DNA of 54,028 bases from Phycisphaerales bacterium. GTDB lineage: Bacteria; Planctomycetota; Phycisphaerae; Phycisphaerales; UBA1924. The stretch is from assembly GCA_019750095.1 (NCBI GenBank), contig JAIEOW010000051.1, positions 1-54,028 on the forward strand. Reading direction: 5' to 3'. The position numbers and the translations under genes are program-made. The notes under the pieces were generated by a model. It had not been told where the DNA came from, made no database searches, and saw only the letters and a program-made list of their open reading frames with translations. Positions 1 to 54,028 of the stretch are shown here, one piece after another (the stretch's first letter is position 1; every line of letters starts with the position of its first letter).

Positions 1-1279
1 CGTCCTCCGACTCCCGATGCGCCAGCCACACCCCCACCACCACCCCGACCACGCAAAAACGCGCCGCATGCGCCCACACCAGCGGCCAGATGCTCGCATA
101 CACCCACGCCGGCATCCAAGGCGCATTCCAAAACCCCTGCCCCGCCACCCCCACCAGCATCCCAGGCACCAGCCCGAGCCCGATGAGCACGCTCGACGCA
201 ATGCCAACCCATGCTCTCTTCTCACCGCTTGCCGACGCACACGCCAGCAGCGCCGCACATCCCACGATCACCCCGACAATCGCGCTGACCAGCACGCTCC
301 GCGCCACCGCCATACCCGCAAACCGCCAGAACTCCTCGATCGACGCGACATGCTTCAACATCACCCCAAACAGCACCAACGGCACCACCACGCTCATCAC
401 CCACACCAACCCCGCCGCCATCTGCACACCCACCCCCACACGCACGTCATGCCCATCCGGCCCCACCTCATCCCTTCGCCCATGATCCCGACCAATCCAC
501 CAATACACCAGCACCCCCCCCACGCCCGCCGCCACCACCAGCGGCATGGCCCGAATCCACACCCCCCGAATGTCCGGTGAAAGACTCAGCACCGTCCACA
601 GATCAATCGCATACGTCCGCACCTGCGCCAAATGCAGCGGAATCGCCGACCCGAGCATGATCAGCCCGACCACGACCACCGCCCCCAGCACCCCTTTTCG
701 CAAGAGCGCAAGCACCACCCAGCCACGACGCCAGATCGACGCCGGCTCCATCTCCAGCGCATCAATCAACACCGTCGGCACACGCCGAGCGGCCAATCCG
801 ATGACCAGCGCCGCAATCGGCCACGCCCACAGCGCCATGCCGATCACCGCCAAACCCTTATTCACTCCAATGCTCACACTCGGCGGAGCCCGCCCCAGTG
901 CATCCCCCACCCACGTCCCCGGCCCGCGAAGCAAACCCCACCCCGCATACACCAAATACGTCGGCATCAGCAGCGGCACCAGCACCGCCACCACCAGCAC
1001 CGGCACATTCCTCCTGAGCATCCATCCCGCCGGCAACCCAAGCCCCGCGGCAAGCACGCTGATCACACTTACCCAAAGCACCGTCCGAACCACACTCCCC
1101 ACTTCAAGTGCCCTCGCCCCGCCAGCACCGCCACCGGCGCCCGAAAAAGCCCAAGACTGCCCAGACTCTGGCACGACCTGCTGAATGACCCCCACGAAAT
1201 GGGGAGTCGCAATGCCTAGAGCGATCAATACATACGCCACACGTGCGGCGCGGAGGGTCATTTGTGAGAGAGCATTCAT
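1..1279 (-). CDS. ABC transporter permease, binding-protein-dependent type (3' end beyond window)
   Basis: From the ATG at 1279 this minus-strand frame stays open for 426 codons to the left edge, so the gene is truncated. The protein is almost entirely hydrophobic, with about ten membrane segments separated by short Arg-containing loops. After the fourth or fifth segment a cytoplasmic loop reading ALEMEPASIWRRGW, then LLRKGVLG, resembles the EAA loop by which importer permeases contact their ATPase. Overall size and spacing fit the fused two-unit permeases of the iron(III)/thiamine (FbpB/ThiP) type. Partner ATPase and binding-protein genes would lie beyond the edge. The transported substrate cannot be read. 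Permease identity is inferred from topology and one weak motif. The gene is divergent from the M24 peptidase, 110 bp apart. Confidence 0.6.
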   Translation of the reverse strand, partial: MNALSQMTLRAARVAYVLIALGIATPHFVGVIQQVVPESGQSWAFSGAGGGAGGARALEVGSVVRTVLWVSVISVLAAGLGLPAGWMLRRNVPVLVVAVLVPLLMPTYLVYAGWGLLRGPGTWVGDALGRAPPSVSIGVNKGLAVIGMALWAWPIAALVIGLAARRVPTVLIDALEMEPASIWRRGWVVLALLRKGVLGAVVVVGLIMLGSAIPLHLAQVRTYAIDLWTVLSLSPDIRGVWIRAMPLVVAAGVGGVLVYWWIGRDHGRRDEVGPDGHDVRVGVGVQMAAGLVWVMSVVVPLVLFGVMLKHVASIEEFWRFAGMAVARSVLVSAIVGVIVGCAALLACASASGEKRAWVGIASSVLIGLGLVPGMLVGVAGQGFWNAPWMPAWVYASIWPLVWAHAARFCVVGVVVGVWLAHRESED

Positions 1280-1389
1280 CACGAGGGGTCGCCGGGCGAG
1301 TGTACCGAAATGATGCCGCGTGGATGCCCGGCAAGAGGTTCGGAGCGATTGTGCGCGATCGTGGGGGGAAGTCGGTATGATCCTCACCC

Positions 1390-2589
1390 ATGACCAGCCC
1401 GGCCGCTGCTCAGACCAAATCCCCGAACCGTCCGACCAGCGCCAAAAACGGCAAGGCCGAGAGTGGTCCTCCGCACGCGCACCGCTTGCAGCGGCTCGCC
1501 CGCATCGTTGCGGACATGGACATCGCCACGTTCCTCGTGACGAATCCCAAAGACGTTGGCTATCTCACGGGATTCCTGGGCGGCGACAGCTATCTGATTG
1601 TTCAGGCCGCCAGCCACAAAGCCCCCAAGCCAGTCGTCGTCAGTGATTTTCGATACAAGGAAGAACTCGAGCACATCCAGAGCATCGCCGACGTGCACAT
1701 CCGCACCGGCCCGATGATGGACGCTCTGGGTCAGCTCCTTGTTTCCGGGGGTGGCCAGGGTGAGAGCGCGGGCAAGATCGGGATTCAAGCCGAGCACATG
1801 ACCATCGCCGAGCGGGCGAGCATTGCCCGCAAGCTGGGGGCGGGCGGCGGAAAGCGGCTGTCGGACACCATGGGCGTTGTCCCCCGACTTCGGGTGATCA
1901 AGGACGATCTGGAGATCGGGCTGATCAAGAAAGCCGCGAAGATCCAGCAGGACGCGCTCATGGCGGTGCTGCCCACGATCAAGCCAGGACAGACCGAATC
2001 CGAAGTGGCCGCGGCGATCGAGTCGGAGATGAAGCGTCGCGGGTCGAGCGAGCCGGGCTTTCAAACCATCGTTGCGGCGGGCGCGAACGGCAGTTTGCCG
2101 CACTATCGCCCACAGCAGAAGAAGCTCGCGGCGGGCAAGCCGCTGCTGATCGACTGGGGCGCGGTCTATCAGGGCTATCACTCGGACATGACGCGGACAT
2201 TCTCGCTGGGCAAATGGCCCGCGAAGGTCGCGGAGATTTTCCAGATCGCGCTGGACGCCCAGATGAAGTCCGCCGCCGCTCTGGCTCCGGGCAAGTCCAC
2301 CAAGGAAATCGATGGCATCGCCCGCGATCACATCGCCAAGGCGGGGTATGCCGATTTTTTCGGGCACGGGCTCGGGCACGGGCTCGGGCTCAACGGGCAC
2401 GAAGAGCCGCGGCTGACCAACATGCTCGCCCCCACTCGCCTGGAACCCGGCATGGTCGTCACGATCGAGCCGGGCATCTACCTCCCCGGCGTGGGCGGCG
2501 TGCGGATCGAAGATGATTACGTGATCACCGACACGGGTGCCGAGTGCCTGTGCTCGATGAAGAAGGATCTGGAGTGGTGCACGTTGTAA
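1390..2589 (+). CDS. M24-family metallopeptidase, Xaa-Pro aminopeptidase type
   Basis: 399-residue cytoplasmic peptidase expected to remove N-terminal residues preceding proline using a two-metal centre. The first 30 residues are a polar Ser/Lys-rich leader, followed by the creatinase-like N domain (about 35-165) and the pita-bread catalytic domain. Metal ligands are visible: two Asp in LLIDWGAVYQGYHSDMTRTF, a His in GHGLGHGLGLNGHEE, a Glu in VTIEPGIY and a final Glu in VRIEDDYV. The start is the ATG at 1390; I see no strong Shine-Dalgarno. It is first in a row with accB and accC on the same strand. An M24 peptidase upstream of accBC is a common arrangement in bacteria, often with efp between them; efp is absent here. 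Confidence 0.88.
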   Translation: MTSPAAAQTKSPNRPTSAKNGKAESGPPHAHRLQRLARIVADMDIATFLVTNPKDVGYLTGFLGGDSYLIVQAASHKAPKPVVVSDFRYKEELEHIQSIADVHIRTGPMMDALGQLLVSGGGQGESAGKIGIQAEHMTIAERASIARKLGAGGGKRLSDTMGVVPRLRVIKDDLEIGLIKKAAKIQQDALMAVLPTIKPGQTESEVAAAIESEMKRRGSSEPGFQTIVAAGANGSLPHYRPQQKKLAAGKPLLIDWGAVYQGYHSDMTRTFSLGKWPAKVAEIFQIALDAQMKSAAALAPGKSTKEIDGIARDHIAKAGYADFFGHGLGHGLGLNGHEEPRLTNMLAPTRLEPGMVVTIEPGIYLPGVGGVRIEDDYVITDTGAECLCSMKKDLEWCTL

Positions 2590-2592
2590 AGA

Positions 2593-2620
2593 GAGGCACT
2601 GGGCACTAGGCACTGGGCAC
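2593..2620. repeat. Heptamer array H1 (4 units, KRGGCAC type)
   Basis: Four consecutive 7-bp units, GAGGCAC, TGGGCAC, TAGGCAC and TGGGCAC, start 3 bp after the M24 peptidase stop codon and lie 48 bp before accB. Only one array is visible here, without an inverted partner. It belongs with the period-7 arrays at 3174, 3634, 19134 and 46041, which share the period but not the unit sequence. Confidence 0.8.
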
Positions 2621-2667
2621 TAGAGATGCCAAATGTGAGTGGTTGCTGGTGGTGGTGAAGGACGAAC

Positions 2668-3168
2668 ATGATCGACATTCGCAAGCTCAAAGAACTCGTG
2701 CGGCTGATGGTTGAGAACGACCTTTCCGAGCTGGACCTTCAGGACCAGCAGGAGACCGTCACGATCAAGCGCGGCGCCACCGCGGTCCCCGTCGCTCGGG
2801 TCGGTTCCGCCGCCGGCGCGATCGCGGGTGAGGTCGGCGCCGACGATGGCAAGCCCGAAGTCGAAGCCCCGGTCACCGCAGCCGCGGGCTCCGCGTCAGC
2901 ACCGGCAGCGCCGGCAAGCACGGCGGGTCTGATCCCGATCGTGAGCCCAATGGTCGGCACGGCATACCTCACCCCCAACCCGGACTCCCCTTCGTTCGTA
3001 CAGGTCGGCGCATCGATCGGGCCAGAGAGCACCGTCTGCCTCATCGAGGCCATGAAGGTCTTCAGCGAGATCAAGGCGGAGACTTCCGGCGTGATCGAGC
3101 GTGTGCTGGTGACCAATGGGCAAGCTGTGCAGTATGGACAGCAGTTGTTTCTGGTGCGGCCGGTGTGA
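2668..3168 (+). CDS. accB: Biotin carboxyl carrier protein of acetyl-CoA carboxylase
   Basis: 166-residue carrier subunit of acetyl-CoA carboxylase. It holds biotin and shuttles CO2 from biotin carboxylase to carboxyltransferase in the first step of fatty-acid synthesis. The N-terminal region (MIDIRKLKELVRLMVENDLS) is typical of AccB. A flexible Ala/Pro-rich linker covers about residues 40-95, and the lipoyl/biotinyl domain follows. The biotinylation site is the Lys in EAMKVFSEI, residue 130. An AAGGA Shine-Dalgarno lies about 7 bp before the ATG at 2668. accC lies downstream on the same strand, but the usual tight accB-accC spacing is broken by a 505-bp segment carrying a four-helix-bundle gene between heptamer arrays. 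Confidence 0.95.
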   Translation: MIDIRKLKELVRLMVENDLSELDLQDQQETVTIKRGATAVPVARVGSAAGAIAGEVGADDGKPEVEAPVTAAAGSASAPAAPASTAGLIPIVSPMVGTAYLTPNPDSPSFVQVGASIGPESTVCLIEAMKVFSEIKAETSGVIERVLVTNGQAVQYGQQLFLVRPV

Positions 3169-3173
3169 CTCCT

Positions 3174-3222
3174 GATGGCATGAGGCATGAGGCATGAGGC
3201 AAGAGGCATCAGGCAAGAGGGA
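3174..3222. repeat. Heptamer array H2 (7 units, TGAGGCA/AGAGGCA type)
   Basis: Seven consecutive 7-bp units: GATGGCA, TGAGGCA three times, AGAGGCA, TCAGGCA and AGAGGGA. The array begins 6 bp after the accB stop. Its last units contain GCAAGAG, the exact reverse complement of the unit in the array at 3634-3661, so the two arrays face each other across the four-helix-bundle gene. Confidence 0.85.
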
Positions 3223-3240
3223 AAGGCATTCGGGTGCGCG

Positions 3241-3624
3241 ATGGCCGGAGCAATCTCGTCCTATCAGGACCTTGTGGCATGGCAAAAGGCCTACGCAGTC
3301 GGCTGTCAGGTATATCGCGTGACGATGACATTCCCCCGCCACGAGCTCTTTGGCCTCACCAGTCAGGTACGTCGCGCGGCGACCTCGGTCGCACTGAACA
3401 TCGCTGAGGGCTACGGTCGCGGATCTGGCCCGGATTACCTGCGTTTCTTGCGACAGGCCCGGGGATCGCAGTTTGAACTCGACACAGCACTCATGTTTGC
3501 GACCGACTTTGGATACTTGGCGTTGGAGCTCCACCAAAGCCTCAGAAGTCAGCTCCAAGAGTCCGAGCGTGTCCTCGCTGGCCTGATCCGGAGCATCGAA
3601 GCATCTATTCGAACAAACGACTGA
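3241..3624 (+). CDS. Four-helix-bundle protein (S23/Avd-like, TIGR02436 type)
   Basis: 127-residue protein of the small four-helix-bundle family related to the 23S rRNA intervening-sequence protein and to the Avd accessory protein of diversity-generating retroelements. Family hallmarks are visible: SYQDLVAWQKAY near the N terminus, then FPRHELFGLTSQVRRAATSV, NIAEGYGRG and a Glu/Leu-rich C-terminal helix. The start is set at the ATG at 3241, because an upstream in-frame ATG (3187) would begin inside the heptamer repeats and add only repeat-encoded residues. The biochemical role of stand-alone members is not established; nucleic-acid binding is the usual suggestion. It is bracketed by inverted heptamer arrays and interrupts accB-accC. 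No reverse transcriptase is nearby, so this is not a complete retroelement. Confidence 0.88.
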   Translation: MAGAISSYQDLVAWQKAYAVGCQVYRVTMTFPRHELFGLTSQVRRAATSVALNIAEGYGRGSGPDYLRFLRQARGSQFELDTALMFATDFGYLALELHQSLRSQLQESERVLAGLIRSIEASIRTND

Positions 3625-3633
3625 TTTCCGTCT

Positions 3634-3661
3634 CTCTTGCCCCTTGCCTCTTGCCTCTTGC
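3634..3661. repeat. Heptamer array H3 (4 units, CTCTTGC type)
   Basis: Units CTCTTGC, CCCTTGC, CTCTTGC and CTCTTGC, followed by a decayed CTTCCCC, end 5-12 bp before the accC ATG. The array is the inverted partner of the one at 3174-3222. It occupies the place where the accC ribosome binding site should be, and no clear Shine-Dalgarno is left. Confidence 0.85.
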
Positions 3662-3673
3662 CTTCCCCTCCCC

Positions 3674-5017
3674 ATGTTCAAACGCATCCTCATCGCCAAT
3701 CGTGGAGAGATCGCCCTTCGTGTGATTCGCGCCTGTCGCGAGCTGGGGATCGCGCCGGTCTGCGTGTATTCCACTGCGGACAAGGACGCTCCGTATCTGC
3801 GCCTCGCCGACGAGGCGATCTGCATCGGGCCGGGGCCGGCGAAGGAGAGTTATCTCAACATCGCCCGCATCATCGCCGCGGCTGAGGTCGCGGGCGTCGA
3901 TGCGATCCATCCCGGATACGGCTTTCTCTCCGAGCGATCCGAGTTTGCCCAAGTGTGCAAAGACTGCAAGATCGAGTTCATCGGGCCTTCGCCCGAGGCG
4001 ATGGCGAAGCTCGGCGACAAGGTCGCGTGCAAGAACGCCGCCAAAGAAGCGGGCGTGCCGATCTTTCCCGGGTCGCCGGGCGCGATCGAGGACCCTGACG
4101 AAGCCGCGAAGATCGCCGCAAAGGTCGGGTATCCGGTCATCATCAAGGCCTCGGCGGGCGGCGGCGGACGCGGGATGCGCATCTGCCGCGATGAGGCCCA
4201 GCTTCGTGCCAACCTGAAAGCCGCCAGCACCGAGGCCCAGGCCGCCTTCGGCAACGGTGCCGTCTTCATCGAGAAGTTCCTCGAGCACGCCCGCCACGTC
4301 GAGGTCCAGTGCATGGGCGACAAGCACGGCGGGGGCATCCACCTCTTCGAGCGCGATTGCTCCATGCAGCGCCGCCACCAGAAGGTGATCGAAGAATCGC
4401 CCGGCCCGGGCATCGATCCAAAGAAGAAGGAAGCCGTCTGCGAAGCCGCGGCTCGGCTGATCCGCTCCGCCGGATACAGCGGGGCGGCAACGGTCGAGTT
4501 CCTCATGGACAAAGACCAGAACTTCTACATGCTGGAAGTGAACACCCGCATCCAGGTCGAGCATCCCGTCACCGAACTGGTGACCGGCGTCGATCTGGTG
4601 CAGGAAATGATCCGCGTGTCGGCGGGTGCGAAGCTCAGCGTCAAGCAGGAGCAGATCAAGCAGACCGGGCACGCCATCGAGTGTCGAATCAACGCAGAGG
4701 ACCCGGACAAGAACTTCATGCCAAGCCCGGGTCAGATCAAGCGCTACGAGCCACCGGGCGGCCCGGGCGTTCGTCTGGATTCGCACGCGGTGACCAACTA
4801 CACCGTGCCGACGAACTACGACAGCATGATCGGCAAGCTGCTCGTCCACGCCCCGACGCGCCAGGAAGCGCTCACCCGCATGGAGCGGGCACTCCGCGAG
4901 TACATCATCGAGCCCATCAAGACGACGATCCCGCTGCAACTGCGCTTGATGAGCGACCCGGGGTTCGTCAAGGGCGGGGTGGACATTCACTATCTGGAAC
5001 GGCTGCTGAAGGGCTGA
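3674..5017 (+). CDS. accC: Biotin carboxylase, acetyl-CoA carboxylase subunit
   Basis: 447-residue ATP-grasp enzyme that carboxylates the biotin of AccB using ATP and bicarbonate. The N-terminal pre-ATP-grasp domain begins FKRILIANRGEIALRVIRAC. The glycine-rich ATP loop is KASAGGGGRGMR, followed by RHVEVQ, FERDCSMQRRHQKVIEESP and the catalytic-face segment EVNTRIQVEHPVTE. The C-terminal domain ends DIHYLERLLKG. Length is normal for AccC. The start is the ATG at 3674; an in-frame ATG at 3644 would translate heptamer repeat sequence and is rejected. No good Shine-Dalgarno remains because the repeat abuts the start codon. It is followed by a strong hairpin before the convergent PEP-CTERM gene. 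Confidence 0.96.
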   Translation: MFKRILIANRGEIALRVIRACRELGIAPVCVYSTADKDAPYLRLADEAICIGPGPAKESYLNIARIIAAAEVAGVDAIHPGYGFLSERSEFAQVCKDCKIEFIGPSPEAMAKLGDKVACKNAAKEAGVPIFPGSPGAIEDPDEAAKIAAKVGYPVIIKASAGGGGRGMRICRDEAQLRANLKAASTEAQAAFGNGAVFIEKFLEHARHVEVQCMGDKHGGGIHLFERDCSMQRRHQKVIEESPGPGIDPKKKEAVCEAAARLIRSAGYSGAATVEFLMDKDQNFYMLEVNTRIQVEHPVTELVTGVDLVQEMIRVSAGAKLSVKQEQIKQTGHAIECRINAEDPDKNFMPSPGQIKRYEPPGGPGVRLDSHAVTNYTVPTNYDSMIGKLLVHAPTRQEALTRMERALREYIIEPIKTTIPLQLRLMSDPGFVKGGVDIHYLERLLKG

Positions 5018-5054
5018 AGCGCCGGCCGCGGATGATCCTGTGCATCAATGACAA

Positions 5055-5085
5055 GCCCCTGTCATCACGACGTGATGACAGGGGC
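5055..5085. terminator. Bidirectional terminator-like hairpin
   Basis: A perfect 14-bp inverted repeat (GCCCCTGTCATCAC and its complement) with a 3-nt loop GAC lies between the convergent accC and PEP-CTERM genes. No T-run follows on either strand. Position and stem strength support a terminator. Confidence 0.65.
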
Positions 5086-5122
5086 GTTGATGGATCAACT
5101 GAGATCGTGCAGATCGAAGAGA

Positions 5123-5758
5123 TCAGCGACGACGACGAGCGGCGAGCAGGCCACCGAGGCCCAGCAGCGCGGCCGAGCTTGGAGCCGGGATGAACTCGGC
5201 GCCGGTCAGCGTGATCTCGTAGTTGCCGGAGCTGGGGCCGGTGACGAGCTGGAACCACGACAGGACCGGGCCAGCATTCTGCGGCGACTGCACGCCCGTG
5301 AACACGTTCGCATCGAACACGGCCTCGCTCAGCAGCGAGGGAACGGCGACCGAGAACGGCTGATACGCGAAGCCGCCGATGGCGAGCAGATAGTCGCCAG
5401 CCGGGAGACCGGCGTACTGAGCCGCGCCGACGGGCAGCAACGACTCGAAGTTTGAGCCCGAGATGTCATCGTTCTTGGCGATGCCCGTGCCGTCGAGGTT
5501 GAACAGGTACAGGGTCGTGTCGCCCTGGATGCCCGTGGCGGCAGCGCTGAACGCGGCCGGGTTGCTGATGCGGATGCGGAACATGTCCGCGTCGCCAGCG
5601 GTCACCGAACCGGTGATCCCAGTGAGGGCGCCGGCGCCGGTGACGCTCTGGGCGGTGCCCGGGAGCTCACCTGCATCGGGGACTTCGGCGTAGATCGACG
5701 CCGAGGCGGTGCCGGCAATGGCCAGCAGGCCAAACAAAGCGATAGCAGCAGTACGCAT
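5123..5758 (-). CDS. Secreted PEP-CTERM-like anchored protein
   Basis: 211-residue exported protein. It has a short N-terminal signal peptide (MRTAAIALFGLLAIAGTASA, then SIYAEVPDAG). The Gly/Ala-rich central region contains a PPC-like beta-domain pattern: SVTAGDADMFRIRISN, DTTLYLFNLDG and LPAGDYLLAIGG. The C terminus is PAPSSAALLGLGGLLAARRRR-like, a short Pro-x-Pro motif, a hydrophobic helix and an Arg cluster. This is the PEP-CTERM sorting signal processed by exosortases. The function of the mature domain is unknown; it may be a surface or exopolysaccharide-associated protein. A Shine-Dalgarno-like GAGGAGA precedes the ATG at 5758. Confidence 0.8.
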   Translation of the reverse strand: MRTAAIALFGLLAIAGTASASIYAEVPDAGELPGTAQSVTGAGALTGITGSVTAGDADMFRIRISNPAAFSAAATGIQGDTTLYLFNLDGTGIAKNDDISGSNFESLLPVGAAQYAGLPAGDYLLAIGGFAYQPFSVAVPSLLSEAVFDANVFTGVQSPQNAGPVLSWFQLVTGPSSGNYEITLTGAEFIPAPSSAALLGLGGLLAARRRR

Positions 5759-5837
5759 CTCTTCTCTCTCCTCTGTGCGCCTTATTCAGGCGCGGTTGTG
5801 CGAACAAGCGGCACTCTCTAGAGTGAACGCTTTGTGA

Positions 5838-5865
5838 AGAATACCCCGAATCAAGGCCCATGCAA
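5838..5865 (-). promoter_or_regulatory. Possible sigma-70-type promoter for the PEP-CTERM gene
   Basis: Reading the minus strand, TTGCAT (5865-5860) is followed after 16 bp by TATTCT (5843-5838), about 80 bp upstream of the ATG at 5758. The -35 match is poor and the -10 match fair. This is a suggestion only. Confidence 0.25.
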
Positions 5866-6047
5866 GCCCTAGTCTGAGCAATGCTCCAGAAAAACGCCTG
5901 AGGTACTCCGATATTCCGGAAAACCCCGTAGCTCAGTGTGAATCGCTGGGGCAAAGCACTTTGGAGCACTGGCCGAGGTCTGCCGCCACGGGCTGATTCA
6001 GGCAGAAAGCACCGAACGCGTTCCGAAAATTACTGCTGTCGGCGTGA

Positions 6048-7715
6048 TCAGAACTTCTTGCGCAGGCGAGCGCTGGGGACGTTGAGCTGGTCGCGGTACT
6101 TGGCGACGGTTCGGCGGGCGATCTCGATGCCGCGTTTGCTCAGCTCGTCGGCGAGCGCGTCATCGGACAAGGGGCTGGCCTTGTCCTCGGCGTCGATGAT
6201 GTCCTTCAACGCGGCTTTGACGGCGTCCCACGAGACATTCTCGCCACTCTCGGTTTGCGTGCCCCCGGAGAAGAAGCCACGCAGGGGCACCACGCCGCGC
6301 GGGGTGAGCAGGTGCTTGTCGCTCACGGCCCGGCTGACGGTGGCGACGTGGATCCCGAGTTGCTCGGCGACCTGGGTCATGGGCAGGGGTTTGAGCGCCT
6401 GCGGGCCGTAATCGAAGTACTCGCGCTGCGCGTCGACCACGACGTTGATCACCCGCAGGAGCGTTCGCCGACGCTGCTCGACGGCGTCGATCAGCCACGC
6501 GGCGTTGGAGAGGTTCTTGCGGATGAACTCTTTGGTCGCCTTGGGCGATTCTTTCTCGCGCGCGAGCTTGGCGTATTCCTGATTGATCCGCAGGTTGGGC
6601 AAGCGCGTGTCATTCAGATACGCGATGTAGCGATCCTGGTCGGCGTCGTGCTCGACGATCGCGTCGGGAACGATCATCCCCGGCGCATCGTTCACGAGTT
6701 GTCGGCCCGGCGACAATGTCAGAAGCTTCATCCGCTCCATCGCCTGCTTGACCTGCGTCATGCTCAGCCCGGTCTTTTCCACGATCCGCGGCAGGCGGTT
6801 CTGGGCGAGGTCTTCGAGATGATCGGCGATGAGCTGCCGCACGATCGCCCACTGCTCGCGCTCGCTTATGGGTGAGAGATCGGTGAGCGCATCGGCCTGG
6901 ATCAGCAGGCACTCACGCGTGTCTCGCGCGCCGACGCCCGGCGGTTCGAGCAGGATCTGCACGGCTTGCAGGGCCTTGTGCATCAGCTCCAGCGTGGGGC
7001 GCGGCTGAGCGTCGGTCGCGGGGGGGAGGCGATCGATGATCGTCTCCAGCGGGGTGCGCAGATAGCCATCGTCTTCGATGTAGCCGATGATCGCCGCCCC
7101 GGGCTCGCGGAGTGCGTCCTCGACATCGGCGAGGCCCCACTGCTCCTGCAACTGCTGGACGAGCGATTCCGGCCGGGCGGCGGTGTTGGCCATCGCCTGA
7201 CTCTTGGCGTCGGGTTCGCCGTCAAGACGGGTAGACATGCCGCGTTCGAGCAGGTCGTAATCGGTGCCCTTCTCCTCGGGCCCAGCTTCGGTGTATTCGT
7301 TGGCGCGAACTTCGGGATGATCTTGCTCAAAGCTGTCCAGCCGATCGAAGTCGTCGGTGCCGTGCGCTTCGTCGACGGCCAGCTCGCGCTCGTCCTCGCT
7401 GCGGGCTTCGCTGGAAGTCTCGGCGTCGCTCGAGGCGCCGAGCTCGGCGTTGGGATCATCGTCGCCATCGATGTCGGGACCATCGAGATCATCCGACGAA
7501 TCGCCAGACTCATCGGAAGTCGTGGAGAGTCCGTCGGCGTCCTGATCCGGAGAGAGGTCGTCGATCTCCAGCGTGACGTTGGATTCCAGCTCCTGGGCGA
7601 TGCGCTCCTCAAGCTGCATGAGGGGCATCTGCAGGATTTCCATCGACTGGATCATCCGCGGCGCCAGCTTCATCTGCTGGCTGAGCTTCATGTGCTGTGA
7701 GGCGTCGAAGCGCAT
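6048..7715 (-). CDS. rpoN: RNA polymerase sigma-54 factor
   Basis: 555-residue alternative sigma factor that directs RNA polymerase to -24/-12 promoters and needs AAA+ activators. Region I is Gln/Leu-rich at the start (KLSQQMKLAPRMIQSMEILQ). It is followed by a long strongly acidic stretch (about residues 50-160), longer than in most RpoN proteins. The core-binding domain follows, then a HTH (MTQVAEQLGIHVATVSRAVS), and the C terminus carries the RpoN box ARRTVAKYRDQL. The start ATG at 7715 gives the expected MRFDASQHMKLSQQ N terminus. It lies downstream of recR on the same strand with a 193-bp gap. No sigma-54 activator is seen in the window. Confidence 0.95.
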   Translation of the reverse strand: MRFDASQHMKLSQQMKLAPRMIQSMEILQMPLMQLEERIAQELESNVTLEIDDLSPDQDADGLSTTSDESGDSSDDLDGPDIDGDDDPNAELGASSDAETSSEARSEDERELAVDEAHGTDDFDRLDSFEQDHPEVRANEYTEAGPEEKGTDYDLLERGMSTRLDGEPDAKSQAMANTAARPESLVQQLQEQWGLADVEDALREPGAAIIGYIEDDGYLRTPLETIIDRLPPATDAQPRPTLELMHKALQAVQILLEPPGVGARDTRECLLIQADALTDLSPISEREQWAIVRQLIADHLEDLAQNRLPRIVEKTGLSMTQVKQAMERMKLLTLSPGRQLVNDAPGMIVPDAIVEHDADQDRYIAYLNDTRLPNLRINQEYAKLAREKESPKATKEFIRKNLSNAAWLIDAVEQRRRTLLRVINVVVDAQREYFDYGPQALKPLPMTQVAEQLGIHVATVSRAVSDKHLLTPRGVVPLRGFFSGGTQTESGENVSWDAVKAALKDIIDAEDKASPLSDDALADELSKRGIEIARRTVAKYRDQLNVPSARLRKKF

Positions 7716-7804
7716 GGGAATGGGTCCAATCCAGACGGCTCGCCCAGGCCCGTCTCACGGGCTCCGGTACGAGACGTCGAATTGTCGGCATAGCAAGGCC
7801 CGAT

Positions 7805-7853
7805 GCCAAGCGAGTTTGGCCCGACTTTTGCTAGATGGTCGAAATCGCTTGGC
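7805..7853. repeat. 9-bp inverted repeat in the recR-rpoN gap
   Basis: GCCAAGCGA (7805-7813) and its exact complement TCGCTTGGC (7845-7853) are separated by 31 bp, 90-140 bp upstream of the rpoN start. It could be a leader hairpin, a weak terminator of recR, or an operator. There is no T-run. Confidence 0.4.
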
Positions 7854-7908
7854 TCGCCATTGACCCGGATTGGGCAGTTATCCCCCGAAGTGCCGTCGCG
7901 GGACGGAG

Positions 7909-8634
7909 CTAGATCGGTCGGCGTTCCTGGATCGCGTCGGCCAATACCGCCTTGGAGGCGTATTCCAACTGCGAGCCCGTCGGCAGGCCCCGGGCCAGCC
8001 GGGTCATCCGCACGCCGGCGTTCTGAAGGGCGTCGGCGAGGAAGAGCCCGGTGCCGTCGCCCTCCAGTGTCGGATTCAGGGCGAGGATCACTTCCCGGAT
8101 TGGCACGCCCCCGGCGTTGGCCGAGGGGGTGTTGATGCGGTGCAGAAGGTCGTGGATTGTCAAATCGCCGGGATTCACCCCCTCCAGCGGAGCGATGCGG
8201 CCCATGAGGACGTGATAGATGCCCTTGAACGCGCCGGTCTGTTCCAGCGAGATCAGGTCTTTGGGCTGCTCCACCACCATCACCTGCGAGCGATCGCGGC
8301 GATCGTCGGTGCAGACGCTGCACAAGTTGAGCGCGGGATCGTCGGCGAGGTTGTAGCAGACGGCACAATGCCGCACGCGCTGTTTGACGTCGGTGATGGC
8401 GCGAGCCAGAGCCAGCGCGTCGTTCTTGGCGGCTTTGAGCAGATAGAACGCCAGCCGCTCGGCGGACCTTCGCCCGATGCCGGGGAGTTTGGCGAGTTCG
8501 TCGATCAGGCGCGTGACGCTCTCGGGATACGCCGAGGCCGGGCCGGTGGGCTTGGACGATGGCGAGCCGATCGAACGTGCCGCGGGAGAGGCGGGCGTGG
8601 GCGTGGCTGGGCTCGGTTCGTCGGGCGTCGGCAT
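7909..8634 (-). CDS. recR: Recombination mediator RecR
   Basis: About 241-residue zinc-finger/Toprim protein that acts with RecF/RecO to load RecA at gaps. The HhH segment reads LIDELAKLPGIGRRSAERLA. The four-Cys zinc site is CAVCYNL...LCSVC, and the Toprim domain has MVVEQPKDL and later LALNPTLEGDGTGLFLADAL. An unusual Ser/Pro/Ala-rich extension of about 40 residues precedes the HhH motif. An ATG at 8655 is also in frame; I prefer 8634 because it leaves space to the divergent gene at 8668. In many genomes recR follows dnaX, which is not seen here. Confidence 0.93.
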   Translation of the reverse strand: MPTPDEPSPATPTPASPAARSIGSPSSKPTGPASAYPESVTRLIDELAKLPGIGRRSAERLAFYLLKAAKNDALALARAITDVKQRVRHCAVCYNLADDPALNLCSVCTDDRRDRSQVMVVEQPKDLISLEQTGAFKGIYHVLMGRIAPLEGVNPGDLTIHDLLHRINTPSANAGGVPIREVILALNPTLEGDGTGLFLADALQNAGVRMTRLARGLPTGSQLEYASKAVLADAIQERRPI

Positions 8635-8667
8635 GAGCCGAATCCTATGGGCCAAGGCCTAAGATCG

Positions 8668-9327
8668 ATGCACGTGGACACGCCGGCGCAACGCAAATCT
8701 GCTCGTGGACTGATCCGCATCATTGTGATCGCGCTGATTGTGGTGGGCGCGGTGGTGGCGTATGTGCAGTTTGTGCATCCGAATCTGTTTCCGAAGAACT
8801 TTGGCGTGGTCGCCGAGGGGAAGCTGTATCGCTCGGGCAACCTGACGGCGATGGCGACACGATCGGTGATCCGCGAGCACCGGATCAAGACGATCGTTGA
8901 TCTGGGCGCGTATGACACGCGGCCTGAGCTGGAGATCGAAGCGCAACAGGTCGCCGACGAGATGAACGTAGAGCGCCGGGTCTTTCGCCTGTCTGGCGAT
9001 GGCACGGGCAACCCGAACGCGTACGTCGAGGCCCTGCGGATCATCACCGATCCGAGCAAACAGCCGGTACTGGTGCACTGTGCCGCGGGGTCGGAGCGCA
9101 CGGGTGTGTGCATCATGCTGTATCGCGAGCTGGTGGAGGGCAAGCCAGCGGGCTCGACGATGAACGAGACGCTGGAACACGGGCATGATCCGGAGGACAA
9201 CCGGAAGATGGCCCCGTATCTCGCGCAGTGGCGGGAGAAGATCGTCGCAGCGTTTCGCAGCGGGAAATCGATCGAGGGGCAGCCGGTGGCGGAAGTGGTG
9301 AGCCCGGCGAAGCGCGCGGGCAAGTAA
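8668..9327 (+). CDS. Membrane-anchored dual-specificity/tyrosine phosphatase-like protein
   Basis: 219-residue protein with one N-terminal transmembrane segment (LIRIIVIALIVVGAVVAYVQ), so the catalytic domain is probably periplasmic or extracellular. The domain starts FGVVAEGKLYRSGNL, contains IKTIVDLGAYDTRPE and carries the CX5R phosphatase signature VHCAAGSERTG, with Cys nucleophile and Arg intact. This resembles the bacterial DSP/PTP-like (PF03162-like) group. The start at 8668 is chosen because upstream in-frame sequence is antisense to recR. It is divergent from recR by 33 bp. The substrate is unknown. Confidence 0.82.
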   Translation: MHVDTPAQRKSARGLIRIIVIALIVVGAVVAYVQFVHPNLFPKNFGVVAEGKLYRSGNLTAMATRSVIREHRIKTIVDLGAYDTRPELEIEAQQVADEMNVERRVFRLSGDGTGNPNAYVEALRIITDPSKQPVLVHCAAGSERTGVCIMLYRELVEGKPAGSTMNETLEHGHDPEDNRKMAPYLAQWREKIVAAFRSGKSIEGQPVAEVVSPAKRAGK

Positions 9328-9335
9328 GGTGCCTT

Positions 9336-9414
9336 GGGTGGGACGCTGGTCCCCAGCGTCATGCTTTGATTTCTGTGCACCCAAGAAGACCCGCTCGGGA
9401 CGAGCGGGCCACCC
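9336..9414. repeat. Inverted pair of GGTGG-N8-TCC-N8' hairpins
   Basis: The plus-strand copy is GGGTGG (9336-9341), stem GACGCTGG, loop TCC, stem complement to 9360. The minus-strand copy has stem CCCGCTCG at 9390-9397, loop GGA, complement to 9408, then CCACCC to 9414. The two hairpins face each other across 29 bp in the gap between the convergent phosphatase and methyltransferase genes, where they could also end transcription. Confidence 0.75.
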
Positions 9415-9435
9415 TCAAGACAATCAAGACCGCGA

Positions 9436-10185
9436 TCAGGTGCGCTCGAAGATGCCGCGGAGGCGGCGTTGGGGGGGCTGGGCGGGTTGCTCGTCGTCGA
9501 GGAAGTCATCCATCGCTCGGCAGGGTTTGAGCCCGGCCGACTCAAAGACGCCTTGCATTTCTGACGGGCAGAGGGGCCAGGGCGGGCCGGTGCGCTCGTC
9601 GAGCATGTCTGTGCCATCGCGCCCGCGGGCGACGGCGACGAGCACGCCGCGGGGGCCGACCATCGAAGCCACGGCCGCCGCGGCCTGCTCGCGCAGGCCG
9701 GGATGCATGGATTGCAGCGTGTACACCTCGGCGACCAGTTCAAAGCGGTGGCGGAAGCGCGAGGGCAGTGCGAGCAGGTCGGCGACGCAGAACGCTGACG
9801 AGTGGGCGGGGAAGCGGCGACGTGCCCATTCGATGGCGGTGGGCGAGACGTCAAACCCGATGGCGTCGTAGCCGCGGTTGATGAGTTCGATCACGTCATC
9901 GCCAAGGCCGCAGCCGACGACCACGGCACGGCTGCCCGGACGCACGCGGGCCGGTGCCTCGGCGTTCAGCCACGAGACGAGCGCGGGGTTGGCCTTGCCG
10001 TCGGCCCAGCGGACAGAGTTCATGTCGCCGCCGGCGGAGCGATAGACCATGTCGTGCCAGGCGGGGCAGCCGGGGGTGATGGGCTGGGTGTCGATGGCCG
10101 AGCTGCCGACAAAGGGCTTCGGCGGATCGAGGAGGGCTGTGGGATTGACGAGCGAGAACGCGGAGTCTGACTGAGAACCGTCCAT
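9436..10185 (-). CDS. Class I SAM-dependent methyltransferase (thiopurine-methyltransferase-like)
   Basis: About 249 residues. Motif I is AVVVGCGLGDDVIEL, followed by YDAIGFDVSPTAIEWARRRF with an acidic residue after beta-2, and ELVAEVYTLQSM, a typical Rossmann methyltransferase layout. The N-terminal segment with ITPGCPAWHDMVYRS and the C-terminal WPLCPSEMQGVFESAGL resemble the thiopurine-methyltransferase/small-molecule group. The ATG at 10185 gives MDGSQ; an in-frame ATG at 10227 would add 14 basic residues. The substrate cannot be deduced. It is convergent with the phosphatase gene. Confidence 0.75.
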   Translation of the reverse strand: MDGSQSDSAFSLVNPTALLDPPKPFVGSSAIDTQPITPGCPAWHDMVYRSAGGDMNSVRWADGKANPALVSWLNAEAPARVRPGSRAVVVGCGLGDDVIELINRGYDAIGFDVSPTAIEWARRRFPAHSSAFCVADLLALPSRFRHRFELVAEVYTLQSMHPGLREQAAAAVASMVGPRGVLVAVARGRDGTDMLDERTGPPWPLCPSEMQGVFESAGLKPCRAMDDFLDDEQPAQPPQRRLRGIFERT

Positions 10186-10599
10186 AGCACGGCCGTCCTT
10201 TCCAAGCCGGGGCTTTGAGCGTTGCAACGCGACGCCGAGCCCAGACCCAATGCGATCGGATCATCCAATGATCGCGACCAAGACCGGCACACACCGACGA
10301 ACCGACCCACCCACCGAAAGAGGACTGTTATGCCGTGCGGCGTATGCCGACGGCGGAAGATCTCGCGTTTCGAGCGTTCGGACTGGGGAAGTATAACACA
10401 AGACGGGACTTTGCGAGGTATCGGGCAGCGGGAGGGGGCAGTTGGTGAGATTGTGAGGTTTGAGGGCAGTTGGAATGGGGGGTGATCCCCCGTGTGGGGT
10501 AGGGCTGGGGGGTGAAGACACGGCCCTGAGCATGTTTTCTCCTTGCAAGCCTGCTCGAAGTGCGTTATTCTGGACAAAGAGGGCGGTTTGGAGGTGGCC
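10186..10599. other. 414-bp divergent intergenic region
   Basis: No credible gene is seen. It holds TATAAC on the plus strand (10392-10397) overlapping TATACT on the minus strand, which could be -10 elements for the two divergent genes. A GGGGG-TGAT-CCCCC hairpin lies at 10478-10491, and the surrounding sequence is G-rich. Promoter calls are weak. Confidence 0.3.
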
Positions 10600-11673
10600 A
10601 TGCGGCGGGGCAGATTTGGTCAAGCCAGAGTGGTTCGGTGGAGCAAGACGGGGTTGCCTGCGCGCATCGGCTTCACGCTCATCGAGTTGCTTGTTGTCAT
10701 TGCGGTCATCGCGGTGCTGGTGGGCATCCTGCTGCCGGCTATAGGCAAGGCGCGGCGGGCGGCGCAGCTTGCCGTGAATCTGAGCAATCTCAAGCAGTGT
10801 GCCGGGATGCAGGTGGCGTACTCCAACGACCACAAGGAGTCGTTTGTCAATCCGTTTGATGCGAAGCTGCAAAGCTCTGGGATTGCGGCGTGGTATGACG
10901 TCCTCGCGGAGCGGTCATTGAATGGGGGGCCGGTGTGGATATATGGGTACGGCCAAGATCCATACACCACCCAACTCTTTGCACTGACATGGGGAGCGCT
11001 CGCTCACCAATACCTGAGTTCGTCGGGTGCGACAGGAACGGATGTGCTCTTCGATCCCGCCGACCGGCGACCGATCGAGCGCTTCCGCAACACACGCGGC
11101 GATTCGATTCTGTACGACATGTCCTATTGGGCCTCGCCGACCTTGTGGCTCGGGTCTGAACTCTACAAAACTGCGGTACGAACGCCGATCTTGCTCAATC
11201 AGCCAAAGGTGCTGCGACGGAACCGATTCTCCGACGTGATCAGCCCGCAGGCCAAGGTCATGATCTTTCAGCGTTTTGACACAACGCGCAGAGACCGGCC
11301 TTCGAGCTTAGGCGAACGCGAATCCTACTTCCCGATGTTCAACAACCCGGAAGCTACCACGAACTTCGCTACGGTGGATGGGAGCGTGTCGAGCATTAAG
11401 CTGAAGATATTGCACGACTTGACCAACCCATCGATCACGCCTGACCCCAAAGTGCGGGCGACGTACGAGCCATCTGGCGATTTTGAAATTCCTGATACTG
11501 TCTTACAGTTTGGACTGACCGGCCCGTCCCTTTCGATCAAGCCTTCAATCTGGTCAGATGGGATCGAGAACGGTGATGGTTCTCGATCAGACTCGCCGAC
11601 ATCGTTCAACAAGTACAGAGCGTTCTTTTGGGCGACGAGAAACGGGATTCTCGGCAAGGACATTCCGCGCTGA
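10600..11673 (+). CDS. Type II secretion/pilin-like protein with prepilin N-methylation signal
   Basis: 357-residue pseudopilin-like protein. A basic leader of 24 residues ends ...LPARIG and is followed by FTLIELLVVIAVIAVLVGIL. Prepilin peptidase would cut after Gly24 and methylate Phe25, and Glu29 is the conserved +5 residue. The rest is a large planctomycete-type globular domain with NLKQCAGMQVAYSNDHKE and DVLFDPADRRP. The start at 10600 is preceded by GGAGGT at good spacing; an upstream ATG at 10543 lacks this. The C terminus AFFWATRNGILGKDIPR is nearly repeated by a second gene at the right edge of the window. A secreted protein gene follows 53 bp downstream, suggesting a small operon. 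Confidence 0.88.
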   Translation: MRRGRFGQARVVRWSKTGLPARIGFTLIELLVVIAVIAVLVGILLPAIGKARRAAQLAVNLSNLKQCAGMQVAYSNDHKESFVNPFDAKLQSSGIAAWYDVLAERSLNGGPVWIYGYGQDPYTTQLFALTWGALAHQYLSSSGATGTDVLFDPADRRPIERFRNTRGDSILYDMSYWASPTLWLGSELYKTAVRTPILLNQPKVLRRNRFSDVISPQAKVMIFQRFDTTRRDRPSSLGERESYFPMFNNPEATTNFATVDGSVSSIKLKILHDLTNPSITPDPKVRATYEPSGDFEIPDTVLQFGLTGPSLSIKPSIWSDGIENGDGSRSDSPTSFNKYRAFFWATRNGILGKDIPR

Positions 11674-11726
11674 GCATCGTTCACTCAGCACGCTCGGAAC
11701 ATATTTCACGTAGAGGAGAGATTGGC

Positions 11727-12461
11727 ATGCGGTATCGGAGCATCGTCGTCGCAGGAGTTCTCGGACTCTTTGCGGGTCATCAATCAACACTGGCACAGAC
11801 AGAACCACCAATTAAGTTCTGGGTGCAGACACCGCTGGATGGCTCGACAGATCTTGCCGCGTTGGTCACATGTGCCAATGGCGATCCGAGGTTTCGGCCG
11901 ATTGTGCGGATGCAGACGCGTACCGGCGGCATGGGCGGCGGAGCAAACTGGGGTGTGCTTACTGCGCAGAAGGCACTTGGATACAACCAGGCGTTGATCA
12001 ACGCAAACCTCCCGCCCGTGGCCAACAATGCCTTGGCGATCATGCTCGTTGGGTATGGCGCGGGTCGGCGAGGGCTGCCGGTCGATCCTGGTGCCTTTTC
12101 AGATGGCTTCAACGATCTTCCGTTCTGGCAGGACGCGCCATATCTCGCCAAACCCGCAGGATGGGTCACGCAGGCGGATATCGGAACTGGTCAGCCGAAC
12201 GATTGGATCCTCTCAGCCACCGAGTTCTGGAAGACGCCGTGGTTTGAGCAAGGCCCGAAAGAACTCTCGAACTGGCTTGGAGACTTTGCCACGGCGTATA
12301 CGGCCACGATTCAGAATGCACAACTCCCCAACCAAGCCGCGTTTCAGCCCGCCCGGCTGATCTTTGATTTTGAGAGCACGAACGCAGCCGTGGCATCTTG
12401 GATCGATGGACCAAACACTGGGCTCAATGCCCTTCTTGCTCCCGGTTTCGGACAACCCTAA
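11727..12461 (+). CDS. Secreted protein, N-terminal part (reading frame broken by TAA at 12459)
   Basis: 244 codons with a signal peptide (MRYRSIVVAGVLGLFAG...TLAQ) and then an extracellular-type region rich in Asn, Trp and Pro (FWVQTPLDGSTDLAALVTC). A GAGGAGA Shine-Dalgarno precedes the ATG. The frame ends at TAA (12459-12461), but the same frame continues immediately afterwards for 592 more sense codons to 14237, with no shift and no new ribosome binding site. The two pieces therefore look like one gene of about 836 codons with a point nonsense mutation, or a base-call error in the T at 12459. The family is not recognised. It follows the prepilin gene. Confidence 0.7.
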   Translation: MRYRSIVVAGVLGLFAGHQSTLAQTEPPIKFWVQTPLDGSTDLAALVTCANGDPRFRPIVRMQTRTGGMGGGANWGVLTAQKALGYNQALINANLPPVANNALAIMLVGYGAGRRGLPVDPGAFSDGFNDLPFWQDAPYLAKPAGWVTQADIGTGQPNDWILSATEFWKTPWFEQGPKELSNWLGDFATAYTATIQNAQLPNQAAFQPARLIFDFESTNAAVASWIDGPNTGLNALLAPGFGQP

Positions 12462-12476
12462 GCGGATCCACGCCGT

Positions 12477-14237
12477 TTGTCTCTCCCCGTCCGTGGCGTT
12501 CCCGATGGCGGGATGTTCGATCCCAATGGACCGTGGGACATGAACGCCGGGGCGACGCTCGGCATTCCGGACCGCATTGGGTCATTTCTTGATCTTCGAA
12601 GTGATTGCATCGACTGCTCGTTCAACAACCTTCGGCGCTGGGAGTGGTTCAACAGTGTGATGACCCAGACTCAGAACGCCGCGTTCGCCCGGTCGGTGGT
12701 GAGGGACTTCGGCTCTGGGGCGGCGATCTCGAAGTTCACGCTGAGTGGGGACACCCCGGCTTGGACGAACTTCAGTTGGCAGACGTCGGACCATGTCGAG
12801 CTCGATGACTTTCCGCCGTATCGGTGGAACGGCGATGTTGTTCGGCGCTTTTCAGAACGCGACTTCCCTGACAACGCCACCAACATCCTGACCTTCTCGT
12901 ATCACAACTACGCCGACTTCAACGCGCCGGTTTCATATGGCCACGGCACGACCTTCGTGCCCGCGCTGGCCCCGGGACAGAGCAAGAGTGACTACGTGTT
13001 GCAGTTTGCCCGTGAGGCGTTTGAAAGTGTGCTGCTGAGCGAAGAGCCGCACGCGACGCCCAATGGGATGACAGGTGAAGGTCGGGTGTCGTTCTACATC
13101 ACGCCTTGGGTTGCGGCGATCAATCTGGTGATGGTGAATGCTGACCACCATCGCAAGCTGCTTGCGCTCGCCAGGGCGAAGAACTGCCGTGAGTTCAACC
13201 TGTTCATGCCGGTGGAGGCCTCGACCCCCGCACGCTGTGCCCAGAATCTTGCGAAGTATCGGCGAATCATCGATCAGGTGTGGGGCATCGGACTGGCGAC
13301 TGGCCAGACGCTGACAGGCGTGGTGACCACAGGCACGCCCGTGGCGACGCCTACGCTGAGCGATTCGATCGATCCAAGTTTGGATAATCTAGAAGTTGGC
13401 GACGCGAAGCCGCTGAGTGTCGAAAGCGTTCCTTCGGGCCAAGTCTTGCTTCCCTATCAGAACATGGTTCGACTGGCTCCGAGGTTTGAGATTCGCCCGG
13501 CGTTTATCGGCGCGGGGGTATGGGGCATGGAGTCGGTGCGGACCTCACCGCTGGTGCGCGTGAACCTGGAGGTGAACATCCGGTCGATTAATCCGCCAGC
13601 GTCGTTCCCGCTCCGGGGCACGCCGGAGTACTGGGATCTCATCAACATGTTCAGCACCAGCGTCCAGATCAAGCGGATCACGGCGTTTGGTTCCTCGTAC
13701 GTCCCCGTGCCCATGCAGATTGTCGGAGCAGAGCCCGGGTACAGCCCGGCCTACGGCTTTCGCTACATCTTGACCGGCCAGATCTCCAACAAGAACGGCA
13801 GCTTGTTCACGCCTGGGTTTATCAATCCGCTCAATCCGGCCAAGTGCGACCTGCTGGTCGAGTTTGGCGGACCCGTTCCGTTCACGGCTCATGTGGACAT
13901 GCTGCAGGTGATCGGTGCCGATGCCGACAACCTGGACTATGACTGGAACCACGACGGATCGCAGAACGGCGGCGACCTGCTGCCGTTTGCAGAGGACTTC
14001 TGGCGAGTTCGCAACGGTTCACTGGCTGCCGAGAGCACCGGCAAAGAACACTCTGCATTCGACATGAACAACGACGGATTCCTCTCCCCTTCGGACCTGT
14101 GCGCGTTCTACACCCTCATCAAGGGCGTGGGTACGGTGACGGAACAGGACTGCCTGGCATTCGCGGCCATGCTTCAGCAGCGAGGCGTGTTGTGTGATCT
14201 GGGAAGCCCGCCGTGCACGACCGGGCCGACGGATTGA
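12477..14237 (+). CDS. Secreted protein, C-terminal part with dockerin-like EF-hand repeats
   Basis: Continuation of the preceding frame after the in-frame TAA. If translated alone it would start at TTG 12477 or ATG 12513, neither with a Shine-Dalgarno, and it would lack a signal peptide. The large central region is of unknown fold (FLDLRSDCIDCSFNNLRRWE, GMTGEGRVSFYITPWVAAIN). The C terminus has two calcium-loop-like repeats typical of planctomycete dockerin-type domains, DYDWNHDGSQNGGDLLPFAE and FDMNNDGFLSPSDLCAFYTL. A Cys-containing tail (VLCDLGSPPC) ends the protein. Such domains usually mark cell-surface or secreted proteins. Whether the piece is expressed depends on readthrough or on the stop being an error. 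Confidence 0.65.
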   Translation: MSLPVRGVPDGGMFDPNGPWDMNAGATLGIPDRIGSFLDLRSDCIDCSFNNLRRWEWFNSVMTQTQNAAFARSVVRDFGSGAAISKFTLSGDTPAWTNFSWQTSDHVELDDFPPYRWNGDVVRRFSERDFPDNATNILTFSYHNYADFNAPVSYGHGTTFVPALAPGQSKSDYVLQFAREAFESVLLSEEPHATPNGMTGEGRVSFYITPWVAAINLVMVNADHHRKLLALARAKNCREFNLFMPVEASTPARCAQNLAKYRRIIDQVWGIGLATGQTLTGVVTTGTPVATPTLSDSIDPSLDNLEVGDAKPLSVESVPSGQVLLPYQNMVRLAPRFEIRPAFIGAGVWGMESVRTSPLVRVNLEVNIRSINPPASFPLRGTPEYWDLINMFSTSVQIKRITAFGSSYVPVPMQIVGAEPGYSPAYGFRYILTGQISNKNGSLFTPGFINPLNPAKCDLLVEFGGPVPFTAHVDMLQVIGADADNLDYDWNHDGSQNGGDLLPFAEDFWRVRNGSLAAESTGKEHSAFDMNNDGFLSPSDLCAFYTLIKGVGTVTEQDCLAFAAMLQQRGVLCDLGSPPCTTGPTD

Positions 14238-14317
14238 TTGGTTGAAGAACGGCGGCTGAAATCTCGGGGGCGATGCGTTGTGCATCGCCCCCGGCGGGCG
14301 TGTATCCTCCCTGCACC

Positions 14318-15742
14318 ATGGCATCCGTCGTCTTCTACTTCCAGGTCCACCAGCCGTTCCGCCTCAAACGCTACACGGTGTTTGACAACTCGCACTTTTA
14401 CTTTGACACCGAGAAGAACGGGCAGATCTGCCGCAAGGTGGCGGACAAGTGCTATCGCCCGGCGACGCAGCTCATTCTGGACATGGTGAAGGCCCACAAG
14501 GGGAACTTCCGGGTGTCGTACGCGCTCACGGGCGTGGTGCTGGATCAGATGGCCGAGTTTTGCCCGGATGTGCTGGACATCTTCAAGCGGCTGGCCGACA
14601 GCGGGTGCTGCGAGTTTCTGGGGGAGACGTACTACCACTCGCTGAGCTTTCTGTACTCGCGGCAGGAGTTCACCGAGCAGGTGAACGCGCACACGAAGAA
14701 GATTCAGGAGCTCTTTGGGCAGACGCCCAAGGTCTTCCGGAATACCGAACTGATCTACAACAACGACCTTGGGCACTTTCTGAACCAGATGACGGTGGAT
14801 GAGGGTGGCCCGCTGGTCCCCAGCGGGGCGGCTTCGGGGGCGGGAAGGGCAGGAAGCAAAGGCAACTCGCTCGGGACGAGCGAGCCACCCAAGGCAAACT
14901 CGCTCGGGACGAGCGAGCCACCCAAGGCACAAGGCAAGAAGCGGTGGATGGGCGGGATCTGCGAGGGGGTGGATCACATTCTGGGGTTCCGGTCGCCGAA
15001 CTATCTGTATCGCCCGCCGCACACGGGGGATGGGCCGACGGGCAAGCCGTTCTGCATGATGCTGAAGAACTATCGGCTGAGCGATGACATCGCGTTCCGG
15101 TTCAGCAATCGCGGGTGGGCGGAGTGGCCGCTGAGCGCGGAGAAGTTTGCCGGGTGGGTGAACCAGATCAACGGCGACGGCACGCTGTGCAACCTGTTCA
15201 TGGACTATGAAACCTTCGGCGAGCACCAGTGGGCCGACACGGGGATCTTTGAGTTTCTGCGGGCGATGCCGGGCAAGATCTTTGACGTGAACCCGGGGCA
15301 GAACCATTTCAATACGCCGAGCGAGGCGATTGAGCGGTTTGATCCGGTGGGCGTGTACGACGTGCCGCACATGATCTCATGGGCCGACACCGAGCGCGAC
15401 CTGACGGCGTGGCTGGGCAACGCGATGCAGAGCAACGCGCTGCTGGAGACGTACAAGCTGGAGAAGCCGATCAAGGAGCGGTACGGAGCCGCCCTGGCGG
15501 CGGTGAAGGGCGACGCGAACGACGCGATGAAGCAGCGCGAGCTGGACGAGGCGGGGTATCTGCTGGCCGACTGGCGGAAGCTGACGACGAGCGATCACTT
15601 TTACTACATGTGCACGAAGTATTGGTCAGACGGCGACGTGCACAAGTACTTTTCGCCGTACGACTCGCCGTATGACAGCTACATCAACTTCATGAATGTG
15701 CTGGACAATGTGCGGTCGAGGGCGAGTGGGGTGACGGTGTAG
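14318..15742 (+). CDS. Glycoside hydrolase family 57 (alpha-amylase type)
   Basis: 474-residue cytoplasmic enzyme acting on alpha-glucans. GH57 motifs are visible in order: HQPFRLKRY near residue 11, GETYYHS near 102, FRNTELIYNND with the presumed nucleophile Glu144, and LFMDYETFGEHQW (about 290) with the presumed acid/base Asp. The start is the ATG at 14318, giving MASVVFYFQVHQP. Residues about 159-209 are an odd Gly/Ser/Pro/Lys-rich insert (GGPLVPSG..., then SLGTSEPPKAN twice) encoded by three hairpin repeats; family members normally run from FLNQM straight to the MGGICEGVDHILG segment. The insert is in frame, so the enzyme may remain active with a surface loop. Substrate is likely glycogen or maltodextrin. 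Confidence 0.88.
   Translation: MASVVFYFQVHQPFRLKRYTVFDNSHFYFDTEKNGQICRKVADKCYRPATQLILDMVKAHKGNFRVSYALTGVVLDQMAEFCPDVLDIFKRLADSGCCEFLGETYYHSLSFLYSRQEFTEQVNAHTKKIQELFGQTPKVFRNTELIYNNDLGHFLNQMTVDEGGPLVPSGAASGAGRAGSKGNSLGTSEPPKANSLGTSEPPKAQGKKRWMGGICEGVDHILGFRSPNYLYRPPHTGDGPTGKPFCMMLKNYRLSDDIAFRFSNRGWAEWPLSAEKFAGWVNQINGDGTLCNLFMDYETFGEHQWADTGIFEFLRAMPGKIFDVNPGQNHFNTPSEAIERFDPVGVYDVPHMISWADTERDLTAWLGNAMQSNALLETYKLEKPIKERYGAALAAVKGDANDAMKQRELDEAGYLLADWRKLTTSDHFYYMCTKYWSDGDVHKYFSPYDSPYDSYINFMNVLDNVRSRASGVTV
14803..14923. repeat. Three GGTGG-N8-TCC-N8' hairpins inside the GH57 gene
   Basis: Copy 1 (plus strand): GGGTGG, stem CCCGCTGG (14809-14816), TCC, complement to 14827. Copies 2 and 3 (minus strand): stem CTCGCTCG at 14866-14873 and 14899-14906, GGA, complement, then CCACCC. 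They form a direct 33-bp tandem. All three are translated in frame as part of the amylase. Confidence 0.8.
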
Positions 15743-15800
15743 GGCCGGCGAAGACAGACTGAAGCAGACCGGCTGCGGCGAGCCGCCGTCGGTGGCACGA

Positions 15801-16886
<1,086 letters not shown>

Positions 16887-16930
16887 ACCCCATGGTATCG
16901 GCTTCTCCGCTCCAGGTTGCTCGGGCAATT

Positions 16931-17953
16931 TCAGGGGTTTCGTGCGCCGGTCGCCCGTGGATCGGATGCCGAGCCATGTGCCAAGTCGCCCGGGGACTCG
17001 ACGGCCAGGCGTCCGGGGCGTTTCACGTTCCTGGCCAACCCGACGCGCTCCATCAGCAGGATGGTCCAGTAGGTCACGTCCAACTCGAACCACCGGTGGC
17101 CATGAGCGGCGGAACACTGGTCCGCGTGGTGGTTGTTGTGCCAGCCCTCGCCATTGGAGATGAGGGCGACGAACCAGTTGTTTCGGCTGTTCTCGCCGGT
17201 ATCGAGATGCGTCTGATAGCCGAAGAGATGGCTGAGCGAGTTCACGCTCCAAGTGATGTGCCAGACGAGCACGGTGCGGACGATGACGCCCCAGAGCACG
17301 ACGCTGAGTGAAAATCGGCCCGCTTCGAGCCAGTTCAGGCCGAGCGAGCCCGCGGACAAAGCATCTGATGACCGCGTGATGACGAGCCCGATGATGAACG
17401 CGACGACGGCGAACGCCGCGGCGTGCAGCAGGTAGATCCAGAACCAGTTGAGCCGGCGTTCGAGCTTGAGGTAGAACGGCTGGGAAACGAGATCGCGGGC
17501 ATAACGCTGCAGAACGTGGTAGGAATCGGTCTCGCGATTCTCGACCATCAGCCAGCCGACGTGGCCCCAGAGGAAGGCGACCAGCGGGCTGTGCGGGTCG
17601 GGCTGTTCATCGGATTGCTGGTGGTGCTTGCGATGGATGGCGACCCAGCGGGCCGGGCCTTCTTGCAGGCAGCAGACGCCGAGAATGGCCACGCACCGCT
17701 CGACCCATCGCGGGCAGGTGAAGCTGCGATGGGTGAGGAGGCGGTGAAAGCCGAGGTTGATGCCGAGAGTGCCGAAGACGTAGAGCCCGAGCACGCAGAG
17801 CACGACGCCGGTCCAACTGAAGAGCGCGGGCCAGAAGGCCAGGAGCGCGAGGAGGTGGATCAGCACGATGCTGATGGTATAGGCCCACCGCGGCCGAAGG
17901 CCTGACACGGCGTCGGGGCGCGCAAGGCGCTCCGGCGCACGCGCCGGGCCCAA
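16931..17953 (-). CDS. Membrane fatty-acid desaturase (acyl-CoA/acyl-lipid delta-9 type)
   Basis: About 340 residues. It is a di-iron membrane desaturase introducing a double bond in acyl chains. All three His boxes are present: HRLLTH, HRKHH and HNNHH, in the context WHNNHHADQ. Four membrane segments lie at about 25-45, 50-70, 175-200 and 215-235. The frame opens with a TTG at 17953; a GTG at 17908 (giving MSGLRPRWAYTIS) is an equally plausible start. Desaturase and MoxR genes are tail-to-head on the same strand 44 bp apart. Membrane-fluidity control is likely; the RRM cold-shock-type gene next door fits that context. Confidence 0.9.
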   Translation of the reverse strand: MGPARAPERLARPDAVSGLRPRWAYTISIVLIHLLALLAFWPALFSWTGVVLCVLGLYVFGTLGINLGFHRLLTHRSFTCPRWVERCVAILGVCCLQEGPARWVAIHRKHHQQSDEQPDPHSPLVAFLWGHVGWLMVENRETDSYHVLQRYARDLVSQPFYLKLERRLNWFWIYLLHAAAFAVVAFIIGLVITRSSDALSAGSLGLNWLEAGRFSLSVVLWGVIVRTVLVWHITWSVNSLSHLFGYQTHLDTGENSRNNWFVALISNGEGWHNNHHADQCSAAHGHRWFELDVTYWTILLMERVGLARNVKRPGRLAVESPGDLAHGSASDPRATGARNP

Positions 17954-18027
17954 GGCCGGATTGGCGTTATCGTGGCTCGGGATGTGAACCTCCGTGGCGC
18001 TCGCGGGGACCGCTGAGCGTGGTGAGA

Positions 18028-18312
18028 TTACCAGCTGCCGCGACGACCACCGCCACCGCCACCGCCACCTTCGCGAGCGCGGGCTTCGTTGACGGTGAGA
18101 TCGCGCCCGTCGAAGTTCTTGCCATGGAGCGCGGTGATCGCGGCGCGTGCGTGAGCGGCGTCGCGGAACTCAACGAAGCCGAACCCGCGGGGACGGCCGG
18201 TTTCCCGATCCATGACGATCGACGCGGACGAGACTTCGCCGTGGGTGGCAAACAGCTCGCGCAGCTGCGTTTCGGAGGTTTGGAAGGAGAGATTGCCGAC
18301 GTACAGCTTCAT
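18028..18312 (-). CDS. RNA-recognition-motif (RRM) RNA-binding protein
   Basis: 94-residue single-RRM protein like the cold-inducible RNA-binding proteins of cyanobacteria and planctomycetes. RNP2 is KLYVGNL and RNP1 is RGFGFVEF, both with the aromatic residues that stack on RNA. The fold ends near residue 78, and a Gly-rich tail (REGGGGGGGGRRGSW) follows, a usual feature of this group. The start is the ATG at 18312; the upstream extension is poorly conserved in type and leads into a leader of about 160 bp before the next gene. This long untranslated leader could carry regulation, but I see no clear structure. Confidence 0.92.
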   Translation of the reverse strand: MKLYVGNLSFQTSETQLRELFATHGEVSSASIVMDRETGRPRGFGFVEFRDAAHARAAITALHGKNFDGRDLTVNEARAREGGGGGGGGRRGSW

Positions 18313-18471
18313 GTGCGATACCTTTTCGTGCCCGAGGCGCGTTTGATCATGGATCCGGTGCGTTCGCTCGGGCTGAGGAAGCGTCGGGAGGCACTCGGCG
18401 GGCAGCTCGACCAACGCGGACGGCAGCAGGCAGCGCAACAGATGAGCATAGGCCGACCGATCGCGCGAGCT

Positions 18472-19326
18472 TCAGATGCGGCGATACGCCGCGATCACGC
18501 TCGTTCCGCTTGGTAGACGCGTGTGCGGCAGCAGGTGCTTCTCAACTTCGAACGCTTTGGTCAAAGTCCAGTTGATCAATCCGGGGAGTGGCTCCACGGT
18601 CGGCTCGGCCGGGGGCTTGCCACTCAGTCGCGTCTTGGCCTTTTCCACCACGCGTGCCGCGACGACCAGCGGCATTGACGCAAGTTGGTAGTAGCTCAGA
18701 ACAAGCTGGTGAACGGGAAGCCCATCAAAGAGCGCGCCGAACTGTGACCGCGTGTAGCGGCGCTGGTGGTAGTTGAAATCATCGTGGCTGGACCAGAGCC
18801 ACATGTGCGCCGGCACGGTGCAGACCACCAGGCCGCCGGGCTTGAGCAGATCAACACACGCGGCGATGGAGGCGCGGTCTTCGGGCACGTGCTCGATGAC
18901 CTCGCTGAGCACGATCAGGTCATAGCCGCGCCCGCCGCGGGATGGAGCGTGGGCGACGATCTGCGCAGGAAGCTGATCGGGGAGCGCGCCGTCGAGAACA
19001 TCAAAGCCGCGCTTCTTGCAATAGTCCCGGGCGATCGCGGACATGTCGATGCCGGTGACGCTGTAGCCAAAGCGTTCCGCGGCGAGCGCGGTGAGCAGGG
19101 CGCCCGCGCCGCAGCCGATGTCGAGGGCGGAGGGGCGGGAATCGGGAGTCGGGAATCGGGAATCGGGTGAGTTGGCCTCGTGCTTTTCCGCATGCGAGAC
19201 CCGAGACCCGAGACCCGAAACCCGACCATACCGCTCCACCAGCGACAGAATGATCCGGTTCTTCGCCACCCACCACCAATATGTCTCTTCACGCTCGGCG
19301 TGCAGGCGATAGAGGGCGTCATCCAC
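18472..19326 (-). CDS. SAM-dependent methyltransferase with an in-frame heptamer-repeat insert
   Basis: 284-residue class I methyltransferase. The N-terminal YWWWVAKNRIILSLVERYG is typical of glycan/lipid-modifying methyltransferases. Motif I is ALDIGCGAGALLTAL, followed by YSVTGIDMSAIARDYC and YDLIVLSEVIEHVPED. Between the N-terminal helix and motif I lies an unusual segment, about residues 33-66 (SGLGSRVS, then SPDSRFPTPDSRPS), encoded by two inverted heptamer arrays. The start is the GTG at 19326, overlapping the stop of the glycosyltransferase gene (GTGGATGA), so the two are translationally coupled. Context suggests modification of a polyprenyl-linked or surface glycan. The substrate is unknown. 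Confidence 0.82.
   Translation of the reverse strand: MDDALYRLHAEREETYWWWVAKNRIILSLVERYGRVSGLGSRVSHAEKHEANSPDSRFPTPDSRPSALDIGCGAGALLTALAAERFGYSVTGIDMSAIARDYCKKRGFDVLDGALPDQLPAQIVAHAPSRGGRGYDLIVLSEVIEHVPEDRASIAACVDLLKPGGLVVCTVPAHMWLWSSHDDFNYHQRRYTRSQFGALFDGLPVHQLVLSYYQLASMPLVVAARVVEKAKTRLSGKPPAEPTVEPLPGLINWTLTKAFEVEKHLLPHTRLPSGTSVIAAYRRI
19134..19222. repeat. Paired inverted heptamer arrays H4 inside the methyltransferase gene
   Basis: The left array (19134-19168) has units ATCGGGA/GTCGGGA, five in a row. The right array (19195-19222) has CGAGACC three times and CGAAACC once. Read on the opposite strand the right units are GGTCTCG/GGTTTCG, matching the GGNNTCG pattern of the left units (GGAATCG/GGAGTCG). 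The arrays are therefore inverted, separated by 26 bp, and the whole is translated in frame. Confidence 0.85.
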
Positions 19327-20462
19327 GGGGCGGCTCCGCGCCGCGGGTGGTGAGGGCGGGGGGAGGGGTCAGGGCTCGACCGTTGATCGCGCCAAGGTCG
19401 CCGGTGCGCACCACGACCTGCGCCGCGAACCCGTGGGCACTCGGTGTTGGGCCGACGATCGGACCTGGCGCTGGAAATCCGCCCTCGTCGGCGATGATGT
19501 ACATCGGTCGATTCTGGACATTCTTGAAGATGTACCCGACGTACTGCGCGAGCATGCCGAGCATGAAGAGCTGAACGCCGCCCATGAAGAACGTTGCGCA
19601 CGCGAGGAAGGCAAAGCCGCGGGGAATCTCTTCAGAGTTGAAGAAGATGCGTTCCAGCACCACCACGATCGCCAGCAGCACGCTGAGCCCCATGACGATC
19701 GAGCCGAGATACGTCGCGAGGCGCAGAGGCGCCTGGCTGAAGGAGCAGATGCCATCGAGGGCGAGCTTGGCGAGTTTGAAAAAGCCGTAGCCCGTCTCGC
19801 CGGCGTGGCGCGGATCGCGGTCGAACTCGAGCGCTTCCTGCTTGAACCCGGCCCAGGGCACGAGCCCGCGGACATACCGCGGATTCTCGCGGCAGGCCCG
19901 AACGACCTCCACCACGCGCCGATCCATGAGCCGGTAGTTACCGGTATCCAGCGGGATGTCGATCTCGCTGATCTTGCCCATCAGGCGATAGAAGAAGTAG
20001 ATCGCGATCTTCTTGAAGACCGGGTCGCCGCGGCGTTTGCGCCGCTTGGCATAGATCACCTGCACGCCCTGCTTCCACCGGGCGACCATCTGGGCGATGA
20101 GTTCGGGCGGGTCCTGCAAGTCGGCATCGATCAGCACCGCGGCATCGCACCCCCCCCCCCTCACCCTCCCAGCTTGCGCCCGCGCGATCCAGTCCAGCGG
20201 CGACCGCCGTCTCGTGGCCAAAGTTTCGGCTGAAGCTCAGGAACTTGACGTGGGGGTCTTTCGCCGCGAGGGTCCGGAGGCCTTCGAGCGTGCGATCACG
20301 CGACCCGTCGTTGACGCAGATCAGCTCATAGTCGTCCGTGCAGCGCGAGACGACCTCAGTCAGCCGCGTGTGCAGGACATCGAGGTTCTTTTCCTCGTTG
20401 TAACAGGGAATGACGACGCTGAGTTTCACGCGGGTGTTCCGTGCCGACCGGATCACCAGCAT
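19319..20462 (-). CDS. GT2 polyprenyl-phosphate glycosyltransferase (DPM1/GtrB type), frameshifted at a G11 tract
   Basis: Two overlapping frames together make one GT2 enzyme. The upstream frame begins VKLSVVIPCYNEEKNLD, has ELICVNDGSRD and reaches FSRNFGHETAVAAGLDRA. The downstream frame resumes with CDAAVLIDADLQDPPELI (the DxD region), QxxRxxR-like segments and two C-terminal membrane helices near residues 215-300. This is the layout of dolichol/undecaprenyl-phosphate sugar transferases. The frames are offset by one base at a run of 11 G (plus strand C, 20150-20160); 10 or 13 would restore a single frame. The short stretch before the run (GASWEGEGGG) is extra relative to the family. Start is ATG 20462 or GTG 20429. 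The frameshift could be phase variation or a homopolymer error. Confidence 0.78.
20150..20160. repeat. Poly-C/G tract of 11 in the GT2 gene
   Basis: Eleven consecutive C on the plus strand (G on the coding strand) sit exactly where the two halves of the glycosyltransferase change frame. Removing one base gives a continuous reading through ...GEGGGCDAAVLID. It is the longest homopolymer I noticed in the window. Confidence 0.85.
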
Positions 20463-20483
20463 ACGGAACGCTCGGCAAATCGT

Positions 20484-23030
20484 CTACTTTGGATCCCCTT
20501 CCGCGCTGTCGACAATCGACTGCTGATACCCGTGCGTGACCCACACAGGCGGCAGAACCCGGGTTGATCCCTGTAGATCTGCTGGAGAGCCGGGCTGTTG
20601 CCCGGGCTGTGGATTTGGGGCCTTTGCCTCCGCGGCCCGCACGGAAACCCGCACCTCGGCCCCCTGAGGGCCACGGGGCGGCACCGTGACCACCAGCGGC
20701 AGCCAGCGGCGTGATTGGCGGAGCATTCTGGGCTCCAGACGCAACACGCCGAGCACCTTTTCGCCCGAACCAGCCGAGGCGTCGAGCGGCAGGTTTCGGA
20801 GGGACGCGACCACTTCCATCGCCGGTGCGTCGGGAATCTTGTTCAGGTCATACTCGCCGATCGTCGCTCTCAGGAGCAGGTGCTCGGGGCGGTCGGATGG
20901 CGCGAGAATCGTGCGCATGGCCGACCGCCCGGATCCAACGGCGAGCCAGGTGGCCTCGCGGAAAGTCTCCCAGCAGTTCACACTGGCGAACTGCGCATCG
21001 CCCTGCGGGTTTGACGCCGCGTCGAAGTACGTCCACCCGCCGAGGGGGATCAGGTCCGGCGGAGCGGGGGCGTCGGCGAAACGGCGCGTGATCGTGGGGA
21101 TGGCTGGGGGTTCGGGCTCGCCGCGCTCGCGGGCCTGGCGCGCCGACTCGGCCCGCGCGGCAAGCACGCTGGCCACGACGGTCGGGCGAATCTCAAGATC
21201 ACGGTGATCCGCACGCTCCAGATCGAATCGGCGTATGAGCTTTACGCGACCCTCAGCATCGACGACAAACGGGATGATGCTCTCCCAGCCGATCAGGTCG
21301 CGTGGATCGTCCTTTGCAGCTTGTCGAGGAGGAACCGTGGATGATGCCGGGAGTTTGGGCAGACGCAGGGTGTAGCGGATGCCCGTTTCATCCGGATCAA
21401 CCAAAGGCAGCGGAGCCCAGGGATTGAAGACCGTCGCCGCGATGTCCGCTCGTCGATACGCGCGGCGGAGTTCCGGCGTGCCCGACCAGCTCGTCTCAAA
21501 GACGCCGAACCGTGAGCGATCAAAGAGCGGGTACCCCGTGTGTGTCACGTGCGTCGTGCGAAACGGCGCAAAGATCGCGCCCGGCGGCGGGCTGGGCACC
21601 ATCGCCACAAGCTGGCGGATCTCCGACTGATCCTGCTGATATCGCGCCTGGAGATGCCGCTGGAAACCGATCATGCCGATCGTGCCCGCGAGCATGATCC
21701 CGACGAGCAGCGCGGCGATACTCGTTCGCGCCGCGACCGACACTCGCCCGCCGAGCAAACGGGCACTGCCCACGATCACATCCAGCCCGACGGCAAGCAC
21801 GATCGCCGCCCCGAGCAGCGGGACATAGAGATTGCGCAGCTCGATGATCTGTCGATCGATCACCAGCACGGGCAGCCACCCAGCCGCAAAGACGATCACT
21901 CCCGCGACCCCCATCCAGAGTCGTGCGCGCCCGATGGACACCTCAATCCGAGGCGCGGGCGCAAGCCCGGGCACCAGGGCTTGTCCCATCACCGAACGAT
22001 CCCGCCGAGCAAGCCACACGAGCCACAACACCGCACAGCCCAGCAGCACGCACGCCCACAGCACGCTCTGCGGCTGCACGATGGTGCGGAGCCCCTGCGT
22101 GACCGATCCCATGATCACCTGCTCGGCACGCTCGCCAAGGTTGTATCGCATGCTCTGAGCAAACTCGGAGAGTCGAGCGGCAAGCCGATCACCGGTGACG
22201 ATCGATCCGGCCCCGCCGCGGGCGTTCTTGGGCGCGGTGGCAAGCAGCAAGGCGACATACAGCACGCACATCGCGCCGCCGACGGCGGTCACCACGCCGG
22301 CGCGCACGAGTCTGGTCACCCACCTTTGGGAAGCGGGGCAGCAGGTGAGATAGACGGCGGGCATCGCCGCGAGCGGCGCCGCGCTTTGTTCATACCAGCA
22401 GGGCACGATGAACGAGAGCAGAGCGATCGGGATGAGCAACGCCCATCGGCGCTCGCGAAGATCGGTGCGTGCCCGCGCAAACCGCGCGACCAGCAGCAGC
22501 ACGCCGAACGTGCACGCCGCGCCGATGGCCGTCGAGGTGGTGCAGAACCAGAAGGGCACCTCGCCGTTCAATGGCAGCACCATGAACAGCATTGCGGCGG
22601 CAGCCGACGCGAGCGTGGTCCTGAGCGTCGCTCGCAGCAGAAGGAAGAGCCCGACGCAGGCGAGCCCATGAAAGAGGGCGCAGAAGAAGTGCACCGTCCG
22701 GTCCCAGTCTGGAACAAAGGTGCCGACTGTGAAGCACATGAACACGTGCAGCGGACGCCAGAAGAAGGGATAGTTTCTGAAGGGATCAAAGTCCGCGGGG
22801 ATCGCGCCCGTCACAGGGTCGCGAAAGTTGATCGCGTAGTCGTCGGTGTTCTTGCCGAGTGCACCACCGAGGAAGAACGTCGCGGCGAGCCAGAGGGCGA
22901 TCGGAAAGCCCCACGCCGCAAGCACGCGGAGGGCTCGCTCTCGGCGGGAGATTGCACCAGCCACGCCGCTTCGAGCAAGTTCGGGAAGAGGCGTGCGCTC
23001 GGGTCCGGGGATGACTGGTCTACTCGACAT
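20484..23030 (-). CDS. Large polytopic membrane protein, possible GT-C-type glycosyltransferase
   Basis: 848 residues. The N-terminal half has about ten to twelve membrane segments, and the C-terminal half (about residue 480 on) is soluble and probably extracytoplasmic. The first external loop reads GKNTDDYAINFRDP, an Asp-Asp pair just after the first membrane helix as in GT-C enzymes that use polyprenyl-phosphate sugars. The tail contains a beta-rich part (LIPLGGWTYFDAASN, LLLRATIGEYDL) that could be a carbohydrate-binding-like fold. I chose the ATG at 23030 (MSSRPVIPGPE); the open frame extends further but overlaps the divergent gene. It is first of three tightly packed genes with a GT2 enzyme and a methyltransferase. 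The GT-C assignment is inference from context and one motif. Confidence 0.6.
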   Translation of the reverse strand: MSSRPVIPGPERTPLPELARSGVAGAISRRERALRVLAAWGFPIALWLAATFFLGGALGKNTDDYAINFRDPVTGAIPADFDPFRNYPFFWRPLHVFMCFTVGTFVPDWDRTVHFFCALFHGLACVGLFLLLRATLRTTLASAAAAMLFMVLPLNGEVPFWFCTTSTAIGAACTFGVLLLVARFARARTDLRERRWALLIPIALLSFIVPCWYEQSAAPLAAMPAVYLTCCPASQRWVTRLVRAGVVTAVGGAMCVLYVALLLATAPKNARGGAGSIVTGDRLAARLSEFAQSMRYNLGERAEQVIMGSVTQGLRTIVQPQSVLWACVLLGCAVLWLVWLARRDRSVMGQALVPGLAPAPRIEVSIGRARLWMGVAGVIVFAAGWLPVLVIDRQIIELRNLYVPLLGAAIVLAVGLDVIVGSARLLGGRVSVAARTSIAALLVGIMLAGTIGMIGFQRHLQARYQQDQSEIRQLVAMVPSPPPGAIFAPFRTTHVTHTGYPLFDRSRFGVFETSWSGTPELRRAYRRADIAATVFNPWAPLPLVDPDETGIRYTLRLPKLPASSTVPPRQAAKDDPRDLIGWESIIPFVVDAEGRVKLIRRFDLERADHRDLEIRPTVVASVLAARAESARQARERGEPEPPAIPTITRRFADAPAPPDLIPLGGWTYFDAASNPQGDAQFASVNCWETFREATWLAVGSGRSAMRTILAPSDRPEHLLLRATIGEYDLNKIPDAPAMEVVASLRNLPLDASAGSGEKVLGVLRLEPRMLRQSRRWLPLVVTVPPRGPQGAEVRVSVRAAEAKAPNPQPGQQPGSPADLQGSTRVLPPVWVTHGYQQSIVDSAEGDPK

Positions 23031-23112
23031 GATCTGGTGGCCCACGATATCCGGACTGCGAATGGCTCGCATGCCGGCCTTCGAGCAGCCGCCGGACCTC
23101 CAACAATGCCCC

Positions 23113-24246
23113 ATGCCCACGAACGCTGATCTCCGCATCCGCACGGGCGAGAGCGTGGCGATGTTCGCCTTTGACATCGCGTTTGCGATCGATCTCGATC
23201 GCGCCGCCGCCCTGCTCTCGGGCGCGGCGGCCGAGCGAGCGAGCATCCGCTCAGTCAGGCGGAGCCCGGCATACTTTGACTACCGCCCGCTCCCGATTCG
23301 TGTTACGTTTCCGATCACGCCCATCGAGCTTTCGTCGGCGAGCACGCGCTGGACGATCCAGCCGCAGGCCGAGCTGTTGATCTATGACTTTGGCGCGGTG
23401 TCGATCACGTTTCGAGTTCCACTCAGCGGCCCGCTGTCATCGCTCGTGGAGCTGTCCGCGGCGTTGTATGACGCGACGCCGCTGATCGAGGAGGCCCGCC
23501 GCCAGCTCGCGCACCTGACCAAGCTCATCACCCCCGCGCTGGATCGCCCGCACGGTGAGGACGCGGTCGAGGACTATGTCGTCCATCAGATCGAGAGCAT
23601 CGAAGGGCTGACCGACCCGTCCCAGATCGCCCGTACCCATGCCGGGCTGCTTGCCCGGGTGCTGCGGGCCGAGCTGGGCGAGATCTCCGAGCAGGAAACC
23701 GGCGAGGCCCTGGCGGCCCACACCAGCTATCGCCCGACCGACGCGGCGATCGTCGACTGGAACGCCGCGGTGCTGCTGGATTCCGACGCCGACGATGTGC
23801 GCGCGGTGCTCGAGTTCGCGAACGTCGAATCGCTCGAACTGCGCATGCTCGACGATCGGCTGGATCGCATCCTTGAAGACGCGTATCGCATGGTCTCCGA
23901 CCGACGAGCGGCGAGGTGGTTCCGATTTCCGATCAGCTCGCGCGAGCTCGATAGAGTCTCGCGCTTGCAGATGGACAGCGCGATTCTCTATGAGGGAATC
24001 AACAACGCGATCAAGCTGGTGGGCGACCAGTATCTCGCCCGCGTCTATCGCCAGGCCGCGGCGAAGCTGCACCTGCCCGAGCGCGACGCCAGCATCGAAC
24101 GCAAGCTGCACACGCTCGACAGCATCTACGCAAAGCTGCAGGACCGCCAGGCGGCACTGCGCCTGGAGGTCCTGGAGTGGATCGTGATCATCCTGATCCT
24201 GATCTCGATCGTGCTGCCGTTCCTGCCCTGGTTCAAGGGCAAGTAG
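23113..24246 (+). CDS. RMD1/YagE-like (DUF155-type) protein with C-terminal membrane anchor
   Basis: About 377 residues. The body is soluble (IYDFGAVSITFRVPL near residue 95, then a long helical region). The end has a predicted coiled coil around KLHTLDSIYAKLQDRQAALR and finishes with one membrane helix (WIVIILILISIVLPFLPW) and FKGK. That order, a mixed alpha/beta domain, coiled coil and C-terminal anchor, resembles the RMD1/RMND1 (DUF155) family, whose bacterial role is unknown. Start is ATG 23113; upstream in-frame ATGs at 23062 and 23074 are possible. It is convergent with the chemoreceptor gene, only 11 bp apart. Confidence 0.55.
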   Translation: MPTNADLRIRTGESVAMFAFDIAFAIDLDRAAALLSGAAAERASIRSVRRSPAYFDYRPLPIRVTFPITPIELSSASTRWTIQPQAELLIYDFGAVSITFRVPLSGPLSSLVELSAALYDATPLIEEARRQLAHLTKLITPALDRPHGEDAVEDYVVHQIESIEGLTDPSQIARTHAGLLARVLRAELGEISEQETGEALAAHTSYRPTDAAIVDWNAAVLLDSDADDVRAVLEFANVESLELRMLDDRLDRILEDAYRMVSDRRAARWFRFPISSRELDRVSRLQMDSAILYEGINNAIKLVGDQYLARVYRQAAAKLHLPERDASIERKLHTLDSIYAKLQDRQAALRLEVLEWIVIILILISIVLPFLPWFKGK

Positions 24247-24257
24247 CTCGGCCCGAC

Positions 24258-25781
24258 TCAGTTCAGACGGAACCGCCCGACGATGTCTCGCAACTGCTCG
24301 GCCTTCTCCGAGAGTGAGCTGGCCGCCTGCGCCGCCTGGGACGAACCCTGTCCGGCCTGCTCGGCGGCCTGGGCGATCTCGCCGATCATCGTCGCAACGC
24401 TGCCCGCGCCCTGCACAATGCTTGCCAGACGCTCGCCGGCAAGCTTCGCGCTGGTCACGCCCTGCTGCAGCTTGGACGTGCCGACCTGCATGCGATCGAC
24501 CGCGGTCTTGGTGTTGGTCTGGATCAGCGAGATGGCCTGGTGCACTTCCTCGGTCGAACGTGTGGTGCGTTCGGCAAGCTTGCGGACCTCGTCGGCGACC
24601 ACCGCGAAGCCGCGCCCGTGCTCGCCCGCTCGCGCCGCCTCGATTGCCGCGTTGAGCGCGAGCAGATTCGTCTGGTCGGCGATCTCGTTGATCACCCCGA
24701 TGATCCGCCCGATCTGCTCGCTCTGCGAGCCCAGTTCCGCGACGCTCTGGCTCCCGGCCAGCACGGCGTCATTGATCGATCCCATCGTCTTCACGGTTGT
24801 TCCGACGACTTCGCCGCCCTGGCCGGCGTCCTGCTCGCTCTGGCGGGCGCAGCTCGCGGCCTCGCCCGTCTGCCGAGTGATCTGCACGATCGTTGCCGAC
24901 ATCTCCTCGCTGCTGGCGGCGATCTGCGTCGAGGCGCTCGCCACCTCGCCAGAGGCCTGCGCCACCTCGCGCATGATCGACTGCAGGTTGTCCAGGAACT
25001 TGTCGAGCTGGGCCGACAACTGCCCCACTTCGTCCTTTCGAATAATCCCCATCCGCTTGGTCAGGTCGCCCTTTCCGCTGCACAGGTCGGCCACCCGGGC
25101 GTTGATCAGCCCGATCGGCCCGCCGACGCCACGGGCGATGATGAGGAACATCACAAACAAGCCGCAGATCATGACGCACGCGGCGATGCCGACGATCGTC
25201 AGGCGTCGATTCGATTCCGCCGCGGCGTTCTTCTCGATGTCCGCCGCGAACCCGTTGGCCATCTCGACAACGCGCGTCACGCTCGCACGGTGCTCTTCAA
25301 ACAACGGGCTGAGCACGGTCCGGCAGATTCCCGCGGCCTTGGCCTGATCCCCGCTGTTCAGGGCCGGAAAGAACTGACTGTCCGCCGCGGTAAAGAACGC
25401 CTGCACCTTCTCGTGTGACGCTCGAAGCATCTCGTCGCGGATGCCCGGGTGCTTCATGTTCTCGGTCCAGAATGCGTGGCGGGCGGCGTAGTCCTTCTTG
25501 CCCTGCTCGTACTCGCTCTTCAGCGTGGCCACCCGCTTGGGGTCCGTCTCGCTGGAAAGCTGCTCCAGCTTCAGATACGGCTCCACGATATACGCCGGCG
25601 GCGGCAGAATGTCCGCGATCAGGTCCTTCGACAGGTTGATCTCCGCGTGCAGCGGCCCGCCCACCTTGGTCGTCTGAATCGTGGTGTACAGCAGCGTGCC
25701 GAGCGCGAACACGCCCACCATGAACGCGGCCCCAAGAACAAACAGCTTGGATCGAATCTTCAGGTCTGCAAATCGCAACAT
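24258..25781 (-). CDS. Methyl-accepting chemotaxis protein
   Basis: 507-residue transmembrane chemoreceptor. TM1 is near residues 12-34 ([20 protein letters not shown]). A helical periplasmic sensor region of about 160 residues follows, TM2 is near 195-218, then a HAMP segment ([17 protein letters not shown]). The C-terminal signalling coiled coil carries the conserved hairpin ([20 protein letters not shown], then [18 protein letters not shown]). GGAGGT lies 7 bp before the ATG at 25781. A Rho-independent terminator separates it from the upstream cyclophilin gene, so it is its own unit. It fits with the MotA/MotB stator at 38156-39821: the organism is probably motile or has a related surface system. 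The ligand is unknown. Confidence 0.94.
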
Positions 25782-25913
25782 CGTCGAACCTCCAGAGCCC
25801 GGTCTGAGAGACCAAGCTTCCCCGAGAGAGGGAGGTCCTCGAATCGTCTCGTTTCCGCGCACTCTAAACCCATCTGCGAAGTTCTCCGGAGAAGTTCCAC
25901 CGAATGCTGGCAG

Positions 25914-25941
25914 AAAAAAACCCGAGGAAGTTTCCTCGGGT
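25914..25941 (-). terminator. Rho-independent terminator of the cyclophilin gene
   Basis: On the minus strand, ACCCGAGGAA pairs with TTCCTCGGGT around a 2-nt centre and is followed directly by a run of seven T. It lies about 40 bp after the cyclophilin stop codon. It is the clearest intrinsic terminator in the window. Confidence 0.88.
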
Positions 25942-25977
25942 CCAGATAACACTGAGTTGACGAGCCGTGAAGATGGC

Positions 25978-26709
25978 TCACTTCTTCGGGACGTCGGTTT
26001 CCTTCACGCGGGTTGCGGAAGTGATCGTGACGGGCTCCACCGGCACGTTCTCGTTCCCGCCGCGGCTGGTCGTCTTGACCTTGGTGATCTCATCCACCAC
26101 TTCCATGCCCGCGACCACCTCGCCGAAGACGGCGTAGGCCGCGCCATCACGGGGCTGATCGAGGAAGGGGTTATCGACGTTGTTGATGAAGAACTGGCTG
26201 GTCGCCGAGTTCGGGTTGGCCGTGCGGGCCATCGAGACCGAGCCGCGCTTGTTCTTCAGCCCGTTTTGCCACTCGTTGCTGATGGGCTTGTCCTGACCTT
26301 CCTTGGGCTTCATGTCGCTGGTAAAGCCGCCGCCCTGGACCATGAAGCTGGGGATCACGCGGTGGAAGATCGTTCCGTCGTAATACTTCTTGTCGACGTA
26401 CTTCAGGAAGTTCTCGGTGCTGATCGGGGCCTTGGCCCGGTCCAGCTTCAGATAGATGTCGCCCTTGCTCGTGGTCAGCTTGACATACTCAACGTTGGAC
26501 ACGGCTTTCTCCGGGGCCTTCTCGGCCGGTTGTGCGCTGGTTCCCCCGCCGCTGCCCCCACCCGCCGGCTTGTCATCCTTCTTGTCCGCTGGTGCGGGCT
26601 GCGTGGTCTTGGGCTTGTCCTCGGGCTTGGATTCCTGGGCCCGGGCCACACCCGCCAGCAGCATCGTGGCGGACAAGGCGGCCAGAATGGTCATGAACGA
26701 CTTGGTCAT
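25978..26709 (-). CDS. Exported cyclophilin-type peptidyl-prolyl cis-trans isomerase
   Basis: 243 residues. A signal peptide ([20 protein letters not shown]...ARAQ) is followed by a charged Lys/Pro/Gly-rich linker (residues 25-65) and then the cyclophilin domain. Domain motifs: [39 protein letters not shown] with the catalytic Arg, [20 protein letters not shown] with the FxMA-like and QFFI segments, and a final [11 protein letters not shown] strand. It probably assists folding of exported proteins in the periplasm. AAGGAGA lies upstream of the ATG at 26709. The gene is bounded by a hairpin before and a terminator after, so it may be monocistronic. Confidence 0.93.
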
Positions 26710-26770
26710 GGTGAAAGGTCTCCTTCGTGCATCCAAATACGCGACGCAACCCGCCGCGGGCCGCATCATA

Positions 26771-26799
26771 GCCGGATGAACGCCGAACATGCATCCGGC
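26771..26799 (-). terminator. Hairpin after the FkbM methyltransferase gene
   Basis: GCCGGATG (26771-26778) pairs with CATCCGGC (26792-26799) across a 13-nt loop, starting right after the minus-strand stop codon at 26801. No T-run follows. It may be a weak terminator or an mRNA 3'-end stabiliser. Confidence 0.45.
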
Positions 26800-26800
26800 C

Positions 26801-27727
26801 TTACTCCCGCACCGCCCCGCCCAGTTCGAGCATCCGCGCGCGCCGGACCAACGATTCCTCACGCCCATCGATCCACGTGCGGTTGTGCCCGATCATCACC
26901 GACTCCACATACCCAGCAGCGCGGAGCACCCCGGCGACGCGCTCTTCTTTGCCACCGGTCAGATCCTCGACGATCAGCACCCGGGGCCGGTGCCGATCGA
27001 TCTCGAGCCCATCGATCGCCTCAAACTCAAAGCCCTCGACATCGATCACGGCCACATCGATCCGCGTGCCAAAGTTCGCCCGGTCCAGCAGCTCCGCGAG
27101 CGTCGTCAGAGGCACTTCGATCTTCCTGACGCTCGCGTCATAGCGTCGGGCCTGATTCCGCTGGTGCTCAGGGAGCGCAATCGACGAGGCGACGTCGGCC
27201 AGCGCGCCCTGGCCCGTGCCGACGATCTGCTCAAAGCTGGTCGTGCCGCTAGACCCGCGCTTGCCCACCGCGGCCCGCACCACCACGCTCCCGGGCCGCT
27301 GCTTCTGACACGCGACAAAGCGATCTTCCAGCGGCTCGATGAGCAAGCCGCGCCAGCCGATCGCCTCGAGCGCGTAGGTGGTGCTCAAGAGCACGCCGTC
27401 GAACGCGCCGACTTCCAGATAGACCCCTTCGAGCTTGCCCTCGAATAGGTCCATGATCCAGGCATCTTCGCCGAACTGCGAGACAAACTGAACGGGCAAA
27501 CGGGGCGATCGCCCCGCGGCTGCGAGCGAGGCCCGGGTCCGGAGCGCATGCGTGTGGCGCTCGGCCCGATCGCATCGCGACGAGATCGAACGCACCTCAC
27601 CCGTCAAGTCTCGCAACCGCCGACGCAGACGCGCGTGCCGCTTCTCGCCATGCACGACAATCGCCAGGACAGCGAGAACCAAGACCGAAAAGGCGATCCA
27701 CATGGCCAGAGCGTACACGAAGAACAC
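26801..27727 (-). CDS. FkbM-family methyltransferase with N-terminal membrane anchor
   Basis: 308 residues. One membrane helix near the N terminus (WIAFSVLVLAVLAIVVHG) is followed by a basic coiled-coil-like segment (residues 30-65). The FkbM domain follows: VSQFGEDAWIMDLFEG, GVYLEVGAFDGVLLSTTYAL with the SAM-binding Gly/Asp residues, WRGLLIEPLEDRF and VAVIDVEGFEFEAIDGL. FkbM enzymes O-methylate sugars or polyketides. A second in-frame ATG at 27703 could be the true start and would keep the membrane helix. It is placed between acs and the cyclophilin gene, without other glycan genes beside it. The substrate is unknown. Confidence 0.85.
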   Translation of the reverse strand: MFFVYALAMWIAFSVLVLAVLAIVVHGEKRHARLRRRLRDLTGEVRSISSRCDRAERHTHALRTRASLAAAGRSPRLPVQFVSQFGEDAWIMDLFEGKLEGVYLEVGAFDGVLLSTTYALEAIGWRGLLIEPLEDRFVACQKQRPGSVVVRAAVGKRGSSGTTSFEQIVGTGQGALADVASSIALPEHQRNQARRYDASVRKIEVPLTTLAELLDRANFGTRIDVAVIDVEGFEFEAIDGLEIDRHRPRVLIVEDLTGGKEERVAGVLRAAGYVESVMIGHNRTWIDGREESLVRRARMLELGGAVRE

Positions 27728-27768
27728 GCTGGAGCGACGCCGCTACGAGCACCGACGCCAGGAGACCT

Positions 27769-29889
<2,121 letters not shown>

Positions 29890-29971
29890 GGGCTACAGGA
29901 TACTTGACGCTCGGATCGGTCAAGTGCCCAGCCCCACTTTCGTCCCGCAAGACCCAGACCAAAGTGCCTCG

Positions 29972-30703
29972 CTACCGCGATCTGATCGTCCCAAGCCCCC
30001 CGTCCACGCCGAGCACCTGACCGGTGATCCACGCGTTTCGAGGATCGATCAACCAGCAGACCGCCGAGGCCACATCGTCGACTTCGCCCAGCCGCCCCAG
30101 CGCGTGCATCGCGATCGACGCCTTCTCGCTGGCGGGATTCCCCGTGATCCGCTCGGCCATGGGAGTTCGGACCAATCCCGGGGCGACGCAGTTCACGCGG
30201 ATGTTCCTCGCCGCGTATGTGGCGGCGGCACTCAGGGTCAACCCGATGACTCCGGCCTTGGCGGCGGCGATGGCCTCGTGATTTGCCAGTCCGATTCGTG
30301 CCGCGGCACTCGACATCAGCACGATCGACCCCCCTTGCGTCATCGCACGGGTGCCCACCCGAACCGTGTTGAACGCCGTGGTCAGATTCTGACGCAGGAC
30401 ATCTGCAAACTCCTCTGGCGTAGTGAGATGCGCCGGCTTCAGGAGAATCGACCCCGCACAGTTCACGATCGCATCGACCCTTCCGAAGCACGCCACGGCC
30501 TTTTCAACGGCCTTTTCAAGAATGGCCGAATCCGATGCATCCCCGGCCACCATCTCAAGAGCAACCTCCTGAGCCATGGACTGAAGTACGCCCTCGCGCC
30601 TCGAAACCCCGACCAAACCCCAGTCGTCAGCCGCGAGCCGGGTCGCGATCGAGCGACCAATCCCACTTGTCGGACCGATCAAAATACAAACTCTTTTATC
30701 CAT
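29972..30703 (-). CDS. Short-chain dehydrogenase/reductase family protein lacking the YxxxK tyrosine
   Basis: 243 residues from the ATG at 30703 (MDKRVCILIGP). The Rossmann glycine motif is IGPTSGIGRSIA. The NxAG-equivalent is AIVNCAGSIL and the catalytic-Ser strand is GSIVLMSSAAARIG. Where most SDRs have YxxxK, this one reads NHEAIAAAKAG: the Lys is kept but the Tyr position is Ile. The C-terminal part (VNCVAPGLVRTPM, TGQVLGVDGGL) is normal. It may therefore be an atypical subgroup with altered or no redox activity. It is divergent from the MerR/B12-type regulator gene with about 150 bp between starts, a possible regulator-target pair. An in-frame ATG at 30742 would add a non-SDR leader. Confidence 0.85.
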   Translation of the reverse strand: MDKRVCILIGPTSGIGRSIATRLAADDWGLVGVSRREGVLQSMAQEVALEMVAGDASDSAILEKAVEKAVACFGRVDAIVNCAGSILLKPAHLTTPEEFADVLRQNLTTAFNTVRVGTRAMTQGGSIVLMSSAAARIGLANHEAIAAAKAGVIGLTLSAAATYAARNIRVNCVAPGLVRTPMAERITGNPASEKASIAMHALGRLGEVDDVASAVCWLIDPRNAWITGQVLGVDGGLGTIRSR

Positions 30704-30805
30704 TTTCTTCTCAAAGTCGTTCAGGAACGAACCGAGAAACATCCAAATCGGTAAAATCGTTCATTCCTAGAAACTACCATGCATTTCGATCGAACCTCTT
30801 CACGC

Positions 30806-30860
30806 GATTCCAAACACTTTTCATCCAAGCCCAGATAGGGCGGTACGGGGATTCCAAATG
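30806..30860 (+). promoter_or_regulatory. Direct repeat GATTCCAAA in the SDR/regulator divergent region
   Basis: GATTCCAAA occurs at 30806-30814 and again at 30850-30858, with the second copy running into the ATG of the regulator gene. The spacing is 44 bp, about four helical turns. The intergenic region is clearly AT-richer than its surroundings. This could be a regulator operator; evidence is only positional. Confidence 0.3.
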
Positions 30861-31811
30861 ACCCGACAACTCTCTCCGAAGGACCTCGCCATGGTGGTTG
30901 GGGTGAGCGAGTCTTCGCTCAAGCGGTGGGTCGACGAGGGTCGGCTTGTCGCAGCACGCACCGCGGGCGGCCACCGGCGGATCGCCTTGCACGAGGCGAT
31001 CCGATTCATTCGTGATACCAATCAAATGCTGGTGCATCCGGAGCTTCTTGGGCTCTCAGATCTGACCGCCGGACCGCTCAGCGATGTGACCACTGGCGCC
31101 GGCGATGCCGCTCTGCATCGGGCCCTTGAGGCCGGGAACGCCGAGCAGTCGCGTGGGCTGGTTCTTGCTCAATACCTGGCATCGCGCTCGATTGCCTCGG
31201 TGTGCGACGGCCCGATCAGCCACGCGATGAACCGCATCGGCGAACTCTGGCGGCACAATGACAGCGGGATCGCCGTCGAACACCGGGCGACGCAGATCGT
31301 GATCGATGCGCTGCATCAGGTGCGGGCGACCATGCCCCCGGTGCCCGATGACGCGCCGCAAGCCGTCGGCTCGGCTGGGCCATCTGATCTTCACTCGATG
31401 CCCACACTGATGGCGGCGACGGTGCTGATGGAATGCGGGTATCGCGACACCAACCTTGGCGCGTACATGCCCGTGGAGTCGCTGGTGAGCGCGGCCCGAG
31501 ATGCGCGTGCCGCCCTCGTGTGGTTCAGCGTGGCGATGCAAGAGGACACCGCCAGCATGGTGGCCCAGATAAAGAAGCTCGCCGACGGGGTGTCGGCGAT
31601 CGGCGCGACGCTGGTGCTGGGCGGTCGCGGGGTGTATGGCACGAGTCTGCCGCCGATGCCCGGCACGCACGTCGTTGGCTCGATGTCGGAGCTGGCCGCG
31701 GTGGCTCGTGCGGTGAAGACTGCGCGGGCAAATCGCGGGCTGGCTGCGGGAGCGACGGCCCCGGCCGAGCATCGCAGCAACGGGTTCAAGGCCACCAAGG
31801 TTCGGCGCTAG
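30858..31811 (+). CDS. MerR-type HTH regulator with CarH/LitR-like cobalamin-binding domain
   Basis: 317 residues. Residues 5-50 are a MerR/BldC-like winged helix (SPKDLAMVVGVSESSLKRWV, then AARTAGGHRRIALHEA). A four-helix segment follows, with a match to the B12-cap pattern: AMNRIGELWRHNDSGIAVEH. A Rossmann-like domain then carries DLHSMPTLMAATVLMECGY and NLGAYMPVESLVSAARD, as in CarH/LitR light-sensing repressors that bind adenosylcobalamin. The His in LHSMP is at the place of the lower cobalt ligand, but the usual following Gly is not present, so B12 binding is uncertain. It is divergent from the SDR gene. Light- or B12-responsive repression is an inference. Confidence 0.75.
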   Translation: MTRQLSPKDLAMVVGVSESSLKRWVDEGRLVAARTAGGHRRIALHEAIRFIRDTNQMLVHPELLGLSDLTAGPLSDVTTGAGDAALHRALEAGNAEQSRGLVLAQYLASRSIASVCDGPISHAMNRIGELWRHNDSGIAVEHRATQIVIDALHQVRATMPPVPDDAPQAVGSAGPSDLHSMPTLMAATVLMECGYRDTNLGAYMPVESLVSAARDARAALVWFSVAMQEDTASMVAQIKKLADGVSAIGATLVLGGRGVYGTSLPPMPGTHVVGSMSELAAVARAVKTARANRGLAAGATAPAEHRSNGFKATKVRR

Positions 31812-31843
31812 GCCGAGCGTGAGAGATTTTGTTCGTGTTCATC

Positions 31844-31883
31844 ACAGGAGCCGACGCCGCGATGCGTCGGCTCCTGTTGTTTT
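31844..31883 (+). terminator. Terminator of the regulator gene
   Basis: A 14-bp perfect stem (ACAGGAGCCGACGC at 31844-31857, complement at 31864-31877) with a 6-nt loop is followed by TGTTTT. It lies 33 bp after the stop codon. Confidence 0.82.
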
Positions 31884-31894
31884 CCGGAACGATC

Positions 31895-31924
31895 GCGGCC
31901 TCCGGTCGGGTGACCGGAGGCCGC
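31895..31924 (-). terminator. Second hairpin between convergent genes
   Basis: GCGGCCTCCGGTC (31895-31907) pairs with its complement (31912-31924) around GGGT. It is placed 35 bp after the stop of the minus-strand secreted-protein gene and probably stops that transcript. No T-run is present. Confidence 0.6.
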
Positions 31925-31959
31925 GGGGTTGATGGCTTGGATTCGACTTCTTCTTTGGC

Positions 31960-34587
31960 TCAGCATCCGCCGCTGAACCAGGCGTTCAGGAAGGTGAAGA
32001 TGTCGTTGGTATCGGGCGTCGCGTCGCCCGCCCCGCCGACGTCGGCAAAGACGCTGCTGGCGAACCAGTCGTTGAGGAAGGCGAAGATGTCGCCGGTGGC
32101 GATGCCACTCTGCTTGTCGTAGTCGGCGAAGCAGCACGGAGCGGTGGTGCCGCCCGAGCTGTTGCAACTAGTCGCGCTCGAGACGAAAGACGCGCCCCAC
32201 TGCGTGCCGCTGGTGGTGCAGGCCGACTGGGTGATCGTGCTGTTGCACGTCGCGCCGCGGCAGCAGACACCGACGGGCGTGGATCCGCAGGGGATGGGGT
32301 CGCAGACTGTGGCATTACCGCTGTAGATTCCGGCGGCGGCGGCGCACTGAGCGCTGGACATGATGGAGCAGGTGGTTGCATCAAAGCAGCACGCGCCGGT
32401 CGGGACGGCGGTGCAGGTGCCCGGGTTGAGCGTGACGAAGAAATCGACCGGGGCGATCGCCTGGAAGTCGAGGATGCGGGGCTCGTTCAGGTTGGCCTGG
32501 TTCGCGGGGAGGGTGCCGCCGATGACCTGATTGGAGACGATGGTGTGGCTCTCATTCACAATAAAGCCAGCAAGACGGATGGGGCCGGTGCCGGAGTAGC
32601 CGAGTTCATCGAGCCGGATCTTGATCTCCATGCCGGTGGTGACCTGGCGGGCGCGGGAGGCCTCGCTGCCGGAGACGCCGCCGTGGTTGGAGTTGTCGAT
32701 CGCGGTGTGGATCAACCCCGGCTCGGCGTAGTTGCCGTGAGCGGGCGCAGGGAAACCGGGGACCGTCACGCCAAAGGGATTGAAGACATCGCGAGAGATC
32801 AGTCGCGGTGCGAACGAGGAGTACGGCTCATCGATGGTGGTGAGGCCGTTGATGGTGAACTCGCCCTGGACATCGATGCCGACGATGCTGGATGGATTGA
32901 AGAGCGAGGTGAGGCCGTTGGACGCGCAGTTGCCCATGGCGTCAAAGCGGACGCAACCGGTGCCATCGAAGATGATGGGGTTGTTGGTGCTCTTAGGGCC
33001 GCCCTTGAACGAGCCGTACTCGGTGTACTTCGGGGGATTGCCGCCATCGTTGGAGGCGCCGAAGTCGCTGATCAGGCCGGCCCAGGTGTCGACCGAGACG
33101 TTGGGGGTCGTGCCGCCGGTGCGGAGACTCATCCAGTAGTCGGCGAAGAACCCCTCGCTGAAGCGCAGGCCGGGCTCGGCGATGGAGTTGGTCGGGTTGG
33201 TGCCGAGGCGATTGAGGTGGTTGAAGTCGAAGGGATGTGCGTTGCCCTGGAGGCGATTCTGTCCGTTGCTGGGGAGGGGCACGGAGACTTGACCGGCGTC
33301 GAAGAAGAGGTCGAGCCGGTTGCCGTTGTTCTCGAGGTTGCCGGTGATGAGGACGTGCAGGAACTGCCCGCAGACCATGGCGTAGACGCCGTTGATTTCT
33401 GAGCCGTTGGCGACGTCGGCGTAGTTGGGCGGAACGAACGGCGGGCATGGATCGCTGGCGATGATGGTTCCGTTGTTGGCGCTTGCCTGTGTTCCACCGA
33501 TGAACCGGGCGGAACCGGCGTTGGTCGGGCTGGTTCGGAGGCGTTGCCAGTCGGCGAAGATCGAGGGGCTTGCGACGTTGCCGCCGTTGTTGAGGCCGAC
33601 GAAGTAGTCGGGCTCGAAACCGGCGTCGAACCTCAGTCCGGGGTTGGCGCCGGTGCCTGGACCGCCGACGGCATTGGCACCGCCGAAGGTGATGGAGCCG
33701 AAGACGCCGGTCTGCGTGGCGTTGTCGTTGCGGACCTGATTCTGGCCGCCAGCGATGGAGTCGAAGAACAAGCCGAGCTTGTTGAAGTTGGACTCAAAGT
33801 TGCCGGTGACGACGACGTACAGGCACAGGTCGCCGGTGGAGTCGCGCCCGAAGCGAGCGCCAACGCCGGCGATTTCGGAGCCGCCCTGGCAGCGGAAGAT
33901 GGTGTCGAGCCCACCCTGCGGCGTGGTGGCGTTGCCAAAGTTGGTGGTGGTGTCCTGGGTGAACAGATTGGTATACGACGCGTCACGGGTGCCATCGAGC
34001 GTGGGCTCGCTGCCATTGGCGAGCGCAAGCAGCGTTGATCTGGCGATGGTGGCGGTGACGAACTGATTCCCGGGGATGGTGGTGAAGTCGATGGTGTTGC
34101 CGTTGGTGTAGGTGTTGATCGGAGCGGTCGGCAGTGTGGCGCCGAGCCCGCCGATGACCTGATTGGAGATGGTCACGTAGTTGTCGCCGAAGACCGCGCC
34201 GCCGATGCGGACGACGACGGGATCGGGCAGATTCGCGCCATTGCTGGTGACGTCTAGGCCGAGGGCTTCCAGCGGGATCTTCATTTCCCACCCGGTGGCG
34301 ACGGCGGCGGCATCGGCCTGTTCACCAGCGGTCAGCGTGGCGGGCGGAAAGCCGCCGGGGACGCCGGCGATGTTTGAGTTGTTCAGTGTGACGCGCACGT
34401 TGCCGCCGATGGGGTCGCAAGGAGGCGCGACGGCGGGCCCGGCGTTGCCGAAGCCGGTGGGCGTGGTGTTGAACCACTGGATTGGTCCATACTCGGACTT
34501 GAGTCGACCATTGACCGCTGGCTGTGCAAGGGCCATACCCGCCGCGGCCAAGACAGCGGCGACGCTGATACACGAAACGGTGCGCAT
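31960..34587 (-). CDS. Large secreted protein with duplicated beta modules and Cys-rich/dockerin-like tail
   Basis: 875 residues from the ATG at 34587, chosen because GGAG lies 9 bp upstream; an ATG 9 bp earlier is possible. The signal peptide is MRTVSCISVAAVLAAAGMALAQ. Two module types are repeated. One has MKIPLEALGLD...TISNQVIGG and MEIKIRLDELGY...IVSNQVIGG. The other has EIAGVGARFGRD...KLGLFFDS and EINGVYAMVCGQF...RLDLFFDA. Near the C terminus two Cys-rich units (GACCFDATTC, GVCCRGATC) precede a dockerin-like pair (TGDIFAFLNDWF, TNDIFTFLNAWFSGGC). This tail is typical of planctomycete secreted proteins. Function unknown; calcium-binding surface protein is a reasonable guess. Confidence 0.75.
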   Translation of the reverse strand: MRTVSCISVAAVLAAAGMALAQPAVNGRLKSEYGPIQWFNTTPTGFGNAGPAVAPPCDPIGGNVRVTLNNSNIAGVPGGFPPATLTAGEQADAAAVATGWEMKIPLEALGLDVTSNGANLPDPVVVRIGGAVFGDNYVTISNQVIGGLGATLPTAPINTYTNGNTIDFTTIPGNQFVTATIARSTLLALANGSEPTLDGTRDASYTNLFTQDTTTNFGNATTPQGGLDTIFRCQGGSEIAGVGARFGRDSTGDLCLYVVVTGNFESNFNKLGLFFDSIAGGQNQVRNDNATQTGVFGSITFGGANAVGGPGTGANPGLRFDAGFEPDYFVGLNNGGNVASPSIFADWQRLRTSPTNAGSARFIGGTQASANNGTIIASDPCPPFVPPNYADVANGSEINGVYAMVCGQFLHVLITGNLENNGNRLDLFFDAGQVSVPLPSNGQNRLQGNAHPFDFNHLNRLGTNPTNSIAEPGLRFSEGFFADYWMSLRTGGTTPNVSVDTWAGLISDFGASNDGGNPPKYTEYGSFKGGPKSTNNPIIFDGTGCVRFDAMGNCASNGLTSLFNPSSIVGIDVQGEFTINGLTTIDEPYSSFAPRLISRDVFNPFGVTVPGFPAPAHGNYAEPGLIHTAIDNSNHGGVSGSEASRARQVTTGMEIKIRLDELGYSGTGPIRLAGFIVNESHTIVSNQVIGGTLPANQANLNEPRILDFQAIAPVDFFVTLNPGTCTAVPTGACCFDATTCSIMSSAQCAAAAGIYSGNATVCDPIPCGSTPVGVCCRGATCNSTITQSACTTSGTQWGASFVSSATSCNSSGGTTAPCCFADYDKQSGIATGDIFAFLNDWFASSVFADVGGAGDATPDTNDIFTFLNAWFSGGC

Positions 34588-34752
34588 CGGACTCATCTCC
34601 ACACTGTACCCCCCAACGCGAATGGACCACGCCGCGCACACCCCAGTGGGCGCGCGGATCAGCCCTCACACAAACAGGATTTCGAGTGTACCGGAAGAAG
34701 TCTGCGCCGACCACGAAAAGCGAGCACGAGCGGCTGGTTGCCCATCTTTCCA

Positions 34753-36900
34753 TCACTCGTCGTTGCGTACCCAGACTCCTGCCGAAACCGCTTGCAAGGC
34801 CTGGGGATCGGCTGCCGAGTCTGCTTGCGCGAGGGAAAGGCGCCGAAACCCACCGGGGGCGATTCCGGCGGAATCAAACGTTCGTTCTCCACGATTTATG
34901 GCGATCCGAACGCGAGTGCGATTGAGTTGGCGCTCGACCACAATCACGTCTGGATCGGCGGACGCGATGATTCGGAGATCTCCCCATCGCAGCGCGTCGC
35001 CAATCTCAGGGTGACTTCGGAGCTTCAGCCATGTCCGATAGTGATTGGTGTGCTCGATGGGTGCGTGGGCGAGGTCGGGGTTGGCTTGCGGGCCGAGTTC
35101 GGGCCAGGGAAGGGGGCGTCGGCAGTCTGGGTCATTTCCCCCCCAGACGCCCATCTCGTCGCCGGCATAGATCATGGGTGCACCTGGGCAGGCGATCTGG
35201 AACGCGAGACCCAGCAGCGAGAGTCGGCGGGCCAGATCGCTGGGCGGGGTGTGTACGAGCGTGGGCGCGCCGGGTTGATCGACCTCGCTCGTTGGGACAT
35301 TCAGCAATCGATCGATGCGGGTGAGCAATCGCTCGGTGTCGTGCGAGCCGAGGAGGTTCATCTGGGTGAGATCGACCTGCGGGGCGTGGTTGAAGACTTC
35401 ACCCAAGCGCGTGGCGAGCCAGGAAGCGTCGGTCTTTGGTCGGCGAGCTATGAAGTCGAGGACGGCGTTCAGGAACGGATAGTTCATCTGCCCGTCGAAT
35501 GCACGGCCGTCGAAGTAGTCGCGGGCGTCGTACCAGATTTCCGCCTGCAGCACGGCATCGGGATTGATGCTCTTGACGTGCGGACGCCAGGCCTCCCAGA
35601 AACCCATGGGCACGTCGGCGGCGACATCGAGGCGCCAGCCGTCGATGCCATCACTCGGATCACCGTCGTTGTTGGGATCCATCCATCGGCGCGTAACGTC
35701 GAAGATGTGGCGTTCGACATCGGGATGGAGCCGGTCGGCGGTGCGGTTGAAGCTGGGGAGCCCACCGTTGCGACCGTTCCATGCGTGCCACATGGCCAGC
35801 CGTCCGGGGGCAAGGTCGAGCGTGTGGGTCTTCCAATCCGGATAGGTTTTTTCATCGGCGAACTGGACGCGGAACCAGTGGGCGTAGGGCGAGCGATCGC
35901 CGTGGCGCACGACGTCGGCAAAGGCCCAGTGTGACGTGCCGACATGGTTCCAGACGCCGTCGAGGATGATGCGGAGTTTGGCGTGTTTGCACGCGGGGAG
36001 AAACTGATCAACGAAGTATTTGTCGGCGGGGGTCCATGTCCATGTGGCGGGGTCGGTGGTCTCGCCGCGCGGCAGATCGAGCGTGGGATGATCGCCGGGA
36101 TCGCCGAAGGTCGGATCGATGTGGCGATAGTCGGTCGCATCGTACTTGTGCATGGTCTGGGCGTGGAAGATGGGATTAAGGTAGATGGCGGTTGCGCCGA
36201 GATCGGAGATGTAGTTGAGCTTGCGCTCGATGCCCTGAAGGTCGCCGCCATAGCGGCGGTCGAAGACGACATCACGGAACGCGCCGGTAGAGTGCTGGCC
36301 GGATTTCCGCGTTTCAAAGGTCTGGGCCGAGCTGCGGGCGCGGGCGGCGTCGATCTCATCGGGCGTGACGGCGAGCCAGTCACTGGTCCATGCGGAGGGA
36401 TAGACCCAGGGGCCTATGGGATCGTTTCCCGGATGGCCGTTGAAGAAGCGTTCGGGGAAGATCTGGTACCAGACTGCGCCCTTGGCCCAATCGGGCGTTT
36501 CGAACTTGGGCTCGGGCCATGCGGTCATGGTGAATGGGCCGAGTTTGCGCTCCGCACGCACGGCTTCGGCGGCGTCGATGATGCGCACGCTGAACACAAG
36601 TTCCTTCGGGGCATCGGCGCGGCGTTTGATTCGGGCGCGAAATGTCGGGCGCGATGAGGGCGCGGCGACTTTGTGGAGTTCGAGTGTGCCGAACTCTGGG
36701 GAATCGGCGCGGACCCGGGCGGGCTCGACATCGAGCGTGACGATGATGTCGCCCAGGCCCAGGCCGCGGGAGATCGGGGTGAAGGTGACGGCGTGCTCTG
36801 GCACGGGGCGATCTCCGGAGGCCTGGATGTGCTCGGCGGACTGTGCGCACGCACTCCCCGAGACACAGACGGTCGCAAGAGTGCGGAGCAAGGCGAGCAT
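34753..36900 (-). CDS. Exported GH13 alpha-amylase (cyclomaltodextrinase/neopullulanase-like)
   Basis: 715 residues from the ATG at 36900, which opens a signal peptide (MLALLRTLATVCVSGSACAQ). An N-terminal beta domain (about 30-130) precedes the (beta/alpha)8 barrel. GH13 conserved regions: LDGVWNHVG, DGWRLDVAADVP with the Asp nucleophile, LQAEIWYDA with the Glu acid/base and LLGSHDTERL with the third carboxylate. The barrel starts GAVWYQIFPERFFNG. The C-terminal beta sandwich is short. Substrate is likely starch-like alpha-glucans outside the cytoplasm, complementing the cytoplasmic GH57 enzyme at 14318-15742. It lies 41 bp downstream of the class IV PLP enzyme gene. Confidence 0.9.
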   Translation of the reverse strand: MLALLRTLATVCVSGSACAQSAEHIQASGDRPVPEHAVTFTPISRGLGLGDIIVTLDVEPARVRADSPEFGTLELHKVAAPSSRPTFRARIKRRADAPKELVFSVRIIDAAEAVRAERKLGPFTMTAWPEPKFETPDWAKGAVWYQIFPERFFNGHPGNDPIGPWVYPSAWTSDWLAVTPDEIDAARARSSAQTFETRKSGQHSTGAFRDVVFDRRYGGDLQGIERKLNYISDLGATAIYLNPIFHAQTMHKYDATDYRHIDPTFGDPGDHPTLDLPRGETTDPATWTWTPADKYFVDQFLPACKHAKLRIILDGVWNHVGTSHWAFADVVRHGDRSPYAHWFRVQFADEKTYPDWKTHTLDLAPGRLAMWHAWNGRNGGLPSFNRTADRLHPDVERHIFDVTRRWMDPNNDGDPSDGIDGWRLDVAADVPMGFWEAWRPHVKSINPDAVLQAEIWYDARDYFDGRAFDGQMNYPFLNAVLDFIARRPKTDASWLATRLGEVFNHAPQVDLTQMNLLGSHDTERLLTRIDRLLNVPTSEVDQPGAPTLVHTPPSDLARRLSLLGLAFQIACPGAPMIYAGDEMGVWGGNDPDCRRPLPWPELGPQANPDLAHAPIEHTNHYRTWLKLRSHPEIGDALRWGDLRIIASADPDVIVVERQLNRTRVRIAINRGERTFDSAGIAPGGFRRLSLAQADSAADPQALQAVSAGVWVRNDE

Positions 36901-36941
36901 CGCGGCAGTGTACGGGGTGCCCGACACGCGACGATCCGGGC

Positions 36942-37958
36942 CTATTCCAGCGACTCGCGCGGCTCAAGCTCGTTCCAGGCGTTCACCAGATCGAGCGTCA
37001 CCGGTCCCGGCTTGCCCGAAGCGATGGTGCTGCCCTCGACCTTCACCACGGGCAGCACGCCCCAGCTTGAGTTGGTCAGCATCACCTCATCGGCTTCGAG
37101 CACATCCTGAACGCTCAGCATGCGTTTGGTGACCTGCAGACCCATGCGGTCGATCTTGTCCAGCGCCCACGAGCGGGTGACGCCGGGGAGCACGGGGCTG
37201 GGCATCGGGACGCCGGCCTTGCCGGCGATCTCGCGCTCTTCGCCGCGGGCGATCGGGGTGAGCAGTTCTTCACCCTTGACCAGCAGGATGTTGCTGACGC
37301 ATCCGCCGCAGACGTGGTTGCTGACGCTGAGGACCAGGGCCTCGGCGGCGGCATTGCGTGCGGCGGCCTGGAGTTCGCGCAATCGCCACCAGTAGTTCAG
37401 CGTTTTGTGCCCCTCGTGCGGGTTGAGGGGGTTGGCGCGTGCGTCAGCAAGCGCGACGCCCACGCCGTGCTCAAGCATTGGCTTGGGATAGCTCGTCGCG
37501 GGCTGAGCAACGATGAGCACCGTCGGGTCGCTCGGCGGCAGAGGTCCGCCGGCCTTGGCCGCGGTGAGCATGGCCAGATCACCGCCAGTGACCGTGACAC
37601 GCACGCGTGCACGCACGAGGCCGGAACGTCGCACAGTCTCCAGCACGGCGTCCTGCAGCGCATTGGATCGCAGGTCGGTGGAGAGTCCAAGCTCGCGTGC
37701 CGAATCGACGAGGCGATCGATGTGATCGTCCAGGTGCAGCACCCAGGTCTCGATCTCCTCGCCGTGTGAGCTCGCGCCCTCGACACCGCGGCGGAGCAGG
37801 CCGCCGGTCATGGTCTCGAACAGTCCCACGGCATGCTGCAAACCGGCATCGAGCGCCCAGATTCGAGCGTCGGCGATGGACGGAGCGACGGGGGCCGTCG
37901 GATCGGCGCCGGGCACTCCACCGAAGAACCGGCCGCTGAGGAAGATGGTCGTGGACAT
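36942..37958 (-). CDS. Class IV PLP-dependent enzyme (branched-chain aminotransferase / aminodeoxychorismate lyase fold)
   Basis: 338 residues from the ATG at 37958 (MSTTIFLSGRFFGG). An N-terminal segment has ALDAGLQHAVGLFETMTG; in this family the small domain starts this way. The PLP Lys is in HKTLNYWWRLREL. The phosphate-binding part is SNHVCGGCVSNILLVKGEE and the C-terminal region reads LPGVTRSWALDKIDRMG. These fit PabC- or IlvE-type enzymes. I cannot decide between folate (4-amino-4-deoxychorismate lyase), branched-chain or D-amino-acid transaminase roles. No folate or branched-chain genes are adjacent. It is the first gene of a possible two-gene unit with GH13. Confidence 0.82.
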   Translation of the reverse strand: MSTTIFLSGRFFGGVPGADPTAPVAPSIADARIWALDAGLQHAVGLFETMTGGLLRRGVEGASSHGEEIETWVLHLDDHIDRLVDSARELGLSTDLRSNALQDAVLETVRRSGLVRARVRVTVTGGDLAMLTAAKAGGPLPPSDPTVLIVAQPATSYPKPMLEHGVGVALADARANPLNPHEGHKTLNYWWRLRELQAAARNAAAEALVLSVSNHVCGGCVSNILLVKGEELLTPIARGEEREIAGKAGVPMPSPVLPGVTRSWALDKIDRMGLQVTKRMLSVQDVLEADEVMLTNSSWGVLPVVKVEGSTIASGKPGPVTLDLVNAWNELEPRESLE

Positions 37959-38155
37959 GGTGAAGACTACCCGGGGCACACGGCGGGCATCTGCCGAGGC
38001 CCGAGATCAGTCCGAGCACCCATAACCAACCGGAAGTTCGAGCAAAGACCATGATCTTGCGATGTGCGGCGGATGCGAGCACGAGACGCGGGGGGTTGCG
38101 TCCGATTGAGGAGAAAGTTCTCGGGAATCGCCCTCCTCTGACTCGGAGCTTAAGA

Positions 38156-38938
38156 GTGGACAAGGCCAGCATCATCGGCATCCTCATTGGCTTCGCGTGC
38201 CTGGGCTTCGTGTTCTTCGAGGTCAGCCACGGGCACCTGGACATGTTCTTCTCGATGGAAGGCGTGCTCATGGTGTTCGGGGGCTCGGTCTCGGTCACGT
38301 TCATGGCCATGCCGCTGGAGAACATGCTGCAGGTTCCCAAGTACGTCAAGAGCTTCCTGTTCTGCAAGACCAAGAACCCGATTGAGACCATCACGATCAT
38401 CAGCGCGATGGCCGAGAAGGCGCGTCGCGACGGCATCCTGTCGCTGGAGTCGGAGATCGCCAAGATCAATGACCCGTTTCTGGCCGCGGGATTGAAGATG
38501 GCCGTCGACGGCGGAAGCCCGGAGCAGATCGAGGCGACGGCCCGCCTCGAGCTTCTGGCGATGGGCGAGCGGCACAAGGCCGGCAAGAAGTTCTTCGACC
38601 TGATCAAGCTCTACGGGCCCGGGTACGGGCTGGTCGGCACGCTGGTGGGGCAGGTCGGCATGTTCGGCCAGCTCGCCAGTGCGGACATCGGCGCACTGGG
38701 CCACGCGTTGGCGCTCGCGGTGGTGGCGACGATGTACGGCGCGATCATCGCCAACGCGATCTGCGGGCCGATCGGGGACAAGCTCGCGCTGCGGTCTTCA
38801 GGCGAAATCCTTTCGCGCGAGATGATGCTGCAGGGGATTCTGTCCATCCAGGCGGGCGACAACCCGCGCAGCACCATGGACAAGATGGTTGCGTTTGTCG
38901 CGCAGAGCCAGCGCTCGAAGATCAAGGTCGCCGCCTGA
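38156..38938 (+). CDS. motA: Flagellar stator protein MotA/PomA family
   Basis: 260 residues from the GTG at 38156, with GGAG 9 bp upstream. The stator A subunit pairs with MotB to form the ion channel that drives flagellar rotation. Four membrane helices: IIGILIGFACLGFVFFEV, GVLMVFGGSVSVTFMAM, the Pro/Gly-rich YGPGYGLVGTLVGQVGMF and ALALAVVATMYGAIIANAI. The cytoplasmic loop between helices 2 and 3 carries the charged AEKARRDGILSLESEI typical of MotA that contacts FliG. The order motA-motB, 16 bp apart, is standard. No other flagellar genes are here. Confidence 0.93.
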   Translation: MDKASIIGILIGFACLGFVFFEVSHGHLDMFFSMEGVLMVFGGSVSVTFMAMPLENMLQVPKYVKSFLFCKTKNPIETITIISAMAEKARRDGILSLESEIAKINDPFLAAGLKMAVDGGSPEQIEATARLELLAMGERHKAGKKFFDLIKLYGPGYGLVGTLVGQVGMFGQLASADIGALGHALALAVVATMYGAIIANAICGPIGDKLALRSSGEILSREMMLQGILSIQAGDNPRSTMDKMVAFVAQSQRSKIKVAA

Positions 38939-38954
38939 GGCCGGAAAATCAGAC

Positions 38955-39821
38955 ATGTCCAGCGAACACTCCAAAGAACATGCGCCCGAACACGCCGAGG
39001 GAGGGCACGGAGCTTCCCACGGCGGCGGAGGCCACGGCGGTCATGGCGGCGGCGGGCACGCCGAGGGCGAGCACGAGGGTGCGCCCGAGTGGCTCATTTC
39101 CTTCGCCGACAACGTCGCGCTCATGATGGGCTTTTTCGTCATCCTGCTGGCCATGAACATGGGGCCGAAGGCGACGGCGGTTCAGGGGGGCGAGCCCGGC
39201 GAGACCAACAGCGGCGCAGCGAGTTCGGCGCAGGCCGACCGAGAGCTGGACTTTGTGATCGGGATCCGCCAGGCTTTCAATCGCCCGCCGAGCGAGAGCG
39301 ACCCGCGCGATGCGAAGCTGATCAAGCGATTGCGCGAACGGGCCTCAAAGGGTGGCGAGACCAATCTGCCCGCACCCGATGGCAACGATCACGACGTGCA
39401 GTCGGCACGCCCGAGCGACTGGCACAAGCCCAGCGCGGTAGTGTACTTCGAGCTGCTCGAAACCGAGCTCTCTGATGAAGCCAGGTCGCAGCTTCAACTC
39501 GCTGCCCAGCAGCTCAAGGGCACACGCTGGATCATCGAGGTCCGCGGGCATGTCTCTGCCAGCGAGACGAGGGGGCACAAGGACCGCGCCATGCGCATCG
39601 GCTTTGACCGCGCCCTCGCGGCCGCCGGGGTGCTGGTGAGCGAGGGCATGACGTGGGACCAGCTGCGCGTCATCAGCTGTGCAGACAACGAGCGTGCCAC
39701 GCCTCGGGCCGGAGATTCAACCGGCCACCACAACAACCAGCGGGTGGAGATCGTCGAGACGCTGGAGCACGTCGCGAGCGACCCGTACAACGTCTCGGGG
39801 AATGGCGAGAGCGGGCACTGA
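38955..39821 (+). CDS. motB: Flagellar stator protein MotB with His-rich N terminus
   Basis: 288 residues. The single membrane helix carries the proton/sodium-binding Asp52 in EWLISFADNVALMMGFFVIL. The C-terminal OmpA-like domain anchors to peptidoglycan: EVRGHVSASETRGHKDRAMR, then RAGDSTGHHNNQRVEIV. Before the helix, the first 41 residues are extraordinarily rich in His and Gly (nine His, motifs GGHGGHGGGGH), in a place that is normally a short Lys/Arg-rich cytoplasmic tail. This tail could bind metal or sense pH. The start ATG is at 38955. It is followed convergently by an ABC ATPase gene 8 bp away. Confidence 0.93.
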   Translation: MSSEHSKEHAPEHAEGGHGASHGGGGHGGHGGGGHAEGEHEGAPEWLISFADNVALMMGFFVILLAMNMGPKATAVQGGEPGETNSGAASSAQADRELDFVIGIRQAFNRPPSESDPRDAKLIKRLRERASKGGETNLPAPDGNDHDVQSARPSDWHKPSAVVYFELLETELSDEARSQLQLAAQQLKGTRWIIEVRGHVSASETRGHKDRAMRIGFDRALAAAGVLVSEGMTWDQLRVISCADNERATPRAGDSTGHHNNQRVEIVETLEHVASDPYNVSGNGESGH

Positions 39822-39829
39822 TCCTGCTG

Positions 39830-40711
39830 CTATTGAATCTCGCGTTCGTGCAGCACGGGCATGAACTGCAGATAGGCCTGTGCCGGTGGGCAGTCGGGCT
39901 CACCGAATCGGGCATAGGGGCCGTCGTAGCAAACGCGCGATTCGTGCAGCATGATCACCCGCGGGCGCAACCGCCGGAGCAGGTCTCGATCGTGTGTCAC
40001 GATGATGGTCGTCCGTTTGGCGCTAGGTGTCCGCCTGGGGCGAACAAAGCCGAGGTCGCGGAAAGCGAACCCCTCGCCCTGAGCGGGGGGCGGAGCGACG
40101 TGGGTCCGCCAGATCAGATCGTGCATTGCCGAGCCCACCATCGGGTCAAGCCCCGTGGTGGGCTCGTCGTAGAACATCACCAGCGGATCGCACGCGATGG
40201 CTCTTGCGATGGCGACGCGTTTGGCCATGCCGCCGGAGAGTTCGTCACGGTCCTTGTCGAGCACATCGGCGACATCCAAGGCCACGGCCTCCAGACTCGC
40301 GCGGGCGCGACGATCGATCTCGGCTTGATCCAGCTTGGTGTGCTCTCTGAGCCAGAGTGCGAGATTCTCGCGGACGGTACCGGAGAAGAGTGCGTTACGC
40401 TGAAAGACCACCGCCCAGTGCAGCCGCACGAGATCGAGCTCGCGTTCAGTGATCGTCGTGAGGTCGCGCAGCGGGGGTTGACCGTCGGCGTCGGAATCTG
40501 CATTATGGTCGGCGGCCAGCACACGTCCGGAGTCCGGCGCGATGAGCCCGACGAGCGTGTCCAGAAGCACCGTCTTGCCAGAACCGGATGCTCCGACGAT
40601 GCAGACGATCTCGCCGGAGTGAATGGTGAGATCGATCTCGCTGAGCACCACGTGATCGCCGAAGCTCTTGCCAAGCTGCTCGGCACGTATCTCGATCGGC
40701 ACGATCACCAC
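39830..40711 (-). CDS. ABC transporter ATP-binding protein, MlaF-like (phospholipid/organic solvent resistance type)
   Basis: 293 residues from a GTG at 40711. Walker A is GASGSGKTVLLDTL, the Q-loop is VVFQRNALFSGTVRENL, the signature is ELSGGMAKRVAIARAIA and Walker B is VMFYDEPTTGLDP, followed by the switch His in IIVTHD. The long segment after Walker B (about 200-240, APPPAQGEGFAFRDLGFVRP) is not usual. The AKRVAIARA signature resembles MlaF ATPases that work with MlaE/MlaD in lipid transport between membranes, but no permease or MCE gene is adjacent, so the substrate is open. It starts 7 bp after the stop of the CPBP gene and is probably co-transcribed with it. Confidence 0.85.
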   Translation of the reverse strand: MVIVPIEIRAEQLGKSFGDHVVLSEIDLTIHSGEIVCIVGASGSGKTVLLDTLVGLIAPDSGRVLAADHNADSDADGQPPLRDLTTITERELDLVRLHWAVVFQRNALFSGTVRENLALWLREHTKLDQAEIDRRARASLEAVALDVADVLDKDRDELSGGMAKRVAIARAIACDPLVMFYDEPTTGLDPMVGSAMHDLIWRTHVAPPPAQGEGFAFRDLGFVRPRRTPSAKRTTIIVTHDRDLLRRLRPRVIMLHESRVCYDGPYARFGEPDCPPAQAYLQFMPVLHEREIQ

Positions 40712-40717
40712 GACAAA

Positions 40718-41566
40718 TCATAGAGGCGAAGTCGCCACCCACACCGCCAGGGCAACGTTTGCGGCGTTGAACAGCACGTGCATCACGATCGGCGCGAGCA
40801 CGCCGCGTGAGCGCTCGAATGTGAGCCCTATGGCGATGCTGAGGACGAAGAGCGTGGGCAGCGCGTGCGGATCGGCGGTGCCGACGTGGGCGGCGGTGAA
40901 GATCGCCGAGGTTGCGATGATCGCGTACCACGTCCGCCCCATGAGCGACAGCATGCATGACTGCAGAAAGCCGCGGTAGACGATCTCCTCGACGATCGGC
41001 GCACCGATGACCGCGGCCGCCGCCAGCACCCAGGCCCACGGCGTGTCACGCTCGTCGATGATCCTCTGCAGAGTTGAATGGGCCACCGTCGCCGGCGGCG
41101 AACCGCTGATGAGCGCGGCGATCCGCGTCGAGACCCACGCCACCACAAGACAGACGGGCGCGGCCAAGAACATCGCCCATGTACCGGTCACGGCGTCTCG
41201 CGGGCGCAGTCGCAGACCCGTGCGGTCACTCGTGCGCGAGTGAAGAAACCAGATCAGCGTCCCCGCCATCACGATCGCGCCGCCGTAGGCGATCGCCGCG
41301 AGCATCGCGTCGTTCTGCACCGACTTGGGCGGACCGAGCGCCGACGCCGGAAGCGACTTCGCGATTCCAGCACCAAACGGCGCGGCCAGAAATACCATCG
41401 CGGCGCACACAAACCAGACCGGCGCGGGAATGCCCCACACATCGCGCTGCTGCGCCGGCTTTGGGCCAAAGGACCCCGGCCCGATGAGCTTTCGCCGCCA
41501 CAGCGCGACCACGATCACCACGCTGGCGAGCCCGGCAAAGAGCGGAATGATGAGATTCGGGGGCAT
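40718..41566 (-). CDS. CPBP-family intramembrane metalloprotease (Abi/CAAX type)
   Basis: 282 residues with about seven or eight membrane helices. The Abi-type CPBP glutamate motif is IVEEIVYRGFLQSCM (EExxxR), followed by the second motif in FTAAHVGTA and the His in IVMHVLFNAANVALA. The fold is shared with Rce1 proteases that cut prenylated or other membrane proteins; bacterial members have roles in bacteriocin self-immunity and surface-protein processing. The target is unknown. The N-terminal part has a cytoplasmic basic loop (WRRKLIGPGSFGPKP). The start is at 41566. Confidence 0.9.
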   Translation of the reverse strand: MPPNLIIPLFAGLASVVIVVALWRRKLIGPGSFGPKPAQQRDVWGIPAPVWFVCAAMVFLAAPFGAGIAKSLPASALGPPKSVQNDAMLAAIAYGGAIVMAGTLIWFLHSRTSDRTGLRLRPRDAVTGTWAMFLAAPVCLVVAWVSTRIAALISGSPPATVAHSTLQRIIDERDTPWAWVLAAAAVIGAPIVEEIVYRGFLQSCMLSLMGRTWYAIIATSAIFTAAHVGTADPHALPTLFVLSIAIGLTFERSRGVLAPIVMHVLFNAANVALAVWVATSPL

Positions 41567-41649
41567 GCTCGTCTGAGCGTACGGCGTGTGGACGGGTATT
41601 GCACGCTGATTTTTCTCGATCGCGCTTCAGCATCACGGTTTTCGGACCG

Positions 41650-42039
41650 ATGCCCTACCGCATGAGCCGACCAAACAGCTTCCGATTCGAGCGTGCGCGA
41701 GCGATGAAGCCCCGGCATGTCGTTGAGCAGGATCCGTTCAAGCTCGAGCGCCGCCGCTTGGTGCGAGAAGAGGCTGAGGGGGTGCTGCGCGCGAGCTACT
41801 CCGTCCCAGCGACCGACGATCAGCCGGCACGATTCGGGATCACGCAGATCAAGCTTGTGGATCGTTCTCCTGGAGGGCTCGGAGCCATCGCCGCCATCGA
41901 GCTGGAACCCGGCATGAGCATCACCATCTGCCCGGAGGGGTCATCGATCGCGTGGCTCTCGGCCCGAGTCGCGCGGTGTGAGAGAATCGAAGAGGGGTTC
42001 CGTATCGGGCTCCGATACGCCGACCTCGCGGCGGCTTGA
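41650..42039 (+). CDS. PilZ-domain-like protein
   Basis: About 129 residues from the ATG at 41650 (MPYRMSRPNSFRF); ATGs at 41662 and 41704 also fit. The domain has RRRLVREEAEG at the N-terminal side and DRSPGGLGAIA in the middle, matching the RxxxR and DxSxxG elements by which PilZ domains bind cyclic di-GMP. The rest is beta-strand rich (SITICPEGSSIAWLSARV, FRIGLRYA), as expected. It may be a stand-alone c-di-GMP receptor; links to motility (the MotAB genes lie nearby but are separated) are an inference. LptB-like gene follows 27 bp downstream and may be co-transcribed. Confidence 0.7.
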   Translation: MPYRMSRPNSFRFERARAMKPRHVVEQDPFKLERRRLVREEAEGVLRASYSVPATDDQPARFGITQIKLVDRSPGGLGAIAAIELEPGMSITICPEGSSIAWLSARVARCERIEEGFRIGLRYADLAAA

Positions 42040-42066
42040 GTCGATTGGACTCGACTACGCTTTGAC

Positions 42067-42873
42067 GTGCCCCTGCTGCAAGCCCAGAACCTCCAGAAGT
42101 CGTACTCCGGCCGCAAGGTCGTCCAGGGCGTCAGCTTCCACGTTGACGAATCCGAGATCGTCGGGCTGCTCGGACGCAACGGCGCTGGCAAGACCACCAG
42201 CTTCCGCATGACCATCGGCATGATCGATGCCGACGCGGGCAAGGTGGTCTTTGACGGACGCGACGTGTCGGCCCTGCCGATGTACCAGCGTGCCCGGCTA
42301 GGTATGGGCTATCTGTCGCAGGAACCGAGTGTCTTTCAGCGACTGACCTTCGAGCAGAATCTGCTGGCGATCCTCGAGACACTCCCGATCTCACGGGCCG
42401 AGCGCAAAGCGCGGGCCGCGGAACTGCTCGAACAGTTTCGCCTGACGCATAAGGCCAAGGAGCACGCCCGCACCGGCTCCGGCGGCGAGAAGCGCAAGCT
42501 CGAGATCGCCCGCGCCCTGGTGACCGAGCCGAAGCTCATCCTGCTCGACGAGCCCTTCAGCGGCGTTGATCCGATCGCGGTCGAAGACCTGCAGCGCGAG
42601 ATCCGCTCGCTGTCATCCCGCGGCATCGCCTGCCTGATCACCGACCACAACGTGCAGCAGACGCTGCGGGTGTGCGACCGGGCGTACATCATCGATGAAG
42701 GCAAGAAGTTCGCCGAGGGCACCCCGCGCGAACTCATCAACGATGACATGGTGAAGCGTGTGTACCTGGGCGGGCTCTTCCGCGGGGATGAGTTTGATGA
42801 CTTGCCGAGCCCGACGGGGCGGAATGGGTTTCGGAGCAAGGCGGGGGCGGGGAGTTCGTCGGGGAACGATTGA
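42067..42873 (+). CDS. lptB: LptB-like LPS-export ABC ATPase
   Basis: 268 residues from a GTG at 42067 (MPLLQAQNLQKSY). Walker A is GRNGAGKTTSFRMTIG, the Q-loop is MGYLSQEPSVFQRLTFEQNL, the signature is GSGGEKRKLEIARAL, and Walker B is LILLDEPFSGVDP with the His in LITDHNVQQTL. The Y-L-S-Q-E-P-S-V-F sequence and the D-H-N-V motif are LptB hallmarks. LptB drives lipopolysaccharide transport with LptF/G, not in this window. In the signature the usual Leu is replaced by Gly (GSGG for LSGG). A C-terminal extension of about 25 residues (SPTGRNGFRSKAG...) is not typical. Confidence 0.88.
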   Translation: MPLLQAQNLQKSYSGRKVVQGVSFHVDESEIVGLLGRNGAGKTTSFRMTIGMIDADAGKVVFDGRDVSALPMYQRARLGMGYLSQEPSVFQRLTFEQNLLAILETLPISRAERKARAAELLEQFRLTHKAKEHARTGSGGEKRKLEIARALVTEPKLILLDEPFSGVDPIAVEDLQREIRSLSSRGIACLITDHNVQQTLRVCDRAYIIDEGKKFAEGTPRELINDDMVKRVYLGGLFRGDEFDDLPSPTGRNGFRSKAGAGSSSGND

Positions 42874-42932
42874 ACGCTTCATCTTCACACCAGTGAAACT
42901 CGCCGAGCGGCAATCGGATCAACCGGGGACCG

Positions 42933-43679
42933 ATGGCATACTTCGGCGAAGACCATCCTGAGTACGGCTCGCAGAAGCGAGCGATGATGTTCACCTCGCG
43001 CCTGCCCGTGCCGGTGTGTATCGTCGGGCCGTATTGGCTGGCCATGTTTCTGGAAGTCTGCTTTGCTTTCGCGAAAGACGAACCGGTCTTGCGGTGGTGG
43101 TCGTCGGGCATGTTGGTTGTTCTCTCTGCACCGTTCTTCATCAAGTTCATCCGAAGAGATCGCCGTGCCGTGGCTGAGTTCGAGTGTCCGTGGTGCCACC
43201 TTGCGCTCGTCGGCGATTCCGACACAACGTGCCCGCACTGCCAGCAGGACTTGATGTTCGAAGTGCCAGCGCACTTGCTCGGGCCAGATGCTCCAGATCG
43301 TCCGGAGCCTTGCTTGGCATGCGGCTATGACCTTACCGGCTGCAAAGCCGTCGTTTGCCCGGAGTGTGGGGTGGAAACCGCGCGACCCAAATTCCGCGTG
43401 TCGAAACTGGTCGAACAAGGGATTTTTGCTATGCCGGGCGTTGGCTATGGCTCACCAAGGAGGCGATACGGACCAGTCGTAATACTGGTGACAGTCTTGG
43501 TGGTGATGAGCATGGTCGGCGTGCCGTTACTGACACCTATCGGGTTCGCCTGGAACTTTTGGAGCTTCGATCAGTTCGCGACAATTCTGTTCGCCATCAT
43601 CGGCCTCGGCTCAGGGATCGGACTCTACCTGGCGCTTTCGACCCGGTCGCACACAAGTCGCCGTGCCGATCAGTCATGA
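42933..43679 (+). CDS. Membrane protein with zinc-ribbon cytoplasmic domain (paralog 1)
   Basis: 248 residues. Two membrane helices at the N-terminal part (VCIVGPYWLAMFLEVCFAF, SSGMLVVLSAPFFIKFI), a cytoplasmic Cys-rich domain and two more helices at the C terminus (VVILVTVLVVMSMVG, FATILFAIIGLGSGIGLYL). The domain has two zinc-binding pairs: CPWCHLA...CPHCQQD and CLACGYDLTGCKAVVCPECG. The latter CxxCGYxL...CPECG pattern recurs in the proteins at 52629-53081 and 53078-53440. No function is known to me; such proteins are common in planctomycetes. Confidence 0.7.
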   Translation: MAYFGEDHPEYGSQKRAMMFTSRLPVPVCIVGPYWLAMFLEVCFAFAKDEPVLRWWSSGMLVVLSAPFFIKFIRRDRRAVAEFECPWCHLALVGDSDTTCPHCQQDLMFEVPAHLLGPDAPDRPEPCLACGYDLTGCKAVVCPECGVETARPKFRVSKLVEQGIFAMPGVGYGSPRRRYGPVVILVTVLVVMSMVGVPLLTPIGFAWNFWSFDQFATILFAIIGLGSGIGLYLALSTRSHTSRRADQS

Positions 43680-44690
43680 CACGACCCACGCCCGCGCCGC
43701 AAACTGCTCTCGATCGCGTGCAAAGTCTACCGGCGTGCTCGGCAGCTTGACCCATCGCGGCGCACTTCCCAATCCCGCGACGATCTCGCGCTCCAGCCGT
43801 CCCGGTCGGCACAGTTCCTGCGTGTTGGTCGACGCGAAGATCACGCCGCCCGGAGCTGCGAGCGCCGACGCTTCGCGCACGAGCCTGGCGTAGTCGGCGA
43901 CCGAGCTCCAGGGTCGAATGCCCTTCTTCTTTGACCCCGCCGCGAAGCTGGGTGGATCCAGCACGATGAGATCGAACCGCATCTCCTTCCGCTTGGCGTA
44001 CCCAAAGAACTCGAACGTGTCCATCTTCGCAAAGCGGTGCAACGCGGCGTCGAGGCCGTTGTGCGCAAAGTTGCGTTTGCCCCAGTCCAGATAGCGTGCG
44101 GAGACATCAACACTCGCCGTGATCGCCCCGCCCATCGCCGCGGCGACCGAGAACGCGCACGTATACGCGAAGGTGTTCAGCACATGCACCGGCCCGGGGG
44201 CTGCTTGCACGCGGCGCCGCACCCAGTCATGAACAAACCGCCGATTGTCGCGTTGATCGAGGAAGAGCCCGGTGGAGAAGCCGTCGAACAGGCGGACTTC
44301 CAGATTCCAGGCGTGCTCGCGCACCATGAGCGCTTCAGGAAGCGCATCGCCCGCGGCGGGGGTCGGGTCGGTCACGATCGACGGAAGCTCGCCGCCGATC
44401 TTGGATCGGTCTTTGGCGAACGGCTTGAAGTACACCCCGCGAACGCCGATGGCTCGAAGCGCGTCCAAGACCAGACCCGCCGCACCCGGGTCCATCATCG
44501 CTTTGGGCGCACGTCCTTCGTAGACGATCAGCACCGCGCCCTCGCCATACACATCGATGAACACGCCATCGAGGCCGTCGGCCTGGCCGCTGAACACGCG
44601 GATCGCCTGGGTGGTGCCGGAATCGATCAGCGATCGGCGATTGATGATCGCGGCGGCGATCAGCTTGGTCAGATCTGCGGACCCGCTCAC
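43674..44690 (-). CDS. RlmI/RlmK-like class I rRNA methyltransferase
   Basis: 338 residues from a GTG at 44690, which overlaps the stop of the KS gene (GTGA). The N-terminal alpha/beta domain (DGLDGVFIDVYGEGAVLIV) and the Rossmann domain are present: HVLNTFAYTCAFSVAAAM (motif I region), ASVDVSARYLDWGKRNFAHN and catalytic VLDPPSFAAGSKKKG. These are typical of the RlmI family that makes m5C in 23S rRNA. RlmI normally starts with a PUA domain of about 60-70 residues; here the protein begins at the second domain, and the PUA is missing. Function on rRNA is therefore likely but not certain. Confidence 0.82.
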   Translation of the reverse strand: MSGSADLTKLIAAAIINRRSLIDSGTTQAIRVFSGQADGLDGVFIDVYGEGAVLIVYEGRAPKAMMDPGAAGLVLDALRAIGVRGVYFKPFAKDRSKIGGELPSIVTDPTPAAGDALPEALMVREHAWNLEVRLFDGFSTGLFLDQRDNRRFVHDWVRRRVQAAPGPVHVLNTFAYTCAFSVAAAMGGAITASVDVSARYLDWGKRNFAHNGLDAALHRFAKMDTFEFFGYAKRKEMRFDLIVLDPPSFAAGSKKKGIRPWSSVADYARLVREASALAAPGGVIFASTNTQELCRPGRLEREIVAGLGSAPRWVKLPSTPVDFARDREQFAARAWVVS

Positions 44691-46039
44691 CCGCGCCACT
44701 TCCGAACGCAGACGGTGTCGTTCTGCCCGCCGAAGCCGAAACTGTTGCTGAGGCAGACTTCCACGCCGCCCTGGGCTCGGCAATCGCGAGCCTGATTTGG
44801 AATGTGATCCAGATCGCACTCCGGATCCGGCGTGTTCAGGTTCATCGTCGGCGGCAGAAACCCCGTCTTGATCGCCTGCACGCAGGTGATCAGTTCCACC
44901 GCGCCCGCCGCCTGGATCAGGTGCCCGAGCATGCTCTTCACGCTGGAAAACGGCACCCTGGACGCCATCGGGCCAAAGACGCCCTTGACGGCCTTGGTCT
45001 CTATGCGGTCGTTTTCTTTGGTGCCGGTGCCGTGGGCCGAGATGTAGTGCACCTGAGGCCGGCCATCCGGCCCCGGCTCGCGCGGGTTGATGCCTGCCTG
45101 GCGACAGGCCTCCAGCATCGCGCCCTGCGCACCGCGACCTTCGGGCTGGATATCTGTGATGCGAAACGCGTCTGCGGTCGAGCCATAGCCAACGACTTCG
45201 CACAGGGGCGTCGCGCCGCGGGCCAGCGCATGGTCGAGCGTTTCCAGCACGACCATGCCCGCGCCCTCGCCCATGACAAAGCCGTCGCGGGTGCGATCGA
45301 ATGGGCGCGGGGCGTGCACGGGGTCATCGCGGCGCTGGCTCATCGCCGTCAGACGGATGAATCCGGTCATGCCCAGCGGATGGATCATCGTGTGGGCGCC
45401 GCCAGCGAACATGACGTCGGCGTCGCCGCGACGGAGGATCTCCACGGCCTCGCCCACGGCCTGCGTGCTGGCGGCACAGGCCGTCATGCAGTTGCTCGAT
45501 GGGCCGCGGCAGCCGAACGCCGTCGCCACGTGGGCGAGGGTCATCTGCGGCTCCTGCTCGATCTCGCGCACGGGCGTCATGCGCTCATACGCCTTCTTCG
45601 CCCACGCCACGGGGTCATACGCGCCGCGGCCTTCGTCCAGCGCATTGTTCCAGCCGGCGAGATTGGCCTCTGCGTAGTTGTCAAAGTCCAGCGTGCCCTC
45701 GCCCGCGCCGAGATACATCCCGAAGCGTCGGCCCTTGAACTTGCCACTGGCGGCGAGTGCGTCGAGCCCGGCTTCCTTGAACGCCCGAGAGGCCGCGGCG
45801 AGGGCAAACTTCGTGCTTAGGCCCGCCTGTTCGTGCGCCGCCGCCCGCTCGCCAAGGAAATCGGCGAGCCGAAAATCCCGCACCTCCGCGGCAAAGTTGG
45901 TCTTAAACGTGCCCGCGTCAAACCGCGTCACACGCCCGACGCCCGACGCACCCGCGAGCAGCTTGCTCCAGACGGCATCCACGTCGCTCCCTAGCGGCGT
46001 GATCCAGCCCGTGCCCGTGATGACGATGCGGTGGCTCAT
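44687..46039 (-). CDS. Beta-ketoacyl-ACP synthase (FabF-like), catalytic triad intact
   Basis: 450 residues. A condensing enzyme of fatty-acid or polyketide type. All catalytic residues are visible: the Cys in TACAASTQAV, the first His in AHGTGTKEND and the second His in VKSMLGHLIQAAG. The N terminus MSHRIVITGTGWITPLG and the C-terminal NSFGFGGQNDT are standard for KAS II. An insert of about 30-40 residues (FDNYAEANLAGWNNALDEGR) differs from E. coli FabF. The start ATG is at 46039. It shares an operon-like order with a second KS-like gene (46886-48214) and a GxxExxY gene. Elongation of an unusual product rather than housekeeping fatty acids is possible. Confidence 0.92.
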   Translation of the reverse strand: MSHRIVITGTGWITPLGSDVDAVWSKLLAGASGVGRVTRFDAGTFKTNFAAEVRDFRLADFLGERAAAHEQAGLSTKFALAAASRAFKEAGLDALAASGKFKGRRFGMYLGAGEGTLDFDNYAEANLAGWNNALDEGRGAYDPVAWAKKAYERMTPVREIEQEPQMTLAHVATAFGCRGPSSNCMTACAASTQAVGEAVEILRRGDADVMFAGGAHTMIHPLGMTGFIRLTAMSQRRDDPVHAPRPFDRTRDGFVMGEGAGMVVLETLDHALARGATPLCEVVGYGSTADAFRITDIQPEGRGAQGAMLEACRQAGINPREPGPDGRPQVHYISAHGTGTKENDRIETKAVKGVFGPMASRVPFSSVKSMLGHLIQAAGAVELITCVQAIKTGFLPPTMNLNTPDPECDLDHIPNQARDCRAQGGVEVCLSNSFGFGGQNDTVCVRKWRG

Positions 46040-46040
46040 A

Positions 46041-46142
46041 TGAAAACGAAAAAGGAAAAGTGAAAAACGAAAATGATCAAGCGAGACGTTCTGCCGAACT
46101 GGTGCAGCTTTTCACTTTTCGTTTTTCACTTTTGGCTTTGGC
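46041..46142. repeat. Paired inverted heptamer arrays H5 (A/T-rich)
   Basis: The left array (46041-46075) has TGAAAAC, GAAAAAG, GAAAAGT, GAAAAAC and GAAAATG. The right array (46108-46142) has CTTTTCA, CTTTTCG, TTTTTCA, CTTTTGG and CTTTGGC. Read on the opposite strand the right units are TGAAAAG/CGAAAAG, matching the left. A 32-bp spacer separates them. It lies between the KS start codon and the end of the GxxExxY gene, the most AT-rich island in the window. Confidence 0.85.
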
Positions 46143-46162
46143 TCTGGACTCCTCAGCCCCCC

Positions 46163-46774
46163 TCAGCCCCCCTGCTCGGCCTCGGCGTGCCCACCCTCTT
46201 CATCGTGACCAAGGTTCAGCTTGTCCGGGTTCAGCACGCGGACGAGGCCGTCTTTCAGGCGACGCTCGGAGAAGTTGATGATGAGCCCAAGCTCAAGATC
46301 CGCCGCCTTGAGCGCGGCACGGAGACTGGTGCGCTCCATCGAGCCCACCTCGCCGCGCTGCGCCAGGATGTCGGCAATGAACTTGCCGTCGATGAACAGG
46401 TCGGCGACGCGCGTGCCCACCTGCTTCCCGCGGTAGATCACGGGGATCGGGTGCTGGCTCTTGAAGCTCACGCCCAGCGATTCCAGCTCAAGCTCCACGG
46501 CTTTGAGATACGAGGCCTTGTCGTACCCAGGCCCCATGGCCTTGTGCACCTCGATCGCCGCGCCGATGAGCTTGCGGCTGACTTCCGTCAGCGCTGGGTC
46601 CAGCTCGCTGAGCGGGACGCCCCGACCGTCGGCGTCCGGACGACGCGGGCCGCGCCCGCGGTCACGATCTCCGCCACGGTCTCGGTCGCGATCGCGTCCG
46701 TGCCCACCACCGCCACCACGGCGCTCACCGCCGCCACCGGACCGTTCGTCGCGTGAATACTCCTGATCGCTCAT
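46163..46774 (-). CDS. GxxExxY-family protein with Arg/Gly-rich N-terminal extension
   Basis: 203 residues. The C-terminal two-thirds (about 60-190) match the GxxExxY (PF13366) family: VSRKLIGAAIEVHKAMGPGY, then KAVELELESLGVSFKSQHPI, VIYRGKQVGTRVADLFIDG and ADLELGLIINF. The name motif is altered here to GYDKASY, with Lys where the Glu belongs. The N-terminal 50 residues are low complexity (RDRDRDRGGDRDRGRGPRRP), resembling RNA-binding RGG/RD tails and unusual in the family. Biochemical function of the family is not established; a nuclease-like fold has been suggested. It lies between two ketosynthase genes and borders heptamer arrays at its 3' end. Confidence 0.82.
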   Translation of the reverse strand: MSDQEYSRDERSGGGGERRGGGGGHGRDRDRDRGGDRDRGRGPRRPDADGRGVPLSELDPALTEVSRKLIGAAIEVHKAMGPGYDKASYLKAVELELESLGVSFKSQHPIPVIYRGKQVGTRVADLFIDGKFIADILAQRGEVGSMERTSLRAALKAADLELGLIINFSERRLKDGLVRVLNPDKLNLGHDEEGGHAEAEQGG

Positions 46775-46885
46775 CGATGCATCTCCCTAGCTGAAGAAGT
46801 CACGTAGATCCCACCGCTCGCGCCCGGCGGCACGCCTCCGGGGGCCGGGCCAACAGTCGGCCCGAAACTGTTTTTGATCCCGACA

Positions 46886-48214
46886 TCATCGCCGGGCCTT
46901 CAGCACGACCGCCGCGTTCTGCCCGCCGAGCGACCCACTGCATAGCAAAGCGTATTCGAGCTTCGCACTCCGCGACGGGGAGGGTCCCGCGTCAATCCCG
47001 GATGCCGCCCGCCCGGCATGGATACGAGCCGGAATCGTCTGCGTGTGCAGGCACATCGCTCCGACCACGACCTGCAACCCCCCGGCACCGGCAACGCAGT
47101 TGCCGACGTTGGGCTGGATGGTCACGAGCGGGATCGACGCCAGGCGAGCACCAAAGGTGCGTCGCAAAGCCCCCAGTTCCGGGCGGTCAAGTTCCGGCAC
47201 ACCGCTGGCCATGGGGACGATCAAGTCCACCTGTTCAGGGGTGATCCCGGCATCCTCCAAGGCATTCTCGATGGCGTATCCGAACCCTTCGTCGTTCTCC
47301 CCTGCGCTGTACCGGGCGTCGGAATGGCTGCCGCCGAAACCGACGGCTTCGGCGTAGACCTTGGCGTTGCGCTTCGCGGCGGTCTGGGCATTCTCCAGAA
47401 TCACGATTCCGCCGCCTTCGCCCAGAACGCCGCCCCGGGTGTTCGGGTCGTACGGGCTGACCACGGTCTGGCCTTCTGGGACGGTGGTCAGGTGGGCGAG
47501 GCGATCGGCGAAATCCAGCCGCAGGAGGCCCATGGGGTTGAGCTTGCTCTCGACCGAGCCGCTGAAGCACATGTCGGCGGCCCCGCGTTCGATGATGCGC
47601 ATCGATTCGCCCAGCGTGAGCAAGCCGCTGGCTTCGGAGCAGGTGATGGTATTGGACGGCCCTTCGGCCCCGTGGATGATCGTCACGTGGCAGGCGAGCA
47701 TGTTGGGGAGGTATTTGAGGAGCCAGAGCGGGGTGAGCGCTTCCATGCCCCGGCCGCCCTCGCCGCCCCAGGCGCGATAGGAGAATCCGCCGGATTCGTT
47801 GCGGGCCGTGGTCATCGCGGCGGACATCTCGTCGGTCTCGGCGGCGATCAATCCCGCGCCGATGTTGCACCCCATGCGCTCGGGGCGATAGGTGAGCTGA
47901 TCGTCGGTCAGGTCTTCGCCCGAGCCGCGGGTGAGCAGACCGGCGTCTTCGACCGCGGACTTGGCGGCGGCGACGGCGAGTTCGATATCGCGGGCCATGA
48001 CCTTGATCGACTTGCGGTAGCTCTTGGGGACATAGTCCTTGACGTTCAGGTCGCGGACTTCGCCACCGATCTGGACGGGAAAGCCGCCGGGATCAAAGCG
48101 GGTAATGCGTCCGAGCCCGGAGGTACCGGCGCAGAGGCCCTTGAAGAGTGCTTCGGCACCAATTCCGAGGGCCGATACGCTCCCCATGCCGGAAATGACC
48201 ACTTGAACCGTCAT
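46886..48214 (-). CDS. Beta-ketoacyl synthase-like protein with degenerate active site
   Basis: 442 residues from the ATG at 48214 (MTVQVVISGMGSVSALG). Overall it follows the KS fold through NTITCSEASGLLTLGES and GEGGGIVILENAQTA to SGSLGGQNAAVVLKARR. The Cys is retained, but where active enzymes have the HGTGT His the sequence reads LIVPMASGVPELDRPE, and where they have KSxxGHxxxAAG it reads TIQPNVGNCVAGAGG. Both catalytic His and the Lys are therefore missing. This resembles KS-beta/chain-length-factor partners, though those usually lose the Cys instead. It probably dimerises with the intact KS at 44687-46039. It is 39 bp divergent from the serine hydrolase gene. Confidence 0.88.
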   Translation of the reverse strand: MTVQVVISGMGSVSALGIGAEALFKGLCAGTSGLGRITRFDPGGFPVQIGGEVRDLNVKDYVPKSYRKSIKVMARDIELAVAAAKSAVEDAGLLTRGSGEDLTDDQLTYRPERMGCNIGAGLIAAETDEMSAAMTTARNESGGFSYRAWGGEGGRGMEALTPLWLLKYLPNMLACHVTIIHGAEGPSNTITCSEASGLLTLGESMRIIERGAADMCFSGSVESKLNPMGLLRLDFADRLAHLTTVPEGQTVVSPYDPNTRGGVLGEGGGIVILENAQTAAKRNAKVYAEAVGFGGSHSDARYSAGENDEGFGYAIENALEDAGITPEQVDLIVPMASGVPELDRPELGALRRTFGARLASIPLVTIQPNVGNCVAGAGGLQVVVGAMCLHTQTIPARIHAGRAASGIDAGPSPSRSAKLEYALLCSGSLGGQNAAVVLKARR

Positions 48215-48253
48215 GTTTTGAGTGTAGGACTCGGCACCCTCTCTGGATCGACC

Positions 48254-49720
48254 ATGCCAAACGCGACTTTCCGACGGCTTGTAGGCGTTCTTGTGCTGAT
48301 GTGCTCGGTGGTGTGCCCGAGGGTGCACGCCGTGACGATGGAGCCGCCAGTCGCTGATCCGGTGGTGCAGCCGTCGCCCCCGGCGAGTATTCCGGACACG
48401 CCCGCGGGGCGGACGCTAAAGAGCGCGCTGGCGCTGCTTGGTGGCGACATGAACGCGCTTCAGGAAAAGGACTTTGCGCCTTCGTTTCTGAAGGCGGTGC
48501 CGATGGCGCAGCTTCGGTCGGTCGCCGCGGAGACGTTCAGAGAACACGGGGCGTTCACGCTGGTCGAGGTGATGGAGGGCGCCAAGGAGAACGCGTTGGT
48601 CGCACGCGTGCGATCGACGAAATCGGACAAACATCATTTGCTTCGCGTCGGCCTGGACGCGCAAGGACAGATCGAAACATTGCTGATCCAGCCGGACACG
48701 ATGGTGGCGGTGCCCGCTCTGAAGAACTGGAAAGAGCTTGATGCGCTCGCGTCAAGGGTCTCAGAGAGAGCGGCAATCGGGGTTTTCGAGATTGTCCCGG
48801 CGCTTGCTGACAACGGGGGCGAGGCGCGAACGATCCGCACGATTCATGTGTTGAATGGAGAAGAGTCGCTGGCGATCGGGTCGACGTTCAAGCTTTGGAT
48901 TCTGGGGGCGCTCGCCGAGCGGGTGCGGGCGGGTGAGATCGCGTGGGATCAGAAGCTGGCGATCAGCGCGGAGCGCAAGAGTCTGCCGAGCGGTGTGCTG
49001 CAGAATCGCCCGGTCGGCGAGGAGCTGCCGATCTCGGAATATGCGTTGAAGATGATCTCGATCAGCGACAACACGGCGACGGACCACCTCTTGCACCATG
49101 TCGGGCGGACGCGGACCGAGGCGTTCATGCGAGCGCACACCAGCGTGCCGGAACGAAACACACCGATGCTCTCGACCCGCGACATGTTCGCGCTCAAGCT
49201 CTCAGGGTCGGACGAGTTGCCCAAGGCGTATCTGGCGGCAAGCGAGGCGCAACGCCGCGAGATGGTGGAGGTGGGTGGCAAGGTGAGCTCGGTGACGCCG
49301 CAGCTTTTGCTGGCGGCGTTCTGGAAGGCCCCGCGCTTCATCGAGACGCTGGAGTGGTTTGCGACGCCGGTCGATCTGGCGAAGACCTTTGCGACACTCG
49401 ATGGGCTGATGGACGAACCGGGAAATGGTCCACTCATCACCGCGCTGACGGCCAACCCGGGCGTACCGATGTCCAAGACGGTGTGGACGCGCATCGCGTT
49501 CAAGGGCGGTAGCGAGCCGGGGGTGCTCAATCTGACGTGGCTGCTGATGCGGGACGATGGGCGGAAGTTCGTGCTCACCCTGGGATTCAACGACACGCGT
49601 AAAGAGATCGACCACGGAGTCGGCACGGCGCTGGCGGCACGTTCAGCGGAGCTGCTCGAGCGATGGGATCGGGTACCGGCGCGCGAGGAGAAAGACCCTC
49701 TCAAAATCCAAACTCCCTAA
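48254..49720 (+). CDS. Exported serine hydrolase of class A beta-lactamase/PBP fold
   Basis: 488 residues. The N terminus carries a signal peptide (MPNATFRRLVGVLVLMCSVV...HA). A helical/mixed domain covers about 50-180, and the hydrolase domain follows from about 190. The active-site motifs are SxxK in AIGSTFKLWILGAL, SDN in ISISDNTATDHLLHH and a KTG-equivalent in FKGGSEPGVLN. A class-A-type Glu in an omega-like loop could be ERNTPMLSTRD but is not certain, so lactamase activity should not be assumed. This fits the COG2367-like group with unclear substrate. The start is the ATG at 48254; a longer open frame upstream is antisense to the KS gene and is rejected. Confidence 0.85.
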   Translation: MPNATFRRLVGVLVLMCSVVCPRVHAVTMEPPVADPVVQPSPPASIPDTPAGRTLKSALALLGGDMNALQEKDFAPSFLKAVPMAQLRSVAAETFREHGAFTLVEVMEGAKENALVARVRSTKSDKHHLLRVGLDAQGQIETLLIQPDTMVAVPALKNWKELDALASRVSERAAIGVFEIVPALADNGGEARTIRTIHVLNGEESLAIGSTFKLWILGALAERVRAGEIAWDQKLAISAERKSLPSGVLQNRPVGEELPISEYALKMISISDNTATDHLLHHVGRTRTEAFMRAHTSVPERNTPMLSTRDMFALKLSGSDELPKAYLAASEAQRREMVEVGGKVSSVTPQLLLAAFWKAPRFIETLEWFATPVDLAKTFATLDGLMDEPGNGPLITALTANPGVPMSKTVWTRIAFKGGSEPGVLNLTWLLMRDDGRKFVLTLGFNDTRKEIDHGVGTALAARSAELLERWDRVPAREEKDPLKIQTP

Positions 49721-49772
49721 GCTCGGTGCGGATGCTGGGGTTGGCGGGCGGGGAATGTCGATGAGAGAGGCA

Positions 49773-49796
49773 CACAGGCGGGACGCCTGTGCCACC
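49773..49796. repeat. GGTGG-N8-TCC-N8' hairpin, stem CACAGGCG
   Basis: On the minus strand: GGTGG, stem CACAGGCG, loop TCC, stem complement. It is in the gap between the serine hydrolase and the small membrane protein. The stem differs from the copies at 9336-9414 and 14803-14923, but head and loop are the same. Confidence 0.75.
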
Positions 49797-49847
49797 AAGT
49801 CAGATCGCGTTGTCCTCGCTCCGTCACTCCGTCACTTTTCGCCCCAC

Positions 49848-50363
49848 ATGCCGCTCTCTCGACCGCTCATCAAACTGGATGCTGGATGGCTCTTCCTCAT
49901 CGCCGGGCTGGGGGTACTGGCGGCGACCGTGCTGATTCCGGCGCGTCACGACCTGGACCTGGCGCGATGGCAGCGCGATCGGGCCGGCGCGATCGAGAAG
50001 CATCGACTCGATCGCATCGAGCGTTATGGCTCGTATCTGCGCGCGGTGGAAAAGGACGAGGAATGCGTCGTCCTGACTCTTGCCGCTGTGCAGCTCAATC
50101 GCTCGCCGGTGGATCGGGTGCCGCTGGATGTCCGGGCCGAGCCGGGGAACACGAGCGCGTCGGTCTTTGCCGACCTGGAGCCGCCGCCGCCGGTGCTGCC
50201 GGAGAAGCCCGTGGTCAGTGAGCGCTCTTCGATTCTGGCGCGCTGGACGATCAACGATCGGACGCGGCTGTGGCTGCTGGCCGGTGGGGTACTGTGCGTG
50301 CTGATCGGGCTGTTGCCGGCGGCAACGCCGGCGGGGCGGATGGTGCCGGTTGAGGGCGCTTAG
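49848..50363 (+). CDS. Two-helix membrane protein of unknown function
   Basis: 171 residues from the ATG at 49848 (MPLSRPLIKLD). A membrane helix near residues 13-30 (GWLFLIAGLGVLAATVLI), a charged, probably external segment with Arg/Asp/Glu (DLARWQRDRAGAIEKHRLDR) and a Pro-rich stretch (LEPPPPVLPEKP) are followed by a second helix (LWLLAGGVLCVLIGLLPAAT). The first segment after TM1 may form a coiled coil. I do not recognise a family. It is downstream of the serine hydrolase with a 127-bp gap that contains a hairpin repeat. Confidence 0.6.
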   Translation: MPLSRPLIKLDAGWLFLIAGLGVLAATVLIPARHDLDLARWQRDRAGAIEKHRLDRIERYGSYLRAVEKDEECVVLTLAAVQLNRSPVDRVPLDVRAEPGNTSASVFADLEPPPPVLPEKPVVSERSSILARWTINDRTRLWLLAGGVLCVLIGLLPAATPAGRMVPVEGA

Positions 50364-50458
50364 GCAGACGTTTGGCTGATGCATCACCGCTCGTCGATTG
50401 CGGATACCGCGAAAGACCACGGGTCTCAAAAGCCAGTCCTGATCTGCGACCGCGGGTA

Positions 50459-50524
50459 TTCAGCCCGGAGGGCTGTACTTCAGTAGCCGGGGGTGAACGA
50501 GGCCCTCGCGAGCCACCCCCGGAA
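50459..50524 (+). repeat. TTCAGCCC-type double hairpin, copy 1
   Basis: TTCAGCCCGGAGGGCTG forms a first hairpin (CAGCCC-GGA-GGGCTG, 50461-50475). A second begins AGCCGGGGGTG (stem CCGGGGGTG at 50487-50495) and closes with CACCCCCGG at 50514-50522. The unit ends CCGGAA. Confidence 0.75.
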
Positions 50525-50659
50525 GGGGACTTTGCCTGGCAACATGGCGTTCCAGCGATCTCGCACGCCGAAGGTGTGCACGTTCTTGGCGCGCGATGGC
50601 CATTCGGGCACTCTTTCAGATTGCGTATGAAGAAGAACGGATGAACGCTCTGCGTGGCT

Positions 50660-50718
50660 TTCCGGGGGTGTCGCTTCGCTCCACCCCCGGCTATGAACGA
50701 GCACCCCTTCGGGCTGAA
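50660..50718 (-). repeat. TTCAGCCC-type double hairpin, copy 2 (inverted)
   Basis: Read on the minus strand: TTCAGCCCGAAGGGG, then AGCCGGGGGTG, an inner GAGCGAAGCG and the closing CACCCCCGG ending in GGAA. The outer parts match copy 1 and the inner loop differs. Confidence 0.75.
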
Positions 50719-50811
50719 GACCGAAGATGCGGTGAGAGATGGCGGTGCGAGTTGGCCGCTGGAGCGACTCTCACACATTTCGCGTCGACACGGAGTTTCG
50801 TTGCCGTCACG

Positions 50812-51276
50812 TCACGCCGCATCGCGGTTGGCGGTGTCGGCGGCGAGCTGAACCCGGCAGGTCTTGTCGGTCAGGTCGCCGAGGGTCCATCTTAGGAAGT
50901 CGCGCCAAGTGACGACGCCAACGACCGCGCCCGCGGCATCGACGATGGGCAGACAGGAGATGTTGGAGTTCAGCAGGATGAGCGCGGCGTCGGCGATCGG
51001 CATCTCCGGGGTCGCCGTGATCGGATTGCGGGTCATGAACTGATGCGCGTGGCGGTGCGTGGTCCAGGCATCCTGGCTGCGTTCGGCGTGCTTGCCGACA
51101 AATGGACTGAGGTTGGCGAGGATGTCGCGATCGGAGATCACCCCGACGAGGCGGCACCGCTCGATCACCAGGACATGATGGATGTGAAACTTGTTCAGGA
51201 GTTCTCGCACCGAGTACAGCTCGGCGTCGGGATCAACGGAGATGACGTGCCGACTCATGATGGTTTCGAGGGTCAT
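50812..51276 (-). CDS. CBS-domain-pair protein
   Basis: 154 residues forming one Bateman module. CBS1: TIMSRHVISVDPDAELYSV...HHVLVIERCRLVGVISDRDI. CBS2: FMTRNPITATPEMPIADAA...SCLPIVDAAGAVVGVVTWRD. Each has the expected GVxSDRD/GVVTWRD ligand motif, so adenosine-nucleotide binding is likely. The loop between the two domains (SPFVGKHAERSQDAWTTHRH) is long. GGAGGT lies 3-4 bp before the ATG at 51276, a close but usable Shine-Dalgarno. Stand-alone CBS proteins act as energy sensors or as regulators of partner proteins; none is evident from the neighbourhood. Confidence 0.9.
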   Translation of the reverse strand: MTLETIMSRHVISVDPDAELYSVRELLNKFHIHHVLVIERCRLVGVISDRDILANLSPFVGKHAERSQDAWTTHRHAHQFMTRNPITATPEMPIADAALILLNSNISCLPIVDAAGAVVGVVTWRDFLRWTLGDLTDKTCRVQLAADTANRDAA

Positions 51277-51481
51277 GTGACCTCCATGGTCAGAGAAGCG
51301 GTGCCGAGAGTCGCCAGAGGCGGTCCTCAGACCAGTTCAGCATCGAAACTAAGTGGACGAAGCCCCAGGCGCGGTACGCTTTCGGATGAGCGTGACGGCC
51401 CGGGTGGCGGGACAGTCCGCATACATCGCGTAGCTTGACATGTGCGCCCGCAGATTCTCTGGCCCGCGAATCGGAGCTTTC

Positions 51482-52096
51482 ATGAGCAGTCTTCCCCCGA
51501 GTTCGACCCCGCCTTCGAGGGGAACTCCGCGATCAACCCCCGAATCAATGCCATCTGGCCAGGCCGCGCTGCAAGCTCCGTGGCGGCTTGAGTATCTGGA
51601 GCAGATGACCGTTCAGGAGAAGGCGACCGGTGGGCCAAAGACGACCGGGTCGTTTCTGATGGACTATTGGCTGAACCCGGCGGGCGATGAGCGGAACCAT
51701 GTGATCGTGCGCGGGCGCGAGGGGATGATCCTGCTCAATGCGTTTCCGTATGCCAACGGGCACTTGCTCGTCGCGCTCGGCGACGCGCGGCCGTCGCTGC
51801 TGGACTACACGCCCGAGCAGCGTGCCGCGCTCTGGCGGCTGGTGGATTGTGCGAGCGATCTGCTGACCACGGCGCTTGAGCCGCAGGGCGTGAACATCGG
51901 GATCAATCAGGGCCGGGCGGCGGGTGCCGGCGTGCCGAGCCATCTGCACGCGCACCTGGTGCCGCGATGGGGAGGCGACACGAACTTCATGAGCGTGGTG
52001 GGGCAGATCCGCGTGATCCCGTCGAGTCTGGACGCGATGTGGTCACGCTATCGCTCGGCGTGGGCACGCATCGGCCAGCGCTGGACGACGATCTGA
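51482..52096 (+). CDS. HIT-domain protein (Ap4A hydrolase/phosphorylase-like)
   Basis: 204 residues from the ATG at 51482 (MSSLPPSSTPPS). The first 35 are a Ser/Pro-rich leader. The HIT fold follows: NHVIVRGREGMILLNAFPYA, HLLVALGDARPSLLDYTPEQ and the triad HLHAHLVPRW with His-x-His-x-His. GRAAGAGVPSHLHAHLVPRW and GDTNFM are typical of the bacterial AP4A/adenylyltransferase-like HIT group. It probably hydrolyses or transfers nucleotide moieties from dinucleoside polyphosphates. It is convergent with the DUF4870 gene. An upstream in-frame ATG at 51440 adds 14 residues with no Shine-Dalgarno. Confidence 0.9.
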   Translation: MSSLPPSSTPPSRGTPRSTPESMPSGQAALQAPWRLEYLEQMTVQEKATGGPKTTGSFLMDYWLNPAGDERNHVIVRGREGMILLNAFPYANGHLLVALGDARPSLLDYTPEQRAALWRLVDCASDLLTTALEPQGVNIGINQGRAAGAGVPSHLHAHLVPRWGGDTNFMSVVGQIRVIPSSLDAMWSRYRSAWARIGQRWTTI

Positions 52097-52105
52097 TGAT
52101 CCGCA

Positions 52106-52585
52106 TCAGATGAAGCGGATGCACGCTGGATAGCGGAAGAATTCGCCGCGATGGGCGGCGATGGAGCCCAGTACGAGGCCGATGATCGCGAGCGTTGCTG
52201 AAGCGACCAGCATGGGCCACCCAATGCAGACGATCGCCAGCAGCGTGGAGACCAGCAGATAGAGATTGACGGAGATCTGGAAGTTCACCGCCTCGCGCCC
52301 GTGGTCGTCGATGAATCCCGAATCGTCCTTCTTCGTCCGCCACATGATCAATGGAATGAGCAGCGCAAATGGCCCGACGACGAACCACGCCGCGAGCCCG
52401 AGATGCATGAACAGGCAGTAGACCCGCATGTCATGCGTCGCGCCGGGATCGATGAGCTTTCCCGAGGGACTGATATAGGGGTCGGTGGGGTTCGCCGCGG
52501 GTGAGGGCGCGGCATTCACGGACCCCGGGCGCGCGGCGGGCGCTTCGGGAATGGGTTGAGAAGGATCCATAGCGATGGCCGACAT
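52106..52585 (-). CDS. DUF4870 (Tic20-like) membrane protein
   Basis: 159 residues. The first 45 are Pro/Ala/Ser-rich. The DUF4870 core follows: MHLGLAAWFVVGPFALLIPL, then WRTKKDDSGFIDDHGREAVN and FQISVNLYLLVSTLLAIVC, with three to four membrane helices. The sequence DDHGREAVNFQ is the most conserved family feature. Function unknown; distant similarity to the Tic20 channel has been noted for the family. An alternative start lies at 52570. Confidence 0.85.
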   Translation of the reverse strand: MSAIAMDPSQPIPEAPAARPGSVNAAPSPAANPTDPYISPSGKLIDPGATHDMRVYCLFMHLGLAAWFVVGPFALLIPLIMWRTKKDDSGFIDDHGREAVNFQISVNLYLLVSTLLAIVCIGWPMLVASATLAIIGLVLGSIAAHRGEFFRYPACIRFI

Positions 52586-52628
52586 TGTCGCCTCCCCGGA
52601 CGTCATTCGGCAAGCGGGACCGGCATTT

Positions 52629-53081
52629 TCACGAACGCGGGAAACCCGGGGGCGGTGGCGGCACGGGGCCCGCCGCCGGGGGTGCGGGCGGGCGGCTGGT
52701 CTGGGGGTGTGGAGCAGGGGGCGGGGTGCGGGCAAGGTGCGTGGGCGTGCCGCACTCGGGGCAGACGTCGGATCGCAGGTCTTTGAGGGCGTAGCCGCAG
52801 CGCATGCAGGAATCGATGCGGCGCCCCATCGGCACGAGCAAGGCGGCCAGCCGCCGCTGGAAGAGCAGCAGCGCACCGGCGACCCCGAGCCAGACGATTC
52901 CGGAGGCGAGTCGCGGGAGAAAGTTCCAGGTCGCCGACGAGAGATTGAGCGTGAGCACGCCGTAGACAATCTCATCCAGCACCGAGATCGCCCACCAGAT
53001 CAGCATCAGGAGCACGGCGGCGCGAATGAAGATCACGACGACATGTCGCCGACGAAGGACGGTTTCCAGATCGGGGATCAT
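52629..53081 (-). CDS. Membrane protein with zinc-ribbon and Pro-rich tail (paralog 2)
   Basis: 150 residues. Two membrane helices (HVVVIFIRAAVLLMLIWWAI, IVWLGVAGALLLFQR) are followed by a zinc ribbon CMRCGYALKDLRSDVCPECG and a Pro-rich tail (about 30 residues, ending PPPPPGFPRS). The ATG at 53081 overlaps the stop of the next gene upstream (ATGA), so the two are translated together. The zinc ribbon is of the same type as at 42933-43679. The function is unknown. Confidence 0.7.
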   Translation of the reverse strand: MIPDLETVLRRRHVVVIFIRAAVLLMLIWWAISVLDEIVYGVLTLNLSSATWNFLPRLASGIVWLGVAGALLLFQRRLAALLVPMGRRIDSCMRCGYALKDLRSDVCPECGTPTHLARTPPPAPHPQTSRPPAPPAAGPVPPPPPGFPRS

Positions 53082-53440
53082 GCGGGGTGATCCTTGGCCG
53101 AGGACGACGCCGGCGTGCCGCACTCTGGACAGACTTTCTGATCCGCGGCGATCGCGAATCCGCAGGTTGGGCAACCCGAGAGTGGGGCGGGAACGATCCA
53201 GCGGGCGAGCGGTCGGCTGAATGCAGCGAGAATGATCGCCGGGAGGATGAAGACCACAGATGTCATTACGAATGCTGCCCAGTACTGCCACTCGTAAAAG
53301 CCGATCATCCGCTCGGTCAGCGGAACGGCGTGGCGTCCCAGCACGATCAGCCCGGTGAGCGTGAACCCGACCGCGATCGCACGCAAGAGCGTGATCGCGA
53401 GGTGACGTCTATGCAAGATCGGATGCGGCGAGTGAGGCAT
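53078..53440 (-). CDS. Membrane protein with zinc-ribbon (paralog 3)
   Basis: 120 residues. Two membrane helices (LLRAIAVGFTLTGLIVLG, AFVMTSVVFILPAIILAAF) are followed by the zinc ribbon CPTCGFAIAADQKVCPECG and a short tail. The order of helices and ribbon and the ATGA overlap with the previous protein argue for a tandem duplication in one operon. The function is unknown. Confidence 0.7.
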   Translation of the reverse strand: MPHSPHPILHRRHLAITLLRAIAVGFTLTGLIVLGRHAVPLTERMIGFYEWQYWAAFVMTSVVFILPAIILAAFSRPLARWIVPAPLSGCPTCGFAIAADQKVCPECGTPASSSAKDHPA

Positions 53441-53454
53441 GGAGTGCTCCGCGA

Positions 53455-53889
53455 TTATCGTGCCCCGGGAAAGAGTTGTCCGGGCGTGGATTGCTTCTGT
53501 TCCTGTTCCATCTTGTCGCGCAGGGCTTTAACGGCGGCGGCGTCTTCACCGCTCAATACGTCGCGCCCGCCCAGGAAGTAGAACGCCGCGACGCCGCTCG
53601 TGAGCCCGAGCAGGAGCGCGGCGACGAGGATGCCGATGACGGTCCACTTTCGACGTTCATGGTCTGGGGCGCGCTCCCATGAGCGCCTGGTGGACTCAAG
53701 CTTGCGCTGGATGGCGATCGCCAGATCGCGGCGCCGCTCGCCGAGCGTTCGGCCACTGGATGCGCGGGATCGCCGCTGCGTGCGTTCATGGATGGCACGA
53801 AAGATGGAGTCAATCCATCGGCCAAGTCCGCCCAGTGTGTTCTCGAAAACGCCCACGCGCGCGGCCCCAGTGTCGGTGCGAAGGAACAA
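53455..53889 (-). CDS. Single-pass membrane protein of unknown function
   Basis: 144 residues from a TTG at 53889; a GTG at 53856 is an alternative. A basic, Arg-rich cytoplasmic part (ERTQRRSRASSGRTLGERRR, residues 35-60) and a coiled-coil-like segment precede a membrane helix (VIGILVAALLLGLTSGVAAF) and a short acidic tail with EDAAAVKALRDKMEQEQKQ. I recognise no family. It is 14 bp upstream of the zinc-ribbon pair and probably co-transcribed with it. Confidence 0.55.
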   Translation of the reverse strand: MFLRTDTGAARVGVFENTLGGLGRWIDSIFRAIHERTQRRSRASSGRTLGERRRDLAIAIQRKLESTRRSWERAPDHERRKWTVIGILVAALLLGLTSGVAAFYFLGGRDVLSGEDAAAVKALRDKMEQEQKQSTPGQLFPGAR

Positions 53890-53952
53890 AGCGGAGTATA
53901 CAGGATCCTGGTTCAGCCTCGCGTCCAGGCGACCGCGCCGCGAGCCCGCGGC

Positions 53953-54028
53953 CTATTTCCTGGGCAGATCGCGGCCCTGCACGCCGTTGCGCGTCGCCCA
54001 GAAGAATGCGGGGAGCCCGCCCTCGGGC
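53953..54028 (-). CDS. C-terminal end of a second prepilin-type protein (5' part beyond window)
   Basis: This frame is open from the right edge and ends at a TAG (53955-53953). The 24 visible residues end PAFFWATRNGVQGRDLPRK, nearly the same as the tail AFFWATRNGILGKDIPR of the prepilin-type protein at 10600-11673. It is thus almost certainly a paralog whose N-terminal leader lies outside. After the stop, GCCGCG-AGCC-CGCGGC (plus strand) can form a short hairpin. Confidence 0.75.
   Translation of the reverse strand, partial: PEGGLPAFFWATRNGVQGRDLPRK

What the first reader, a model, noticed from the sequence alone, without database searches (positions are those of the whole stretch)
2593..46142. 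A dispersed family of locus-specific heptamer arrays in inverted pairs
At four loci the DNA shows perfect period-7 tandem repeats: 2593 (TGGGCAC), 3174/3634 (GCAAGAG), 19134/19195 (GGNNTCG) and 46041/46108 (GAAAAAC). The unit differs between loci, but within each paired locus the second array is the reverse complement of the first. So it is the period and inverted architecture that are conserved, not the sequence. That is hard to explain by ordinary slippage and suggests a mechanism that builds or homogenises heptamers within a locus, or an element whose ends are free to drift together. Tandem heptamers (STRRs) are known from cyanobacteria, and S23-type four-helix-bundle genes have been noted near such repeats, but I know of no defined system that accounts for inverted, locus-private heptamer pairs.
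Basis: partly seen in the sequence, partly recalled or inferred. Interest (0 to 1): 0.88.

Follow-up and report, generated by a model that had tools for sequence, protein, structure and literature searches.

The report
Mobile genes bracketed by mirrored heptamers
The seven-letter repeat arrays in this genome are one case of a widespread pattern in which a small gene of one family (S23, also known from inserts in ribosomal RNA genes) is often bracketed by mirrored repeat arrays with a wording of its own; the bracketed unit is likely a small mobile element, and the mirrored pairs without a gene are likely its stripped-down copies.

Summary
The arrays are real and far above chance. They are not private to each locus: 25 arrays in an 800-kb sample of the genome use three unit 'dialects' (one array mixes in another word), and the same three flank three of its S23 genes. 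The 3177/3663 pair brackets an S23 gene (PF05635, 23S rRNA intervening-sequence protein) between accB and accC. Across several phyla, 70 of 113 S23 loci have flanks that are inverted repeats (15 of 2,809 control loci do); 66 of those 70 arms have an internal period of 7, 8 or 9. At fixed sites (groES-groEL, dcd-nrdJ) related genomes carry different S23 genes with different dialects while flanking DNA is 73-91% identical; two congeners have no insert at groES-groEL. Best reading: a mobile element resembling the 23S rRNA intervening sequence, whose ends are conserved in period and inverted layout, with gene-less pairs as non-autonomous copies. The heptamers upstream of Coxiella's intervening-sequence ORF, already in print, fit. 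GxxExxY nuclease genes show a parallel pattern with words spaced mostly 8-10. Movement, the enzyme behind it and any role of S23 in it are inferred.

The parts
2595..2621 (+). solo heptamer array, GGCACTG/GGCACTA dialect, between the M24 peptidase gene and accB; same dialect as the arms of another S23 gene of this genome (L009, G000:C183)
3177..3220 (+). 5' arm: GGCATGA/GGCAAGA array upstream of S23
3241..3624 (+). S23 / 23S_rRNA_IVP four-helix-bundle gene (PF05635, E 3e-32; TIGR02436), inserted between accB and accC; ATG at 3241 assumed (an in-frame ATG also lies inside the array, 3187)
3634..3663 (-). 3' arm: inverted GGCAAGA array (CTCTTGC on +)
19136..19167 (+). arm of a gene-less inverted pair, CGGGAAT dialect
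19168..19194 (.). 27-nt loop of the gene-less pair
19195..19225 (-). second arm, CGGGTCT variant of the same dialect; the whole 90-bp pair lies in an open frame inside the methyltransferase gene 18472-19326 (-), in a linker that is short in G001 and G021
46043..46073 (+). arm of a gene-less inverted pair, A-rich dialect (GAAAAAC/GTGAAAA), just upstream of the beta-ketoacyl synthase gene
46074..46106 (.). 33-nt loop
46107..46139 (-). second arm of the A-rich pair
2668..3168 (+). accB (biotin carboxyl carrier protein), upstream neighbour of the S23 element
3674..5017 (+). accC (biotin carboxylase), downstream neighbour
18472..19326 (-). methyltransferase gene that contains the 19 kb pair

Best explanation
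The arrays are the mirrored ends of what is likely a small mobile element built like the 23S rRNA intervening sequence: a period-7 (sometimes 8 or 9) array, an S23 gene, and the same array inverted. Shown by calls: the layout at most S23 loci examined in several phyla, its rarity at control genes, the link of array dialect to S23 lineage, sites without the insert, different occupants at one site with well-conserved flanks, related occupants with one dialect at different sites, gene-less pairs of the S23's dialect elsewhere in the genome, and insertion inside coding genes. Predicted but not shown as RNA: the arms pair into a long stem with the S23 gene in its loop. Inferred: movement as a unit; recognition of the arrays by the S23 pentamer through spacing, perhaps one subunit per repeat unit, which would keep the period while letting the letters drift; an unidentified enzyme that moves the hairpin as single-stranded DNA or RNA; persistence where cutting or interrupting the transcript does little harm (operon junctions, protein linkers, rRNA helices); gene-less pairs as non-autonomous copies served in trans, as REPINs are thought to be by RAYTs.
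For: S23 flanks form inverted repeats (score 14 or more) at 70 of 113 de-duplicated loci against 15 of 2,809 control loci; arms have period 7 in 47, 8 in 15, 9 in 4, none in 4 of those 70, against none in 65 of 70 after shuffling. Own arms match each other far better than arms of other loci (sum 1963, maximum of 2000 permutations 1019). At groES-groEL six genomes carry S23 (48-61% aa identity) with six dialects, each upstream arm best matched by its own downstream arm; flank DNA identity was measured for three of them, 82-88%; G041 and G042 have a 66-nt gap and no insert. At dcd-nrdJ eleven genomes including G000 carry S23; the ten others are 46-58% identical to the G000 one, with flanks 73-91% identical. 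S23 can keep pace with its flanks when inherited (L277/L278 83% aa and 83% DNA, flanks 87-90%; dN/dS 0.03-0.25 in six of seven pairs), so about 50% at these sites points to replacement. Similar S23 genes with the same dialect at different sites: L009/L112, L115/L266, L273/L277/L178. Dispersed arrays best match an S23 flank of their own genome in 20 of 25 (G000, which has 5 of the 113 flanks) and 5 of 6 (G122). GGGAATC x3 gives 25 overlapping hits at 11 places in G000, the L010 S23 locus being one, and one hit in 150 other genomes.
Against: 43 of 113 S23 loci show no inverted repeat at this cut, and 3 of the 11 dcd-nrdJ loci neither. Of 115 S23 pairs at different sites with 55% or more identity only 10 have upstream flanks scoring 20 or more against each other, three of these within Flavobacteriaceae, so shared dialect at new sites rests on few cases. 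Nineteen Flavobacteriaceae keep S23 at one site with one dialect and no better pairing within a locus than between loci: long-term residents, not movers. Loops of gene-less pairs are unrelated in sequence, so pairs are not simple copies of one another. G019, without S23 at E 1e-10, has a GGGCACT inverted pair at accB-accC. Nine of the ten S23-bearing relatives sampled have one or no period-7 array in 40 kb, so spread within a genome is not general. The 46 kb dialect matches none of the S23 arms seen in G000. One plasmid S23 (L315) has direct, not inverted, arrays. No target-site duplication was defined. S23 has no known function (PMC4990558 passage).
Confidence: 0.55

Rival explanations
1. The inverted array pairs are host structures (slippage products, G-quadruplex or hairpin elements) and S23 genes merely use them as preferred landing sites.
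For: Gene-less pairs with short loops (about 7-40 nt in most) exist without S23; the accB-accC gaps of G001 and G008 (period 8) and G019 (period 7) hold arrays and no S23; Rehm et al. 2015 report GGGAATC arrays with 70 and 75 convergent pairs in two Xanthomonas genomes.
Against: The groES-groEL gap holds no array in G041 and G042, which have no insert. The dialect goes with S23 identity and in a few cases follows S23 to another site, which a landing site would not predict.
Confidence: 0.2
2. Nothing moves: S23 genes are old residents of operon junctions that diverge fast, and the arms are RNA stems kept by selection for processing or insulation of the transcript.
For: Predicted folds are stable (z -3.82, -3.89 and -2.64); same-site S23 sets span many genera; the intervening sequence of Coxiella is cut by RNase III (PMC4990558).
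Against: Flanks 91% identical in DNA while S23 is 51% identical in aa (L009/L344); S23 mostly under purifying selection; related S23 plus dialect at different sites; the flavobacterial arms show no matching within a locus.
Confidence: 0.12
3. The pairs are REPIN-like and are moved by a RAYT or other Y1 transposase; S23 is a passenger or regulator.
For: Inverted short repeats with a hairpin fold, spread within the genome, with dialect groups, as in REPINs (abstract of PMC3116915).
Against: The repeat dialect follows S23 itself. The presence of a RAYT was not tested.
Confidence: 0.09
4. A locus-level process builds or homogenises heptamers in both arms.
For: Some pairs share the order of variant units in both arms (L037, L030).
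Against: Dialects recur across loci and follow the S23 lineage; no matching within a locus in the flavobacterial set; the 19 kb arms differ in unit.
Confidence: 0.04

Closest known systems
23S rRNA intervening sequence (IVS) with S23p ORF (Coxiella; Leptospira and others according to the same paper)
   Same: S23-family gene between complementary ends that form a stem; in Coxiella tandem heptamers (GACAGAT) lie directly upstream of the ORF and vary in number between strains (PMC4990558: abstract, passages and one section read)
   Different: Ours sit between or inside protein genes, not in a helix of 23S rRNA; each lineage has its own dialect; gene-less pairs exist; excision untested
GGGAATC heptamer arrays of Xanthomonas and GGGGAYT arrays of Nostoc (Rehm et al. 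2015, PMC4692102)
   Same: G-rich heptamers dispersed in the genome, convergent inverted pairs in Xanthomonas, one identical unit
   Different: That paper studies them as G-quadruplex formers; the parts read (abstract, introduction, first of three parts of the results, discussion) do not mention S23 genes
REPINs with RAYT transposases (Bertels and Rainey 2011, PMC3116915, abstract read)
   Same: Inverted short repeats with a spacer, hairpin fold, several sequence groups in one genome, each associated with a gene
   Different: Tandem period-7 arms; the associated gene is S23, not a tyrosine transposase
TAACTGA heptamer repeats of Beggiatoaceae (MacGregor 2015, PMC4679880, abstract read)
   Same: Intergenic tandem heptamers
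   Different: One unit, direct, with only one indirect repeat reported in the main genome
Avd of diversity-generating retroelements
   Same: PF05635 resembles Avd (PMC10053308, passages); the L267 S23 hits the Avd model at E 3.6e-6, below its cut-off
   Different: No reverse transcriptase or template/variable repeat was looked for here

Membership tests
23S rRNA intervening sequence (IVS) | encodes an S23/IVP-family protein | tested here: met
   PF05635 E 3e-32; TIGR02436
23S rRNA intervening sequence (IVS) | complementary ends that can form a stem | tested here: met
   inverted arms; predicted RNA fold closes on the arms, z -2.64
23S rRNA intervening sequence (IVS) | located in a helix of 23S rRNA | tested here: not met
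   lies between accB and accC
23S rRNA intervening sequence (IVS) | excised from the transcript by RNase III | not testable with these tools
   needs RNA work
Xanthomonas-type GGGAATC heptamer arrays | GGGAATC-type tandem unit, dispersed in the genome | tested here: met
   19136-19225 pair; 25 overlapping hits of the 21-mer at 11 places in G000
Xanthomonas-type GGGAATC heptamer arrays | convergent inverted pairs | tested here: met
   in the 13 pairs printed (11 of G000, 2 of G122) the G/A-rich array comes first
REPIN/RAYT | two inverted short repeats with spacer forming a hairpin, dispersed | tested here: met
REPIN/RAYT | cognate RAYT (Y1 transposase) in the genome | not tested
   no genome search left
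DGR Avd | adjacent reverse transcriptase and template/variable repeats | not tested
   no search made

The most novel reading that the evidence does not exclude
S23 and GxxExxY genes define a superfamily of mobile elements in bacteria (and at least one archaeal S23 locus) whose ends are recognised by period, not by sequence: each lineage carries its own tandem dialect in mirrored arms, exchanges as a cassette at fixed operon junctions, enters coding genes as an intervening sequence, and seeds gene-less hairpins in its dialect. The 23S rRNA intervening sequence and the Xanthomonas heptamers would be special cases of this one system.
Probability: 0.4. Interest if true: 0.92.

Novelty: new variant of a known kind. 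Interest (0 to 1): 0.82.

Why it matters
It would tie three loose ends together: unexplained heptamer repeats in many genomes, orphan 'four helix bundle protein' genes, and the origin of 23S rRNA intervening sequences. It also makes an old question (what S23 does, and how intervening sequences move) testable: each S23 with arms comes with its own predicted target sequence.

Tried and rejected
Slippage of low-complexity DNA: period 7 dominates and pairs are inverted. Locus-private units: rejected, three dialects recur. GxxExxY gene as owner of the 46 kb pair: rejected, the window copy has no arms (IR 8.0) and hits with similarly low scores are listed for most genomes of the own family, so it looks vertically inherited. 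Phage carriage of S23: no match to the window S23 in 50,697 phage records at E 1e-5. Genome-level link between S23 presence and array number: inconclusive (7 period-7 arrays in 400 kb of ten S23+ genomes, six of them in G122; 2 in 400 kb of seven S23- genomes, one of them a G run). Co-drift within a locus in the flavobacterial set: not seen. Literature: 10 full-text searches; in the listings seen (at most 21 titles each, the rest of the longer lists unseen) I found no paper linking chromosomal S23 genes to heptamer arrays in general; the Coxiella paper notes heptamers in its intervening sequence only. Only open-licence papers were searched. In my notes I placed a gene-less pair of G012 at accB-accC; on rechecking it lies upstream of accB, and the report says so.
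Full report
Observation. TRF and my own period scan confirm heptamer arrays at 2595-2621, 3177-3220, 3634-3663, 19136-19167 and 19195-19225; TRF alone also lists a weaker A-rich pair at 46043-46073 / 46107-46139. In 40 stretches (800 kb) of the same genome, chosen without regard to content, period 7 gives 26 arrays against 1 in a block shuffle; without one G run, 25 remain. They use three dialects: GGCACTA, GGGAATC (with GGGTCTC variants) and GGCAAGA; one array mixes GGCATTC units with GGGAATC. Inverted partners exceed direct ones (16 against 6 of 72 array-side comparisons), and in the 13 pairs printed the G/A-rich array comes first.

What the window holds. The 3177-3663 locus is an S23 gene (PF05635) between the two arms, inserted between accB and accC. 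The 2595 array is solo and has the dialect of another S23 locus of the genome, L009. The 19 kb pair is a 90-bp hairpin in an open frame inside a methyltransferase gene; G001 and G021 have a short linker there, G002 an unrelated longer one without arrays. The 46 kb pair stands upstream of a beta-ketoacyl synthase gene. Predicted RNA folds: z -3.82 (19 kb), -3.89 (46 kb), -2.64 (S23 locus), and -0.26 for the solo array.

S23 genes in general. I took S23 loci from the own genome (6 matches; 5 used), the order (74 of 151 genomes positive; 29 further best-scoring loci fetched), named genomes (41 loci), the phylum (131 of 294 positive; 30 best-scoring loci) and stretches picked because they hold S23. 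After removing duplicates 113 remained; one own locus was not located by tblastn and loci too near a contig end were dropped. In 70 of 113 the upstream and downstream 150 bp form an inverted repeat scoring 14 or more. Controls: 0 of 564 and 7 of 639 ORFs of at least 300 aa, 3 of 823 and 5 of 754 ORFs of S23 size (any ORF, not proven genes), 0 of 29 accB genes. Arms have period 7, 8 or 9 in 66 of 70. The named loci with inverted flanks include Bacteroidota, Chloroflexota, a Peptococcaceae member and a Thermoplasmata archaeon. By set, the own genome plus order gave 28 of 34 and the named genomes 14 of 40. In 21 more S23 loci from six relatives, 15 reach 14. Of 8 plasmid S23 loci fetched out of 29 records, 7 have an array on at least one side and 5 reach 14. 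The sets are not independent: 19 loci are one site in Flavobacteriaceae.

Dialect and lineage. The upstream arm fits its own downstream arm best in 59 of 113 loci, and the summed score (1963) exceeds every one of 2000 permutations (maximum 1019). Arm similarity rises with S23 identity. At groES-groEL (Pfam Cpn10 and Cpn60) six genomes carry S23 with six dialects, all six upstream arms best matched by their own partner (27 of 20000 permutations reach the sum), while G041 and G042 have a 66-nt gap with no insert. At dcd-nrdJ (Pfam DCD and class II ribonucleotide reductase) eleven genomes carry S23; flanks are 73-91% identical to G000, S23 46-58%; own arms beat cross arms (0 of 50000 permutations), though only 5 of 11 rank first and 3 of 11 score below 14. 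So a fixed site changes occupant and dialect together. Conversely L009/L112 (60% aa), L115/L266 (62%) and the L273/L277/L178 group (76-90%) share a dialect at different sites; but of 115 different-site pairs at 55% or more only 10 have upstream flanks scoring 20 or more against each other. S23 is under purifying selection in six of seven pairs (dN/dS 0.03-0.25; one 0.60).

Dispersed copies. In G000 20 of 25 and in G122 5 of 6 dispersed arrays find their best match among 113 S23 flanks in a flank of their own genome. The 21-mer GGGAATC x3 gives 25 overlapping hits at 11 places in G000, the L010 S23 locus being one, and one hit (G067) in 150 other genomes of the order. In the other nine S23-bearing genomes sampled there were too few arrays to test.

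Inside genes. In L272, L275 and L276 the S23 element lies inside a DNA methyltransferase gene: the upstream part ends at ...FWLIGQPDV and the downstream part resumes at QVEV(H/L)GFDYYNPKTG and runs on to its stop. Two uninterrupted plasmid homologues have a variable linker there. With junctions set by simple patterns the insert is not a multiple of three in these three loci (in a fourth, L186, it is), so the gene looks split; whether the RNA is cut or joined is unknown.

A second family. GxxExxY/PDDEXK_3 genes (34 of 35 fetched loci located) show inverted flanks in 24 of 34, built of CACAGAG-type words spaced mostly 8-10. In G012 the words at its GxxExxY gene recur in a gene-less inverted pair between the peptidase gene and accB, the gap that holds the solo array in the window.

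Mechanism. Shown: layout, lineage-bound dialect, sites without insert, different occupants at one site, gene-less pairs. Inferred: movement as a unit; recognition by S23, whose Xanthomonas relative is a homopentamer of four-helix bundles (PMC4990558 passage; 2gsc), one subunit per unit; an unknown enzyme; tolerance of the insert through cutting of the transcript, as RNase III does at the Coxiella intervening sequence. The one-subunit-per-heptamer idea is mine and untested.

Against. 43 of 113 loci lack arms at this cut; the flavobacterial set is static and shows no matching within a locus; few cases support a shared dialect at new sites; gene-less loops are unrelated; G019 has a pair and no S23; L315 has direct arrays; no target-site duplication was defined.

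Placement. By membership it is not an rRNA intervening sequence (location not met), but it is built like one. The lineage of the host is inferred only: the closest named S23 hit is from a Phycisphaeraceae MAG (L126).

Noticed in passing
L305 and L295 (G095, groES-groEL gap): a 1.1-kb insert with an ORF that looks like a sulfotransferase (recalled motif, no family search) fills the same gap; no heptamer arms seen in the printed sequence
   Followed up: no
L317 and L315 (Picosynechococcus and Pseudanabaena plasmids): S23 genes sit between cas10 and a Cmr3-family gene and between cas6 and cas4; L315 has long direct arrays AAAAGCT / AAAAGCC on both sides
   Followed up: partly
L051:12435-12870: GGGAATC-dialect inverted arms around about 345 nt of internally palindromic sequence with no S23 recognised in its six-frame translation
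   Followed up: no
L266 and L115: S23 genes with GGCACGGA-type period-8 arms, words close to those at GxxExxY genes: the two families may share or swap arms
   Followed up: no
L273, L277, L278, L279: an S23 subclade with long period-9 arrays (GAACGGTTT type) on both sides
   Followed up: no
window 14859-14929: 33-bp unit repeated 2.2 times with an internal inverted repeat
   Followed up: no
window 46163-46774 (-): GxxExxY/PDDEXK_3 paralogue without arms, of a low-scoring type listed for most genomes of the own family
   Followed up: partly
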